Shown: positions 1 to 64,000 of the stretch, in pieces
Layout of the letters: each line of letters opens with the position of its first letter
Position numbering within the stretch: the stretch's first letter is position 1
Origin: Trebouxia sp. TZW2008
Lineage: Eukaryota > Chlorophyta > Trebouxiophyceae > Trebouxiales > Trebouxiaceae
DNA length: 64,000 nucleotides
Direction: 5' to 3'
NCBI GenBank assembly: GCA_002118135.1
Contig: BDIU01000054.1
Span: 1-64,000 of the forward strand
Translations under genes and position numbers: made by a program
Notes under the pieces: generated by a model
Database searches by the model: none
What the model was told of the DNA's origin: nothing
What the model saw: only the letters and a program-made list of their open reading frames with translations

Positions 1-64
1 TTGATATTGTCTGTTGACCCCCCTGTTGGGTCCCAAGGACAGTAAAATTGATTGATTGATTGAC
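1..64 (+). mobile_element. 3' tail of a LINE-like retroelement
   Basis: The first bases end in a short run of TTGA/ATTG repeats preceded by 'ggacagtaaaa'. The LINE remnant at 56860-58738 ends the same way ('ggactgtaaa' followed by a TGAT repeat). I infer this is the extreme 3' end of a related element whose body lies to the left of the window. Only the tail is visible. Confidence 0.4.
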
Positions 65-213
65 TGTATCGATCTTTTCAAAATCTTGTGACCGTTCACC
101 ATGCCAGCTTGTCGAAGCACCTTGCGCTCCCATTCATCTGTTTCGGAAGTGCACACTTCGTTATTGAACCCTTGCGTCTGTACAGTCTGAAGTGCTGTGC
201 TGTTCTGCGCAAC

Positions 214-2368
214 ATGGCTTGTCAACTTACCTTGGGTAACAGCTCCAGACCTGTTCACCAGGTCAGAGCTTCCGTCAGAACAAGCCATGCTCTGTCGCGC
301 TGCTTGGCTGTTGCACAAACTTCAAGCATCAGACCCGCTTCTGGCGCAAAGCCGCTGCTCAGCCAAAAAGCTTTCAGAGGCACATACAGGTACAGATCCT
401 TGCATTTGTCTTGAGTTCACCGCAGCTCGTTGGCCGTTCCTGCGAAGCAAGCCGTGGCAATAGCACTGAGGCCGCAGTCAACCCGTTCAACTGATTGCGG
501 CGAAGAAGCTCACGCCGCTCAAATTGCTGCAGACCCGTTTCCCGCTCAACTGTGACTGTCAGGGCAGATGTCAGCGAGATTAGCGCCAGAACAACTGAGA
601 CTACCCAGCCGCCTGCAGACCTCACGCAAGCTCTGGCTGTTGCTGCGTTCCTGGCCGTCAGATACAGCGCTCTTCACATCGACGCCCAGCTAATCCTGAG
701 GAGCCTGGCCTTGCTGCAACTGCTTGTTGCAGGCGTTGCTCTGCTCACCAGGGGAGTTCATACAGACAGGGTAAGCTTTGTATTTGCGTCGGACAGGCAA
801 AGCCACGTGTCAAGCCTCAGACTGGCAGTGCACTGAATGATTGTGCTCGCTGACTTATGTTGTCAAGTTGTGTTGTGAGATTGCCTATGAGAGCAGCAGC
901 TTTGGCGTATTATGGCATAAAAAGAACTTGCTGCTTTGACAGCTTTTGCAACAGTCTTCATTGCACAGCTATTCCACTCACATGCACTACAAGGCCCAGA
1001 ACACAATTTGGAATTGTTGCAGATTTCAGGCGTGATTGGACCATGTGCCTTGGCTCTGTATGCATTGAACTACTCCAGGATTGACTTCCTGACAGCATTG
1101 ACAGCCCTCTTTGGTTACAACTTGTCAGAGCAACTGCCGGTGAGATCGTGTATTCATGTGATCTCTCTCACGCCAAGCTAGTAAACCGGGACATTTGTGA
1201 AAATGCCATCCATTCAAGCACTCCTAAACCTGGATGTGCTGTACTGCCGCCATGCCGTTCCCTATGACTGTATGTTTCCTGATTGTAAGCTCAATGGCAG
1301 AAGTAACATGCGTCTAGCTAACACACATTTGCAAGCCTCAAGGCAGACGCCTGACTGCCTGCAAGACTGTGCTTTGCAAGTGTATATTCGGCAAAGCAAC
1401 TCAGCAGCCACTGTCGTTTGGCTGTAAGGCACTGGCACCTTGTACACAGGTTTTTCACAACTGTGTTGCCTTGCATGTTCCAGCTGCACAGCTGTACCAT
1501 GCTGTCTTCTCACTTCTTTCACAAAAATCCTGATTTCTGGATGTAGGAGCTTCAGTTTGTTGCAACAGCTTGTCATGACATTGCAGGGATCTTACTATGT
1601 ATGGGCAATCAGCCTGATTGGTGCATTGCCGTGCATGTTTCAGCATTGCAGCTTGTCACGATCTGCAGGGACCTCATGATGCACGGGCAATCATTCTAGT
1701 TGGTGCATTGCCATGCTTTGCAGGGACCTTACTATGTGAGGGCAATCAGCCTGGTTGATGCATTGCCATACATGTTTCAGCATTGCAGCTTGTCATGATT
1801 TGCATAGACCTTAATATGTGTGGGTAATCACTCTAAATGGTTCATTGCCATGCTTTACAGGGACCTGACTATGCGTAAGTAATGACCCTGATTGGTGCAT
1901 TGCCATGCTTTACAAAGACCTTACTGTGTGTGGGCAATCACCCTGATTGGTTCATTGCCATGATTTGCAGATACCTTACTACGTGAGGGCAGTCAGTCTC
2001 ATTGGTGCATTACCAGGGATCTTACTACATATGGGCAGTCACCCTGATTGGTGCATGCATCTTTTGGCATTTCAGCTTGTCATGATTTGCAGGGACCTTA
2101 CTATCTGTGGGCAATCAGCCTGGTTGGTGCACTGTACTACGGCTATGGGAGCTGGTGGTACACAGCTGGGGTTTCAGTTCTAGCCCTTTTTAACTTGTTT
2201 GAGCGGAGGGGCCTGACAAATGTTGTGGCAAGCATTGGGACTTTGGGTGTCAGTGCTTACGTCGCCTATCATGAGGCCACAGCAAAATGGGTCATGGTTC
2301 TGGTGTCTGCTCAGATCGCATGGAGTTGTGTGCGCACTATTCTTGGGGCGCTCAATCTTGCACAGTAG
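214..2368 (+). CDS. plastid-targeted multi-pass membrane protein, unknown function
   Basis: Exons read as 214-389, 533-770, about 943-1139 and 2093-2368 (TAG stop). The ATG at 214 opens an Arg/Ser/Ala-rich acid-poor leader and exon 2 carries a VTVRAD stretch like a chloroplast transit cleavage site. This is followed by hydrophobic segments (AVAAFLAVRYSA, LALLQLLVAGVALL, FATVFIAQLF, GPCALALYAL, ISLVGALYYGYGSWWY, WVMVLVSAQIAWSCV). I recognise no family. Junctions 389/533 (phase 2) and 1139/2093 (phase 0) fit. The 770/943 junction misses by one base of phase, so a small exon may be overlooked there. The intron before the last exon holds eight decayed copies of that exon's start. Confidence 0.6.
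1581..2092 (+). repeat. array of eight decayed copies of the last exon's acceptor junction
   Basis: Copies of 'TGCAG|GGACCTTACTATSTGTGGGC...' begin near 1583, 1665, 1717, 1801, 1855, 1912, 1966 and 2009, and the intact exon begins at 2093. Spacing is 45-85 bp. Several copies keep the AG acceptor, while others have lost it (TGCAT, TACAA) or carry in-frame stops. Confidence 0.85.
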
Positions 2369-3967
2369 AATCATTTTATAACACTTCTGCTCTGGGCGTA
2401 TAGTTCACGTGTCAGGTGCGAGTGTTAACCTTAAAGCAGACGATAACAGATTACAACTGCTGAGACATGTACATTGCACATTCTGATCATAGACATATAA
2501 ATCATACGTGTTAAGACAAGTCATGCTGTTCCCTCAAAAGATGCGTAGCAAACTTGGCAACCTACTTTGTCAGTGTGCAAGCAAAATTGAGTGCCTGCTT
2601 TGCGCGCACTCCTAAATGTACTGTGTACTGTATTCGACCAGCTTGTCAAGTAATGTCCATTGATATGGCACAAACTTTGCATAGTGTACAGGAGTATGTG
2701 CTACATTGCAGTAATGTGCGTCTTGTCTTTTAAGTAGACGTTTGTTAGCAAATCTTTCCAATGCAGAATTGCGTGACATATAACTGAGGGTGTGCTGCCT
2801 ACATATCAGCTTCATCAACTTTTACCTGCATGATTGCTATTTGTCAGGTAGTCAATGCTGTACTCAATTGCTGCTTGATGCTCAGCACTCGTGATTGACT
2901 GTCACAGGCTACAGCGCAGCTGCAGCTCAGTCTACGGCATATTGCCAATGCAGCAGCAACTGTAAATTTCATGCTCTGTGCGGGGTTGTGCAGCATATGC
3001 TTAGGCGTGAATGGTGTCACAGATACTCTCATGCCCAAGTGACCGTCAAGTCTCTAACCCTTTACCTGCAGCTGCAACAAAGTCTACCCATGTGCATGTG
3101 GCCATATTGCATTTCGGTTGAGTTGTGTACCACACAATCAGCACAACAGGCAAATGCTGCATGGTTGTGCGTGGGGTCGGTGGCTCTGGTCTACACAAAC
3201 ACCAGGTATGGTATCAGTGGCTGCAACCATATGCATGGCCAGGCGATGTTGAGTCAACCACACATTGTTGGCGACTGCTGACAAGAAGAAACACAGCACA
3301 GAAGAATGGGCTATTGGCTAAGCCAAAGCACTGGGACATCTGCTTACAGAGGGTATACTCTTGTTCACATGTGTGTGTACACCACGAATCGCTTACTGCA
3401 AAGCAGAAGACCACAGTGCAGTAGTTTGAATACCACAGCAGCCTACATAGTATCAAGTAGTCAGCACAATCAAGAATTGAAGCTGGGCAAATGTACAGTA
3501 CACCAGCATCTAACAAACTCTGAGATGTTCCTTTCTGTGACAAACAGCAGAATGATCCAAAGGCATACAACGCAGCATACACAGCAAATATAGAAAGAAT
3601 CGTGCACAGGCCAAGCTGAGCAAACAATATACACCTCTTGACTTTCACTCTGACCCTTGACAAGAAAGAATGTAGCACTGCCGCTGTTCTGTGTTGCCAA
3701 AAATGTTTGCTGCTTTTCTCTCCAGCAGCAGCGCCAATGTGACAGACTAGCTAGTACTATAGTAGAATGAGACTATAATATCATCTAAACATGCAGAATC
3801 ATAGGCAGAAAGAGTACATGCCAGCATGTGACGCTATGGACCTGGACGGTATGTATTATCATCTCGAACAGTGTACAATCACACAGCAGCAGTGCATGCT
3901 TGCCTTTCAGGGCTGTATACAGCCTGAGTCCTCCACCCAGGAAATCAGTAGGATCTCTTCTGCACAA
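2369..3967. other. intergenic, no gene supported
   Basis: Only short overlapping frames on both strands occur here, none with protein-like composition or usable splice structure. It presumably includes the 3' UTR of the membrane-protein gene. Confidence 0.5.
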
Positions 3968-4993
3968 TCAGGTGTTCCAAATCATTTTGCGTGCAGCGCC
4001 AAACCAGCTGCTGGACTTTGCAGGTGCTTTTGCAGGTGGTTTCGCGGATGCTTTCTCAGGAGACCTTGACTTGGTAATCACTGTGCCTGGTGTTTCCATG
4101 AGCACCACATGACTATCATTGCTGCTATCGGGTTCCAATTCTGCCATGACAAATGTGCGCTGCCTGTGCCTGCGCTTTCGTGCGTCAATGGATCTGCTTG
4201 AGGCAAAAGAAGAACGGCAGAAGCTGCGCCGCCTTGAAAATGAAGACCTGTCGCTCTGCATTGCAGCACGCAACTTGCGTTCAGGACACCACAAGGCCAC
4301 AATGAATCTGATAGCAGGGTCACGAGCTAGGACTGAATCACAATGAGTCAGCAGAGCTTGCCATGTGCATCTTACCCTGAGTGAACAACTTGATGCTCTT
4401 ACAGACATATCCTGCTCTGCATAGCTTGCTCGTACAGCAGCCCTGAGAGCTGAGCAAATAGATAGCCTTTCGCTGTTGCTAAGCCGTGACGCACTGTCTT
4501 CTCTCAAGCCATCTTCTAGAGCTGCCAGTTGCTCCTTGACATTTTGATCATGATGCAGCCTGTGTATCAGAGTGATCTGAATGGCATGATGCAGAAGGCA
4601 CAAACCAAATTGAACACCCTGCTTGGACAGTGATCCTTGCCTGTCTGAACAGAGCTCTGCGTTCTCCTCAGTCCAGTCCTTGATATGCAAAAGCTGATCG
4701 TACAGCGGCAACTTCGGTGACCGGCTAGCGTGAAGCTGAGCCCCGTGGTTTGCACCAGACGCCTGCAGCAGCGGGATACGGCCTGAATCTGCGTTGCATA
4801 CAGAGACCTGCCACGACTGAATTCGGCTGGCGCCAAAAATACTACCTCTGGCAGTACGTCCCAGAAACTGCTGCGAGCGGCCAATCTGCGCTCCCTGACG
4901 GTTGGTTTCATTGGTCACTGCATTCGCAGTCCCTTCGACTAGGACAAAAAAGCTGTCACGCTGACAACGACTGTCAGACTGCGATGGCGTCAA
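3968..4993 (-). CDS. hypothetical basic protein (341 codons), doubtful
   Basis: This is one uninterrupted frame from ATG 4993 to the stop at 3968. The C-terminus is Lys/Pro/Ala/Ser-rich (KSRSPEKASAKPPAKAPAK then SSSWFGAARK), which looks like real low-complexity coding sequence. The middle is Arg/Ser-rich. No domain is recognised. Against it, the opposite strand at about 4185-4345 has an equally protein-like coiled-coil segment (MDLLEAKEERQKLRRLEN), so the strand assignment is uncertain. It would lie head to head with the RNA-binding protein gene at 5343. Confidence 0.4.
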   Translation of the reverse strand: MTPSQSDSRCQRDSFFVLVEGTANAVTNETNRQGAQIGRSQQFLGRTARGSIFGASRIQSWQVSVCNADSGRIPLLQASGANHGAQLHASRSPKLPLYDQLLHIKDWTEENAELCSDRQGSLSKQGVQFGLCLLHHAIQITLIHRLHHDQNVKEQLAALEDGLREDSASRLSNSERLSICSALRAAVRASYAEQDMSVRASSCSLRVRCTWQALLTHCDSVLARDPAIRFIVALWCPERKLRAAMQSDRSSFSRRRSFCRSSFASSRSIDARKRRHRQRTFVMAELEPDSSNDSHVVLMETPGTVITKSRSPEKASAKPPAKAPAKSSSWFGAARKMIWNT

Positions 4994-5342
4994 GCGATGC
5001 TAAACCGGCGCGAATGATTGCTGTCAAACTTACACAGATCTGTGCTGTTGCGCTGAATTCCGAACAAGTTTGTAAGGTGACGTGCTGCAACTCGTGCTTG
5101 CAAGGGTTTAAGAAGATGAACAGATGATTGACAATTACTCACCGGCGCCCTCTGCTCGTAAACGCTGGGCTTGAACTTCGCGCAAGCTGATAGCGGAGGA
5201 AACATTGCGATCGCTGCTTTGTACGAGTGCAATCTTAGCTGCCAGGCTCCCTGAGTTTGAGAGCGTCGCCTGGTTGGGGAAGTGATCTGGTGACTTGACC
5301 CGTGCAAGCTGCTGGCCCGCACGACCTTGCCGACGTTGCATC

Positions 5343-8300
5343 ATGTCGTACAATCAAGAAACCATGTCGTTTGAAGAGCCAGACACCGACTGTGTATACA
5401 TATCGGGTCTGCCGCAAAGCGCGACCGAAGAGCAAATTGCACAGCACTTCGGCTCGATTGGTATCATAAAGCAAGACAAGAAGCTGAAAAAGCCAAAGAT
5501 TTGGCTTTACCGGGACAAAGGCTCCGGCGTCCTGAAAGGCGACGGGACAGTCACGTACGAGGACCCGTTTTCAGCCGCATCTGCAGTGCAGTGGTTTCAC
5601 GGAAAGGACTTTCACGGTAAACAAGCCAAGGCCGTCCATCAAGCGTTGCTCTATCACTGCCTTCCCCCCATGAGTAAAGTCATGTTCCAAGCCCCAAGGC
5701 CCCTTGTGGTAATACCTGCAGGTGCTATCATAGAAGTCAAACTTGCAGATCGCAAGTCCACCAGGTATGAAGGAGGCTACGGCAATGACAGAGGCGGCGG
5801 TGGCAGTGGAGGCTTCTCAAGAGGTGGAGGCGGAGGCGGAGGCGGAGGCTATGGCCGAAGAGGTACTACTCTTACTCTGAACAAAGCATTGGAACTCTCT
5901 CACCAGAGCCTCAGAGCTTGCTTCAAGTCACACTTGCTTTTACACAAGCTTCCCTTGTAGTCTCTGTTTTATCACAATGATGCAAACGGTGTAGAGGTGG
6001 AGGTGGAGGTGGAAATTATGACAGATCAAGAAGTATGCTTGACCTTTATCAGGACTGCTTTGGTCATCATCTGTGCATACTGTGCCCTTACTCAGATTCA
6101 CCATGAAGATTGTGTTTACATCACATTGTCCTCACTCAGATGTACCTCCGCACTCGCACAGCAAAGTTTGAGGCCTAATCCCAGTGTTTTACATCAAGAA
6201 TCATGTTATGTCATGTGTTCTTGTCAGCAGAGATCTTTGTACCACCCTCGTGGTGAACAAAGCATCAAAACCTCCGCACCAAATACAGCCTCAAGGCCTG
6301 TTTAATGTCTGCAGCTTATATCCATTGCCCAAGATATAAACAGCCTGGTGGTGACTCATGCTCTCCTTGCTATTACAACCTTTTTTTATAGTGTCTTGTT
6401 CCTCCATGTGGTGAAAATCACAGCAGGGTGCCCTGCTTGCCCTTGCATAGCATGCCTGCTAAGCGTGTGACTTACACAACTTGTATGTGCTTGACTCCAG
6501 ATGACGGTGGTGGAAGAGGCGGATACGGCGGTGGTGGCGGTGGTCGAGGTGACTTTGGCGGTGGTAGGGGGGGCGGTAGGGGACCCCCAGGCAGGCCTGG
6601 TGACTGGCCATGCCCTAGCTGTGCCAACAACTGCTTCGCCAGCAAGTGCGCATGCAACCAACTCACTTAACATGATGTGCAAGCATGCATCACAATGTAC
6701 TCAATGTCGAAACACGCTGCAAACGTACACAAAGCCTGCATGCACCACTTCTTGGTGACAGTAGGCTTGTGAGCAATGTATTGGCACAGATGGCTATGCA
6801 TGTCGAGACTGGCAGCAGCAACTGAGGAACACAGATTGCCTATGCATGTCTCAATTACCGTTGCCAGTCTTAAACCGATGCATGCCGTGATCTGGCATGT
6901 CTCAGGATTTGCTGCAATGCACAGCTTGAAAGCTGGTTTGGGACTGTAACAGCCCTCAACGCTCATTCTGTTCCTTCACATCTTCAGAGCATCTGATCTT
7001 TAGGCCTAACAAGTGTACTTAGAAGCCAGCCAACGCAAAGAGCCCCATCGTCTGCACACCCACTGTCTGGCACACATGCTGTCTGTCACCCTACAGGAAC
7101 AGGGTGAGGCATTCCCATTACCTACATCGCGTTTGCGTGGGCACAGGTGTCACATCAATCTACCAGTCAGCCAATGCCAAGAGCTGGACCAGCACTGATC
7201 TGCCTTGAACAGCTCCAGCACCAATGTCCATGCATGTGCAATTCTCACGTGACAAATCTTGTGCCATACACACAGCGCATGTGCTAGAAAGTGTAAATAA
7301 AGTTATTATCATCATGTGCAGATCTGCATGCCCAAGATGTGGAACACCCAAACCAGCAGATGCCGGCGGTGGCGGCTATGGCGGCGGCAGTGCCGGCGGT
7401 GGCGGCGGGTATGAAGGCGGAGGAGGGTACGGTGGTGGGGCGGGGGGCGGGGGTGGAGGTCCACCCCGGCCTAAAGAGGCTCGTCCTGGCGATTGGCCAT
7501 GCCCCAACTGTAACAACATATGCTTTGCTAGCAGGTGCAGTCACGCTGACATAAAGCATGTACCCAAACAGTAGTAACATGTGCTTTGACAGCAGATGCA
7601 GTCACACTGACAACAGCGTTTATCCCAACGGTAGTAACATATTCTTTGCCAGCAGCTGCAGTCATATTGACAACAGCGTTTGCCCTAAATGCAGCAATAT
7701 ATGCTTTGCTAGCAGGTGAGGTAAGACTGACAAAAGCACCTGCCACAAGTGTGACAGCATATACTTGCCGGCAGATGCAGCTACGCTGACAAAAGCACTT
7801 GCCTCAAGTGCAACAATCTTTGCTTTGCTAGGCATGGTCACACTAACAAAAGTATCTGCCTCAACTGCAGCAACATATGCTTTGCTAGCAGGTCTAATCA
7901 CTCTAGCAAAAGCACTGGGACATGCTAATGCTTGCAACCTAAGTCAGACAGCATGCATGAATTCAGCAGCTGCTGAAGGATAAGCTCTGTGTCAGCATTG
8001 CATGACGCTCCGTTCAGCAGCTGTAGCAGGGCTACGTAAACTGAAAGGAGGCATTGTGAAAGGTGTTGTTTCACAGGTCCTGTGCTGGTGTGCTGCAGGG
8101 ATAAATGCAACCGGTGTGATACCCCCAAGCCCCCAGGAGCAGGGGGAGGGGGTGGCAGGGGGGGCCGTGTGCAAGCAGCCCCTCAGGGGCCTGCAGGCTT
8201 GTTTGCACCGGAAGATTGGACATGTCCAGGATGCGGAAACCGCAACTGGGCACGACGCAACTCCTGCAATCAGTGCAACACACCAAAGCCCGGCACTGTA

Positions 8301-10860
8301 GATACCAACAGAGAGGGCACTGGTGGTGGCTTCAAGGTGGGCATGTCTTGTGCTTCAAGCATTGACAACATGATGTACTGTAGTTTGCGTTACTTCGGTT
8401 TCGTGTTGCCCTGGCACGGTAGATACCAGCAGAGAGGGCACCTGTGGCGGGTTCAAGGTGAGCATGTCGTGCTGATCAAGCAACTGTGATCTTTCACTTG
8501 ACAATCATTGCACTTTTAAAACACGTGCTAGGTGTGTGTGGCACAAGTCCTGTCCCGCGAGGCTGGCTTACCCTGGGCGTCATGGTGAGAACATCTGACA
8601 AGCATTGGTACCATGATTGTTAAACAATTACTGTAACTTATCCAGCTTTGCTCTGGTGTTGCCCTGGCACTGTAGTCACCAACAGAGCAGGCACTGGTGG
8701 CGGCTTCAAGGTAGCCATAGTTTGCCTATCAAGCACTGATATCATAACTTTTCATGTTTACTGTACTTACATGACATGAAGTGGTGAGCCCACATTGATC
8801 AACTTTCTGCTGATTACTGCTCCCAAAACAGCAATCCCGCGCTATGCCATATACAGAGGCTTGTTTGATGATGCCTGATGACACAGGCCTTGATGTTGTC
8901 CCCCTTTTCTTTCCCTTGGTTCCCCATGTTGCTTTACAACCCTCTAGCCTGAATGCTGGTGGTCATGATCTGACCTATGCATGAAGACAGCTAGTTGAGC
9001 TCACACATCCTCTTGCAGGTAACTGTGTTTTTTCTGGGTGCACCTTTGAAGCGGTGTATGTATCAGTGACACCATAGTGTGAGTTGATGTCAATCAACCA
9101 TTTGCATGCACTGTTGCTGCACACTTTGTCCACACACATCCTATTGCAGGTCACCCTGTTCTTTGTGGGTGCACCCAAGAAGCAGTGTACGTATCAGTGC
9201 CGCCATTGTGCTCATGTCACTCAGCCAATCACATGCACTGTTGCTGCACACTTTGACAAGCAGGTGCCCATCATGCCGACTGTGCTTTGTTCAAAGGTCA
9301 ATCTGCTTCCATTCCAATACCTTGCCTCAAGGCATCGCCATTTATTGAGGCACCAAGCCTGGGTCACCCACCAACGCAAGTGCAGTAGGGTAATGCCGGA
9401 ACTCAGTGCAAACGCTTGAATGGGCTGCAAAGACCTTTGCAAGAGGCCTTTACAGCTCATTGTGAGACTTTGCAGTGGTTTCTGCATTGCCCTGATGGCT
9501 TTGTATTGCCCTGACTCATGCCTGTGCCTCAGAAGCTCTGACTTCTGTTGACACTGCTCAAATGTACAACAATCTCTCCACCCTTCATCCTCAGTATGAA
9601 TGGTTCAAGTTGTCACAAGACCAGACTGGTTGGAGACAGTTGGTTGCTCCAGTACATACCTAGGTGGGCCTTCTGTGCTGGTCAAGCATGCGCGTCGCAT
9701 GCATATATGAAATGGGTGTGTTGGGTTGAGTTTGATGACGTTGTGCACTCAGGAGCTGGACGAATCTGAACTTGAGGAGTCACGGCGGCGCAGGCGGCAA
9801 GCTTCCAGCAGAGACGACGACGAGTAAGCAGCATACCAACTACTTGCCAATGCATCGGTTTGAGCACGAGATACCAATCAGACAGTCCTTGTATCAGGCA
9901 TGCAGTGCAAACCATGCTGCCAAATGGCGGCATCATCATCAGTGGCTCTCTGTGTGGGGATGTGCTTGTGCTGACAATAAGCAGATGATTGCTGATGCAT
10001 TCTGCAAGCTCAAATACAAATACGACTGTCCCTGAGAGTGTCAGTGCATGGTATGTGCACTGTGCAGCAACCATCAAAGCAATGTGCTTGCAGCCTGCTC
10101 AGCACATCCAAGATGACATCTATGAGCATGCTGTTTGTGTCTATTGCACAGCTCAGACATGGTCTCTTGTACTATCGCATGCGGATCACCTGAGAGACGA
10201 CCATGAGCATGCTGCATGCCGTTACAGGTATGATGAGTTTGGCAGAATCAAGAGGAAGAACAGAGGTGGTGATGACAGGAGAAGCAGGGAAGAAGCTGCT
10301 TTGGCCAGACTCAGAGGTGGGCTCTGCCTGACTTGAATGAATTAGTTCATGTCACGGGCATGCTAGCTCAATCTGAAAATCAGGGACAAGATGTTATTGT
10401 TGCACATATTGCCACATAGTCACTCCTCAGCTGAACACGTCATACGCACTACATCTGCCATGGCAGTTCAACTTCAGCAACTACAGCACCAGTTTGTGAG
10501 AGTGACTGTGTCCCAGCGCCCTTTTACATATCACCTTACCTGCGTGCTGGTTTGCATGGCAGATGTTGGGTGGATGTTGACGTGCTGAAACATTGCATGG
10601 GGTGCTGAGGGTTGCTTTTGTCCTTGTGAGCCCGTAATTGCATATACTTGCTGAGGACCTCATTGACTGGGCATTTTGCAATTGCAAGTGCAGTTGCCTG
10701 CCTGATCATGGGGGGACAAAGCTGCCTGGCATATTCCACTCATCCGTGATTCGCCTTTGCAGGTGACGGTGACAGGAGCAGTGATAGAGATAGGAGTGGT
10801 AGTGACAGCCATAGGAGTCGGCATCGGGATAGAAGTCCTAGTGACAGATATAGGCGATAG
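5343..10860 (+). CDS. FUS/TAF15-like RNA-binding protein (RRM plus three RanBP2 zinc fingers)
   Basis: Exons: 5343-5616, 5722-5862, 5997-6032, 6501-6645, 7322-7534, 8099-8336, 9753-9823, 10228-10316, 10763-10860; all phases agree and give about 434 residues. Exons 1-2 encode an RRM ([20 protein letters not shown]; later EVKLADRKS). Gly-rich blocks separate three RanBP2-type fingers of pattern W-x-C-x2-C-x10-C-x2-C (DWPCPSC...CPRC, DWPCPNC...CNRC, DWTCPGC...CNQC). The C-terminus has [25 protein letters not shown] and a short RS tail ([17 protein letters not shown]). Family knowledge suggests a nuclear role in transcription or pre-mRNA processing, with the fingers binding single-stranded RNA. 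The first two fingers are each split by an intron at the same codon. Introns after exons 5 and 6 carry donor-side copy arrays. Confidence 0.85.
7535..7925 (+). repeat. 62-bp donor-junction array after zinc-finger exon 5
   Basis: Six decayed copies of the exon 5 end ('AACAACATATGCTTTGCTAG|CAGGTGCAGTCACNCTGAC') follow the real donor at 7535, starting near 7567, 7628, 7690, 7750, 7812 and 7872. Unit length is 58-65 bp. Some copies retain a plausible GT donor (for example CAGGTGAGG near 7717). Confidence 0.85.
8405..8715 (+). repeat. two donor-side copies of exon 6 of the RNA-binding protein gene
   Basis: Segments at about 8408-8460 and 8654-8715 repeat the exon 6 end (GGCACTGTAGATACCAACAG ... 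GGCTTCAAG|GT). Both keep a GT after TTCAAG, so both are potential alternative last segments. Confidence 0.75.
8996..9250 (+). repeat. tandem pair of about 130 bp, source exon not identified
   Basis: The stretch at 8996-9110 is repeated at 9128-9250: 'TTGCAGGTNACCCTGTTCTTTGTGGGTGCACC', then 'AAGCNGTGTAYGTATCAGTG', then 'CAATCANTTGCATGCACTGT'. Each begins with an acceptor-like TTGCAG. It sits in the intron before exon 7, but the spliced product has no matching exon. Confidence 0.65.
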
Positions 10861-12900
10861 CACTTGCTATTGCAATGTTCTGCATCTGGCTAACGCATGT
10901 AACACAGGCTGGTCGCTGATACTTGACTCAACCCCACAGACACCAAACATGATGCAACTGCAGCTGTAGAGTACCCCTAGCCACTTGCGCTGCAGTGCAA
11001 CAAGGGCACACTCCAGATCGAATGTTGTTACACAGCTGCGGCAGCCCGCAAGTCTTAGAGGTCTGTCTGCTTCAGTCGCACACTTGAAAGACTGCCTGCA
11101 CATCTTGTCATATGTGGCTGGCCTGTAACTATTGTCGCTGGATCAGTTCAAAGCGCGACTTGACAAGCAAAGAGTCAGGGCGCAACGACACATCTCAAGA
11201 ATGAGCAGTGTTTTCTGGCAGTGCATTGTGTACAATCTTGAAACATGCACCTGTCGAAATCAGCGTAGGACTACCTGGGTCTCAAAAGATAAGCAGGTAT
11301 CATATCCAATAGCATTCGGTGCTTCACAAAGCTACGTTACAAGAAGTGCACTCATGCGGTCGTGCAGCAATTTGCCGATTCAGGGCCCTGCATACTTCTG
11401 CTTCACACAGATCCCCAAAAAACTCGCTTGCATGCAAAATCTTACAGTCTTGTGGTGTATATGTATGCGCAGACCTGTACCCATACAGATCTATAGCAAG
11501 GTATGGACACACGCAGATCTGCAAGGCGCAAATCTGTACGGTTCTGCAGGGAGGCAAAGTTACATGGATCCATGCAGTATGGAATTGTGTATAATAACGT
11601 CGCTATAGACAACTCTTGACTCTATACGGGTGCAGATCTTCGCAGATTTACAGACCTCCAACTTCAGGGACGTATTTTAAAAGCGTCTGCGGTGAAATCT
11701 AAGGCTTTGCTCTGAACAAAATGCAGCTCAAGCAGCAACAATGCTAACACCCATCAGGCAGGCCGACATGTGTCCCAAGCTGCTGATGACGCAGTGGTAG
11801 CAACTGCATAGCCCGCTTGCATTCAATGATTGGTCTGAAAACATAAAGCACCACAGGCCAGTCTGCAATGCAGCTTCAGACTGCAGCAGTGTTGGCTTTG
11901 CTTGCTGCTGATCCACAGCTCCAACATGTGCTGGCTAGACGACTTGTTCAGTACCAACATCATGACATCAGATTCGTCTGACTGCATTTATCCTCTGATC
12001 TGCAACTGGTCATGAGTCTGTAGCCGCTTGCAACATCTTTCAGAAAAGCTTGACAAACAGAAGCACAACAGCAAAGAATACAGTAAAGAAGGGGATTGCT
12101 TGATGTTCTTCACTATGGTGCCAAACGGCATAAACTTGTTTGACCTTTTCCTTACAAACAATTGTGGGAAGAAGGGGGTCTGCTCCATGGCCAATTGTTG
12201 GCTCATTGCCATGGTTTAGCGTGAGCCTGGATCTACAATATGGCAACTGCTGTACCAATCCAGTAGAATTTCAATCTGTATCAAGGCTTGAGCTATCAGG
12301 CTGCACCTGCCATTTAGGACCTGCAAATAAAGAACACTATCTTGCCATGAGCACGCAGGCAACGTGCACGCCTACGGTGTGGGACAAACTGAAGGGACAA
12401 AAAGAACTTCAGTCTGTACTGGTGCTTGAACAATCAGGCTGCAGCTGCCATTTAGTACCTGCAAATCAAGAGCATTATCTCAAGCATGCATTGCTTGCTT
12501 GTGGAGCACCCATGAGAGACAGGCCTGCAGCGTTCTACGCTGTGTGAAACAAAGCAAGCCCACAATGAGCGGCCAATGCTGGGATGATATTCAGTATGTT
12601 GCCCAACATTATGATTGAATCTGCTGGCTAATCTGCTTGCTGTGTCTCTGTGCCAGCACAACTGCTGTACCAGAAACCATTCGCACTATGTAGGTGCAGA
12701 GATGCAAAGCTGACTTCAGCAGAATTGCAAAAGGCAGCTTTGAAGGTGCTGATTAAGCTAAGGTGAGGCATGCTATTTAACAAGAAGAGTAAATGTTTTG
12801 GCAAGGATCGAAAAATCACATCCCTGAGTCGCATGTGCAGTGCATGAGCAATGCCTGTCACAGCAAGTCAGAACTGTTGCAAAGGCATGCAGTCTTTGCG
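10861..12900. other. intergenic or unresolved, no gene supported
   Basis: The plus-strand frame at 11132-11608 is open but its composition is not protein-like. A 138-bp tandem pair lies at about 12285-12490 (CAGGCTGCANCTGCCATTTA, then GACCTGCAAATNAAG). Near 12683-12765 (+) a short segment flanked by TAG| and |GTGAGG reads DAKLTSAELQKAALKVLIKL, which looks like a coding exon but has no partner. The 3' end of the minus-strand gene (last exon seen ends at 12922) may also lie here. Confidence 0.4.
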
Positions 12901-12921
12901 GTAAAGAAAACGTTTGCCGAC

Positions 12922-15900
12922 CTTTGACTGCCTTGCTTAGGGCCGCAGCTGTGGCAGCTGTGGTGGCAGTGGCCTTCTTGACTTGGCGCTTTGCCTGCTT
13001 TGCAAGCTTGGCAATAGGCTGCTTCGCAACACCTTCTACCAAGTCATCAAGCCCTTGTTCTGCACAGCCCAAGCTACTAAGGTGACGCTTAGCACGCTTT
13101 TACGTCAAAAGTACAAGGCTGCATTGCTTCTGCACAGCACAAGCTGTGAAGGTGACCGAGACATGACTCGAACATGTTAGTTGTGCTGCCAACAGCCTCG
13201 CTGCACAAAGTCCACGGCCCAATGCCCTCAGTGAGATGGAGGTGTTGCTGATGTCTGACCCTGCCCTCATCAGCACCCTGCATGGTTGCGCAGATGTGGA
13301 CCAGACTGCCCCAAAGGTCAGGCGCTAACCTGCTAAAGCAGCAAAGCCACTGCACAAGAAGAGGTTCGACGCAACTGTTGTCCTGTCTGACTCCAACAAC
13401 CCACATCAGGCACTCTGCTCTTGATGCTCAAAACAAGCCAGCCTGGCAACATAGGGCTTTGGCCGTGCATACTTAGCACTTGTTCCAGCAAGTGTAACAC
13501 ATAATCTGATCATCAACAATCTCACCTGCCAAAGCATCACGAATGACTGCAGCTTCATCCTCAGCGCCAATATCAGCAATGCAGTCCAGGCCCATTAGTA
13601 ATACCTCCCACTCTTTCTGCTTGGCAAGCACAACTGCTCCTTGGATGACTTGCTGTGTATGACCCAACCTCAGACAGGCAACAGACATCCTAGCAACCTG
13701 CACGTGCAGCATCAATATGAACTTTGAGTTGCAGGGTGGTCACCCAAGCACTGGCGCCTGTGCATGTCTAAAAGCAGCTTGCAGCGTATGGCAAAGCCTT
13801 AGACAGGCAACACACATCCTGGCAAGCTGCGTCCGCAGAAACAACACGATTCTGAAACTGTCAGAATGCCATTCTCCTGCTTGGCAAGCACTACTGCTCC
13901 TTGGATGACTTGCTGTGTATGGCCCAGCCTTAGACAGGCAACACAAATCCTAGCAACCTGCATGCACAGAGTCAACATGTCTCTTAGACTGTCAGGGTGC
14001 CATTTCTCCTGCTTGGCAAGCACTACTGCTCCTTGGACGACTTGCTGTGTATGACCCAGCCTTAGACAGGCAACACACATCCTCACAACCTGCAGTGAAT
14101 GGTTACGTCAAATCATACGGCAGCAAATGACTGTAACAGAGAGTTCCTGGAACTGTACTGATTTCTTTGCACAAATGAGTTGAACTGACTGAACTGGGAT
14201 GTCACACATGCACTGACGTCTGTGCATTTCTCCAGGCCGCCTGCTGCGTTCACATGCAGTGCATTCATTCTTCATTCATTCATTCATTGGAAAGGTGGGC
14301 TAGGCAGGCTCAGCAGGCCCATCTAGGTACGAACAGAAGCAATCAACTGTCTCTAACCAGTTCGATCATGTGCTATCCTAAACCATTCATATTGGACATG
14401 GAGGGCGGAGAGGTCCTTGTACACAGTTGACTGCCAAGTATCTCTGGGTTTACCCTTGGCCTGAGTGCCTGATAACTGCCCAAACATACACTGATAAGGC
14501 AGTGCACAGCCTGGCAACTTGTACATACAGCAAAGATCCTGAATGTGATGAGATGCTGGACACGCACTGACCCTTGTGCATATCTTCCAGCGGGTTGCTG
14601 AGTATGGCAACACACGTGCTGGCAGCCCGCACGTGCAGCATAAGTCAAATTCAAAAGTGCTCAAACGCAATTTGGGGAAGTGATTGGAAGTTTCCTGCAA
14701 TGCAGGGCCGTTACACACTAACGCCATCTGTGCAACTCTCAAAGCGGCTTGCTGAGCACGTAGGCCACACACATGCTGCGGTGCATAATTGTTTGGAATC
14801 AAGCACATGGGTAGAGCAAAACAGGGCTCATTGCCATGGCAATACCCAAAAGCACCCAATCGCACCAACATTGCTGCATTGCAAGGTCAATGCACAAGCA
14901 ATGACGTCTGCGCACCTCTCAAAGCAGCTTGCTCAGCACATGTGCAACACACATGCTGCTGTGCATAACTGTGACTACAACATAAGACCACAACATATGA
15001 CCACAACATGTGACCACAACATGTGACTTCTGACAACCATGCATGGCTGTCAGGAGTCAGGCACATGGGTAGCGCAAAACAGGGCTCACCGCCCTGACAC
15101 AGCCCAAAAGTGCCCAAACGCACGATGCTTTTGCGTCGCATGGTCAATACACAAGCAGTCTGCACACCTCTCAAAGCAGCTTGCTTAGCACGTCTGCCAC
15201 ACACATGCTGCGGTGCATGGTTCTCAGGAGTCAGGCATGTGGAAAAAAGACGAAAGGGCTCACCGCCTTAGCAAAGCCCAAATGCACCACTTGAGCTGAG
15301 CAGATACAGATGTCAACTGTCTTCTTATTGTCCACAGCTGTGACTCCCATCATACCAACAGCAGCGTGAAATCCCTGTAGCAAACACAAATGAAAAGAAA
15401 TGCAAAGCATAAAACAAAAACAACTTGCTTTTCCAAAAGCTTAAGAAAGCAATTCTGTTGTGTTCTCTAAAATAGCTGCTGCTGAGTGATTTATACAGTA
15501 GCTTCTCTTTGTAAGGGCACTCAACGTAAGATGGTTCTTGACGCAAGGACCAGGCAATTTGAAACCAGTCACTGCATTCTGGCTGCAGAAGTCCCTCTGA
15601 GTAAGGGCAATTTTCTGAGTAACGAACGTAGACATTATAAAGATAAGTTACTATAGCAAACAGCTGCTCCTTACAGAGACGCTCAGCACAAGACTGCCTA
15701 GCGAGATAGGACTTGCGCCACACACAGCTAGCACATGTGCTGGCAGGTGTTACCATTGTTGTTATCGCTATTGAACAGCTGCTGCAGATCTGTTCAACTC
15801 CACTTGAATCACTTGCTGAGGCGTTAATTGTTCGCAATAAATGTCACGGGACATCAACAAACAGTTGCTGCTGAGTACAGTACAGAGTGCAAAATCAAGC

Positions 15901-16495
15901 CTGCAGTCTTGTCAGTGCTGCCATGACAATTGCGCTGAAAACCCCATATGTCAAAATTGCAAGCAAGCAGTGACTTGGAAGCAAGCAAAAAGCAGTAGAA
16001 CTTACAAGTCCAAGGTGCTGCGAAAAAGCAACAAGCATCCTCCAAAGAATTGTTGGGCCAATTGCCCAAGCATGCACCACCAATGTTTTCAGATGAGGCG
16101 CATTGTCTGCCCAACCTGATGAACACGCGTGATCTTGAAAAGTTGCCAAGAATGTTCTTGAAGCTGAAACGGCATTCATCGCACAGCCTTGCAGTCAAGG
16201 TCAGCGCAGCAGTGTTCTTGTCACGAAGCAACTACAAGCACCAGCAACCTAGTCGGGTGATCTCACCAAGGCGCGGCCTCGATCTGAGTCTGCGTCTGCC
16301 ATGTGCGTAGGCAGTTTCTGGGCGGTCTGAGAACCACGCTGTCGCGTTGCACGGTAATCGGCGTTTACCAATCAGGCGCTCTGGCACTACAGGTCGCAAT
16401 TGACGAATGCAGCCGACTTGCGGCTGAAGCCATGAAGAGTGAGCAGTGACCTCAGCAGAGGAGCCGACAAGCTGCGAGTGTGACAGTAGGCGCAT
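12922..16495 (-). CDS. unrecognised protein with organelle-type N-terminus (3' end not found)
   Basis: Minus-strand exons, all phase-consistent: 16495-16267, 16163-16006, 15374-15288, 13697-13526, 13059-12922. The ATG at 16495 opens an Arg/Ser/His-rich leader with few acidic residues. Later segments read TLVVHAWAIGPTILWRMLVA, GFHAAVGMMGVTAVDNKKTV, VARMSVACLRLGHTQQVIQG, then CIADIGAEDEAAVIRDALAE and VAKQPIAKLAKQAKRQVKKA. The last two exons join cleanly across a phase-1 junction (GCAG|AA). I do not recognise the family; the helical repeat-like segments are compatible with an alpha-solenoid. The reading frame is still open at 12922, so at least one exon is missing. It is head to head with P5CDH, 506 bp apart. 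The 1.6-kb intron before the VARMSV exon is made of copies of that exon. Confidence 0.6.
13780..15280 (-). repeat. long array of decayed exon copies inside one intron
   Basis: Reading the minus strand, copies of the VARMSVACLRLGHTQQV coding start (with acceptor) precede the intact exon at 13697. The clearest are at about 13875-13950 and 14005-14090, with a weaker one at 13785-13830. More diverged copies occur near 14585, 14745, 14920 and 15170 (AAGCAGCTTGCTNAGCACGT). A second unit (GGCTCACCGCC...CAAAAGCACCCAAACGCAC) recurs near 14820, 15080 and 15255 and matches the end of the exon at 15288. Confidence 0.75.
15494..15690 (+). mobile_element. MITE copy A (degenerate), TA-flanked CAGT family
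   Basis: It starts TA-CAGTAGCTTCTCTTTGTAAG, like the terminal repeat of the intact copy at 36259, and keeps the inner 'GTAAGGGCA' motifs and 'CACTGCATTCTGGCTGCAG'. Its right terminus is eroded, so the end is approximate. Confidence 0.55.
15691..15755 (-). repeat. dispersed repeat with core CACATGTGCTAG
   Basis: The reverse complement of this stretch (AGCACATGTGCTAGCTGTGT, then GTGGCGCAAGTCCTATCTCG, CTAGGC) matches plus-strand sequence at 8521-8570 and 56795-56840. The class of this element is unknown. Confidence 0.5.
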
Positions 16496-17001
16496 AGGCT
16501 GCTAGACGTCCGGGTAATTCTCGCAGACGCACAGCCGCGCTGCGCCATCACATCATGATCAGATGGATACAATACATCTGCCTCCGGTACTACAATGAGC
16601 TGCAATGCATGGAGCTGGCCATGCAGCGCAAAAATGTGTACAGGAGCGCTATTGAGATGTGGACGTGTGCACCAAGCAATTAGGTGACAGCTCCGAAGCC
16701 ATAGAAGCTGTTCAGGAGTTTTCAAATGATGTTGATCTTCTTCTTCAACTGGTGCGTCTTCTTCTTTGAGATGCGCATGTGATTGTCACATTGTCATGCG
16801 GCTTTGACCCGTGCTGCAAGGGTCATTGGCGATCGTGCTAGCTTCACAATCAGTTGGACCGAAGCACAAACGCACTCTTCTACCCTTCCAAGCGCATCAG
16901 GAAATCCGCTCTGCGCCAAAGTGTTCGACAGTCGCTTCGCATAGAGCTCCGGTTGACCAAGTCAGACTCGGGGTCAACTTCCTGCGTGAGCTTGTAGCGT
17001 G
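16496..17001. promoter_or_regulatory. divergent intergenic region, shared promoter space
   Basis: It has 506 bp between the ATG of the minus-strand gene (16495) and the ATG of P5CDH (17002). A common control region is inferred from the arrangement. No core promoter motif could be assigned by eye. Confidence 0.4.
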
Positions 17002-20000
17002 ATGTGGGCTAGAGCTTTGCAGAGGCAGGCGATCAATTGGAACGGTCGCCGCCTGCTCGGTTCGTGGGCCAACTTGGACGCGACCAAGATCTCAGGAGCG
17101 AATCCAGCCCAGGCTTACAATCTTGGTAAGCGCATGGCACTGCGATTGCCTGAGAGCGTGCTAGAATGTGGTGATTTTCCGCTCTTCACCACCTTCATGT
17201 GGTGCTGCCGTCGATTTCGCGCATACGCTGACGACCGACTTTTTGCTTAGTCAACGGCAACTGGCATCTGCCAAGCAAGAGTAAAACCATTCCCGATCCG
17301 TACAACGGAGAAGAATTTGTCAAGATACCCGATCCACAGGTGCGCAAGCAACATGTCGGGTTGATGATGGAATTGGGTGTCAGGTGTTGACCGAGAAAGT
17401 ATGCATGCTGGTCACCAAGCACTCAAGACACTATGTACTGACTGCAGTCCAGTGAGGTTGGCGAATTTGTCAAAAGTTTGAAGGCAGTTCCAAAGTCTGG
17501 ACGCCACAATCCGCTCAAGAAGCCTGAAAGGTGTGCTCACAACAGCATCAGTGTTTCACTGTGGTCTGATGTCCAGTCTGTGGGACACCCGCCAGCAGAC
17601 TCCCGGGCTGCCTCTTTAGACAGAGGCCCCCGTCATGATGCCTAATGGCGTAGACTTGTCTCTATTCTGTTTCCCACTGTTTTCTGTTCTTCAGCAGTTT
17701 TGTCTATACAAAGCGTCATTCTCTTGAGCTGACTGTGTGGGCCAAGCAGACTGCTGAAAATGCCTGTCATGAGTTTTGAATTTGTATCAGAATGCGGTTT
17801 ACATGCACAATCACTGTCACAAAGCTGACTTACATCATGTGCAAATGTGATCGCTGAGCAAGTGCAAACAGCATGCAGTTGCACTTGCCTTCAGAATGGA
17901 TGGTCTTGATTGACGCATGTATAGTGAATTCTCTTCGCAACGACTGCTTTGGTGCTCAAGAGAGTTGTCCTTAGATTGAGTTGTCCTTACTTAGAAATGC
18001 CACTGTTGTCAAAATGCAGTGACTGGTGAGAGATTACACCGTTCTATCATTGAGAATGTGCTTACAGTAAGTGCCCTTGCACAGAGACGTTGCTGTACAA
18101 GCTGTACCATTGCAGGTGTCGCCTGTGTGGAGACATGCAAGCCACAGCACCAGCATCTGCATTTGCTGTTTACATGAAGTGCATTGGCTTACACCGTCGT
18201 TTTACAAGATACACTTTGTTACAATTGGTTACCCTCAATTACGCTTAATTACGCTTAGTCGTAAGACATTTGTGCCTGCAGGTATAACTTGTACGGAGAC
18301 ATTTGCTCAAGAGCTGCTATCGAGCTCAGGAAGCCAGATGTGAGAACTCACTACTTGCACCAGTCATTGTCATTCAAGCAATTGCTTCAATCACCAGTTT
18401 AACAGCATCCTGTTACACATGCACTGTGGCAGATATGTGATGTGTGTCTGCACTGTGTGGAACCCCCTGCATTATAACTCATCAGGTTTTGATTCCCACC
18501 ATGGAAAGCGCAAGAACGCCTTAAAACCCTAAACCCTATAACCTAATCAATTCCCCTAACAAAGATAGAATTGTAAATTTTTCTCAGGGGTTTTCAAACC
18601 CTACCGCCCAAAATCCGAGGAATTATATTGTCAGGGGTGTGGAGCAGTGATTCAATTGTCATGCACTGCAGTGCCCCTGTGTTACTGCAGTTGACAGTTC
18701 AATCTCAACTCTTTGCTGCTGTCACAGTGTATCAATGTCTTGATCATCACCAGTTCTGCTAAACATGTGGTGATTGTTACAATGTCATGTACTGCAGTGC
18801 CCCTGTGATACTGCAGTTGATACTTCAATCTCAACTCTTTGCTGCTGTTACAGTGTATCAATGTCTTGACCATGGTCATTTCTGCTAGACATATGGTGAT
18901 TGTTACAGTGTGGACAACTGCAGTGCCCCTGTTATACTGCAATTGGTAGTTCAATCTCAGCTCTTTGCTGCTGTTACAGTGTATCAATGTCTTGGTCATC
19001 ATCAGTTCTGCTAGACATATGGTGATTGTTACAATGTCATGCACTGTAGAAACCCTGTGATACTGCGGTTGATACTGCAAGCTTAACTCCTTGCTGCTGT
19101 CATAGCAGATCAACACTTTGATCATTGTCATCGCTGCTAGCTGTATAGTGATGTTACACGACTGTTGGTTCATCAACAACTGTTGACAAATGAGGCAGCT
19201 CATGGCAAGCATGACCTAGAGACACAGCTGTTAACCATGTTTGCATGACATCAATCATGACATGGCTCACTTAACACAGCATATTGTGTACAATTAGCAG
19301 ACGTTTTTGCCAATGACGCATGATGTTTGTAAGGCAAGAATGACCTAATGATGATGAATTTGGTGTGCATGATATGTGTATTGAAATGATACGGTATCTT
19401 GTATACAGGTTGCAGAGTTTTTTGCCAATTGTGCATGATGTTGCAAGGCAGGAATGACCTAATGATGATTGATCTAGTGTGCATGACATGACTATCAAAT
19501 CGATACAGCATGTTGTGTACAGGTAGCAGATTTTTTTGCAAAGCTGATTCAGAGGTTCAGCCCAAAGAGCTATACCCAAGCTCTGGCAGAGGTCAAGATC
19601 ACACAACGCTTCTTGGAGAACTTCAGTGGTGACTCGGTATGCACACCAACCCCAGGAATCCTCATCTGTCTCATCTGTAGTGGTTGCATGCTTTGTTTGT
19701 TTGTCTTTTCGCCAGTCCAAAGAGCTATATCCAGGCTCTGGCAGAGGTCAAGATCATAAAGTGCTCTTTGGAGAATTTCTGCAGTGAATCGGTCTGCACA
19801 CCAGACCCGGGAACCTTCACAAATGAGGATGACTTCGATTGCAAAGCAAACCCCTGGATTCTCCACTTGTCTCATCTGGGTAGGCTGTATGCTTTGTCTT
19901 TTGGTCTTGATGTGCACTCTCATGTAGTACGAGAGCTATACCGAAGCTCTAGCAGAGGCCAAGATCACACAGCGCTTCTTGGAGAACTTCAATGGTGACT

Positions 20001-23000
20001 CGGTACGCACATGAAACCCAGAATGTTCTTGTTCTCTTTTGTTTGTGTCGGCTGTCATGACTTCGTACACTTTCCTGTAAAGAAGTCAAGATTACGCCAT
20101 ACTTCTTAGAGAGCTTCAGCGGTGCCATGGTGTACAAATCCATCCTGAATCATCATGTTCGAGTGATGGCGTATCAAAGTTCAGAGTTGTTCATTTGCTC
20201 ATCTGTGGTCTTGTCTGATGATTTTGATGGACAGTCTTTTGTAGTACAAAAACTGCACTCGCGTTTTGGCAGAGGTCAAGATCACTCAGCACTCCTTGGA
20301 AAATGTCAGTGGTGGCTGCGTATGCATAGTCACCTTTAGAAGTTCTCAATCAGTTTGCGCTAAAATGTATGCATGTTTGTGTTCAGCACACGTGTTATCA
20401 CACTGTCATCTGCGTGGGCTGTGTGCTTTGTTCGTTTGTCTTGCTGGACAGTCGCATTTAGTACAAAAATCATCCCTAAGCACTGACAGAAATCAAGATT
20501 AACGGAGCCTTTTCAGTGGTGACTCAGTATGCATGTTAAGTCCATCCTTCATATCTCGCGCAGCAAACGATCAAGTGGAACACACAGCTTGCTCAGTCAT
20601 ATGTATGTCACGTGCTGCTTGCAGCTCAAACGCATGTCAGCTGAGCCGGACTCAAAGCTAGCAAGGCTTCACATATCTTGACACTTGACCCATGTTTGTG
20701 CTGTTGACCCTTGCATGGGTTGTGTTCTTTGACACAGGGATTCTCATCTCCTGGCTCTGACCCCACAACTGCTTGGTGCGCCGCCCAACCTTCTAGTGTG
20801 TCTGGGGATGACCTGGAACAGCAGAGCAAGATGGATATTGGTAGCCCAAAGGGCCAAAGAGGTTTGATACCCTAGTTTATGACCCATATTTGCATGCAGG
20901 TATGGAATGGCGCCCAATCTTCTGGCATGTCTGGGAACCACTTGGAGCAGCACGGCGACAGAGACTGGTGGCCCGAAGGGCCAAAAAAATTTCCTGAAAG
21001 GGTTTCATACCCTAAGCCTCGACCCATGTGCATGTAGGTACGTTTTGCGGCAAGGTCTTTTGGAGTGTCTAGGGACCACCCAGGGCAGCAGAGCAATGGA
21101 TACTGGTGGCCATTTGGGCCTGTATGTCTTTTTCCTTGACATAGTGTTCCAAGACGTCCTAGCTGTCGACCCATGTACATGCAGTTACACTTTGCTGCCA
21201 GGTCTTTTGGGCAGTCTGGGGACGACTTTGGGCAGCAGAGCAGTGAGTACACATGGCCATTTGGGTCAGCCCTCCTGCTGTAGGGTTACCTTACCCTAAC
21301 TCTTGACCCATATGCTTACAGGTACGATTTGCAGCCAGGTCTTTTGGGGTGTCTGGGGACCACCCAGGACAACAGAGCAATGGGTACAGATGGCCATTTG
21401 GGCCTGTGGGTCTGATCACCCCTTTCAACTTTCCCTTAGAGATCCCCGCCCTCCAAGTCATGGGCTCCCTGTTCATGGGCAACAAACCCCTACTGCATGT
21501 CGACCACAGGTAACACACCATGTCTCAGACAGAAAAAGGCCACTATGTGCACATTATGGGTGTTATCACCCCCTTCAACCTCCCCTTAGAGTTTGTATGC
21601 ATGCTGCAGCACTGCGGCATGTCCATATACGGTGCTAATTCCAGCTCTGGCATAAAATGTTGCACACCGACAAATAATGTAACACTTCATCTGCTTTATT
21701 GATACAAGGTGAGCTGAGTGATGGAGATGTTTGTGTGCAGGCAGCATCACTGCAAACATGCTGATGAAGAGTGTAGACTGTTTGAGTCTGCAACAGCTTG
21801 TTTGCATGTTGCCACAGGAATGGTGGTCAAGATGTTTGCACATAGGGTGGCTGCACGTAGGTGCTTGAAGATTTTTTCCAAGTCAGCCAACTGCAAATTT
21901 ATATGTGCTTTTGTGCTCCAGGGTGAGTTTGGTGGTGGAGATGTTTGTACGCATGCTGCATCATTGCGGCATGCCACTGGACGATGTAGATCTAATCCAC
22001 GGCAACGGCAAGGTGGTCGGAGAGATCCTGAAGACCGCTCAAGTCAGGAGTACACTGTTCACTGGAAGTGCAAAGGTGGCAGAGCTCCTAGCAAAGGAGC
22101 TTCAGGGCAAGGTATACTTCTTCTTCTGGTTATTAATCTTTTTCTTTTTGTGCAACAGTGACTTGGTATGATGTTGTGCAAAGGTTGCAGAGCTTTTAGC
22201 AAAGGAGCTTTTGGGCAAGGTGAGCATCTTCTTTCTATCTTTACTGAATTTCTTTTTGCAGATGAAGTTTCAGGGCAGTTTACACCTTTTTGTTGGCAAC
22301 TTTGGCATTTTCAGGCCTGCATCTTGAAGCACCGTTACCTTTTCATTTCAATATCAAAGCAGCGTATTTACTGGAAGTGCAAAGGTGGCAGAGCTTCTGG
22401 CAAAGGAGCTGCAGGGCAAGGTACGTGTTTTCCCCTGCACGTAGCTGTTGTTTGTAGTGTACAACCATTGAAGCGGTCTCTGCTTAGGTAACACAGAGCT
22501 TCTACCTGTTTGTAGAGTACAACATTGAAGCGGTCTCTGCTTAGGTACAGAGTTTCTACCAACAGGAAATGCAGGGTTCATGTGTTCAGCACGTCTAAGG
22601 TTTTGCTCTGCGTTCTGATAGCAGGATAAAATCTCGTTTCAACAATTTAAAGTCCTGCTCCCTTTCTCTGGTCCCTGTTGTCTTTGGAAGACGCTGGTTT
22701 TGACCAGAAACTGTTGGCTCTCGGCTTGACTGTGTATGTATCACTATCAAGGAGTCTTTGCTTAGCATTCCTACATGAGTCAAATGACCCAGTGCGTGCT
22801 GCAGAATGCAAAATCACCAGCTACGAGCACCATCTTTCTCTGCCTTTTCAGGTGTTCTTAGAGGACGCTGGCTTTGACTGGAAGGTGTTGGGCCCTGATG
22901 TGAGCAACATTGACTATGTCTCCTGGGTGTGTGACCAAGATGCCTACGCATGCAGTGGACAGAAGTGCAGTGCCCAGTCTATGCTGTTCGTCCACAAGAA

Positions 23001-26000
23001 CTGGAGCGACGCTGGTAAGTCATTGTTTTGTTACTGCTGATGCAACAGTCAGACAAACTGCTGGTGCGTGATTGTATTGTCACTGGCTATACACGTACAG
23101 AGGTGCACCGCCCAGTCTATGCTTTCCGTCCAGAAAAATCTGCAGTGATGCTGGTCAGTCATACTTCAGTCAGTGCCTACACTTGCAATGAAGAAAAGTG
23201 CTGTGCCCAGCCTATGCTTTGCATCCACCAAACATGGAGCAATGCTGGTGTTTGAATTTGTTGCAACTGCCTACTTGCAGTAGAAACAGAAGTGAAGTGC
23301 CCAGTCTATGCTGCTCGTCCACAAGAACTGGAGTGATGCAGGTAAGTGGTTCTTTTGTCAGTCCCTATGCGTGCAGCAGAGACTGTGATGCTGGCAAGTC
23401 GTTCTTTTGTCCACGCTTCTGCATGCAGCCACTCCTCAGGACAGGAGCAATCTCGGTCTCGGTCTTCTTCTCTTGTTATTGTCTACACTTGCAGTAGACA
23501 GAAGTGCAATGCCCAGTGCATACTGTTCCTCCACAAGAACTGGAGTGATGCTGGTAAGTGGTTCTTTTGTCAGTCTTTATACATGCAGCAGAGACTGTGA
23601 TACTGGCAAGTTGTTCTTTTGTCCACGCCTGTGCATGCAGGCGCTCCTCAGGACAGGGGCAATCTTGGTGTCGGTTTTCTTCTCTTGTCATTGTCTACAC
23701 TTGCAGTGGACAGAAGTGCAGTGCCCAGTGTAGGCTGTTTGTGCACAAGAATTGGAGCGATTCTGGTGAGTGATTGTTAGCGCGCACACACAATTGCCAG
23801 ACAGAACCTTCGATCAAAGGTGTATTTTGGCAGCGGCAGATTTAGTGCAGCCCAGATACGTGCTGATGATGTCTGCACTATAGTGTACCTACCAGGATAC
23901 ACTTGAACCATAGCATACTGAACCCAAGAGGCATTTTTTCAAGGCATGCATTGAGCAGACCTCAAAGAGACTGACAGCCAAGCATATAAGGGACGCACTG
24001 ACACTGCATTCCAGTCAGAACAGTCTGAATCAGAAGCTCTTCTCTGCGTTCAATCATTGCAGTGTGCAAGCTTGCTTGAACTCCTTTAAAAAAATTGTCC
24101 TGAGATGAAATTGTTCTTGAAATTGTTCTTGGACCGATGCATGGAGACTTTGGCAGCCAAGGGCAACATTCAATGCACTGAAAGTGGATTGCAGTCAAAG
24201 TTATCTACAACAGCATGTTCAGTACTGTTGGTCATTGCGGTCTGCAGCTTGACTTGAAGTCACTTCAAGTCAAGCTGCAGACCGCAATGCTGGATCAAAT
24301 GCAAGCCTTGAGAAGAGGCTCACAGGACTGGCAGCTAGAGGGCAATGTCATAGTTGCAGCGACTACGCACGGTAGGGCATCCACTACCCTTGATTGTACG
24401 CACAAGAAATCCTTTCATAATTTATGTTCAGCCAGAAACATAACTCTGCAAAACCACACTTACCACAATCTCGTTTCCACGCAGGCATTGAGAAGAGGCT
24501 AAAGACCTTGGCTGCCAATCGCAACATGAAGGACGGTACAAGTGGTCCTGTCATCACCTGCAAGTGTCCACATCAGGACATACATTCACACACACTCAGG
24601 CATCGCAGATTGCATCAAGGCTTACACCTCATCATGGGGCGCAGGCATTGAGGAGAGGTTGAAAACGCTGGCTGCCAAGCGCAACATGAAGGATGGCACC
24701 ATCGGGCCTGTCATCACCACCTTGTAGATTTCTTGGCAAGACTGTAACTATTGATCTTGTGGTGTTGCCCAGCGAAAGCCTCTACACTGACCCCAATTAC
24801 CACCCTCTTTGACGACTCAAAAATCAGCGAGATTTTGTTTACTCGTAGGTATTGAGGAGAGGTTGACGACATTGGCTGCCAAGCGCAACATGAAGCATGC
24901 ATAGCGTTGTAGTCTGACCATGTGAGTAGAGCTTTTCAGGAGATCTTTTCCCTCCTGTCTTTCAAAACACGAGGGTTGATTATCAAAATGTTCTTGAAAA
25001 GATTCTGTGTTACATACAGGTATTGAGGAGAGGCTAAAGACCTTGGCAGCCAAGCGTAACATGAAGGACGGCACCATCGGGCCCGTCATCACCTGGACCA
25101 CTGAAGCCATGCTGGGTCATGTTGACAAACTCCTCAAGATCCCAGGTATGGATTTTCTCCTAGGTCTCTTCTCCCTGTGGAAGTAGGGTAGTTCTGCGGG
25201 TTTGTTGCTTTTTGCAGAACACTGGAGCTGCAATGATTCACTGCTCTGCTGTAAAAGTGTCTAGGCCGCTTCACTGCTGCAACAAATGTGTAGCACATTG
25301 CACCCAGACCACATTTGATTGCCCATGTGCCCGACTACACAGATTGCACAATGCAGGAGCAAGGCTAGCTTTTGGAGGCAAGGAACTGCAGAACCACACA
25401 GTGCCCAAGGTGTATGGCGCCATTGAGCCTACTGCTGTGTTTGTGCCGCTTAAAGAGATCCTAAAGGATGACGACACCTTTGAGACAGTCACAACTGAGG
25501 TCTTTGGGCCCCTACAGGTATGCCCAAAAGCAGAGTATCTTCATGTGCAACTGCAATGCCATGCACAACGCAGAGCACAAATGCAGCTGCTCACATGTCG
25601 TTGCACTCGTGCCTAAATATGCAATTTTAATGACACACACCATGACATATACCTGTCAGCTTGCATGAATATAGTTGCATGAACAAGCGCCCATACTTAC
25701 TGTTTTGATTAGTGCTGTGTACATGATCTCGCAGCTCACACACAAGACTATGGCATTTTCAAAAGTTGCTGATGCTGGTGCTAATAGAGTATGATGACAG
25801 CAAACTCGACCCCGTGTTGCAAGTAACTATGAGGATGCGTGCTCATTTGACAGCCGCCATTGTGTTCACATATCAAATGTTTTATATGCAGGTCTTGACA
25901 GAGTATGATGACAGCGAAGTTGACACAGTGCTGCAAGTCGCTAAGAGGATGCATGCTCACTTGACGGCCGCCGTTGTGCTTACAGCCATTGCTTGCGGCC

Positions 26001-27080
26001 ATTGTGCATACAAAGCAATACTTTGGTTTCCAGGCGTTGACAGAACATGACAATAGCAAACTGGGCACAGTATTGCAAGTCAGTGAGAAGATGCACGCCA
26101 TTTGGCAGTAGGCGTTGCGCTCACAGCCAGTGTGCTTATATACAGTTTGTTCCACATGCAGGTGTTGACAGAGTATGATGACAGCGAAGTTGACACAGTG
26201 TTGCAAGTCACTGAGAGGATGCACGCCCATTTGACCGCCGCCATTGTGTCGAATGATGTGCATTTTCTGCAAAAGATGCTAGCCAACACAGTAAATGGCA
26301 CAACCTATGCTGGTATCAGGGCGCGCTGCACAGGTCAGTATACACACATCCTGTGTTGATTAATGAATTGTGTCCTTGAGTGTGTTTTGTCTGGCTAAAA
26401 GGCACATCCCATGCTGGCAACAGAGCGCGCTGCACAGTTTACCTCGAGCTACCAAGCATTTGTTTGATGATTCAGCATTGACTTCATTGATGTGTTTGCT
26501 GCTTGGGTGGAAGGCACAACCAATGCTGGTATCAGAGCACGCTGCACAGGTCAGCTCAATTCATGAGATGCTTGTGCTATGATGATGGGTTTGTTTGTAA
26601 TTGACTGATGCTGGCCAACACTGTGAATGCCACAACTTACGCTGGTGTCAGGGCACGCTGCACAGGATGGGTTTCAAGATGCATTGAGTTGCATCTGCAT
26701 CTTGCCTCATGTGTGTTTGGTGTTTTCATGCGGCAACCAGCTTTCATGTGCATAACAAGACGTGCTTGTTGCCGCACATGATTGCCTGAGCAAACAATCA
26801 TGTGTGGCATTAAGCACGTCTTGTTATGCATATGACACCCAGAGCAAGTTTTCACCAGCATTTCAGCATGACAGTAGGTGTTCTCCCCCAGCCCTGATTG
26901 TAACCCATGCATCTCTTGACTGCAGGCGCGCCCCAGAATCACTGGTTTGGGCCAGCAGGGGACCCCAGGGGAGCAGGCATTGGTACCCCAGAGGCCATCA
27001 AACTGGTGTGGTCCTGCCACAGAGAGATTATAAACGACAATGGCCCCATTCCTGAGGGCACAGCCTTGACTCAAACCTAG
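17002..27080 (+). CDS. ALDH12: delta-1-pyrroline-5-carboxylate dehydrogenase (ALDH12), mitochondrial
   Basis: Twelve exons: 17002-17125, 17251-17339, 17448-17530, 18282-18339, 19523-19636, 21322-21509, 21922-22111, 22852-23014, 25020-25145, 25357-25517, 26162-26333, 26926-27080. All phases agree, giving 540 residues, close to the plant enzyme. The N-terminus (MWARALQRQAINWNGRRLL) is a basic mitochondrial-type presequence. Recognisable blocks are VNGNW, IPDPYNGEEF, GRHNPLKKPER, KLIQRFSPKSY, YRWPFGPV then ITPFNFPLE, LFTGSAKVAE, LEDAGFDWKVLGPD (general-base Glu), CSGQKCSAQSMLFVH (catalytic Cys), TTEVFGPLQ, RMHAHLTAAIVSND, NHWFGPAGDPRGAGIGTPEA. From family knowledge it oxidises glutamate semialdehyde (P5C) to glutamate in proline catabolism, using NAD. 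Nearly every intron contains decayed copies of the neighbouring exon. The coding sum is 1.6 kb within a 10-kb gene. Confidence 0.95.
17920..18097 (+). mobile_element. MITE copy B, TA-flanked CAGT family
   Basis: It begins TATAGTGAATTCTCTTCGCAAC, continues 'GACTGCTTTGG' and 'GTCCTTA' motifs as in the intact copy, and ends 'AGAGACGTTGCTGTA'. It lies in P5CDH intron 3, with TA at both ends. Confidence 0.6.
18520..18548 (+). repeat. short telomere-like motif
   Basis: It reads AAAACCCTAAACCCTATAAC, about two and a half units of the plant/green-algal telomere repeat. It lies in P5CDH intron 4, 13 bp past the end of 'GGAAAGCGCAAGAACG'. It is too short to be more than suggestive. Confidence 0.35.
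18661..19110 (+). repeat. four-copy 122-125 bp minisatellite in P5CDH intron 4
   Basis: Units start near 18661, 18786, 18908 and 19036 with 'CACTGCAGTGCCCCTGTGAT', then 'ACTGCAGTTGATAGTTCAAT' and 'CTCAACTCTTTGCTGCTGT'. Unlike the other arrays, it does not match a recognised flanking exon. Confidence 0.8.
19270..20530 (+). repeat. P5CDH exon 5 junction arrays on both sides
   Basis: Upstream, two copies of the acceptor and first codons (TTGTGTACANNTAGCAGA-TTTTTTGC) lie at about 19276 and 19390. Downstream of the intact exon (19523-19636) are five decayed copies of its 3' two-thirds plus donor: 19716-19791, 19927-20001, about 20085-20129, 20240-20319 and 20461-20527. Shared core: CTCTGGCAGAGGTCAAGATC, then TTCTTGGAGAACTTCAGTGG, then GACTCG|GTATGC. 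Spacing is 140-230 bp. Confidence 0.9.
20770..21300 (+). repeat. four decayed copies of the P5CDH exon 6 start
   Basis: Copies at about 20770-20860, 20899-20990, 21037-21125 and 21183-21275 each repeat 'GACCCATATGCATGCAGGTA', then 'CAGGTCTTTTGGNGTGTCTG' and 'GGGACCACCCAGGGCAGCAG'. They precede the intact exon at 21322. Mean spacing is about 135 bp. A piece of the exon middle (GTTATCACCCCCTTCAACCT) also recurs downstream at 21562. Confidence 0.9.
21590..22425 (+). repeat. P5CDH exon 7 junction copies, both sides
   Basis: Fragments of the exon 7 start lie at about 21594-21630, 21708-21765 and 21813-21862. The intact exon is 21922-22111. Two donor-side copies lie at 22170-22219 and 22366-22421 (GCAAAGGTGGCAGAGCTTCT, GGCAAAGGAGCTGCAGGGCA, then AG|GT). 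Both downstream copies have intact GT donors. Confidence 0.8.
22670..23770 (+). repeat. P5CDH exon 8 copies, including five of the catalytic-Cys segment
   Basis: One acceptor-side copy lies at 22670-22740 (TTTGGAAGACGCTGGTTTTG). After the intact exon (22852-23014) there are donor-side copies near 23090, 23190, 23287, 23490 and 23703, each repeating 'GACAGAAGTGCAGTGCCCAG', 'TCTATGCTGTTCGTCCACAA', 'GAACTGGAGYGATGCTG|GT'. Those at 23287, 23490 and 23703 have a TGCAG just upstream and a good GT donor. Confidence 0.9.
23947..24905 (+). repeat. six acceptor-side copies of P5CDH exon 9
   Basis: Copies at about 23947-23995, 24130-24165, 24303-24350, 24485-24563, 24645-24724 and 24847-24900 share 'GCATTGAGGAGAGGCTAAAG', 'ACCTTGGCTGCCAAGCGCAA' and 'CATGAAGGACGG'. 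The intact exon starts at 25020. The copies nearest the exon are the best preserved, and two keep an open frame through GPVIT. Confidence 0.9.
24233..24289. repeat. perfect 57-bp palindrome (28-bp arms, 1-base centre)
   Basis: Left arm 24233-24260 (starting CATTGCGGTCTGCAGC) and right arm 24262-24289 are exact reverse complements around a single C. It lies in P5CDH intron 8, just before an exon 9 copy. Confidence 0.95.
25764..26665 (+). repeat. P5CDH exon 11 junction arrays on both sides
   Basis: Upstream copies at about 25764-25855, 25890-25982 and 26032-26115 repeat 'GTCTTGACAGAGTATGATGA', 'CAGCGAAGTTGACACAGTGC' and 'GATGCATGCTCACTTGACGG', period about 130 bp. The intact exon is 26162-26333. 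Downstream donor-side copies lie at 26399-26440, 26512-26555 and 26606-26668 (GGTATCAGAGCACGCTGCAC then AG|GT). Confidence 0.9.
26749..26830. repeat. 36-bp inverted repeat with 10-base loop
   Basis: Arms 26749-26784 and 26795-26830 (TGCATAACAAGACGTGCTT... pairing with ...AAGCACGTCTTGTTATGCA) match with about three mismatches. It lies in P5CDH intron 11. Confidence 0.85.
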
Positions 27081-27940
27081 AGGGCATATCAGCAGTCATC
27101 ATGAGTCAGCAACCTGTCATGAGTCAAGATGAGTCATGATGGCACAGCAAAGATGAGGTTGTTCCCGGCCTGGAATCTAGCTATTTTGCATGATGCTGTC
27201 AACAATGACTTGAGAAAGACCGACTGGGCTATGTCAAAGATGATCAGATCATCTTACAGGGGCCATGGTACCTTTAGGGCAAGAGTGGTTATTGCAGGAT
27301 CCTAGATCTTAACAGCAATGTCTGTGCTAGACCCTCATCACTTTAAACCTGTTGGGCTTGTTTTTCTGAAGCAGGATTGTTGCTCAGCTATTTCATTCTG
27401 CAGCTGCTTTGACTTTTTGCCACATTTCGGTCTGCTTTCTGCTGGTAAAACATCTGGATAGAGGGATTTTGTAACAGGAGCTGCTTTTCTGCCGGCCCTG
27501 TAAAAGAAGCATGAACGCCGCCAAGGCATGATGTCTAAATCCAGTCTTGATATTACCCAAGAATTACCAGAAAAATGTTTGCAGCTGCATATGTTTGTCA
27601 GATCTGATCACATAGCATTCAGACTTTTGAATCATGTGTGCGGCCAGAAGAGGTGTATGCAGTCGCTGCTCAGTAGACGACTTGACTGCTTTAGACTTGT
27701 CATGCATGTTGCATGACCGGTGCCTCGATGGGGCCTTTGAGCCCAATCTGTGCATACTTGACGCAACGTACTGATAAATGTATCAGAAGCTAGTCCACAA
27801 TGAAATTTCAATTTTAAAGCTATGCGCGCTCCCAATATAAGGCATGCAAGCTTGCCAGGTCCTTTCAGATTTGGTCGAAGCCAAAGTCAACAGGAACTGA
27901 TGAGGTATATTGACAGCCGTCAAATGGTTTCAACAATCAG
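27081..27940. other. convergent 3' intergenic region
   Basis: It lies between the P5CDH stop (27080) and the JMJD6 stop (27941). On the minus strand, 27501-27338 reads as a possible terminal exon: acceptor 'TTCTTTTACAG', then AAPVTKSLYPDVLPAESRPK and KCGKKSKQLQNEIAEQQ to a stop. No upstream partner was found, so it is noted only. Confidence 0.3.
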
Positions 27941-30900
27941 CTATTCATGTTTTGAGCGCCATTCCTCAGAGATGCAATGTGTCTCAGTTGTTTGGGCATA
28001 ATTTTTATCTGGTCTGTATCGTTTGCAATCTTGCTGCCTGCTATTTGCGCTGTCAGATGCCTTCCTCTTGTTGCGGCCATGCTTGTTGTCATCATCATCA
28101 CTTGAAGAAGAGGATGATGATGATGATGACGAGGAAGAAGAGCTGCTGCTAGATGATGAGCTGCTACTCGATGAAGAAGAGGACCCTGATTGGTCATCAC
28201 CCTGACTAGTCAGGTCTGATACCACTTGGAACAAGTCAGGTCGTTCTTCTTGAATCACGCTCAACCACTTGGTCGACATCTTGGGCCTACCCTTGCGCGT
28301 GTGCTTCCAAACCTGGAAACAGCAGGCCACAAAGCTGCAAGCTGATGAATTGGATTGTACTATATGAAATTAAGCAGCTGCCCAGGAATATGGTAGTGAT
28401 TGTGAGTCATGCAACATCACGATATGCAATGCAATGCTGATGAGTGATGATGTGCTCTGGCATGTCACGCAGTAGAACACAGAGCTATGTATGCCATTGC
28501 GCTTGAGTATGGTATGCAATCTAGCTCAGTGCTGTGTAACGGTCACACATCTCATTGCAGACAGAGCGGCTGTGCCAACAGTTGTACTTCACAGCAGTAG
28601 ACTTTGTCTATATCTCCTCTGCAAGCAAGTACTGGGGTGCTTGACTGCGTAGCATGTTGCAGTGCTGCGTGGTAGCTGTATGTTTTACCTTTGGGAAGTT
28701 TGCTGTGCTGGCATAGTTGTGGGTGACAGCAATGGTGAGGTCCAGATTGAGCACTGTATGCCACCAGCCCCCAGGAACATACACAGTCTCCCCGGGACCC
28801 TGCAAACAGCAGTTAAAATATGTAGTGATAACGCAAATGATCATGCTATTGACAATGATGCCAACATTTAGTACCGCTAGGTTTAGTGGGTGCGTCCAAT
28901 TGCATAGAAGGGGCTCGCCTACCTGGATAATATCAATGGGCTTGGCAGTTGGCCAGTCAGCCCTCTGTGTCAGGGGGTACACATGGGTGAACCAGCCAAC
29001 AGCTTCCCGCTCTAGGCCAGGTATCTTGGGCAAGACATGATGGCGAGGAGTGCCTGGAGGGAACAGCGCCCACCGCTTGTGGCCAGACAGGAGTGCGTTC
29101 CAGGCGCTTGTGGCTAAGGGATCAACGTGTATGCCGCTACCGCTGCGTGCTGGGCCCATCACGATCCACCTACACAAGCGATTATTAGCTGTCACTGATT
29201 TGACAACTCATCAGTTACCCATCCCTTGATCAATGCACCCATTCCTTCATCAATTTGTCGTTCATAGGCAATGGCTTGGGCGGTCAATGGAATGTCAACA
29301 TGTTGATGCATTGATGAATGGTTTGATCAATGCACTGACTGACTCAATCAATCAATTAGTCATACAACTAGTCAGCCCATGTAGACGAGTCAGCACCCAG
29401 TTAGGTGGCACGGGGCATGTGAACCTTGACTTCAGCACATTGAGCTGAGAGCAAGACTTCCAAGCCACACGGCATAACCAAGAGGCTGCAAACGCCACAC
29501 ATTTCTGACCTGAGCACCATGGTAGCTTCTTTGTTTCTGCATGCCTTCAGCAAGGAACTGCATGTTTTTCAAGTTGCAATGCTCCAGAAGAGACTGGTGA
29601 TCAGAAGGCTTTCAATGAAGTCAATGGCTTGTATGATCAGATGTGCCCAGAAATAGACAGGAGTGTGAAAATGTTCAACCTTTCAATACAGCACTACTGC
29701 CCCCGCCGACATGCAAGACTCTTCTTTGCATCTGCCGCTGTTGACGTCCAGTCAGTTGCATCAAGTTGCCGATCTATGTAGACCTGGCCAGAGCATGCCT
29801 GACTGCTGCCGTCCTGACCATGCAGAGCAGCAGACGACAGATAGTGTCGTGCCCAAGAGACCATCGAGTCTTGAAGCAGAACACGCAGTAAGCCTTTCTC
29901 AACCTGTAAGGCGGTTGCCATCGATTGCCAGCTAACATCAAATCTTCCAGGGACCACTGAGGGATGCAGCAAACAGCAAGAAGGCCTTTGCGGCCGTTTT
30001 AATTGAATGCAAGGAAGAAGAAGAGACAGTGAGTTGGACTGAACCTGTATGGTGGCCGCCGTCGATCGCCAGCTAGCCTCATCAGGTCTTCCTGAAACCA
30101 CGCAGGGATGCAGTAATCAGCAAGAAGGGCTTTGCTGCCGTCTCGGTCCCCAAAGGTGCCATCAAAGATGTACATGGGTGAGTCATCCTGCATGTGGACT
30201 GGGTCTTGCAGATAGCCCAGGAAATGCTTCAGCCTCAGCCTGACTGCGTACCCATCATCGTCTGCGCCAACCTGCAAAACATGTCCCCTACTATCAGGGG
30301 GTTGGATGCCACTGAATCTTGTCCTGAATCTTACTCTTCAAGTGCAGCTTGCAGTAAACACTGTGCGAGGAAAAACGCAGTCTTACAAAGTGTAAGTGCA
30401 ACACTGCACAGAGGGAATGCACAATAGTAACAATGATACTGTTGACTGGTCTGATCAGATTTGGGATGATTGAATGGAGTGTGAATGTGGACTCTTCACC
30501 TTAAATTTATGTTCGCCAAAGCGCCGCGCAAGCTCTGTTGTGTTCCACAGCTGTTGCGCCTGCCAGCTGTCTTGCGAGCCAGTGATGACAACGGGGATGC
30601 GAGGCTTCTCATACAATTGTATGAAGGTTTCATAGGACATTTTCTGCATGACAGGTTGCTGTTGACACTGCTGGTGAGAACAAGAATGCAAGCATTGACT
30701 GCAAGTCTTGCACACAAGGGGTGTGACAGTGGAATGACGGGAGCATGACGGCGTACCCAGTTGCATGCCATCAGTGCGCTAAGAGTTGACAATACGTAGA
30801 CACCACAGACGGCACTTTGCCTTTGGTAACATCATTGCAACTGGTCACACAGCTTGACAGCCTTTGAATACGTGGCCTGATGCAGGATTGCATGGAAAGG

Positions 30901-31288
30901 AGAAAGAGAAGCATCGTCCTGGTTCGAGAATGCAAAACAGTCTCACATAAGTCCACTTCATGCATGTTTGACTCTGCTGCAAGAGTAGGACCAGCGACTT
31001 AGAAATTGCAGAGAGACTCACTGTGCTATCCACACGCGTGACGCTGTCTTTAATGTTGTGCCATGAGCAGATATTTGTTCTTGCATAGCCATGCTTTTGC
31101 CTGCATGCAAACAGCCCTCACACCTGATCCAGGCTTTGCATGACAGGTCAAACATGCTGCGCATGCAAAAGTTGCATGCTGCGGACAGTACAGGACAGAT
31201 CAGACTGAAGCCTCACCAGTCGCCTTTTGACACACTGAGCTCACTTCTTGATGCTCTTTTTGCGGCCAAGATTTTGCGCTCTTGCTGT
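27941..31288 (-). CDS. JMJD6: JMJD6-type JmjC dioxygenase with poly-Ser tail
   Basis: Minus-strand exons 31288-31217, 31100-31022, 30658-30500, 30271-30045, 29169-28923, 28799-28689, 28312-27941; all phases agree (about 421 residues plus a missing first codon or exon). It runs in JMJD6 order: [20 protein letters not shown] near the N-terminus, [116 protein letters not shown]. Fe(II) ligands H-x-D (GIHVDP) and the distal His (GWWH) are present. The tail has about 28 consecutive Ser, then DDDD and KRK, as in animal JMJD6. Family knowledge suggests a nuclear 2-oxoglutarate oxygenase (lysyl hydroxylase; demethylase activity debated). The start codon is unresolved: a stop lies just upstream of the acceptor at 31288, so a tiny first exon is expected. 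Confidence 0.9.
28096..28192 (-). repeat. poly-Ser/Asp simple repeat inside JMJD6 last exon
   Basis: On the plus strand this is a GAAGAAGAGGATGAT-type purine-rich run. On the coding strand it encodes an unbroken serine stretch using mixed AGC/TCA/TCT/TCC codons, then aspartates. Mixed codons argue for selection on the peptide rather than fresh slippage alone. Confidence 0.7.
29720..30000 (-). repeat. two donor-side copies of JMJD6 exon 4
   Basis: On the coding (minus) strand, copies lie at about 30000-29904 and 29822-29720, downstream of the intact exon end at 30045. They repeat the exon's last ~95 bases (plus-strand view: AACCTGTAAGGCGGTTGCCA, TCGATTGCCAGCTAACATCA, GATGCAGCAAACAGCAAGAA). 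The nearer copy keeps its GT donor. Confidence 0.8.
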
Positions 31289-32137
31289 CTGCAGCAGGGT
31301 GACCAAATTCAGCTTGCAGCCTACTTGAAACCTTGAACCTTGCATATTGTGCCATGGCGAGACGAGATACTCACTGATGTGCTGCCTGTTGTTGCTCGAG
31401 CAGTGCCCTGTCACTTGTACATGTCACATTAGCTGGCGGCAAGTCGGTGTCTTTGCTTGCCAGGCAGCCGGTGTCGTGATCCTGGACCTCATGCGCAGTC
31501 GTCAGAGGCGTATTGCGTTGGTCACTAGGGGACATCCAGGTCCTCAAAGACTGGGTGCTTCACGCACTTTGGAACCTGTGCGCTTTTGCCACTTGCAACA
31601 AGCAGCAAGCAGGTCCACCGTCACCTCGACTGCCGAGCTGTGACCACAACGACGCTGAGAGAACACCGAAGCGGTGCTGAGAGTTGCCGAGGTCACCGGC
31701 GAGTTGTCAGGTCGTGCTGCGCTTTCATGACTGTTTCGGAAGCGACATGCTTTCAAACGTCGGGAGCACAGGAGATGAAACGGCGCGCAGAATGTTGTGT
31801 TTACAATGGCTTGGGCCTGGTTGCTTGGACGAGACCGCATCGCTCCGTTGATCAATCGCGCCGCTTGGTCTGGTCACTAAACCTCTGACTTTGCGTTGAT
31901 ACTCGCAGTGACTGCCTTGTACGTCAAGGCAGCCAGACGTTTTGAAAGCATACTCCTTACTTTGACCTGACATACAACTGCAGCTGGGACAGCGTTGTTT
32001 ATAGTTGTAGACATCATTCTAAGTCAAGCTAAGCCCATACTACTTTCTCAGGCATGTTGCATTGATCAGAAAGTGGCCATCACTGCCAGTCAAGTGGAGG
32101 GGCACTGCGCAGCTGCTGTGGTGACAGCAAAGTTTTC
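31289..32137. promoter_or_regulatory. divergent intergenic region between JMJD6 and the sirtuin gene
   Basis: These two genes are transcribed away from each other from here. The missing JMJD6 first exon probably lies in the left part. CG-containing sequence is denser (31500-31870) than in the introns, which fits a promoter, but no specific element was identified. Confidence 0.4.
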
Positions 32138-35100
32138 ATGGACTTGCCGGGACAAGCACAAATTCTTAGGAGCCAAAGGAAGAGAAAGAGAATAAGCTAC
32201 AGGTGCGCTGCAAATGCTCTGCTATACTGCAGCGAGAGCTGTCAAAAATTTGGCTGAAGCGACCAGCAGTCTGCACAGACTTAGGGCTCGTTTATGTGTG
32301 TGCAAAATCGCTCTTGACAGCATTGACCAAAAGCAGTTCAAACTTCTGCATGCATCTAGCTGAGTCGTAAACTTTCCCCATAATGCATGTAGACAACAAT
32401 GACGATGATGATGCCTGTCTGTGTATTGCTGCACAACCAATGTTTGCTGACCTGTGTCAAATTGTGATACAGCGCTGATGGCTTGACAAGCTCGCCATCT
32501 GAGGACAAGGGCCAGGAGAATTTGCTGTCTTTGGCCAAGGGATTCCAGAAGCTTGTGGTGTTCAGCGGCAGTGGTTTGTCTGCTGGCTCAGGTGAGACAA
32601 CTTTTGTCTATTCATTCTTGAAACATGCACAGTAGATGAGTGAGTGATTGACTGAGTGAGTGAGCGAGCGAGTGAGTGAATGAAGGAATGAACAAGTGAA
32701 TGAGTGAATGAATCAGTCTGTTTGCTGCAGGCATGTCCACTTTCAGCACCAAAGGAGGCTTGTATGAGCGCGCACAGAAGCGCTTCAACGTGCCAAACGG
32801 CAAGAAGTTGTTCACCTACAGCTTCTATGAGAAGCGCAAGCTGGAAGCCCTGGTGCGTTTATGCATAATTAAAAGCTGGACACATGGCTTTTATCTTGCA
32901 TGTCTCAAACCCAGAGTTTCTGTGCTTTGTGTGCAGCGGTGTTTTGTTCATGCTGGCCTGGCACACCTGTATGAGCAGTGTTTTGTTTCCATACTGTACC
33001 TACAGGCATTCTTCGCTGACATGCATCAACAGCTTTGCAGTATCAGGCTGTTTCTGCATATACAGCAGACACTCCTTTCATGATGCATATATTGAGGACA
33101 TGTCTTCTGTGTTGCCCAGAGGTAAATCACAGGAGCCTATCTGCATCATGGCAAACATCCATGCACAGACCTGATCACAATGCAGTTCTGACATGTTAAT
33201 GAACATCATGACTGTGATCTCTGTTATGGTTGTCTGTTAATATTGCCGTAGTCACCATCAACAGTGGGTATGTCACCTCATTGCGATACTGCTGTGCAGT
33301 CATGATTTGGCAGACATCTGTAGTGAGGCTTGCAAAGCAAAGCCAGGCTCAGGTCACCAAACCTTAGCACAACTAGCAGACAACAAAAAGCTATTCTGCC
33401 ACCACACCATAATTGTCATGATTACTATCATTGGAAACAACATGCTACTGCTGTTGTAGGCATCTTCTGCAGACATTCAGGCAGAGCGTTTAACCAACGA
33501 TACATGCGCTAAAGTGCGTGCCAAATAAAATCAATTACGTGGCAAATGCCACAATTGCTGCCGTGGTTCTACCTGACCATGCTACAGTAAACTCTCTTTG
33601 TGACGACTGCTTTGGTTACCAAGAAGTGTGTCCCTACATCAAACTGTCTTTACTCAGAGGGACCACTGTAGTCAGAATGCAGCATTGTCCTTATGTTGAG
33701 AGCGTCCTTATATCGAGCGTCCTTATATCAAGAGGTTACTGTACTGCTGTCGTAGGCATTTTTTGCCGACATCTATGCAGAGGCTCGCAAAGCTAAGCCG
33801 GCCTTGGGTCACCGGGCCTTAGCGCAACTGGCAGGCTCCAACAAGCTTCTGCGCCACTACACCATGAACATTGACGGCTTGGCTGAAGCTGCTGGCATGG
33901 ACACCTGGCATGTGGAGAACAACCCCACAGGTTTGCTTCGCTGATATACATGAACATTCGTAGTGGATGCTGGCACGGATCACTTGGCATGTTGACAACT
34001 CAACAGGTATATATGACAAATACCTAGGAATAATGTGTCAAACTTGTTCCATGGACTCCCAACTGAGGAGTAAGAGGCTTAGGCGGTGTGGACATGTCTG
34101 CGGGATGCTAGACACTAGGTTGCCTAAGGTCATGTTGTTTGGTCAATTTAAGGGAGCAGATCCTCCAGGTCCCCCAAGGAACATCTGGAATGAAATTGTT
34201 CTGTCTGACTTTCAACAGTTGGACATCAGGCGTCCATATCGCGACGCTCGAGACAAGCCTGCCTGGCAAGATAGCACTTGTGCCGCACATACCTAGCAGT
34301 ATATGCTGGAATATGTAATCATTATTGTTGTTACCCAGGAATACTGCATGGGCCTATGCAGCTTGCACTTGCCCAAGATGGCATCTGCGTTGTTTGTCTC
34401 ATCTTGCAGAGAAGACTTTGCCTGAGCTTTGCAATGCAGACATCAACAACATTCAGTCATCAGTGCACGCAGGCTAAATCTCAAAACACCACGCAAGCAT
34501 GTCTATGTCCTTACGTCCTTCACTTGTTGACCCTAGTCAAAGCTTTTAATGCCTGCCCACCTGCCCGCCTGCCTGCCTATCTTACTGGCCTCAATTGGCG
34601 TGGTGCCTTGCCTGCAGGCAGGAGTGTTGAGATGCATGGCAACATCAACCAGCTAAGGTGCCTTTCCTGTGGTCATCATGACCCCTGTCTTGCTCAGAAA
34701 GCAGAAACCATTCTCTGCATTGCCTTCTTCTTCTTTGGTTCTTCTTCTTCTTGACTTACTCGTGCCTTGCTTGCAGGCATGACTGTTGAGATGCATGGCA
34801 ACATCAATCAGCTAGTGTGTCCTGCATGTGGAGTTGCGGTCATCATGAACCCTGTCTTGCTCAGGAAGCTGAAAACCACAGCAGCACAGCCTGTACTTTA
34901 CCTCCTCCATCTTCCTCTACCTGGCACAACTCTTCTTCTTGACTTACTGATGCAGTGCCTGCAGGCAGGACTGTTGAGATGCATGGCAACATCAACCAGC
35001 TGGTGTGCCCTTCCTGTGGAGTTGTGGTCATCATGACCCCTGCGTTACTCAGGAAGCTGAGGAGCAAGAAAGCCATCCCATGTTCTAAGTGTGACTGCCC

Positions 35101-38100
35101 AGCCATTCGCTGCCGAATCATGCTGTATGACGATGCTCAAGGTGACTTTGCAGAAATCACCTGCAAACCTCTGCAAGTGCTTGGTTGAACTGCATCTACT
35201 GCAATCTGTCACGCTGTATGGTGAATTCAAAAGTGCTTGTTGTGCAGTCATTTCGTTGAAGTACAAGTGTTGCGGTGTGTCATGATCCATGACATCTTAA
35301 GGTGGACATAGTGCAATCAGTTCAGTGAAGTGTGACTGCCCAGCAAGTCGCTGCCGTATTATGCTGTATGATGGTACTGATGGCCATACATAGACCATTT
35401 GTCACCTGTATCTGTAGTCGTAAAATGTTTGCCTCTGCAAGCCATGTTTTGGCATGCTGCTTTGAGCATGGCCCTGTGTCACAGTGCAGTATGCAATAGC
35501 GTTTGCTTTTGGCGCAACTTGTTGCGTGAACATCTGAAAGCATATCATCATATACAGCAGCAGCAAGAATGGATTGGTGTTAGGCTTCATGGCCCTCAAC
35601 AGTCTATGGCTCTTACCCTTGAACTGCTAAGTGCTTTTGCACTTTGCCTTGCAACATCCGTCGGATACTACAGTAAACTCTCTTTGTAAGGACACTAAAT
35701 GTAAGGACAATCTTGATGTAAGGACAGCGCTAATGGTAACCAATCATTGCATTTTGACTGCAGCCTATCTGAGCAAGGCCAATTTGATGTAAGGTCGAAT
35801 TTCTTGGCAACCAAGGCAGTCGTTACAAAGAGACTTTGCTGTAAGTGTGTTTGCAGTGCACTTGTAGATCTGCCAAACCCCAACGAAATGGACGTGTTAG
35901 CCTATCAGTCATATGAACTGCTTGTGATCAATGCAGAGAGAGTCCTGTTTGTGTTGATGCAGATAATGTCATCACACCTGAGGATGTATCTGAAGTCAAC
36001 TTGTGTGTCTTCATGCAGATGATGTCATTACACCAGAGGATGTGATTGACGTCGATTTGTGTGTGTTGATGCAGATGATGTCATCACACCTGAGGACGTC
36101 TTTGACATCATGGAAGAAGATGTACAGCAAGCTGATCTGATTGTGTGGGTTGGCATCTCATTTGAGCAGTCTGCCTCCACAGCATACTTCAGACGGGTAA
36201 GGCTTTCTTATGCTTGCGTTGTCACACAACCATCTCTCGATATGACGACTGCATTGGGTACAGTGAACTCTCTTTGTAACGACTGCTTTGGTCACCAAAC
36301 AAAAGGTCCTTACATCAAATTGTCCTTACTCAGAGGGACCACTGCAGTCAGCTTGCAGTGATTGGTTACCAATGGCGCTGTCCTTACAACGAGATTGTCC
36401 TTACATCGAGTGTCCTTACAAGAGTGTCCTTACAAAGAGAGTTTACTGTACCAAGAAATATGTCCTGTCATCAAATTGTGCTTGCTCAGAAGTACGATTG
36501 TAGTCAGGATGCAATGCTTGGTTCCCATTTGTATTTTCCTTACATCAAGAATGTCCTTATAGCCAAGTCGTTATATCCAGAAACTGTATACAGCATGTGT
36601 ACTTTTGAGATGCTTGCTGGCAGGTCAAGTGTGCAATTGTGTCTAGAATATGTAGCTTGTGTGATATGTATGCAATCCCCTGTTCTTCCTCTTTGCAGTA
36701 CACATGGTTCATCAATGGCATGTACACAGCATCATATTTGAGACACATGATGCATACACTATGTGTGAGTGTAATTGCATGGTACACGCATGACCCTAGC
36801 CTTGTGACTGGGTGAGAAGCTTCGGCCAATGATAGCAAGGTCGCTTTCCACATCACATAGTGACAGGCTGCTTGTAAGTGCGGCAGTACTTGATGGACAG
36901 CACTAGATGAGGCTCAAATGTGGGACATGACGCAAAGACTAGCAACATGCTGCATGTACATGTGACAGCATCTCATGGAATGCAGTCAACAGGGCTTTAG
37001 TAGCATGGTACACACTAAAGACACAATATGCATTGTCCACATGTTCCAATTATGCTGCACAAGTTAGGCAGTTTACTGGGACATGACGCAACACATAGCA
37101 ACAGGCTGCTTGCAGGTGAGACAGTATCTGATGGAGGCCAATCAGCAAGGCCTGACTCGCCAGGCCATCATCAATTTGACGGAGGAAGCGCTGTGGAACC
37201 TCATGTCAGCTTGCAGCAACACAGGTGATCACGAAATGCCGCTGTTATGCACTAATTTAGCTCGTTTCAGTGGTGAGTGCACTGAAATGCATGTGTGCAA
37301 TGCCATCTTGTCAGCAACATTAGAATTGTCTCAGGGATATTGTGCACGCCTGACGACAATGGGAACTGCACATGTTGACTGATGCACAGTTGAGCATGGG
37401 GAAGCAAGAACAGATAGTTGAAAGGTCAAAGCCGGTGTCACAACATTTTTGCAACAACTGGTCTGGAACTGCCTACTTTGCATCACCACAGGCACCTGCC
37501 AGCAGCGGTCCAGCATCATCTTGTACCAGTCCTTTGCAGTCTAGCCTGCCGTAAAGCAATGCAGCACTCTTCAGTGCAGCTCAATGTCATGCAACGTCGT
37601 CTGATGCATTCAAACCCAGTATGGCAGCCATCTATCACAATAGCTTCTTGTGCAAGACTGGTGAAACCGCCGCGCTCCTCGGCAATGTCCACAGGTCTGT
37701 TTTGGTGAGGAGTGGGTGTGGGGACAGTGCAGGCCCCAACTTTATATTTCCAAGATTTGTGACCTTAGCCCGTTCAGTGTGTGGATGTATCACATACTGA
37801 CTTGTGTGCCTGTTGCTAACAGGGAGTTGGGCAGCAGTGGTTTGCCTAGTTATGCATGATTGATTGTGCTGTTGCTACACGCAGGGAGCTTGGATGTTCA
37901 GGAAGTCCTGAGCAGCAGCAGTGACATGCCTCTGCAACTTGAAGGTTTTTTGTAGCGCACAAGGCCCATGAATCTGCTGCACATGTCTTAATGCACAGCC
38001 TATGGCTGCTGCTTGCCAGGAGTCTGGATGTGTTGCAGGTGCTAGGCAGCAGCGATGACATCTTGCCCTTCCAACTCAACATCTTGTCCTTGCACATGTC

Positions 38101-39231
38101 AAAAGAATGTAGTGCAGATGGGACCCACAAGCTTTGTGCTTGTTGCTCACAGGGAGTTTGGATGTCTTGGAGGTCCTAGGCAGCAGTGATGACATCTTGC
38201 CTCTGCTAGCCGACGCTATGGCAACCGAAGCAAAGCCATCAGTGCCACTACAGGCGTCTGAGACAGTGGTTGCCAAAGCAGAGCCTGCATTGCAAACACA
38301 GGTAGCAGAAGCAAAGGCTACACAGCCAGTACAGGCAAGTCAGGCATGTGCAACAGCAATAACAGGCACACAGTCTTCATTACAAGCACAAGTAGCAGAG
38401 TTACCACCACTGTTAGCGCACTTAGCTCAGGCACCTGAAACAACGGCATCAGATCCAGAGCCTTTGTCGCAAGCACAAGCGCTTCCATGGAAACAGCCAG
38501 CACAGCAGGCTTGGCAGACTCAAAATAGCTCGGCACAGCAGGCTGAACATAGCTCAGCGCAGCAGGCTCAGCAGGCACCTTCAAGTTCAGCACAGCAGGC
38601 TGAACATCACTCAGCACAGCAGGCCAAGCAGGCTCAGCACAGCTCAGCACAGCACGCTCAGCTGACTCAAACCAGCTCAGCACAGCAGGCTCAGCATGCA
38701 CCTTCAAATTCAGCAATGCAACCACCAGGAGTGCAGCCTGGCAAATGGCCGGAAGATCAGAACGCTGCTTCTTGTCTGCAAGTTCTGGTGCGGACTGAGG
38801 GTCAGGCTCAGCAAGCACAGCATGGGGCACAGCATGCTGAGCTCAGTCAGCAACCCCAGCACGAGGCTCAGCACGCAAACCTGACTGAGCAATTGCAGCA
38901 TGAGGCACAGCATGCTGAGCCTAGTCAGCACATGCAGCACGAGGCACAGCACGCAAAGCTGACTGAGCAATCGCAGCATGAGGCACAGCATGCTGAGCCT
39001 AGTCAGCACAGGCAGCAGCATGCTACGCCTGGCAACTGCAGTCAACAGTCAGGTCCCTCCTCTGAGCCAGTTGATGGGCAGGAAGTTGCCAGTTGCAGTG
39101 GTATAGTCAATGGGACATGTGCTGTGAGCAGTCGTGACAAAGCTCAGCAACACCTAGAGGCGGCTGGTCCATTGCCTTGGCAGCAGTCAAGTGAAGCTGA
39201 GATTGCTGCTTCAGTTACACCTCAGACTTGA
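32138..39231 (+). CDS. divergent sirtuin (Sir2 family) with long Gln/Ala/His-rich C-terminus
   Basis: Exons 32138-32202, 32473-32591, 32731-32852, 33756-33930, 34965-35141, 36075-36196, 37116-37224, 38153-39231; phases agree, about 655 residues. The N-terminus has a basic patch (RSQRKRKR), suggesting a nuclear location. The Sir2 core reads KLVVFSGSGLSAGSGMSTFS, then HYTMNIDGLAEAAGM, TVEMHGNINQL (catalytic His), CPSC plus CSKC for zinc, and DLIVWVGISFEQSAS. These depart from the usual GAGxSxxSGIPDFR (here GSGLS...MSTFS) and TQNID (here TMNID). The last exon (about 359 codons) is mostly Gln/Ala/Ser/His repeats of the type HEAQHAEPSQH. Deacetylase activity is inferred and uncertain given the changed motifs. 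The upstream start could be further 5', since the frame is open above 32138. Confidence 0.85.
32636..32720 (+). repeat. degenerate GAGT/GAAT tetranucleotide run
   Basis: About 80 bp of GAGT, GAGC and GAAT tetramers lie in sirtuin intron 2, ending 10 bp before the acceptor of exon 3. Confidence 0.8.
33005..33500 (+). repeat. acceptor-side copies of sirtuin exon 4
   Basis: Copies lie at about 33003-33040 (CAGGCATTCTTCGCTGACAT), 33300-33420 (a long one: GACATCTGTAGTGAGGCTTG, CAAAGCAAAGCCAGGCTCAG, GTCACCAAACCTTAGCACAA) and 33440-33495 (GCTACTGCTGTTGTAGGCAT). The intact exon is 33756-33930. Confidence 0.85.
33583..33743 (+). mobile_element. MITE copy C, 12 bp upstream of sirtuin exon 4 acceptor
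   Basis: It starts TA-CAGTAAACTCTCTTTGTGAC and ends 'AGAGGTTACTG-TA'. Flanks are 'catgcTA' and 'TActgctgtcgtag|'. The nearby exon copy at 33437 reads 'catgcTActgctgttgtag', i.e. the same site without the insert. Confidence 0.8.
34020..34310 (+). other. open segment in sirtuin intron 4, possibly a mobile-element remnant
   Basis: The frame at 33967-34296 contains KRLRRCGHVCGMLDTRLPKV and KGADPPGPPRNIWNEIVLSD. This resembles the C-terminal region (after reverse transcriptase) of LINE ORFs (KRLRWxGHVxRMxxxRLPK). I infer a short relic of a non-LTR element of a different lineage from the one at 56860. Confidence 0.5.
34614..35383 (+). repeat. sirtuin exon 5 copies on both sides
   Basis: Acceptor-side copies at 34614-34705 and 34774-34880 repeat 'GCAGGCAGGACTGTTGAGAT', 'GCATGGCAACATCAACCAGC' and 'TGTGGAGTTGCGGTCATCAT'. 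The intact exon is 34965-35141. A donor-side copy lies at 35326-35383 (AGTGTGACTGCCCAGCAAGT, CGCTGCCGTATTATGCTGTA). Confidence 0.9.
35669..35843 (+). mobile_element. MITE copy D, TA-flanked CAGT family
   Basis: Termini are TA-CAGTAAACTCTCTTTGTAAG and 'CTTACAAAGAGAC'-like 'CGTTACAAAGAGACTTTGCTG-TA', in inverted orientation. The interior carries repeated 'TGTAAGGACA'. It lies in sirtuin intron 5. Confidence 0.8.
35957..36070 (+). repeat. two 57-bp acceptor-side copies of sirtuin exon 6
   Basis: Units 'TGTTGATGCAGATGATGTCA' plus 'TCACACCTGAGGATGT' start near 35957 and 36010 and run straight into the intact acceptor at 36074. Each has a usable AG. Confidence 0.9.
36259..36450 (+). mobile_element. 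MITE copy E, best-preserved member (192 bp)
   Basis: TA-CAGTGAACTCTCTTTGTAAC at the left and 'GTTACAAAGAGAGTTTACTG-TA'-type sequence at the right (TTACAAAGAGAGTTTACTG) form about 19-bp terminal inverted repeats with TA on both sides. CAGT ends and a TA target are typical of Tc1/mariner-derived MITEs. No coding capacity. It lies in sirtuin intron 6. Confidence 0.85.
36852..36995 (+). repeat. two acceptor-side copies of sirtuin exon 7
   Basis: Copies at about 36853-36905 and 36925-36990 repeat 'CATAGTGACAGGCTGCTTGT', then 'GACAGTATCTGATGGA'-like sequence. The intact exon starts at 37116. Confidence 0.7.
37820..38110 (+). repeat. three acceptor-side copies of sirtuin exon 8
   Basis: Copies near 37820, 37884 and 38019 repeat 'CAGGGAGTTTGGATGTCTTG', 'GAGGTCCTAGGCAGCAGTGA' and 'TGACATCTTGCC'. 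The intact exon starts at 38153. Confidence 0.85.
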
Positions 39232-41651
39232 ATCTGTCTCAGTGTCATACCTTGAGAGATCTGGCATATAGATGTGTTGAATTAACGTGAATGTGAAGAC
39301 TTCTGTGTGTGAATCAGTGTCTGTTACCAAATGACACGTAACCGGTTGATGCCACTACGCTAGATTCACTAGCTTGCGCGCGACCGTGTCCATCATATTT
39401 TTGACCCACATATGCATTCTGAACTCACATGTTGAGCCATCAGTTGCGGTCAACGCTGAATCCGAGGAGATGCATTTGAAAGTGGATACTTGCGAATCCC
39501 ATGGGAGACATAGGCATGCGAATTGGACAGATTCTTTAGGACGTCGCTGCAGTGTGACCATATCATATAATATTACTATATCATATGATATATTAGTGCT
39601 TATGCTAAACTGTGAGGTTCTCAGCAGAATTCAGTCAGCACATTCATCAAAAGGTTACTAAGTAGTGGGTTAGTCAGGGTTACATAAACCGCTTTCCTAG
39701 CGCCAGCTGCCTAGTTAGTTGTACGTAGCGGCCCGTGATACTGTGTATATATGAGATATAGCAGCGCTCAAGCACATAGCAAGGATGTAAAGATTCGCAC
39801 AATTCTAAAAGCCCGCCGACTGCACACCTAAGTTTAGCAGCTTACAGTCGTTGTCAAGCTTTTAACGACTACAATTATAAATAGTGCGTCAATTTTGCCA
39901 GTATGCACGAGCAGCCATTTGGAAAACTGTAATTCATCAGTAAACCTTTGATGCAACCAAGCACCAACCCAAAGCGCAACACGTTGATTTCTCTTTGTAA
40001 CAACTGCCGCAGTGTTGCATTGTTCCAAGCAATGAGCAATCACATCAAACTGGCTTTATCCAAGGGGACCGTTACCGTCAGAATGTAGCGACCAGTATCC
40101 AATTGCATATATCTCCACCTGGAATTGATCCCACATCAAGCCTTACTTTGAGGAGGAAGTGCTGTATGTTCAACATTGCATGGTATTGTTTAAAGTACAC
40201 TGCATACCTAGTGCTAACAGGCTGTTGTCCAGAACAGCATCCAGACATTCACACTGCAGCAATGCATATTGTCTATGCGCCGTCAAGCTATGTTCCAAAC
40301 GCGTCTAGCAGGTCTGCATTCATACTGACAAACCAGCATCAGCCATGATGAGGGCTGTCAGTCAAGGGTCTACAGGGGCTCTAATAATCCGAGGGTTGCC
40401 CACACTATGTGTGCAGGTTCGTGGGGGTTGCTGGGCAGTTTGTGTGGGCTACACTAGTAATGTACTGATATTGAGGCAAATTTGTGTGGGGTGCCCGCGC
40501 ACGGCCAAAAGATCTGGGTGCTCACCCCCAGGGGAAGCGGGGGGTGTAGAGGCCTGTGTCAGTGCATGCAGGCAGTACATGCACTTTTAGCATACTTATA
40601 ATCTACAGGTGCAATGCAAGTCTGGCACCATAATTTGGCACAAGCTTGTGCTTGCCGGAAGATAAGTTCAAACAGGGGATCATAAATCATGCGCCCAGCG
40701 CTAAAGTCAGCTATAGACTTCGAGTGTGCAAGCTGTGATCTTTTGCAGCTTGCACTCATGTGACTGGGCGTGCTGGGACTGCAGGGCCCCTGTTACGATT
40801 TGTTGGGTTGCTGTTGTGGCTCATCCCCTTTGGACAGCAGAGCATATGCGCCGGCTACAAGGCCTACTCCCAGAACAAGCGAGTAGCCATATCTGTAGTA
40901 TGGGTGAGTTTTATTCGCCTGCACACAAAAGCAGGAGTGTCACTACCAGGGTAGACGCAGCTATGTGAGCATGCGATCTGAGGACGCCAGCACGTCAACA
41001 TCAACTATTGCTGCCTGAGATCTGCGGTATGACCAAACGTACATATAGCCAGAGCTCGGACATGCTTGGCGCCTTGTAACCTTCGGGAACTGTATAAGGC
41101 TTCGGAACGTCTTTGGGCGCGCCACCACTCTGCGGTCGCTTCGAATCCGGCGGACCCTCAGCCATGCTGCAAGTCAAGAGCTTCAGACTTTTGGAGGATC
41201 AGCTGTGCAGCAAAACATGCGATTGCGGAGCTGAAGCGTGATCGCGATGCTTAATATCACGCGAGCCGTGAGTGAGTTAAGTGCGGAGCTAAACGGGTCG
41301 CAGACGCGGTACGGTGTGGTGCCAAATCTCTGCAACAAGCCTGCAAAGCATGCAAAGTCGCTGGTTTCGGAGTTTTCGGAACTTTGCCTGAATCTAAATT
41401 TTCTCCAGCGTTTTCACTTGCATGCTTGCAGAAGCTGTGAAGCTTGTGAGTCTTCTATTTGCAAACACGTCAACTAAACGCCAAGGACGACTGTGCATTT
41501 AGTTTGTTCAGCTGGCTCGCTTCAACATAGTGCTGCTCGACAGGCAGAGAAAGCTCGCATCCGGGAGTCCTTGTGTCCCTAAGTAATCAGTTCTCGCTTG
41601 TTGCAGCGCTGCGCGGTTGCGGAAGTCAACGCAGCCTTGAAAATCTCCAAT
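39232..41651. other. intergenic, no gene supported
   Basis: It contains a diverged MITE (39983-40155). At 40737-40960 (+) there is a short open hydrophobic segment (LRFVGLLLWLIPFGQQ) followed by a GT, but no confident gene can be built. Sequence near 41040-41640 is richer in CG and probably holds the auxilin promoter and 5' UTR. Confidence 0.4.
39983..40155 (+). mobile_element. MITE copy F, diverged
   Basis: It retains 'TTTCTCTTTGTAACAACTGC', 'CACATCAAACTGGCTTTATC', 'GGGACCGTTACCGTCAGAAT' in the family's order. Ends are eroded. Confidence 0.5.
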
Positions 41652-44600
41652 ATGTCAGGCCGCGGCAAGGGCGACCCCATGGCCGGGCTGCTGAGTAACC
41701 TGGGGGGCATCGATCCTAATCTGTTCAACAAGCCTACGATGGGTCAGCTTAGGAACAAACAGCAGCCGCCCGCTTCAGCCCCGAAGCCTGCTGTCCAAGC
41801 TCCCAGGTCCGATACGATTGCAGCTGTCGGAAGTCCTGCGCGGTCAGACGCAGGTCCTTCCGACAGCTTCTCTTCCCAAAAGGGCAATGCTGCAAAACAT
41901 AACCCTGAGCGCTCGGGCAAGTCTCTGAACGCTCTCGATGCGTCCTGTCATGTTTTACGGCTTTGTCAAGCAGCATCTTCTTGCATTCAGTAACTCTGTC
42001 ACACCTTGTGATGCTGAACCATTTGTATTGCACCTAAGTCAGCAAATTCAAGTCCTTTAGGTCATTGTCTAGTAAACAGTATGTAGCTTACACCTACAGG
42101 TATGATGAGTGATGATCTAGACTCGTTCTTTGGCTCAGCCAAGCCATCAGCAGCTCCAAGCAATGCTGGCTCCTATGCGCCATCCCCTGCAAACATGGCA
42201 TCTCCCGCAGCCAGTCTAGGGCTCCCTGACAGTCAGCAGGACGCTGACTTCTTTGGCAGCTTTGGCAGCCCAGCAGCACAGAGAGCATCAGGCTCTCCAA
42301 GCCGTCATGCTCAGCACCAGCAAGCAGCGATGGACCCGTTTGATCTGTTTGGCGAGGGTGCAACTGTTCTGGCATCAGCAGCAGCTAGCAGCCATCAAGC
42401 AGCTGCCAATCAGCAGGCAGGTGCAGACAATGGTCTGTTTGGCGATGTACAAGGAGCGCAAGGTGAATCACTTCTTTGCATCTTCACTCTGCAGTTGATT
42501 CATGTGGGCCTTCTGCCTACAAAGTCCAATGACTTGTTGCTAAGGCTTGAGACTTGTGCTTGTGTATTGTTTCAGCTGCCACAGCGACTGTGTCAGCGCT
42601 TTTCAGACTGGAAAGCAAGCTCAGGCACATTTATATGTAGGGCAATAGATACGGTGGTGCAAAAGAGCGCAAGACTACCAGGCAGGCATGTTTGCCTGCA
42701 GACCAGACAAGCCCTCCCTTCCAGCAAAGGGCAGCCTCGAAGGGAGCGCCTGGTGCCCAAAGGGCAGACCCAAACCTGAGTTGCTCAACCAGATCATCCC
42801 ATTTTGGACATCACAAAGAAGTGACACATCTAGTGAGTCAGTGGAGACTGAACGTGTCTGATGTGTGCCTGCAGACCAGACGAGTCCTCCCTTGCAGCAA
42901 AGGGCAGCCTCAAAGGGAGTGCCTGATGCCCAATGGGCAGACCTGAACCTGCACTAGTCTTTGAACCAGATCATTCCTTTCGTGACACTCCAAAGAAGCA
43001 ACAACATCTTGTAAGTGAGTCAGGTTTGAACCTGTCTGACAGCCAAGAGTTCATGCTTGCAGATCAGAGTAGCCCTCCCTTGCAGCATCAAAGGGAGCGC
43101 CTGATGCCCAAAGGGAAGATCTGAATCTATACCAGTCTCTGAACCAGCTCGTTTCTTTCGTGACATGCCAAACAAGCAAGAACGTCTTGCAAGTGAGTTT
43201 GGATCAAATCCGTCTGACAGGCAGGCTTGTGTGCCTACAGATCAAAGTAGCCCTCCCTTTCAGCAAAGGGCAGCCTCAAAGGGAGCTCCTGATGCTCAAA
43301 GGGCAGATATGATGCCCAGCAAGTCCCCAAAGTCTGTCAGCAGCTCTGGCCAAGCACCTCCCAGTCAGGTAGTCTCACAAGTCACGCCTTATGTCGCTAT
43401 TGTCCCAATGGCACAGACATAGATGCAACAGATACAGCTTCAGCTACAGACAACAGCAGACCTCATGTTGTCGACACTTGCATGACCCTGGCGCTGGTGC
43501 CATGTCGCAGACATTACCACATCAGGGGAACCTTCACATTGAAGTCTGTAAGGGGCAGAGCTTGCCCCTTGGTGTGTGATGAGGCATGCCCACTGCATGT
43601 GCAACAGTCTTATTGCATTCATTCAGTGTTGATGTATGCTCTTGGCCACAGTCCTGGCTGAGTGCGAGACTCAGCTGGATGTATCTAGGAACAGTGAGCT
43701 GTGTCCAAGCAGGCATGTCTGAGCATAGCATCAGCACACCATCAGTGCAACGCTAATAGACAGGAAGTATGTCTGCAAGCATTGCAGCAGCTGTTTATGA
43801 AGGCAAAAGGTTCTGTTGCAATTCATTTTGCTAAAGCACTGGCTGTGTGCATCAATGACTCAAGCAAGATCAGCAGGCAACAGCAGCTGCCGGCAATTCA
43901 TATTGCACTCACTCACATACTTTGTGCCCTTGCCCACACACAATGCGACCGTTCCTGCTATATTGCATCCTTTCATCATCATTGCGGCATGCTAATGGCA
44001 TCATCATCATCAAGCAAAAAGAAACCATTGTAAACTTTATCCAGGTGACATTTGACACTGCTGTCGTGCAAGTCTCATAGAATCTGACATGAGTGCACGC
44101 TGCTGCTGTAGGGGCGCTCTCAGTTGCCCCGCCGCTCTTCTTCTTTCACATCAGCTGGATCCCCAGACAGCCGCTCATCTGTGCAAGATTCCTTCTTCCA
44201 AGACGGCACACCCGCTACAGACAGACAGGCTGCCAACAGAGGGACCTTCTTTGCAGACACCTCACCTGCTACAGACAGACAGGTAATCCAATATCTTTTT
44301 GCTTGTGGATCCCTACTGATGTCGACGGCAAGTGATTGTGCACCTCAGCTGGTCATGTGGGTGCATCCGAGGCTGTGTGTTGATGGAATTGTGCAGGCGT
44401 CTCCTGTGCTGTCTGCTGTGTTGCTGCTGGCAATGATGCACAGGCACTCATCCCTAGGTGTGTTTGTGAATCAATCTTGTGTTGTTTCTGGAGTCAGATT
44501 CTACTCCCACATTGTTTCTGTCCTTGCTCACAGGCTGGCAACAGAGGCACACCTGGTACAAGCTCAGGCAAACGCAGTTTCACAAGGCAAGGGTCCAACA

Positions 44601-47600
44601 GCAGCCCAGCACCACTGCAGGCGTTCAGGGCTTCACTAATGCTAGCGCATACAACGTTTGTGTCTTTGCTTGCAGGCTGGCAACAGAGGCACACCTGGCA
44701 CTGGCTCAGGCAAAGGCAGTTTCACAAGGCAAGGGTCCAACAGCAGCTTAGACACCACTGCAGGCGTGCAGGGATCGCCTAACACCAGTGCATCGCCAAT
44801 CAACTTGGCAGGGAAAACGGCCCAAAGATCAGGGCTTGGAAAACCCCAGAGAACCCCCTCTCTGCGCAGCAGGTGACATTTCTCTTCTTCTCAGGCACTG
44901 TAGCATGCTCTTCTTCTTTGATGCTGTATGGCATACAGTGTGCTTAATGTGCAACCAGAGTACAAAACTGCTGCCCTAGCATAAACGGCCATAATGTAGT
45001 CTGACCCTCTGTCAGACGAACGCAATTGGGATTGTTGCCTCTTCCGCAGTTGTTTCAGGTGAAAAGTTTGAATTTGAGAGACTTCGTGACACAAAGTGTT
45101 AAGCACATCAATCTTCTGCAGACTGAGCTTGTACTGCCGGGTGCTTTCTGTTACGCTTCCTTCAAAGGTGGCTGCTTGCTCCTGACATGCAGTTTGTTTG
45201 AGTTGCTGATTGAGCACATCAGCCGTGGTGCTGCAGGAGGTCCTCTGAGGAGGGGCAGGGCAGTCACAAGGGCCCTCTGCAAGAAGGCGCTGCGGCAGCT
45301 GACTTTGGGGACCCATACTCTGATCCCTACATGCATGATGACCCCTACATGGCAAGGCTGTCCCTACTTTTTCTCTGTGTTGCAACGTGCATGATAATCC
45401 CTACAAGCCTCTTTTAGGCCAGCCCTGCGCCTTCCCTGCTTCCTACATGCATGATGACCCCTACAGCGTAAGGCCATCCCTACTGCTATCCTGTGCTTCT
45501 ACATGCCTGATGTAGCGTGCTGAGAGCTTGAGTGCCTCGCACATGGCAGGAAATGTCAGATTTCATCTGATGGACTGATTGGCGGCGATGCAGGATGTCG
45601 TTGAGCATGCGGTCTGAACTGCACGGTCATACTTTAGCATAGAACGCAGTCTGTGACATCTGATGAACACTATGTGGCAACACTATCTCTGGATTTGTGG
45701 TCCCTCCATGCTTGTTAGCCTCTGTGCAAGCTTGCACCTAACCTTGTCCATCTGGACCTGGACCCTTGTGCTTCTATAGTGTTAAGCTTTGCGTTTGAGG
45801 CAATGCATAGTTTGGGGCTGGACTTCTTGCACTGTCTGCACAGATGCCTACACATGGACGTCTGCATTGCGCCCTGAGCTGTCCCGGGGCGCCCTGTAGA
45901 CACTCGAAACATCACCTGGATTACTGCCTGTGCATTATCGCTCGTGACCGACAGCAGCAGTGCAACAGACAGCACAGACAGCTTCACTACAATCTCAGAT
46001 GCAAACACCCTCAGATCCACTCAACTCACCAGCTGAGGCGTACATTCGCTCGCGATTTACGTCACAGGGCACAAACAGGCGATGCATAGCATCAGGCAGG
46101 CAGACGCCGCTGCACAGCTCAGCGTCTTTACTTTGAAGCTCAATGCACCAACAGCGACAGTCTGTAGCGCTGTTCAGATCCAATTTGATTTGGTCACCCT
46201 GTAGCTGACTGTAAAGCAGTAGGCAGAGTGGTGGCAGGGCCAGCAGCAGCATCGTGGAGCAGACAGCCAAGCAGTGGCTGGTCTGTGGCCAAAAGTGGCT
46301 GAAGAACATTCTTTTCTGCAATGCATTATGCTGGCCAAAGTACATGATGTATGACAAGTGATCGACTGCACTGCCTGCACCAAATGCATCAAATGTTGAT
46401 ATTGCTTTGACTGTAGAGTGGTGGGCAGAGCGGTGGCAGGGCCAGTAGCAGCAATGTAGAACAGACCGCTAAGCAGTGGCTCACTGGTGGCCAGAAGTGG
46501 CTGAAGAGCGCTGGCAAGAAGCTGGCCACAGCTGCCAAGGAATCTGCCTCAGAGATCCAGAAACGCTTGGAGACTGTTGACATCAAGAAAGGTGGGCCTT
46601 GTTTTTCATGGCTGACCTGCTGCTTTCTTGCCACATAGCAATGTCATGGCTTCTGTGAACTGCTCTTCATCTTTAAAGACTTGTCATCTCATGTCAGCAT
46701 CATGCCATGCCGCGTCATGTGTCATTATTATGTCAGCAGAAACCTTGCTTGTCAATTGCTGATTGCTGAATGATGTGGGCTCCGAAATACGACATGTGAC
46801 AGCAGCTCATCTGAGGCCCAAGTGCCTACTGTTCAATGCAAGGCATTGATGACATCGCAAGGCACAGTGAACGCAGCATATGCAGTTGCAGGGTCTTATG
46901 TTGCCCAAGACAGCATAAAATGTGCTTCTCACATAGGCAAGGGTACTAAGGCAGGCGTTGATGGCGAGGATGCAGCCGCTTACTGCCATCAATCAGCTGC
47001 CAAAAGTCACCATTCTCGACCCGCAAAACATTAGCAACTCAACCATAGCTTGCTTCATCCTAAGTGTGCTTGTTATGTTTGCAGACAAGGGCACTAAGGT
47101 AGATGATGACGGTGAGGAGGTGGTTGCTTACTATCACCAATGAGCCGCCAAATGTTGACATGTTCCAACTTGCAAAACATCCACAATTCAACCATAGCTT
47201 GGCTTCATCCTATCTGCGCTTGCTATTATTGCAGGCAAGGGCACTAAGGTAGGTGATGATGGTGAGGAGGTAGCTGCTTACTATCACCAATGGGCTGCCA
47301 AAATTCAAGATATGAGCCCGGCACGCCAAGCAGATGTCCTTGACCAGCTGGGCGAAGAAGACCGGTTGATAGTGCAGCGCATTCTGGACTCTGCAGCAGT
47401 CAAGCGTAGTAACAGCAGTACAAGGTCAGGATTTAGTCACAGTCCCAGTCAGCACGCCCGGAACCAGCCCGCCAGCCCAACAGGCTCTGATGACTCATTG
47501 CCGCCACCATCATACCAGGAAGCGGCGGGAACTGCGAGGGCGGGAAACTCCCGCCCTTCTGACTCCAGGCCTGCTGTCGCGGGAGACTTGCGCCAATCAG

Positions 47601-50600
47601 CTCAGGGAGATCCATCAAGGTCAAGCAAAGAAAGCGCATCTGCCAGCCGTCATGAGGGGCAGCCAAAAGCAAGAACCGCTGCTGATCTGGGCGTGTTTGG
47701 CGATGCTGAGGATGCTCAGAGCTCAGATTTTGAACAGCCAGAGTATGAGTCAAGGAGCGCAAACTCAAGAGCGGCTGAGTCAGGCTATGCTGAGCCAGCA
47801 AGAGGCGCAGCTGCCACAGCAGCTGTCCAGCAGCCACCACAGAAGCCGCAGCCTGCAGGCAAGCTTGCTGTGCCACTTCATGCCAAATCTCATACCCTCC
47901 CCTTGGTTGCCCTGGGGCCCCTTGCTGGTGCCCTGGGTGCAAAGCCCTCAATTGTGTCATGCACAGCTCACTGTATGTCATGCATGTCTCAAAGCTACAG
48001 CTGATTCACATATCAAATTGCCTCTGCATCAGCAGGCCTGCTGTGATTAGTCATGTGAAAGGATGTTGCTGCAGTGGTAGTTGATGCTTTACCGTTGATC
48101 GTGCTTTCAACAGCTATGCGGCCATGTGATCATGGCTCTGCCACAAAGTCAGGTGAGTGAGACGTGCATGGCTTCAGCCTTGTTCTTAGGCGTCCCGTCA
48201 CAGCCACCTTACAGTGCGTATCAAAAATTGCTGCTGTGCCGCCAGCTATCAAACGCATGATAAGCTAAGCACCCTCCATTGAGTAGCCCCAGTGAGTTTG
48301 TCACAACAGTAGTTTTTGATGTGCCACAAGCATGATCTGTGGTGACTGACAACGGCAAGTCATAGCTGCATCGCAAAGTGTCTAGCATACAACAAAACTA
48401 CTGCAAAGTCTAGGCCCTCGTGCCTGGTTTGTGCTCAAGTTCAGATCTTTTCAGTTAGTCTTGAGGCTTGCCACAATTTGCTCCGTTGTTAGATAGTACT
48501 GCAGTGGGAAAGTATGCTTGAACATTATGCCATGAAATCTGAGCCCATGTGTTATGCTGATTACTGAGTCTTTGCGTACTTGATGCAGTGGCAGCTGAAG
48601 CTGACTTCCTTGGCTTTGGTAATGAGGAAGCAGCTCAGGAAGCATTCATGCCTGACTCACCCCCAGCTGAGTCATCTCAGCGCCCAGGGGGCCAAGCCTT
48701 CCAACCCTCCTACCCCCCACCTCCTGGTTCAAATTCAAATCCAAATTCAAATCAGCAGGCTGCTACTCCAGACGGCCTGGCAGACTTCTTCAGCGCCCCT
48801 TCTGGCCCTTCAGCTTCTTCTTCTGGGGCTTCACACACACCCTCCAGCACTGCCCACATAGATGACATGTTCAGCGCAGGTCCCAAACCAAAGACAGCAG
48901 CTGCTGCAGCAGCTTCCTCTGCTCAGTCATCATCAGTCAATGCACGCAGTCAGGGGGCTCTTAGCTCTTCTTCAGGGGCCGCAGCTGGAGCTAGGGCAAC
49001 TCCAAAAGCTGCCCCAAGGGCTGCTGCTCCAAGTTCCATGATAGATTTTGGAGACGAAGCAGCGCTTCTGGCTGAGCACCCTGACCTTTACAAGGGACTG
49101 GAGGAAGTTCCAGGTAAGCATTCGAGAACTTACTTGCATGGCGTTGCGTGTCTTACGCCAGCATGGCTGTGCTACGCCATGCCACGCCATGCCATGCTGC
49201 GCCATGAGTGCCATGCTATGCTCTGTGCTGAGGTACGTTTTTGAACTCTCTGTTGACTGCCAAGGAGCCAGCATACTGCAAGGGTAGGCGGAGGAGCTGA
49301 GGGGACATGAGCCAGCGTATCCCATGCTGTGCTACGCTGTGCTGTGCTGAGCTGTAATACGCTGTGCTGTGCCATGCTGCGCTGTGCATTTCAAGTCTGG
49401 GTCAACTGCAAGGGCGGCAGAACACCGCTGAAGTAGAAGTTTGAGAGTCATACATCAGCGCATGCAGGAGCAGCCGGCTGAGAAGCAGGCTCATGCTGTG
49501 CCATGTTATGCCTTGTATTCCAAATGCGTATGTGCTGCAGAAAAGGCAGCATACCGCAAGGAGCTGAGGCTGAGTTCAAGAGACATGCATCAGCGCATGC
49601 CGTGCTGTGCTGCGCTACACTGTGCCAGGCTGTGAGGTGCTGTGCTTGAGATTCAAAACTCATGTCGACTGCAGGGGAGCATGCCATGCTGTGCTGTGCC
49701 AGTCTATGCTACGCTGTGGCTTGCATTTCAAACATGTGTTGACTGCAGGGGAGCCAGAATATCGCAAGGAGCTGAGGCAGAAGAGGCTCAGGGACATGCA
49801 TCAGCGCATGCAAGCGCAGCTAGCTGAGAAGCAGGCGCGAGATGCGGCTGAGAGCACTGAAAAAGAAGAGAAGGTGGACTTGCGTGGCAGAGTGGTCAAG
49901 CCTAGGATAGACGCTTGGACCCAAGGAAAGAAGGTGTGTATGATTGCTTTGTTTCCTCAGAAAAGGCCTGATTTCACGATAGTGATGTTATAGCACTGAA
50001 AAGGTAGAGAAGGTGGACTTGCGAGGCAGAGTGGTCAAGCCTAGGATAGACGCTTGGACTCAAGGAAAGAAGGTGTGTGCAGATGCCATCTCGCCTGCTC
50101 AAACATCTTGTTGTTGGTCAGAATGCTGAATGACAGAAGTAGCTCAGGCTGATGATGTGCCTGATGTGCTGATGCTGCCACAGTTCAGCAGCAGCAGCAG
50201 CACCAGCACCAGCATTACCAGCAATAAATACAGACCAGAAGCAAGAAACTTTAGCTTCACCCGGTTGGCTGAAGCAGGAAAGAAATGTTACTCATCTTGT
50301 GCAGGATCACAGCAGAGCCCTATTGAGGGCGTTGATTGCCAGCAAACTGTGACAGCCTCGTTCATCTCCCATGTAGTCTGGCTCACGCTAGCGGAATGCG
50401 AGGAATCCCATAACGTGTGGCTGAGGTTGTGCAGGACAGGAGCGGGGCACTTCTGAGCACGCTGCACACAGTGCTTTGAAGCTCAACTGCAAGCAGTAGC
50501 AGACAAGAATGCAGCAAACTGTTTTGGGCAAAATGGCTCAGCGCTAGAACCTGGACGTTGCTCATGCTGCCATGCCAGTATTCTTGCTTGAAGGAAACAA

Positions 50601-51963
50601 GCACTAAGCGTCAAGTTGCTCTTCCGCCCTGTGCAGGACAACATCAGGGCACTTCTGAGCACGCTGCACACAGTAGTCTGGCTCTACTTAGGGAAACACC
50701 AGCATTGTGTCTTATCAATCTTAGATCAAATTGTATATTCTGTACAGGACAACATCAGGGCACTGCTGAGCACGTTTGTACAGTGGTCTGGCTCTACTTA
50801 GGGAAACACCAGCATGGTGTATTGTCAATCTTAGATCAAATTGTACATTCTGTACAGGACAACATCAGGGCACTGCTGAGCACGCTGCACACAGTGCTAT
50901 GGGAGGGCAGCGGCTGGAAGGCCCCCCAGATGACTGAATCAGACTGAGCTAAATGAATGCATTAGGAGGGAAACACATAGTACCAATGTTTGGCAGGACA
51001 ACATCAGGGCTCTTCTGAGCACAAACATTACCACCAAAAAAAATCGATGGCCTCCTCCATCTCTGCCTTGTACTGAGACGACGTGTGCTGTCTTTGTTGT
51101 GCAGGACAACATCAGGGCACTTCTGAGCACGCTGCACACAGTGCTGTGGGAGGGCAGCGGCTGGAAGGCCCCTCAGATGACTGATCTGGTGGAGGCTGGC
51201 AAAGTGAAGAAGCAGTACATGAAGGCCAATCTCATCATCCATCCTGACAAGGTATATCTTTGTGTCTGTCAGTGAGTGTCAAGATAGCAAAGTGCCTCAG
51301 ACACACGTATCGTATCATAGCATTGTACGGGATGCAGTTCGGGACGTAGGTTTAGGCTTTAGGGTTTGCCTTTGTCTGGGTAAATAAACAAGACCCTAAA
51401 ACCCTCAACCCCACCTCTTTCCGCAATCTCTTGAAATAGACCCCGATTTGATACTTTGATACGATACGCGTGTCTGAGGAGCAAAAAGGCAAAGCTTATG
51501 CCCCTTAGGCATCTTGACGGGAGCTGCTGTCAGTGCAAGCAGTGTTTACAGCCTGTTAGAGTCAACAGCATTCTGTATGCATAGCCAGCATAGCATAGTA
51601 TGTACATGGTAGAGCTGGCAAAGTGACGAAGCAGTTCATGAAGGCCAACCTTATTACTCATCCTGATATTGAATCAGATTTTACAGACATTCATGGGACG
51701 CATCTGCTCAGTAAAGCAATGCGTCGTTCAGTGTGGTCAGTTGTGAGCATGCATGTGTGATGTCAGTTGACCACATTTCAAAATTTATACTTGATCCTGT
51801 GAAGGATCCTGCAGCATGGCTGAAACACTTGTCTGACTGGACGCGTGTCATGCAGGTGAAGCAGAAGGGTGGCACTGTTGAGCAGATTGTCATTGCAGAC
51901 ATGGCATTTGATGTGCTCAAGACTGCCTGGGCTAAATTCGAAAGTGGTGAATTGCGCAAGTAG
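41652..51963 (+). CDS. auxilin-like clathrin-uncoating cofactor with C-terminal J domain
   Basis: Exons: 41652-41853, 42100-42462, 43241-43368, 44112-44282, 44676-44872, 45237-~45340, ~45417-45469, 46417-46591, 47235-~47928, 48589-49113, 49749-49933, 51105-51251, 51856-51963. Phases fit except around 45340 and 47928, where donors are unclear. The long low-complexity N-terminal part has clathrin/adaptor-type DLF/DPF/FG motifs ([32 protein letters not shown]) and many Ser/Gln/Pro. A helical stretch ([20 protein letters not shown]) precedes the J domain: [31 protein letters not shown] with the HPD triad, and [20 protein letters not shown]. From family knowledge it recruits Hsc70 to strip clathrin from vesicles. 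The plant-type layout (no kinase or PTEN part) fits a green lineage. At least seven introns hold junction-copy arrays. Confidence 0.88.
42699..43125 (+). repeat. three acceptor-side copies of auxilin exon 3
   Basis: Copies near 42699, 42876 and 43060 repeat 'CAGACCAGACNAGCCCTCCC', 'TTCCAGCAAAGGGCAGCCTC' and 'AAAGGGAGCGCCTGATGCCC'. Period is about 180 bp; the intact exon starts at 43241. Confidence 0.9.
44532..44645 (+). repeat. one acceptor-side copy of auxilin exon 5
   Basis: 'CACAGGCTGGCAACAGAGGC', 'ACACCTGGTACAAGCTCAGG', 'GTTTCACAAGGCAAGGGTCC' repeat the first ~100 bases of the exon at 44676. Confidence 0.9.
46195..47150 (+). repeat. copies of auxilin exons 8 and 9 starts
   Basis: 46195-46315 duplicates the start of the exon at 46417 (GCAGAGTGGTGGCAGGGCCA, CAGACAGCCAAGCAGTGGCT). 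46937-47010 and 47084-47150 duplicate the start of the exon at 47235 (GGCAAGGGTACTAAGGCAGG, CGCTTACTGCCATCAATCAG), with about 85 bp of intron between units also repeated. Confidence 0.85.
49257..50073 (+). repeat. auxilin coiled-coil exon copies on both sides
   Basis: Acceptor-side copies near 49257, 49405, 49535 and a stub at 49663 repeat 'GACTGCAAGGGAGCCAG', 'GCAAGGAGCTGAGGC', 'GACATGCATCAGCGCATGCA'. GCCATGCTGTGCTACGC-type low-complexity sequence fills the gaps. A donor-side copy at 49990-50073 repeats the exon's last ~80 bases almost exactly, up to AAGAAG|GTGTGT. Confidence 0.85.
50427..51025 (+). repeat. five acceptor-side copies of the auxilin J-domain exon
   Basis: Copies at about 50427-50477, 50632-50680, 50747-50785, 50857-50940 and 50994-51020 repeat 'CAGGACAACATCAGGGCACT' and 'TCTGAGCACGCTGCACACAG'. 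The one at 50857 is open for 27 codons. The intact exon starts at 51105. A donor-side fragment lies at 51608-51670 (GCAGTTCATGAAGGCCAACC). Confidence 0.9.
51295..51479. mobile_element. foldback MITE with 23-bp terminal inverted repeats
   Basis: 51295-51317 (CCTCAGACACACGTATCG...) and 51457-51479 are inverted copies with one mismatch. Inside, a telomere-like pair (GGCTTTAGGGTTT at about 51355 and AAACCCT-type ACCCTAAAACCCT at about 51391) forms a second nested inverted repeat. No coding capacity. Target duplication is not clear. It lies in the last auxilin intron. Confidence 0.75.
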
Positions 51964-52584
51964 GATGTGCGTCAGTGCATCTGTTCTGTCTGGCCTCATG
52001 ACCAACACTATAGCTGTCAGTGCTGTTTGCAAAACTTTGATGTGTACAGCATGCGCAGCTTTTGCAGTTTTTCGACTCATACAGGAAATGATATGTCTCT
52101 GGTTTTTCGTTACAAATGTCTAATGCTGGACTCAGCTTCAATTGTACATCGACACAGTGCAAAAGTTACTGCTCAATATCAGCCTAGGCCTGCGGGAACA
52201 ATAATACATCAACTCAGAAGTGGATGGACACAGGCTGCACTGATGCTAGCAACTTCTGAGCAACTACTGAAACTGATTCAGTGCTAAGCACATCAAACTC
52301 CACCAGCGCAGCTACTTTGGACACAAATGCTAGGGTAACTCTGGTGGGTGAACTTGTTGTGCAGAATAATGCTCCCAAGCAGCAGTACATATGTAGATTC
52401 ACCCTGCTCGATTTCAGAACCAGCTTGCTACACAACACTCTGCTTTCATGCATGCAGATCTGCTTTGCAGTCTACTGTGATTGCATAAGTCACGATTGGT
52501 GTTTCACGCTCCTGTGGTAAGAACTTCAGTCCCCTGGCCTGAGAAGATCAACAGAAGCATTTGCCACTGGGTGGTGCAAGCATG
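51964..52584. other. intergenic, nothing certain
   Basis: This is convergent space between auxilin and the LURP-one-like gene. At 52281-52430 both strands have short open frames (plus: TLDTNARVTLVGELVVQNNA; minus: VTLAFVSKVAALVEFDVLST). Neither can be joined to a neighbour. Confidence 0.35.
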
Positions 52585-54274
52585 TCACTTGTGATACAGG
52601 TCTTCGATTGCCAGTGCTACTGCAATCATCAGCACGCAGTCTGTCCCAGCTGCTACTTGCACGCAATAGCTGTGCTTGCTAGTGACTGCAGCTCTTGCGC
52701 TGTCATCACGGCACACCTGCAAGACGACAAAGCACGTGAGTATGACTGGGTATTTGCAATCTGTCTTTTAACAGCTTGCGTGCCAGAACTGCTCAGAATA
52801 AGTTGGCACATCTGCAGATCATGACACCACACCTACAGGGTTTGTGGTGACAGCTGAGTTTGTAACCAAGCTGTGCAGCTCTTGCTATAGATTGATAGAG
52901 CTTGAGCATAGGAATGCACATCAACTTGAAACAAGCAATGCAGACAGAGAAACCTGTTGGGCAGCTGACTGATTAGCGGATGCACCTGTCAAACTTGCAA
53001 TCAGTCTCTGGTCGATTTTGCAGACATAAGTAAAGCACAATTCTGCCTCAACATTAATTACTTAAGCGACTTGTGTGCTCTTTACAATTTACAAAATCCT
53101 GCCTCAGCAAAATTTGAGTAACTTGTGTGCCCTTTACGCCCTACAAATTCCTGCCTTAAGATTACCTGAGCGACCTGTGTGCCCTTTGTGATCTTGAAGT
53201 TGCGATCAAAGAGGTCTCCTTCTGCAAAATAGTGTGTTGCGCCCTTCACTTCAATGATAGCTTTCTTCTCTCCATGCTTGGTGACGCTGGCAATTAGGTT
53301 GCGGTCGTCTGCTACTGCCCCAGCACAGATCATGACTGTGTTGAAAGCAGATTTCTGCATCGAAACAGCGCAGCATGAGCAATGCTGGAACATTGGATTC
53401 AAAGTAGCTTCTGCACAAATAAGCAATGCTTGAGCTTGCTCAAAGTGTTGCTCTTGGTGTTCCATGCTCTGGGCAAACATCATGTGCACTACACATAATA
53501 TGAGTGTGCTGAAAGCAGATATCTGCAACATGATAGCGCTGCTTGAGCGTGCTGAAGCTGGTGCACTCTGTGGTCCATGATCTGGGCGGACAGCATGTGC
53601 ATGGCGCAGCTCAATGATGCAGTGAGACAACTTACCCTTCTGCGTTGGGTGCTGATAACTTCTCTGCTAGGCAGATCTCTGATCGTTTTCTGCTCTGAAA
53701 TGCCATGACCAACCATGTCCACTTTGAAACCGTCCCTGAATTGTCCTTGACCAGCGCCTGGAGTCTTGATCACTCCATCTTCTGGCTGTGGTGACGGTGG
53801 CTTTTCACGGATGTAGAAGTACTCCATGACATTTGTGACGAAGTCAGGTCCAAACAGCGCCATGGAAGCGTCGTGCTGCTGTTGCTTCTCAGCCTCTCCA
53901 ACAAAGAATCCTCGAATGTGTGTTGGAGCTTTGGGTGTGTGTGGGTCTGCCTGGTGATATGCAGCTGGCAATGACTGTGCAGTGTCCAACGACACCCTGT
54001 GTGCCTCTTGAGGGGCTATCAATCTCTGGGTGTTATCCCCTGTGTAGATCCTAGCCTGATGCTGCTGGTAAGACTGCTGTTGTGGTGTATTTGGCTCAAA
54101 AACTTGCGACTCTTCGAAAAAGGGGCCTCTGACGATTCTTGTTGTTTGTGTTACTTCGTACCACGGCTGCCGCACTGCATTGGCTTGCGGCCAAGACTGG
54201 CTCTCAAAAGGTCGAGCTTGTGCAGTATGTGAGTCGGGACTGTATAAAGAGGAGACCTGCATGCGTCCGGACAC
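52585..54274 (-). CDS. probable LURP-one-related (tubby C-terminal-like) protein
   Basis: Minus-strand exons 54274-53636, 53354-53166 and 52716-52585 (TGA), all phase 0: about 319 residues. The N-terminal 210 residues are hydrophilic and Gln/Pro-rich (GPFFEESQVFEPNTPQQQSY, RGFFVGEAEKQQQHDASMAL). Exon 2 reads like a beta-rich domain (KSAFNTVMICAGAVADDRNL, KKAIIEVKGATHYF, DRNFKITKGTQVAQ). Exon 3 (HSYCVQVAAGTDCVLMIAVA, LAIEDL) matches the family's closing 'D-Y-x-V-x-V-A-P-G-x-D' strand plus hydrophobic helix. Assignment rests mainly on exons 2-3 and is moderate. Exon 2's donor could also be at 53175. Decayed repeats of the exon 2 end/intron start (AAGGGCACACAAGTNRCTCA) follow at about 53130 and 53080. 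Copies of the exon 2 acceptor lie near 53510-53540. Confidence 0.5.
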
Positions 54275-55131
54275 TCTTCGTCGATGACGCGTCCAAGCAG
54301 CAACGCACAGTCAACCCGCGAGAACCGACTCAGGCTCCAAGGCAGCAGAATGCTGTGGCAAGACGGCTGATCAGCAGTCAGCAGCTTCACAGGACATTAC
54401 CTGACGCAGGCAATGCCCTGGTAGCAATGCAATTCACTATCCGGTATTCTTTGACATAACATTCCCCAATCTTCTTGACGAGAGTCAAGATTGTTGAGCC
54501 CAAACTTCACACCCAGGGACGAAGTTTGCTGCCCCAAATCATGACTAATTAGTCATAAACTTTGCAACTCAGGTCTAGCTGGCCTCAGAAACTTGAGATT
54601 GAGCACAAAACAATACAACCTTTGCAACTCTGGAAGGCATCGCCCTGGCTGTCTCGTGAAGCAACACAGTACTTTCCATACGGTCGCTGCATCAGACTCA
54701 TGATCAGTATTCATGCTGCCATCAGAGTTTGCCATCAAAACGACCAGCTGCCATTGCAAGTGTTCATAGGCAAACCTGGTATCAAAGCCCAGCACATGGC
54801 ATATCTGCTGCAGTTGCACACATTTGTTGGGAGGCATCGCTGCTGGCATGCGAAAGGGAGCATAAGTGCAGTCCACGTTCACGATTGCATCTGCAAGGCC
54901 ATCATTCAAGGGAAGCCGTTAGTCATGCTGACCAAGTCAGGGTCAACGACGTGAGTCAAGCTTGGCCCAGTTGTGCGCTGCTCTGCGCTGCTAGTGGAGA
55001 GCACAGCCTTGGCATGGCAGTGTTCTGACTGTGACATTAGCTGCAAGCAGTTCGTTCCGATTCTGTTGTCGGCGACGCGTGGGCTGAGCAGGGCGTCGCT
55101 GCATCCAAGCAACCAATGTGACGTGCCCGGC
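54275..55131. promoter_or_regulatory. divergent intergenic region
   Basis: It lies between head-to-head genes starting at 54274 (-) and 55132 (+). Frames are open on both strands at 54553-54954, but neither resembles a known protein or has supporting splice structure. An extra small gene cannot be excluded. Confidence 0.35.
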
Positions 55132-56685
55132 ATGTTCAAATGGGCCAGGGGCCCAGGGAACCTGCCAAAGGGCAAGACTGAACCTGAGCCTGAAGCTCCT
55201 CCGCGAGGAGCGGCCATCATCAATGGCCTCCCGAAGCAGCAAGCTGTACCAATCAAGTTGCGTTTGCGAGAGTTGCTTGCAGACCAGAAGCAGCAGCAGC
55301 CTTGGGATCAGTCCGTTGTCAGGTCAGAACACATGCAGGTCCTGCAAAACTTGATTCCAGTGAGCCACCACGTGCTGTCTGGCTGCATGCCATCAATGCA
55401 ACTTGCTTCTGCTGACACCACTGGCGCTGGCACCTTGCGCCAGCTACTTCTGAGCGCCTGCACTAGCAGCTTCATACTGTCATACTTCCCCAGTCAGGCG
55501 TGTTTGCGCTTGCAACTTGTGTGCTGACTGCTCTGTTCCACCAATGCAGAGAGACAACAGGGGGCGCAACTGAAAGAGGAGAGAAGGGTGTGCCATTGGG
55601 CGTCATATCGGGAGCCTCTGCCAAAAGAGGCAGCCCTGCAAGTGAGACTCACAATGAAGGAGGAGTACACGTTTCATTCCCTCTTCAACTACAGCTAGCG
55701 GGCAGCGTCTCTGGCGGGCCAGACTTGCGGCTGCAGCTGCTGACTATCAAGGGAGGCACAGCCTGTGAACGGCCCAAAGCAGCGCCCATTGCTCAGCGCA
55801 CTAGTTTAGCTGCGGGTGCGCTCTTACTCTTGATGCTGGTCACACTGTTCATACTGACTGTGCATGCCGGGTGGATTGAAGCAATCGCCCTCCCCTGCAC
55901 GCCATTCCTTGACACCGGGTGTGCACTGATTTCCACTTAATGCTGTTTTGACTGCCCTTGCTGACTGTGCGTACTGGGTATATACGCTGGCAAGTTACAC
56001 TTGCAGCTGCAGCTGCTGCTCAAGGGCGGCACAGCCTGTTAGCAACCGAAGCAACAGCCCTCACCTACACGCAATCCCTTGACATCAGGTGCGCACTGAC
56101 TCCCACTTGAAGCTACTTTGACTGTCCGTGTTCCTGTGCATATTGGCAGCGTCTTTGGCAGGCCAGACTTGCGGCTGCAGCTGCTGACTTTCAAAGGCGG
56201 CACAGCCTGTGAGCGGCCCAAAACAGCGCTCAGTGTTCAGTGCAATTCCTTGACATCGGGTGCGCACTGACTCTCACTAGAAGCTACTTTGACTGTCCGT
56301 GTTCCAGTGCACACTGGCAGCGCCTCTGGCAGGCCAGACTTGCGGCTGCATCTTCTGACTATCAGGGGGGCTTCAGCCTGAGAGCCACTGAAGCAATTGC
56401 CCAATCCTCAGCGCAATGCTGAGGAGCTGCTGTTGTGCACTGACTCACACTAATGCTGTGTTGAAACGCGCTGCTGGTTTGTCTTGGAGTCACAATCCGC
56501 AATATGGTCTGAACCAGCAGCAGCCCCTTTTGGCTGAAATTGACCGGCAGCAAGATGACTGGCAACAGCAGCAGGACCGGCACGAGCAGCAGCAGCAGAA
56601 ACGGCACGAGCAGCAGCAGCAGCAGCAGCAACATGAGCATCAGCACCAGCATAAGCATCAACAGCAGCAACAGCTGCTGCATTGA
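55132..56685 (+). CDS. N-terminal exons of an unrecognised gene
   Basis: The ATG at 55132 opens exon 55132-55322 (MFKWARGPGNLPKGKTEPEP, then VPIKLRLRELLADQKQQQPW), ending AG|GTCAGA in phase 2. A phase-compatible exon starts at 55550 (ETTGGATERGEKGVPLGVIS) and stays open for about 390 bases. A Gln-rich frame at about 56480-56685 (LNQQQPLLAEIDRQQDDWQQ, then CAG-repeat-encoded Gln/His) may be a further exon. Four copies of a segment encoding GPDLRLQLLTIKGGTACERP lie at 55690, 55990, 56150 and 56315, so the intact version is unclear. It may continue into the exons from 59140. Confidence 0.5.
55985..56410 (+). repeat. three copies (period about 160 bp) of the exon segment at 55690
   Basis: Shared sequence is 'GGCAGCGTCTCTGGCAGGCC', 'AGACTTGCGGCTGCAGCTGC', 'TGACTNTCAAGGGCGGCACA', 'GCCTGTGAGCGGCCCAAA'. 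Intervening intron (TTGACATCGGGTGCGCACTG) is repeated too. Confidence 0.85.
56560..56685 (+). repeat. CAG-type trinucleotide repeat
   Basis: Interrupted CAG/CAA/CAC/CAT repeats would encode Gln/His on the plus strand in this frame. Polymorphism is likely. Confidence 0.85.
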
Positions 56686-57160
56686 CGGGACTTTGCATGG
56701 GTTGCAAGCTGTACCAGTAGAGCAGGAATGCTACAGTCCTTGCACCTTGTTCCTCCCTAGCGGCGTCATGATAACAGTCACAATAGCTACACATTCTAGC
56801 ACATGTGCTAGGTGTGTATGGCTCAAGTCCTGTCTTGCCTAGCGGCATGCAGGGCAGTGCTTTGAGTTCAGCATAGATGATCTATAGCTCTGTCTCTGAA
56901 ACCAATTTTCCCGCATCTCAGTCCCTTGGACAATTGTGCCCAATTTTCAAAAGCGGTGATGAGCATGACATGGACAATTATCGTGGCATTACCGTCAGTA
57001 CTGTCCTGTCAAAATTGTATGTACAGTTTTTGAGAGACGCATCAGCAGCTGGGCTGAAACCAATGGACTCAGAGCAGCTGGGCAGGCTGGCTTCAGACGA
57101 GACCACCGCACCACCGACAATGTCTTCATTCTGAGGACCCTCATTGAGTCATGCAAGGCA

Positions 57161-58165
57161 ATGAACACCCGTCGTCAACATGGCATGTTGTACACTTGTT
57201 TTGTAGACTTTCGCAAGGCCTTTGACACCATACCCCGGGACAAGTTGTGGCAACATTTGGCAAGCATTGGCATACAAGGCAAAATTCTGGATGCTGTGAA
57301 GAGCTATTATTCAGAAGTACAAGTGTGTATAGACATCCCTTCTGTTGGCACCTCAGCACCATTCAGCAGCACCATGGGGGTCAAGCAGGGATGGCCCATG
57401 TCACCCGTCCTTTTTGGCTTATACATTGATCAACTTGAGCTTCACCTCCAGTCACATGCATCAGAGGCGCCTCGGCCTTCTGATCAAAAAGTCCCAATTC
57501 TCCTATATGCTGATGATATTGTTCTGTTGTCCCGCTCTTCATCAGGCTTACAACATCTATTACACGTCTTGCAATTATTTTGTGCTGAAAAGTTGTTATC
57601 GGTCAACATGACCAAGACACAGGGTGTCATTTTCAATGACTTTCGCCATTCTCACATAGATTCCTTTGTGTATGCACAGCAGCCATTGCAAATTGGTGAT
57701 CAGTACACGTATCTCGGGGTTATTTTCCACAAGAAAGGATATTTCAAAGAGGCTGTTTCTCAATCGGCCACAGCTGGTAAAAGGGCCCTGTTTGCCATGC
57801 AATATCGCTGCTCAGACTTGGGTATACACGACATTGGCATGCGCTGTTCCTTGTTTTCATCACTTGTGCAACCTGTGCTGTCGTATGGGTGTGAGAATTG
57901 GGGATTGGAGAATCCACACACTTTGTCTTGCATGACTTCAGTTCACAACATGTTCATGAAGCGGTCACTACATGTGCGTAGATCAACACCTGATGACGTT
58001 GTCCTGTGTGAGCTTGGTCAAGTCCCTCTGAATCTGCTGTGGCAGAAAATGATACTCAACTATGTTGCTAGACTTGTTGAGCTTCCAAATGACATATTAG
58101 ACAAAAAAGCGTTTACACATGCCAATGCAGTCAAGACACGCTGGTTTCAGCTAGTGTTTAGTTGA
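57161..58165 (+). pseudogene. LINE reverse transcriptase fragment
   Basis: The longest open part of the LINE above contains RT palm motifs from FRKAFDTI to YADDIVLL and the thumb-like region (YTYLGVIFHKKGYFKEAV). It ends prematurely in TAG-TTGATGA after TRWFQLVF. From family knowledge, an intact element would encode endonuclease upstream, which is absent here. Confidence 0.85.
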
Positions 58166-58364
58166 TGACACAACTTTCAAGGCGTATTAGCGGAGGGCAC
58201 TTTCTCTGTGTCATCTGCCGTTGACATCTTACAGGACAACTGGCTGAGTTCAGTCTGCCAATCGTCCACCAGAAAGGTCAGCTTTTATGTTGACAATATG
58301 TTTTTTGACTCTGCTCAAATGGCTAGCTATTTGGGTCTATTACCACCATCAGCACCTCTTTTTG

Positions 58365-58415
58365 CTGAGGACATGTGCTCCTAGTCAAGTTTAGATTAGG
58401 AGCACATGTCCTCAG
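58365..58415. repeat. 19-bp perfect inverted repeat inside the dead LINE
   Basis: 58365-58383 (CTGAGGACATGTGCTCCTA) and 58397-58415 pair perfectly around 13 bases. It coincides with a break in the LINE reading frame. Confidence 0.9.
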
Positions 58416-58824
58416 GATTGAGACTGACAGGTGGCTAGTCCCCACCCCACCTAGAGAGTCACGCATTTGCTGTCATTGTGCCATGCAAGCTGTTGAGGAT
58501 GAGCAACACTTTTTGTTTGATTGCCCATTTTACAGTGTCATCAGAGGTCAACACTTTTCTTTGTTTGGTTCAGCCTTTCATCAGCTGGACATTTGCCTTT
58601 TCTTTGAGGCAAACACTGATCAGCTGCCTTTGGTTGCCAGACACATTCACCTGTGCTTTGAAGCCAGGAAGTCCAATGAGTCACATCTGGCTCCCTACCC
58701 TGGACTGTAAATTCTGCTGATTGATTGATTGATTGAAACAGCATGTTGCAGGCCCAAGGGGTCCTATCCTTGTTGCATGCGTCCTCAACGCTGTGATTAG
58801 CGCATTGCAACAGCATCTCTGTCG

Positions 58825-59770
58825 TCCACAGGTGTTGCCTGTGACTATATAGTAGGGCAGAAATTGTGCTGTTCCCATGCCTGGCACTTGCTGATGAGAT
58901 GCAAGGCAGCTGTGGTCTTCTTTGATCATAGCTCTGCAGCTGGTCCAGCATCACAGCATCATCTCAGAATCTGTGCCTGCCTACAGGGTGTTGCACATTG
59001 TGTTAGCTAAGCAGGGATGCTGCTGTTCCTTGGCTGGCACTTGCTGATGAGATGAACGGCAGCTGTGGATTCCTTTCATCATAGCTCTGTAACTGGTGCA
59101 TCACCACAGCATCACCTCAGCATCTTTGCCTGCCTGCAGGTGTCAAAGACTGCGCCAGCAAAGCAGGAACGCTGATGTTTCTGCGGCTGATGTTTGCTGA
59201 TGAGATGAAGGGCAGCACAGGTCCCCTAGTGGCCCTAGGGGCGGTTTCTCTCGTGGGGCAAGCTGCCCTTGCGAGTCAAGTGCAACGGCAGCAAGCCGTC
59301 AAGCAGCTGCAGCAAAGCACTGCTTTTGTGCCAGGGCGCTGTAGGAGAGCTGCCATTAGCATGGCATCTGGTGAGAGTCTTTGCCTAAGCTCTTACCCTT
59401 GCCCATGCATTGTCTGCCTTGATCACGCAAATGAATTGGTGCAAAGTGGTCCAGCAGCTTGAGCAACGCATTGCTCTTGTACCACAGCGCTTTAGCACAA
59501 TTGCCATTGACATGTGATCTGGCGAGAGCCCATGTGCATTTTGTCCCTCAGTCAAGCACACAGGGGCTAGTGCACAAGGACTGTGATTGTGTTTGCTGTT
59601 GCTGTTGTGTACATTTCTGGTGACCCCAAGCGCAATTTCTTTTGTGGGCCAAGCTGCCCTTGCAACCAAGTGCAGCGACTGCAAGCAGCTGGAGCAACAC
59701 ATGACTTTTGTGCCACAACACGGTGAGAGAGCTGCTGTTGGAATGGCATCTGGCGTGAGCCTACGTGCAT
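58825..59770 (+). repeat. copies flanking the exon at 59140
   Basis: Acceptor-side copies near 58830 and 58985 repeat 'GGCACTTGCTGATGAGATGA' and surrounding sequence, period about 155 bp. Donor-side copies at 59430-59530 and 59640-59760 repeat 'GTGGGCCAAGCTGCCCTTGC', 'CAGCTGGAGCAACACATGAC', 'TTTTGTGCCACAACACGG', 'GGCATCTGG|YGTGAG'. Confidence 0.85.
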
Positions 59771-62700
59771 ACCTTCCTCACCTGAGCTCATGCAACATGG
59801 TCTGCTAAGCTGTCAGGTGTCAGTCAGTAGTCACTCAGAGCTATCAGTCTGAATGCATGCCGTCTGGTGAGAGCCCACATGTTTTGCCTTCTTTCTCCAA
59901 TAACAGATGACACAGCAATCAAGCTGGCAGCTAAGGCGTGAGACCAGCTGGACATAGTCAGCATGACATGGCATAGCTTTGATTTGCAGGATGACAAGAG
60001 ATGTGTCGTGCTTTACACGCCAGCTCAGCAGCAATGATTTCTGCATTGCAAGTCACATGCATGCCAGTCATTGCAAAGAGCCCAAGCAGCCCGCCTGTCA
60101 CTTTCAAATTCCTTGGTTGCGGTGAAACCAGGTCACATGCCAGTTCACACACGCTTCAGCAGTTGCAAAGACTGGGTCTCTTTTTTATCTTTGCAAGATT
60201 GTTGCTAGTATCTAGAATTCCTGAGAAGCTTATCAGCTTAAGAGAGCAATGAGCAGAGCAAACGCATTCTGACAACAACTTGATAGTATAAATCCCTTCT
60301 CAATGTGCAGGGTCTTGGCCGGCCGTGAAGCGGGTGGCCACGCTGCCTGGAGAGTACGTCAGTCCAGCAGCAGCGCTGTGGATTGGAGCCCACATGTGGG
60401 CATTCCTGTCGCCCAACACCTACCACATCTTGCAGTGCCTGGCTGCCAGTGTTCCCGTCATGGCGGGATATGCTCAGACTAAACGTGAAGCAGCCACTGG
60501 CCGGTTAGCATCAGGTGGGTTGTCAGGTTGTGAATGCTGCAGTTGCACCAAAATGCAGTCCTACCACATCTTGCAGTGCTTGGATGCCAGCGTGCCTGTT
60601 ATGGCAGGATATGCTCAGACCAAGCATGCAGGGCAGGGCATCATTGGGCAGCTCAAAGGGTGGCCCATTTGCTGAACGGCCTGCCTGACAAATCCCCCCT
60701 TCAGGGCTTCAGTGAGCGGCTGGAAAGGGTTTCAGTCTCTCAACTTTGTCTGTTGTGTGCAGGAGAGGCAACTGAGGCTGCCTTTAGGGCAAGGCACAGA
60801 TGGGCAGCTCGCAGGGTGGCCCATTTGCTGAACGGCCTGCCTGACAAACCACCCCTTCAGGGCTTCAGTGAGCTGTTGGAAAGCGTTTCGGTCAACGTGG
60901 GGCTCAAAGTTCACGGGCAGCCCTTCTTGGGAAGCACTACAGATTTGGTGACAGCATATGGTAATCCTGCAGGTGAGTCTATTTATGTTCTGTGATGTGC
61001 CTTTGTCAACTGAACGGCCTGCCTGACAAACCGCCTCTTCAGGGCTTCAGTGAGCTGTGAACAGCAGCTGTAAGATCCTGTAATGGTGTTGTCATCACTA
61101 CTGTAACAATGCATCTGTACTGTAGGGACCAGCCATGTTGTCAATGCTTCAGTACCACTGAGGAGGCGTAAGGAGGGGCCTGACCCCAACCGCCCTGCCC
61201 AGCCCCCTGCATGTACTGTAGATGCACTGTAAGCACTCTGTAACAGTACACTAGGACAGTAACAATGCTTTGTACTGTAGGGGCCAGCTATGTCGTCAAT
61301 GCTTCAGTGCCAATCAGAAGGCGTGAGAAGGGGCCTGACCCCAACCCCCCTGCCCCGGCCCCCTCTATGGCAACCCCCAGAAAGGCTGAGGCTCGACCTC
61401 AAGACGCCATCACTGCTGGTAAGAAAGCATCTCATTCAGTCAAGCATGAAATGTTTTCGCTGGGCAGATGTCGAGACCCAGCCACCAGGCAAGTACAGGC
61501 GCATTCAGCTGTTCCCTGCAAGTCTGTTTGAAGCTGTATGAAGAAACCGGCTTCAACCTCAAAGTCCCATTTGCAGGTGAGCCCTCACATCAGAGTTGCC
61601 AATTGTGCACGAGCAGGCAGGCCTTGTCAATAAGCAGGGCAGCCTGAAGTAGCAAACCCTGAGCTTGCACCAAGCACATGGAGCTGCTTTCAGAGTCCAC
61701 AACACTGCTTGTGCATTGCTGCTCTAGACGTAGCTGCAATGTGGCTGACACAGCATATATTACGCTTGCAATCTGCAGGTGCGAATAGTGGCATTTTCAC
61801 CTTTTTCAGCATAGCTGAGCTCCTGCTAAGCTCAGCAGATCATTTTCCCTAACACAAGTCAAACTAAGCTAGCACATTGCACAAACAGCTGCAATGCAGC
61901 ATACGTAGCCTATATGTCATGGCACTTGACAGTTGACTCGTATCTGCAGGTGCTGATGGTGGTGCTTTCACCTGTTACAACACAGCAAAATTGCTAGGGG
62001 CATCGAGCAATCTGCCAGCACAAGTCAAGCTGAGCTAGCATCCTGCACAGGCAGCAGTCACACAGGGGCATGTTGTGAGACTTGATCATTCTGCAGGTGC
62101 AGATGGTGGTGCTTCCACCTCTTGCAACACAGCAAAACTGCTAGGGGCATCAAGCAATTTGCCAACCATCACAAGTCAAGCTGAGCTAGCACCTCTGACA
62201 GGTAGGCATCTCACAGCCTGTATGTGATGACACTTGAACACTTGATCAATTTGCAGGTGCAGATGGTGGTGCTTCCACTTCTTACAACACAGCAGACTTG
62301 GTGGGCGCATCAGGCAATTTGCCAACCATCACAAGTCAAGCTGAGTTAGCGCCTAGCACAGGCAGCAGTACCAGCAGCATTGACCCCCTAGGCAGTGAGC
62401 CAAGCACCCCCCACCATCAACCCCCTACCTTTGAGAACATGCATCAGCATCAGGTGAGCATTCACTAGCCTTTTCATGACTTCAAATCATCATCATCACA
62501 CTCGTTCACCATCAAAGGCATCACCAAAAAAGGCGCATGCAGCAGCACTGACCCTCTATTGCAGCTCTGTTGCAGCGAATCCAGCAATCCTCACCGTCAC
62601 TCCCCCGTTTCTGAGAACACGACCAGCATCAAATCAGCATTCAGCTGCCTTTGCGCGACTTTAGTCATCGTCAAACGCATTACCAGACTAGCTATAGGCA

Positions 62701-64000
62701 GCAGCGCTAGCAGCACTGACCCCATGTACAGTGAACCGAGCAACCCCCTCCACCACCCCTGCCTTCTGAGAACACGCATCAACTTCAAATCAGCATGCGC
62801 ATGTCATTGCATGATCTCATCAAGCATCCAAGGTATTGCATGATTTCACCCAGGGTTAAAGACTTTGCATGCTTTTCCCTTGCTCTGTCTTGACAGCAAG
62901 GAACAGCTATTCTATGCTGCACAGAACCTGGGCCATGCAATTTTAGCACCTGTGCCAGCGTGTGAGAGCTATCATTATCAATGCTATTGCAACCATTTTC
63001 GATGGTCTTCGCAACATAATCAGTATCACCAGTACATTTACTGTGCATGTTGTGCGTTCCAGGCGTCAAGTGGCAGTACTATCACAGACAGTCCTGCCAC
63101 CAGCACGTCATGGGCTGACTCAGGGCTCCCAGCCTCTGAGCACCGAGTCGGCAAGCGCATTGCTGAGCTCCAGAACCAGACTCAGCAGGATGAGTCAGGC
63201 AGAGAAGAAGACAGCAGCCAAACGAGCCTGATGGGTGCTGCTGGTACAATGCTGTTGAGTGAGGTGCCCTTGGGGGGTGAGGGGGGGTCTCAGGGGGCAT
63301 CAGCACCCCTGCCCTCCTCTGAGGTCCAACTGACTGATGGCAGCACCGTCAGCATCACTGGGAATGTGAGTGCAAGGGTCTGCTTGTACTAAGCTGAATG
63401 CGTACTTTATTCATAAATCTCTCCTGGATTACATACATATCCTGTTTGTGGACATGTACACATGCGCATGTTGATTCACACAGTCGCATGTGACTGTCAC
63501 ACAGCAGCCAATGTGTCTGCACTGCTTGCATGGAAAGGGGAGCAAGGACCGCAATTACAATGGGCAATGCGGCAAGCATGTTACATTTGTGCACTTAAAA
63601 AGGTACACATGGGACGGTGCAAAAATGCATGCATGCAGGATGCAAATGAGGCAGCAGCCCCACTGTCCCGCCATGGCAACTAATTCCACTTCAACTTGAG
63701 CACCAATTCGTCTATGCGCAATTGACTTGTTTAGTTATTTTTTTATACAAGCGTGTGTGCAAAACATAGCTCCACTGTCTGTATAACTTGTTATATGTAC
63801 TTTTGTGGACGTATGACCTGTACGCTGATCTGTTCATGCGTTTATCTTTGCAAGACGTCTGGTCTTTGAGAGTGTGCGCAGCATGCACATGTCCATTGTC
63901 TGTGCATGCGTGCAGGATGCAAATGAAGAAGCGGCTCCATTGTTTGGTCGTGGCGATCATGCAGCACGGGAGCAAGCGCTGACAGTGCGTGACAGATGCG
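59140..64000 (+). CDS. unrecognised multi-exon gene, runs off the right edge
   Basis: Phase-consistent exons: 59140-59370, 60311-60514, 60763-60972, 61281-61418, 61468-61576 (contains a frame problem), 62257-62453, 63063-63365, 63916 to beyond 64000. Segments include KGSTGPLVALGAVSLVGQAA, KRVATLPGEYVSPAAALWIG, SPNTYHILQCLAASVPVMAG, RWAARRVAHLLNGLPDKPPL, VNASVPIRRREKGPDPNPPA, PPGKYRRIQLFPASLF, KRIAELQNQTQQDESGREED, then Ser/Gly/Pro-rich sequence and DANEEAAPLFGRGDHAAREQ at the edge. No family recognised. The first exon needs an upstream phase-1 partner, possibly the exons from 55132, with the LINE then lying in an intron. Exon 61468-61576 is 1 base out of frame. Confidence 0.6.
60540..61225 (+). 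repeat. copies of neighbouring exons, one chimeric
   Basis: 60545-60715 joins a copy of the exon 60311-60514 end (TACCACATCTTGCAGTGCTT) directly to a copy of the middle of exon 60763-60972 (TGGCCCATTTGCTGAACGGC). A further stub of the latter lies at 61012-61055. 61125-61225 is a copy of the exon at 61281 that lost its donor. Confidence 0.8.
61770..63690 (+). repeat. arrays around exon 62257 and before exon 63916
   Basis: Acceptor-side copies at about 61779, 61948 and 62094 repeat 'GCAGGTGCAGATGGTGGTGC', 'TTCCACCTCTTGCAACACAG', 'ACAAGTCAAGCTGAGCTAGC' (period about 155 bp). Donor-side copies lie at 62540-62640 and 62700-62800 (AGCAGCACTGACCC, TTCTGAGAACACGMATCA). A copy of the 63916 exon start lies at 63632-63683. 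Confidence 0.85.

Follow-up and report, generated by a model that had tools for sequence, protein, structure and literature searches.

Exon-edge copies in adjoining introns and a proposed two-stage growth of introns in Trebouxia

Genes and exon-edge copies in the window

The window, by which we mean the whole 64,000-nucleotide stretch of Trebouxia sp. TZW2008 DNA analysed here, contains an ALDH12/P5CDH gene, an auxilin-like gene, a SIR2 gene, and an RRM plus zinc-finger gene, whose repeated features are listed in Table 1; an RT gene is also present. Exons are supported by outside protein 6d97 for ALDH12 (E=1e-121), by 3ag7 for the auxilin J domain (1e-21), and by Pfam SIR2 for the SIR2 gene (1.7e-13). 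A home-made gene finder over-predicted exons, merged genes and called some copies exons, and was used for candidate exons only. Eight introns with exons backed by outside proteins were hand-picked, and seven of them together contain 28 copies of a neighbouring exon's edge, 12 on the donor side and 16 on the acceptor side; this search was confined to intron interiors, and is therefore by itself no test of the side on which copies lie. Five of the 28 score below 25 on the exon side, and a SIR2 intron of 139 nt, one of the eight checked, has no exon-edge copy. A BLAST comparison of the window with itself yields 143 repeat pairs on the same strand, of which 135 lie no more than 1 kb apart, and 14 inverted pairs, only two of which are this close.

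Table 1. Positions of exon-edge copies and related features in the window (positions in the last column are those of the copies; for 22220 and 22421, of their junctions)
Feature	Position	Strand	Copies and anatomy
RRM plus zinc-finger gene array	7500..7914	+	~6.6 units of 60 nt; exon end + GTGCAG by eye
ALDH12/P5CDH intron	22112..22851	+	donor: 22220 (internal, flank shared), 22421 (terminal, flank not shared); acceptor: 22678 (weak)
ALDH12 exon	22852..23014	+	3' edge (up to 74 nt) and donor copied downstream
ALDH12 intron, 2005 nt	23015..25019	+	donor: 23154, 23248, 23342, 23554, 23766; acceptor: 24849, 24645, 24485, 23948 (weak)
ALDH12 intron	25518..26161	+	acceptor: 26034, 25892, 25778
ALDH12 intron	26334..26925	+	donor: 26438, 26550, 26666
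SIR2 gene intron	32853..33755	+	acceptor: 33460 (weak), 33301
Auxilin-like gene, abutting tandem duplication	44509..44793	+	142 nt, 84.6% over 143 nt; includes acceptor motif
Auxilin-like gene, real exon end	49853..49939	+	exon 81 nt + GTGTGT
Auxilin-like gene, young copy of 49853-49939	49992..50078	+	95.4%; homology to donor +6; spacer 52 nt
Auxilin-like gene intron, 1171 nt	49934..51104	+	one donor-edge copy; acceptor: 50858, 50748, 50637, 50435, weak 50997, 50305
Auxilin J-domain exon, intact	51105..51251	+	5' edge from about acceptor -7 copied upstream
Auxilin-like gene, last intron	51252..51855	+	donor: 51671

Extent of the pattern and intron length

The same pattern is present elsewhere in this nuclear genome, beyond the window. 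Among 143 introns placed by protein homology in 54 genes outside it, 36 carry adjacent exon-edge copies, and such copies occur in 24 of the 54 genes sampled. Intron sequences match the edge expected for their side in 47 of 286 cases and the wrong exon edge in 3 of 285, with no reverse-complement matches in any of the 143 introns on either side, and with only three matches at a score of at least 18 in 5,720 sampled comparisons to exon edges of other genes. Repeat pairs no more than 1 kb apart are direct in 520 cases and inverted in six, and the step from copy to copy has a mean of 153 nt (s.d. 44). Exon-derived blocks within introns reach to 12 nt or less from the junction in 91 of 99 cases, where uniform placement predicts 20%, and copies of exon interiors, whose nearer end stops over 12 nt short of the junction, are scarce (8/99). 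The earlier note had claimed that introns carry direct, same-strand copies of the adjacent exon edge, each towards the exon it matches, and these data bear it out; the copying of exon edges into neighbouring introns is confirmed as real.

Intron length increases with copy number (length = 363 + 132 x copies, r=0.69), as the earlier note had also proposed, with a gain of roughly 120–150 nt per copy. The effect of the first copy, 148 +- 34 nt, is greater than the roughly 85 nt of the copied block itself, a hint that new sequence may include the spacer as well. Of the intron bases sampled, 44% lie in introns where one or more copies were detected.

Local repeats were also surveyed with exon maps ignored, giving 186 independent direct-repeat blocks in 60 loci. 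A splice motif of at least 5 bits in both copies lies at the expected end of 50 blocks, compared to 16 of 183 when the antisense strand is scored. Controls from block interiors show such motifs in 7.5% (donor) and 14.9% (acceptor) of cases against 15% and 14% observed, and the enrichment at this cut is at the donor end only. Because only 50 of the 186 blocks end at a motif, many local repeats are either not splice-bounded or are associated with unmapped exons; other local duplication also occurs. The support that this test on unselected blocks gives to splice-bounded copying is weak.

Anatomy and decay of the copies

The earlier note's claim that every duplication straddles its splice site is not supported as it stands, and fares differently for the two classes of copies. 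Those nearer the exon within arrays share intron flank in 27 of 40 cases and fit the claim, as they fit a plain duplication of copy and spacer together; the terminal, deepest copies do so in only 9 of 42 (Fisher p=4.6e-5), with 33 showing none, whereas a simulation with assumed indel rates predicts that about 34 of the 42 should show flank had they arisen by straddling. Copies in the window with an exon-side score of at least 25 provide a replicate, with six of 23 sharing flank. Simple decay of the flank is ruled out by the same simulation, and of the ten terminal copies lowest in neutral divergence (up to 0.10), nine show no flank at a detection power of at least 0.97. Displacement of the flank by a later insertion was also rejected: the missing flank was found elsewhere in the intron for three of the 33 copies, and two of these, A55 and A82, have it next to the copy, slightly shifted, and count as flank-sharing; A55 is among those nine low-divergence copies. 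An origin of the terminal copies from diverged alleles or hybridization, suggested by a matching exon part beside a non-matching flank, was discarded, as the copies drift neutrally and young ones (divergence 0.014–0.07) also lack flank.

Copied blocks often include very little intron sequence, except in those copies of an array that lie closer to the exon. In young pairs examined by eye, the homology ends at donor +3 to +8 and at acceptor -5 to -20, and several terminal acceptor copies have partial homology to about -25, giving a blurred edge in old copies. The spacer between copy and real splice site has a median length of 62 nt. Exon-edge pairs with at least 80% identity are separated by 10 nt or less in seven of 37 cases and by 31–139 nt in the other 30, and seven of the eight pairs with at least 90% identity have spacers of 31–111 nt; one spacer of 111 nt has no other match across the assembly. 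TGCAG-type sequence is five-fold enriched in these introns, and a YTVAY motif is located upstream of 11 of 18 inner acceptor copies, compared to 62 of 102 in the baseline and 140 of 390 in the random set, a resemblance to true intron ends on this one motif.

Divergence of the copies from the real edge ranges from a few to about 30%, and they carry frameshifts and some stops. In 33 terminal copies the mismatches at codon positions 1, 2 and 3 number 114/783, 110/793 and 191/785, such that 46% are at the third position, and 26 of 28 gaps are frameshifting. The copies thus decay neutrally and span a wide range of ages, in agreement with the earlier description of copies from near-identical to barely recognisable. 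GT is kept at 31 of 43 inner sites and AG at 41 of 54, where about 66% is expected from flanking identity, and in flank-sharing copies the figures are 18 of 20 and 22 of 25; an open frame would remain for only 10 of 97 inner sites. The inner splice sites are therefore not selectively destroyed, which suggests that splicing proceeds by exon definition with the inner copies ignored. The claim that the mRNA is unchanged may stand insofar as it is consistent with the protein alignments.

Origin of the copies and comparison with known systems

A straightforward explanation is plain junction-straddling tandem duplication throughout, in which exon end and intron start, or intron end and exon start, are doubled head to tail. 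This accounts for the flank-bearing copies, both internal and terminal, for the rarity of exon-interior copies, for the copies being direct and close to their source, and for abutting pairs such as 44509-44793, which is a duplication of exactly this type. However, the terminal copies without flank, including nearly all of the least diverged, the spacers in the most similar pairs, and the small number of pairs that abut all argue against it; it is disfavoured for the founding copies, and we regard it as an unlikely general explanation. Generic local duplicative insertion, with selection purging complete second splice signals so that edges cut at the motif remain, would draw on the generality of local direct duplication here and on the many terminal acceptor copies that have no homologous branch-site region. 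It is rather unlikely nonetheless, as flank-bearing inner sites are tolerated, with most retaining GT or AG, and presumably harmless copies of exon interiors are scarce.

A role for RNA or the spliceosome, with nascent RNA or an RNA:DNA hybrid as template whose ends are fixed by U1 on the donor side and by U2AF on the acceptor side, is suggested by the limits of homology in young pairs, which are comparable in order of magnitude to the footprints of these factors. Insertion of cDNA would be expected in either orientation, however, and reverse-complemented edges are absent from the 143 introns. We consider such copying improbable. For a copy made from spliced RNA, the exons are nearly all too long to be informative, with one of 75 shorter than 90 nt, and the sole match across an exon-exon junction (score 18) followed the genomic and not the spliced sequence. 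Transposable introns (introners) or other mobile elements could be suspected from the RT gene, and from one tested intron flank that holds a dispersed repeat end of ~41 nt, but, three of the 5,720 sampled cross-gene comparisons aside, the copies match the edges of their own gene only, and the single spacer searched genome-wide is single-copy, making this very improbable. Least credible of all is an assembly artefact or a set of conserved alternative exons; the divergence of the copies, their frameshifts and stops, and a codon-position pattern close to that expected of a neutral copy compared to a constrained exon all speak against it, and functional alternative exons would have kept their frame and changed mainly at synonymous positions.

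The interpretation we favour, and hold to be somewhat probable from the sequence comparisons, is a two-stage growth of introns, with the founding of an exon-edge copy followed by multiplication of the copy-plus-spacer unit. Because the deepest copies mostly lack an intron part, the founding event looks like the insertion of an exon edge with little beyond the splice motif. In the first stage, a local DNA copying error would place a sense-strand copy of the exon edge, mostly 30–110 nt of exon and about the splice motif, into the adjoining intron, at a median spacing of 62 nt from the real site; this anatomy is observed, and the likeliest cause would be template switching during repair or replication. 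Tentatively, the splice motif or similar TGCAG-type sequence could serve as the short match for rejoining. In the second stage, the exon-edge blocks would act as direct repeats, and the anatomy of the arrays suggests that unequal exchange or slippage multiplies copy and spacer together. The copies could persist if splice sites are paired across the exon, such that the site closest to the main body of the exon prevails and inner copies, once ignored, drift neutrally.

Several observations run counter to a two-stage view: the intron-end-like YTVAY upstream of inner acceptor copies, which bare exon-edge insertion does not predict, the small proportion of local repeat blocks that are splice-motif-bounded, the partial homology to about -25, and the length effect of the first copy beyond the copied block. 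A bolder possibility, which we put forward with reserve, is that a mutational process in this genome recognises splice junctions, inserts into the neighbouring intron a copy of the exon edge that ends where the bound splice site ends, and is a leading source of the long introns; if true, this would tie splicing or nascent RNA to DNA duplication.

The origin of long introns is usually ascribed to transposons; here, an important contribution seems to come from single-copy exon edges, through which genes can lengthen while the messenger RNA may stay unchanged. The presence within one organism of intermediates from near-identical to barely recognisable makes intron growth testable, together with the choice among closely similar competing splice sites and a possible coupling of splicing to DNA duplication. 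Gene finders are likely to take such copies for exons, as ours did.

In intron gain by tandem duplication, an exonic AGGT unit gives rise to a new intron whose end duplicates the upstream exon and whose start duplicates the downstream exon. Such intron creation by tandem genomic duplication was reportedly described by Rogers (1989), Gao and Lynch (2009), and Hellsten and colleagues (2011), and resembles the present case in that a local direct duplication with splice motifs makes the gene longer without altering its mRNA. It differs in that here existing introns grow, and a copy stays on the side of the exon edge it matches; from the listed positions, upstream-edge copies lie past the donor they belong to and run on into more intron. 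In patch-type break repair, sequence lying between staggered nicks is duplicated, with or without filler. Such repair is said by Vaughn and Bennetzen (2014) and by Schiml and colleagues (2016) to produce short tandem duplications, and is similar in giving direct duplications of about 50–200 nt, possibly with filler between the copies; the copy-spacer-copy anatomy is compatible with such filler, although no source was found for the one spacer searched. Patch-type duplications are not known to end at splice sites, whereas nearly all exon-derived blocks here abut a junction. Introner elements, reportedly described by Worden (2009), Huff (2016) and Gozashti (2022), likewise change introns on a large scale in one genome, but the cross-gene comparisons and a genome-wide search with one spacer reveal no element common to genes here; the one flank piece searched likewise held a dispersed repeat end. 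Finally, the later stages resemble intronic minisatellites, being tandem arrays of varying copy number, with the difference that the unit here is founded by a protein-coding exon edge and its splice motif.

Exon edges copied into adjoining introns

Exons were mapped genome-wide for five Pfam families (TCP1, Aldedh, tRNA-synt_1, kinesin and HSP70) and 60 loci were taken from these maps (277 of the 303 match rows), providing a test of exon edges that is independent of our own exon reading. In-frame splice sites with a clear consensus (donor CAG/GTAAGY, acceptor TGCAG/G) were placed for 146 introns from 217 neighbouring exon pairs, and exclusion of three with weak sites left 143 introns in 54 genes. 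When searched with 50-nt exon edges at an alignment score of at least 18, 23 of the 143 contain a copy of the end of the upstream exon and 24 a copy of the start of the downstream exon, with 36 carrying either and 11 both. Reverse-complemented edges gave no match in any of the 143 introns on either side at this setting, the wrong edge of each exon matched in just 1/142 and 2/143, and sampled edges of other genes in 1/2,860 and 2/2,860; these near-zero controls argue against chance matches. The start of an HSP70 exon on contig C150 is matched twice alone (profile positions 132–167 and 131–168) immediately before the full exon (131–205).

Copies are present in 0/33 introns under 280 nt and 19/25 of at least 650 nt. 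A looser search (score 16, with copies more than about 8 nt from the junction discarded) recovers 43 copies in 23 introns on the donor side and 54 copies in 30 introns on the acceptor side, together affecting 41 introns in 24 of the 54 genes. These have a median length of 644 nt, compared to 334 nt for introns without copies (p=1e-12), and contain 44% of the sampled intron bases. Intron length follows 363 + 132 nt per copy (r=0.69), although length alone does not prove growth because longer introns have more room for copies.

Limits of the copied block

When the exon on each side (as much as 200 nt of it) was searched against the intron, 91 of 99 exon-derived blocks come within 12 nt of the junction, where uniform placement predicts 20%; their far ends lie 32–146 nt inside the exon. 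On the intron side, we compared 60 nt past the real junction with 60 nt past each copy with an exon score of at least 25, using mismatched genes as the null. This flank is common to junction and copy in 27/40 internal copies, which lie nearer the exon, but in only 9/42 terminal copies, the deepest of each array (Fisher p=4.6e-5). Had all terminal copies carried the flank, about 34 of the 42 should have been detected, taking into account how far each copy has diverged and assuming a rate of indels; among the 31 diverged by no more than 0.2, detection power averages 0.92 and the flank is seen in seven. The absent flank was recovered elsewhere in the intron in 3/33 cases, two of them shifted but beside the copy. 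Of the window copies with an exon-side score of at least 25, 6/23 have the flank in common with the junction. The exon-edge copying described in the earlier note is thus real, is found throughout the sampled genome and is mostly as described, but the tandem duplication straddling the splice site proposed there does not account for most founding events.

Inspection by eye places the limit of homology close to the junction in young pairs. The window segment 49853–49939 and its 95% copy have 81 nt of exon plus GTGTGT in common and none beyond, and other pairs end at donor +3, +4, +5, +7 and +8 and acceptor -5, -7, -10, -17 and -20. Older terminal copies have a softer limit, with several acceptor cases partly homologous to about -25 and some donor copies ending at the junction or just short of it. 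Six acceptor-edge copies in one auxilin intron of the window match the real exon for up to 104 nt, and the intron side for just 7–24 nt. TGCAG occurs 142 times in intron interiors compared to 26.2 expected from base composition (5.4-fold), whereas the donor motif CAGGT is just 1.26-fold above expectation; template switching on short matches is therefore plausible at acceptors. Those of the 143 introns that have no copies contain TGCAG, CTGCA, TGCTG and CAGCA in their interiors at 5–7 times the base-composition expectation.

Local duplication and the setting of the window

When the window is compared with itself, 143 repeat pairs lie on the same strand, 135 of these no more than 1 kb apart, and 14 pairs are inverted, two within that distance; with 60 further loci added (349,537 bases) there are 520 direct and 6 inverted pairs within 1 kb, a count to which one array may contribute several pairs. 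The 60 loci were also examined with the exon maps ignored, taking every independent local repeat block (186 in all). A splice motif lies at the expected block end in 50/186, compared to 16/183 antisense. At a 5-bit cut the donor end exceeds the interior control twofold (15% and 7.5%), with no excess at the acceptor end (14% and 14.9%), and at 7 bits both ends are above control (11/186 and 10/186, against 1.7% and 2.5%). Window blocks have the motif in 14/61 on the plus strand and 10/61 on the minus strand. These counts weigh against the exon-edge reading, and generic local duplication also occurs. Pairs of at least 80% identity point the other way, with 37 classed as exon-edge, 2 as intron-internal, 5 as exon-exon and 37 left unassigned, but the 37:2 ratio overstates the preference because both copies drift in intron-internal pairs, with faster loss of identity.

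The assembly containing the window is 68.5 Mb in 527 contigs, with the window forming the initial 64 kb of contig C53, and the window is nuclear DNA, as its genes have spliceosomal introns.

Genes and repeats of the window
Feature	Positions	Remarks
ALDH12-type aldehyde dehydrogenase		match to 6d97, E=1e-121
Auxilin-like J-domain protein		match to 3ag7, 1e-21
SIR2 protein gene
JmjC protein gene
RRM + RanBP-type zinc-finger protein gene
Reverse transcriptase ORF	56969-58165	RVT_1 domain, 1.1e-28; LINE-like by impression
372-aa open frame	38113-39231	glutamine/alanine-rich, partly tandem repeats, periods multiples of three
Large local direct-repeat arrays	13617-14094, 14692-15288, 18657-19158, 19276-20533, 20782-21413	in stretches without gene assignment; of exon-edge or intergenic origin
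Related stretches	17911-18086, 33574-33682, 36258-36424	15-21 kb apart; dispersed repeat, not local
Related stretches	13378-13478, 34196-34298	15-21 kb apart; dispersed repeat, not local

Array structure and splice-site choice

Arrays run copy, spacer, copy, spacer, real exon, with the deepest copy bordering unrelated intron. The spacers, which separate each copy from the next or from the real splice site, have a median length of 62 nt (10–90% 28–118, range 19–283, 82 copies), and one of 111 nt is single-copy in the assembly. A founding event probably deposited the exon edge and splice motif, with a spacer, and the copy-spacer unit would then have been multiplied. The spacer could be the native end of the intron, with the copy inserted beyond it, as suggested by the normal strength of the real sites (donor 8.12 bits vs 7.51 baseline, acceptor 8.83 vs 9.04) and the weaker inner sites (1.71 and 4.89 bits respectively), although decay alone would also weaken the latter. 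Alternatively it could be new sequence, consistent with the 148 ± 34 nt added by the first copy, which exceeds the copied block, and with an intron-end-like character before inner acceptor copies on one branch-like motif, YTVAY (11/18; baseline 62/102, random 140/390); the stricter CTRAY gives 4/18, 27/102 and 48/390. In the intron of locus L036 (contig C489, 8358–8398) there is a match to the end of a dispersed repeat, with at least 18 other places on both strands, mostly the same ~41 nt.

The 33 terminal copies that lack the flank have 114/783 mismatches at the first codon position, 110/793 at the second and 191/785 at the third, and 26 of their 28 gaps cause a frameshift, so these copies have drifted as non-coding DNA. 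The inner GT is retained in 31/43 copies and the inner AG in 41/54, not below the 0.667 and 0.657 predicted by flanking identity, and inner sites are therefore not being destroyed; 10 of the 97 would yield an open frame if used. The simplest account, judged from sequence, has the spliceosome pairing the splice sites at either end of an exon, such that the site nearest the rest of the exon would win.
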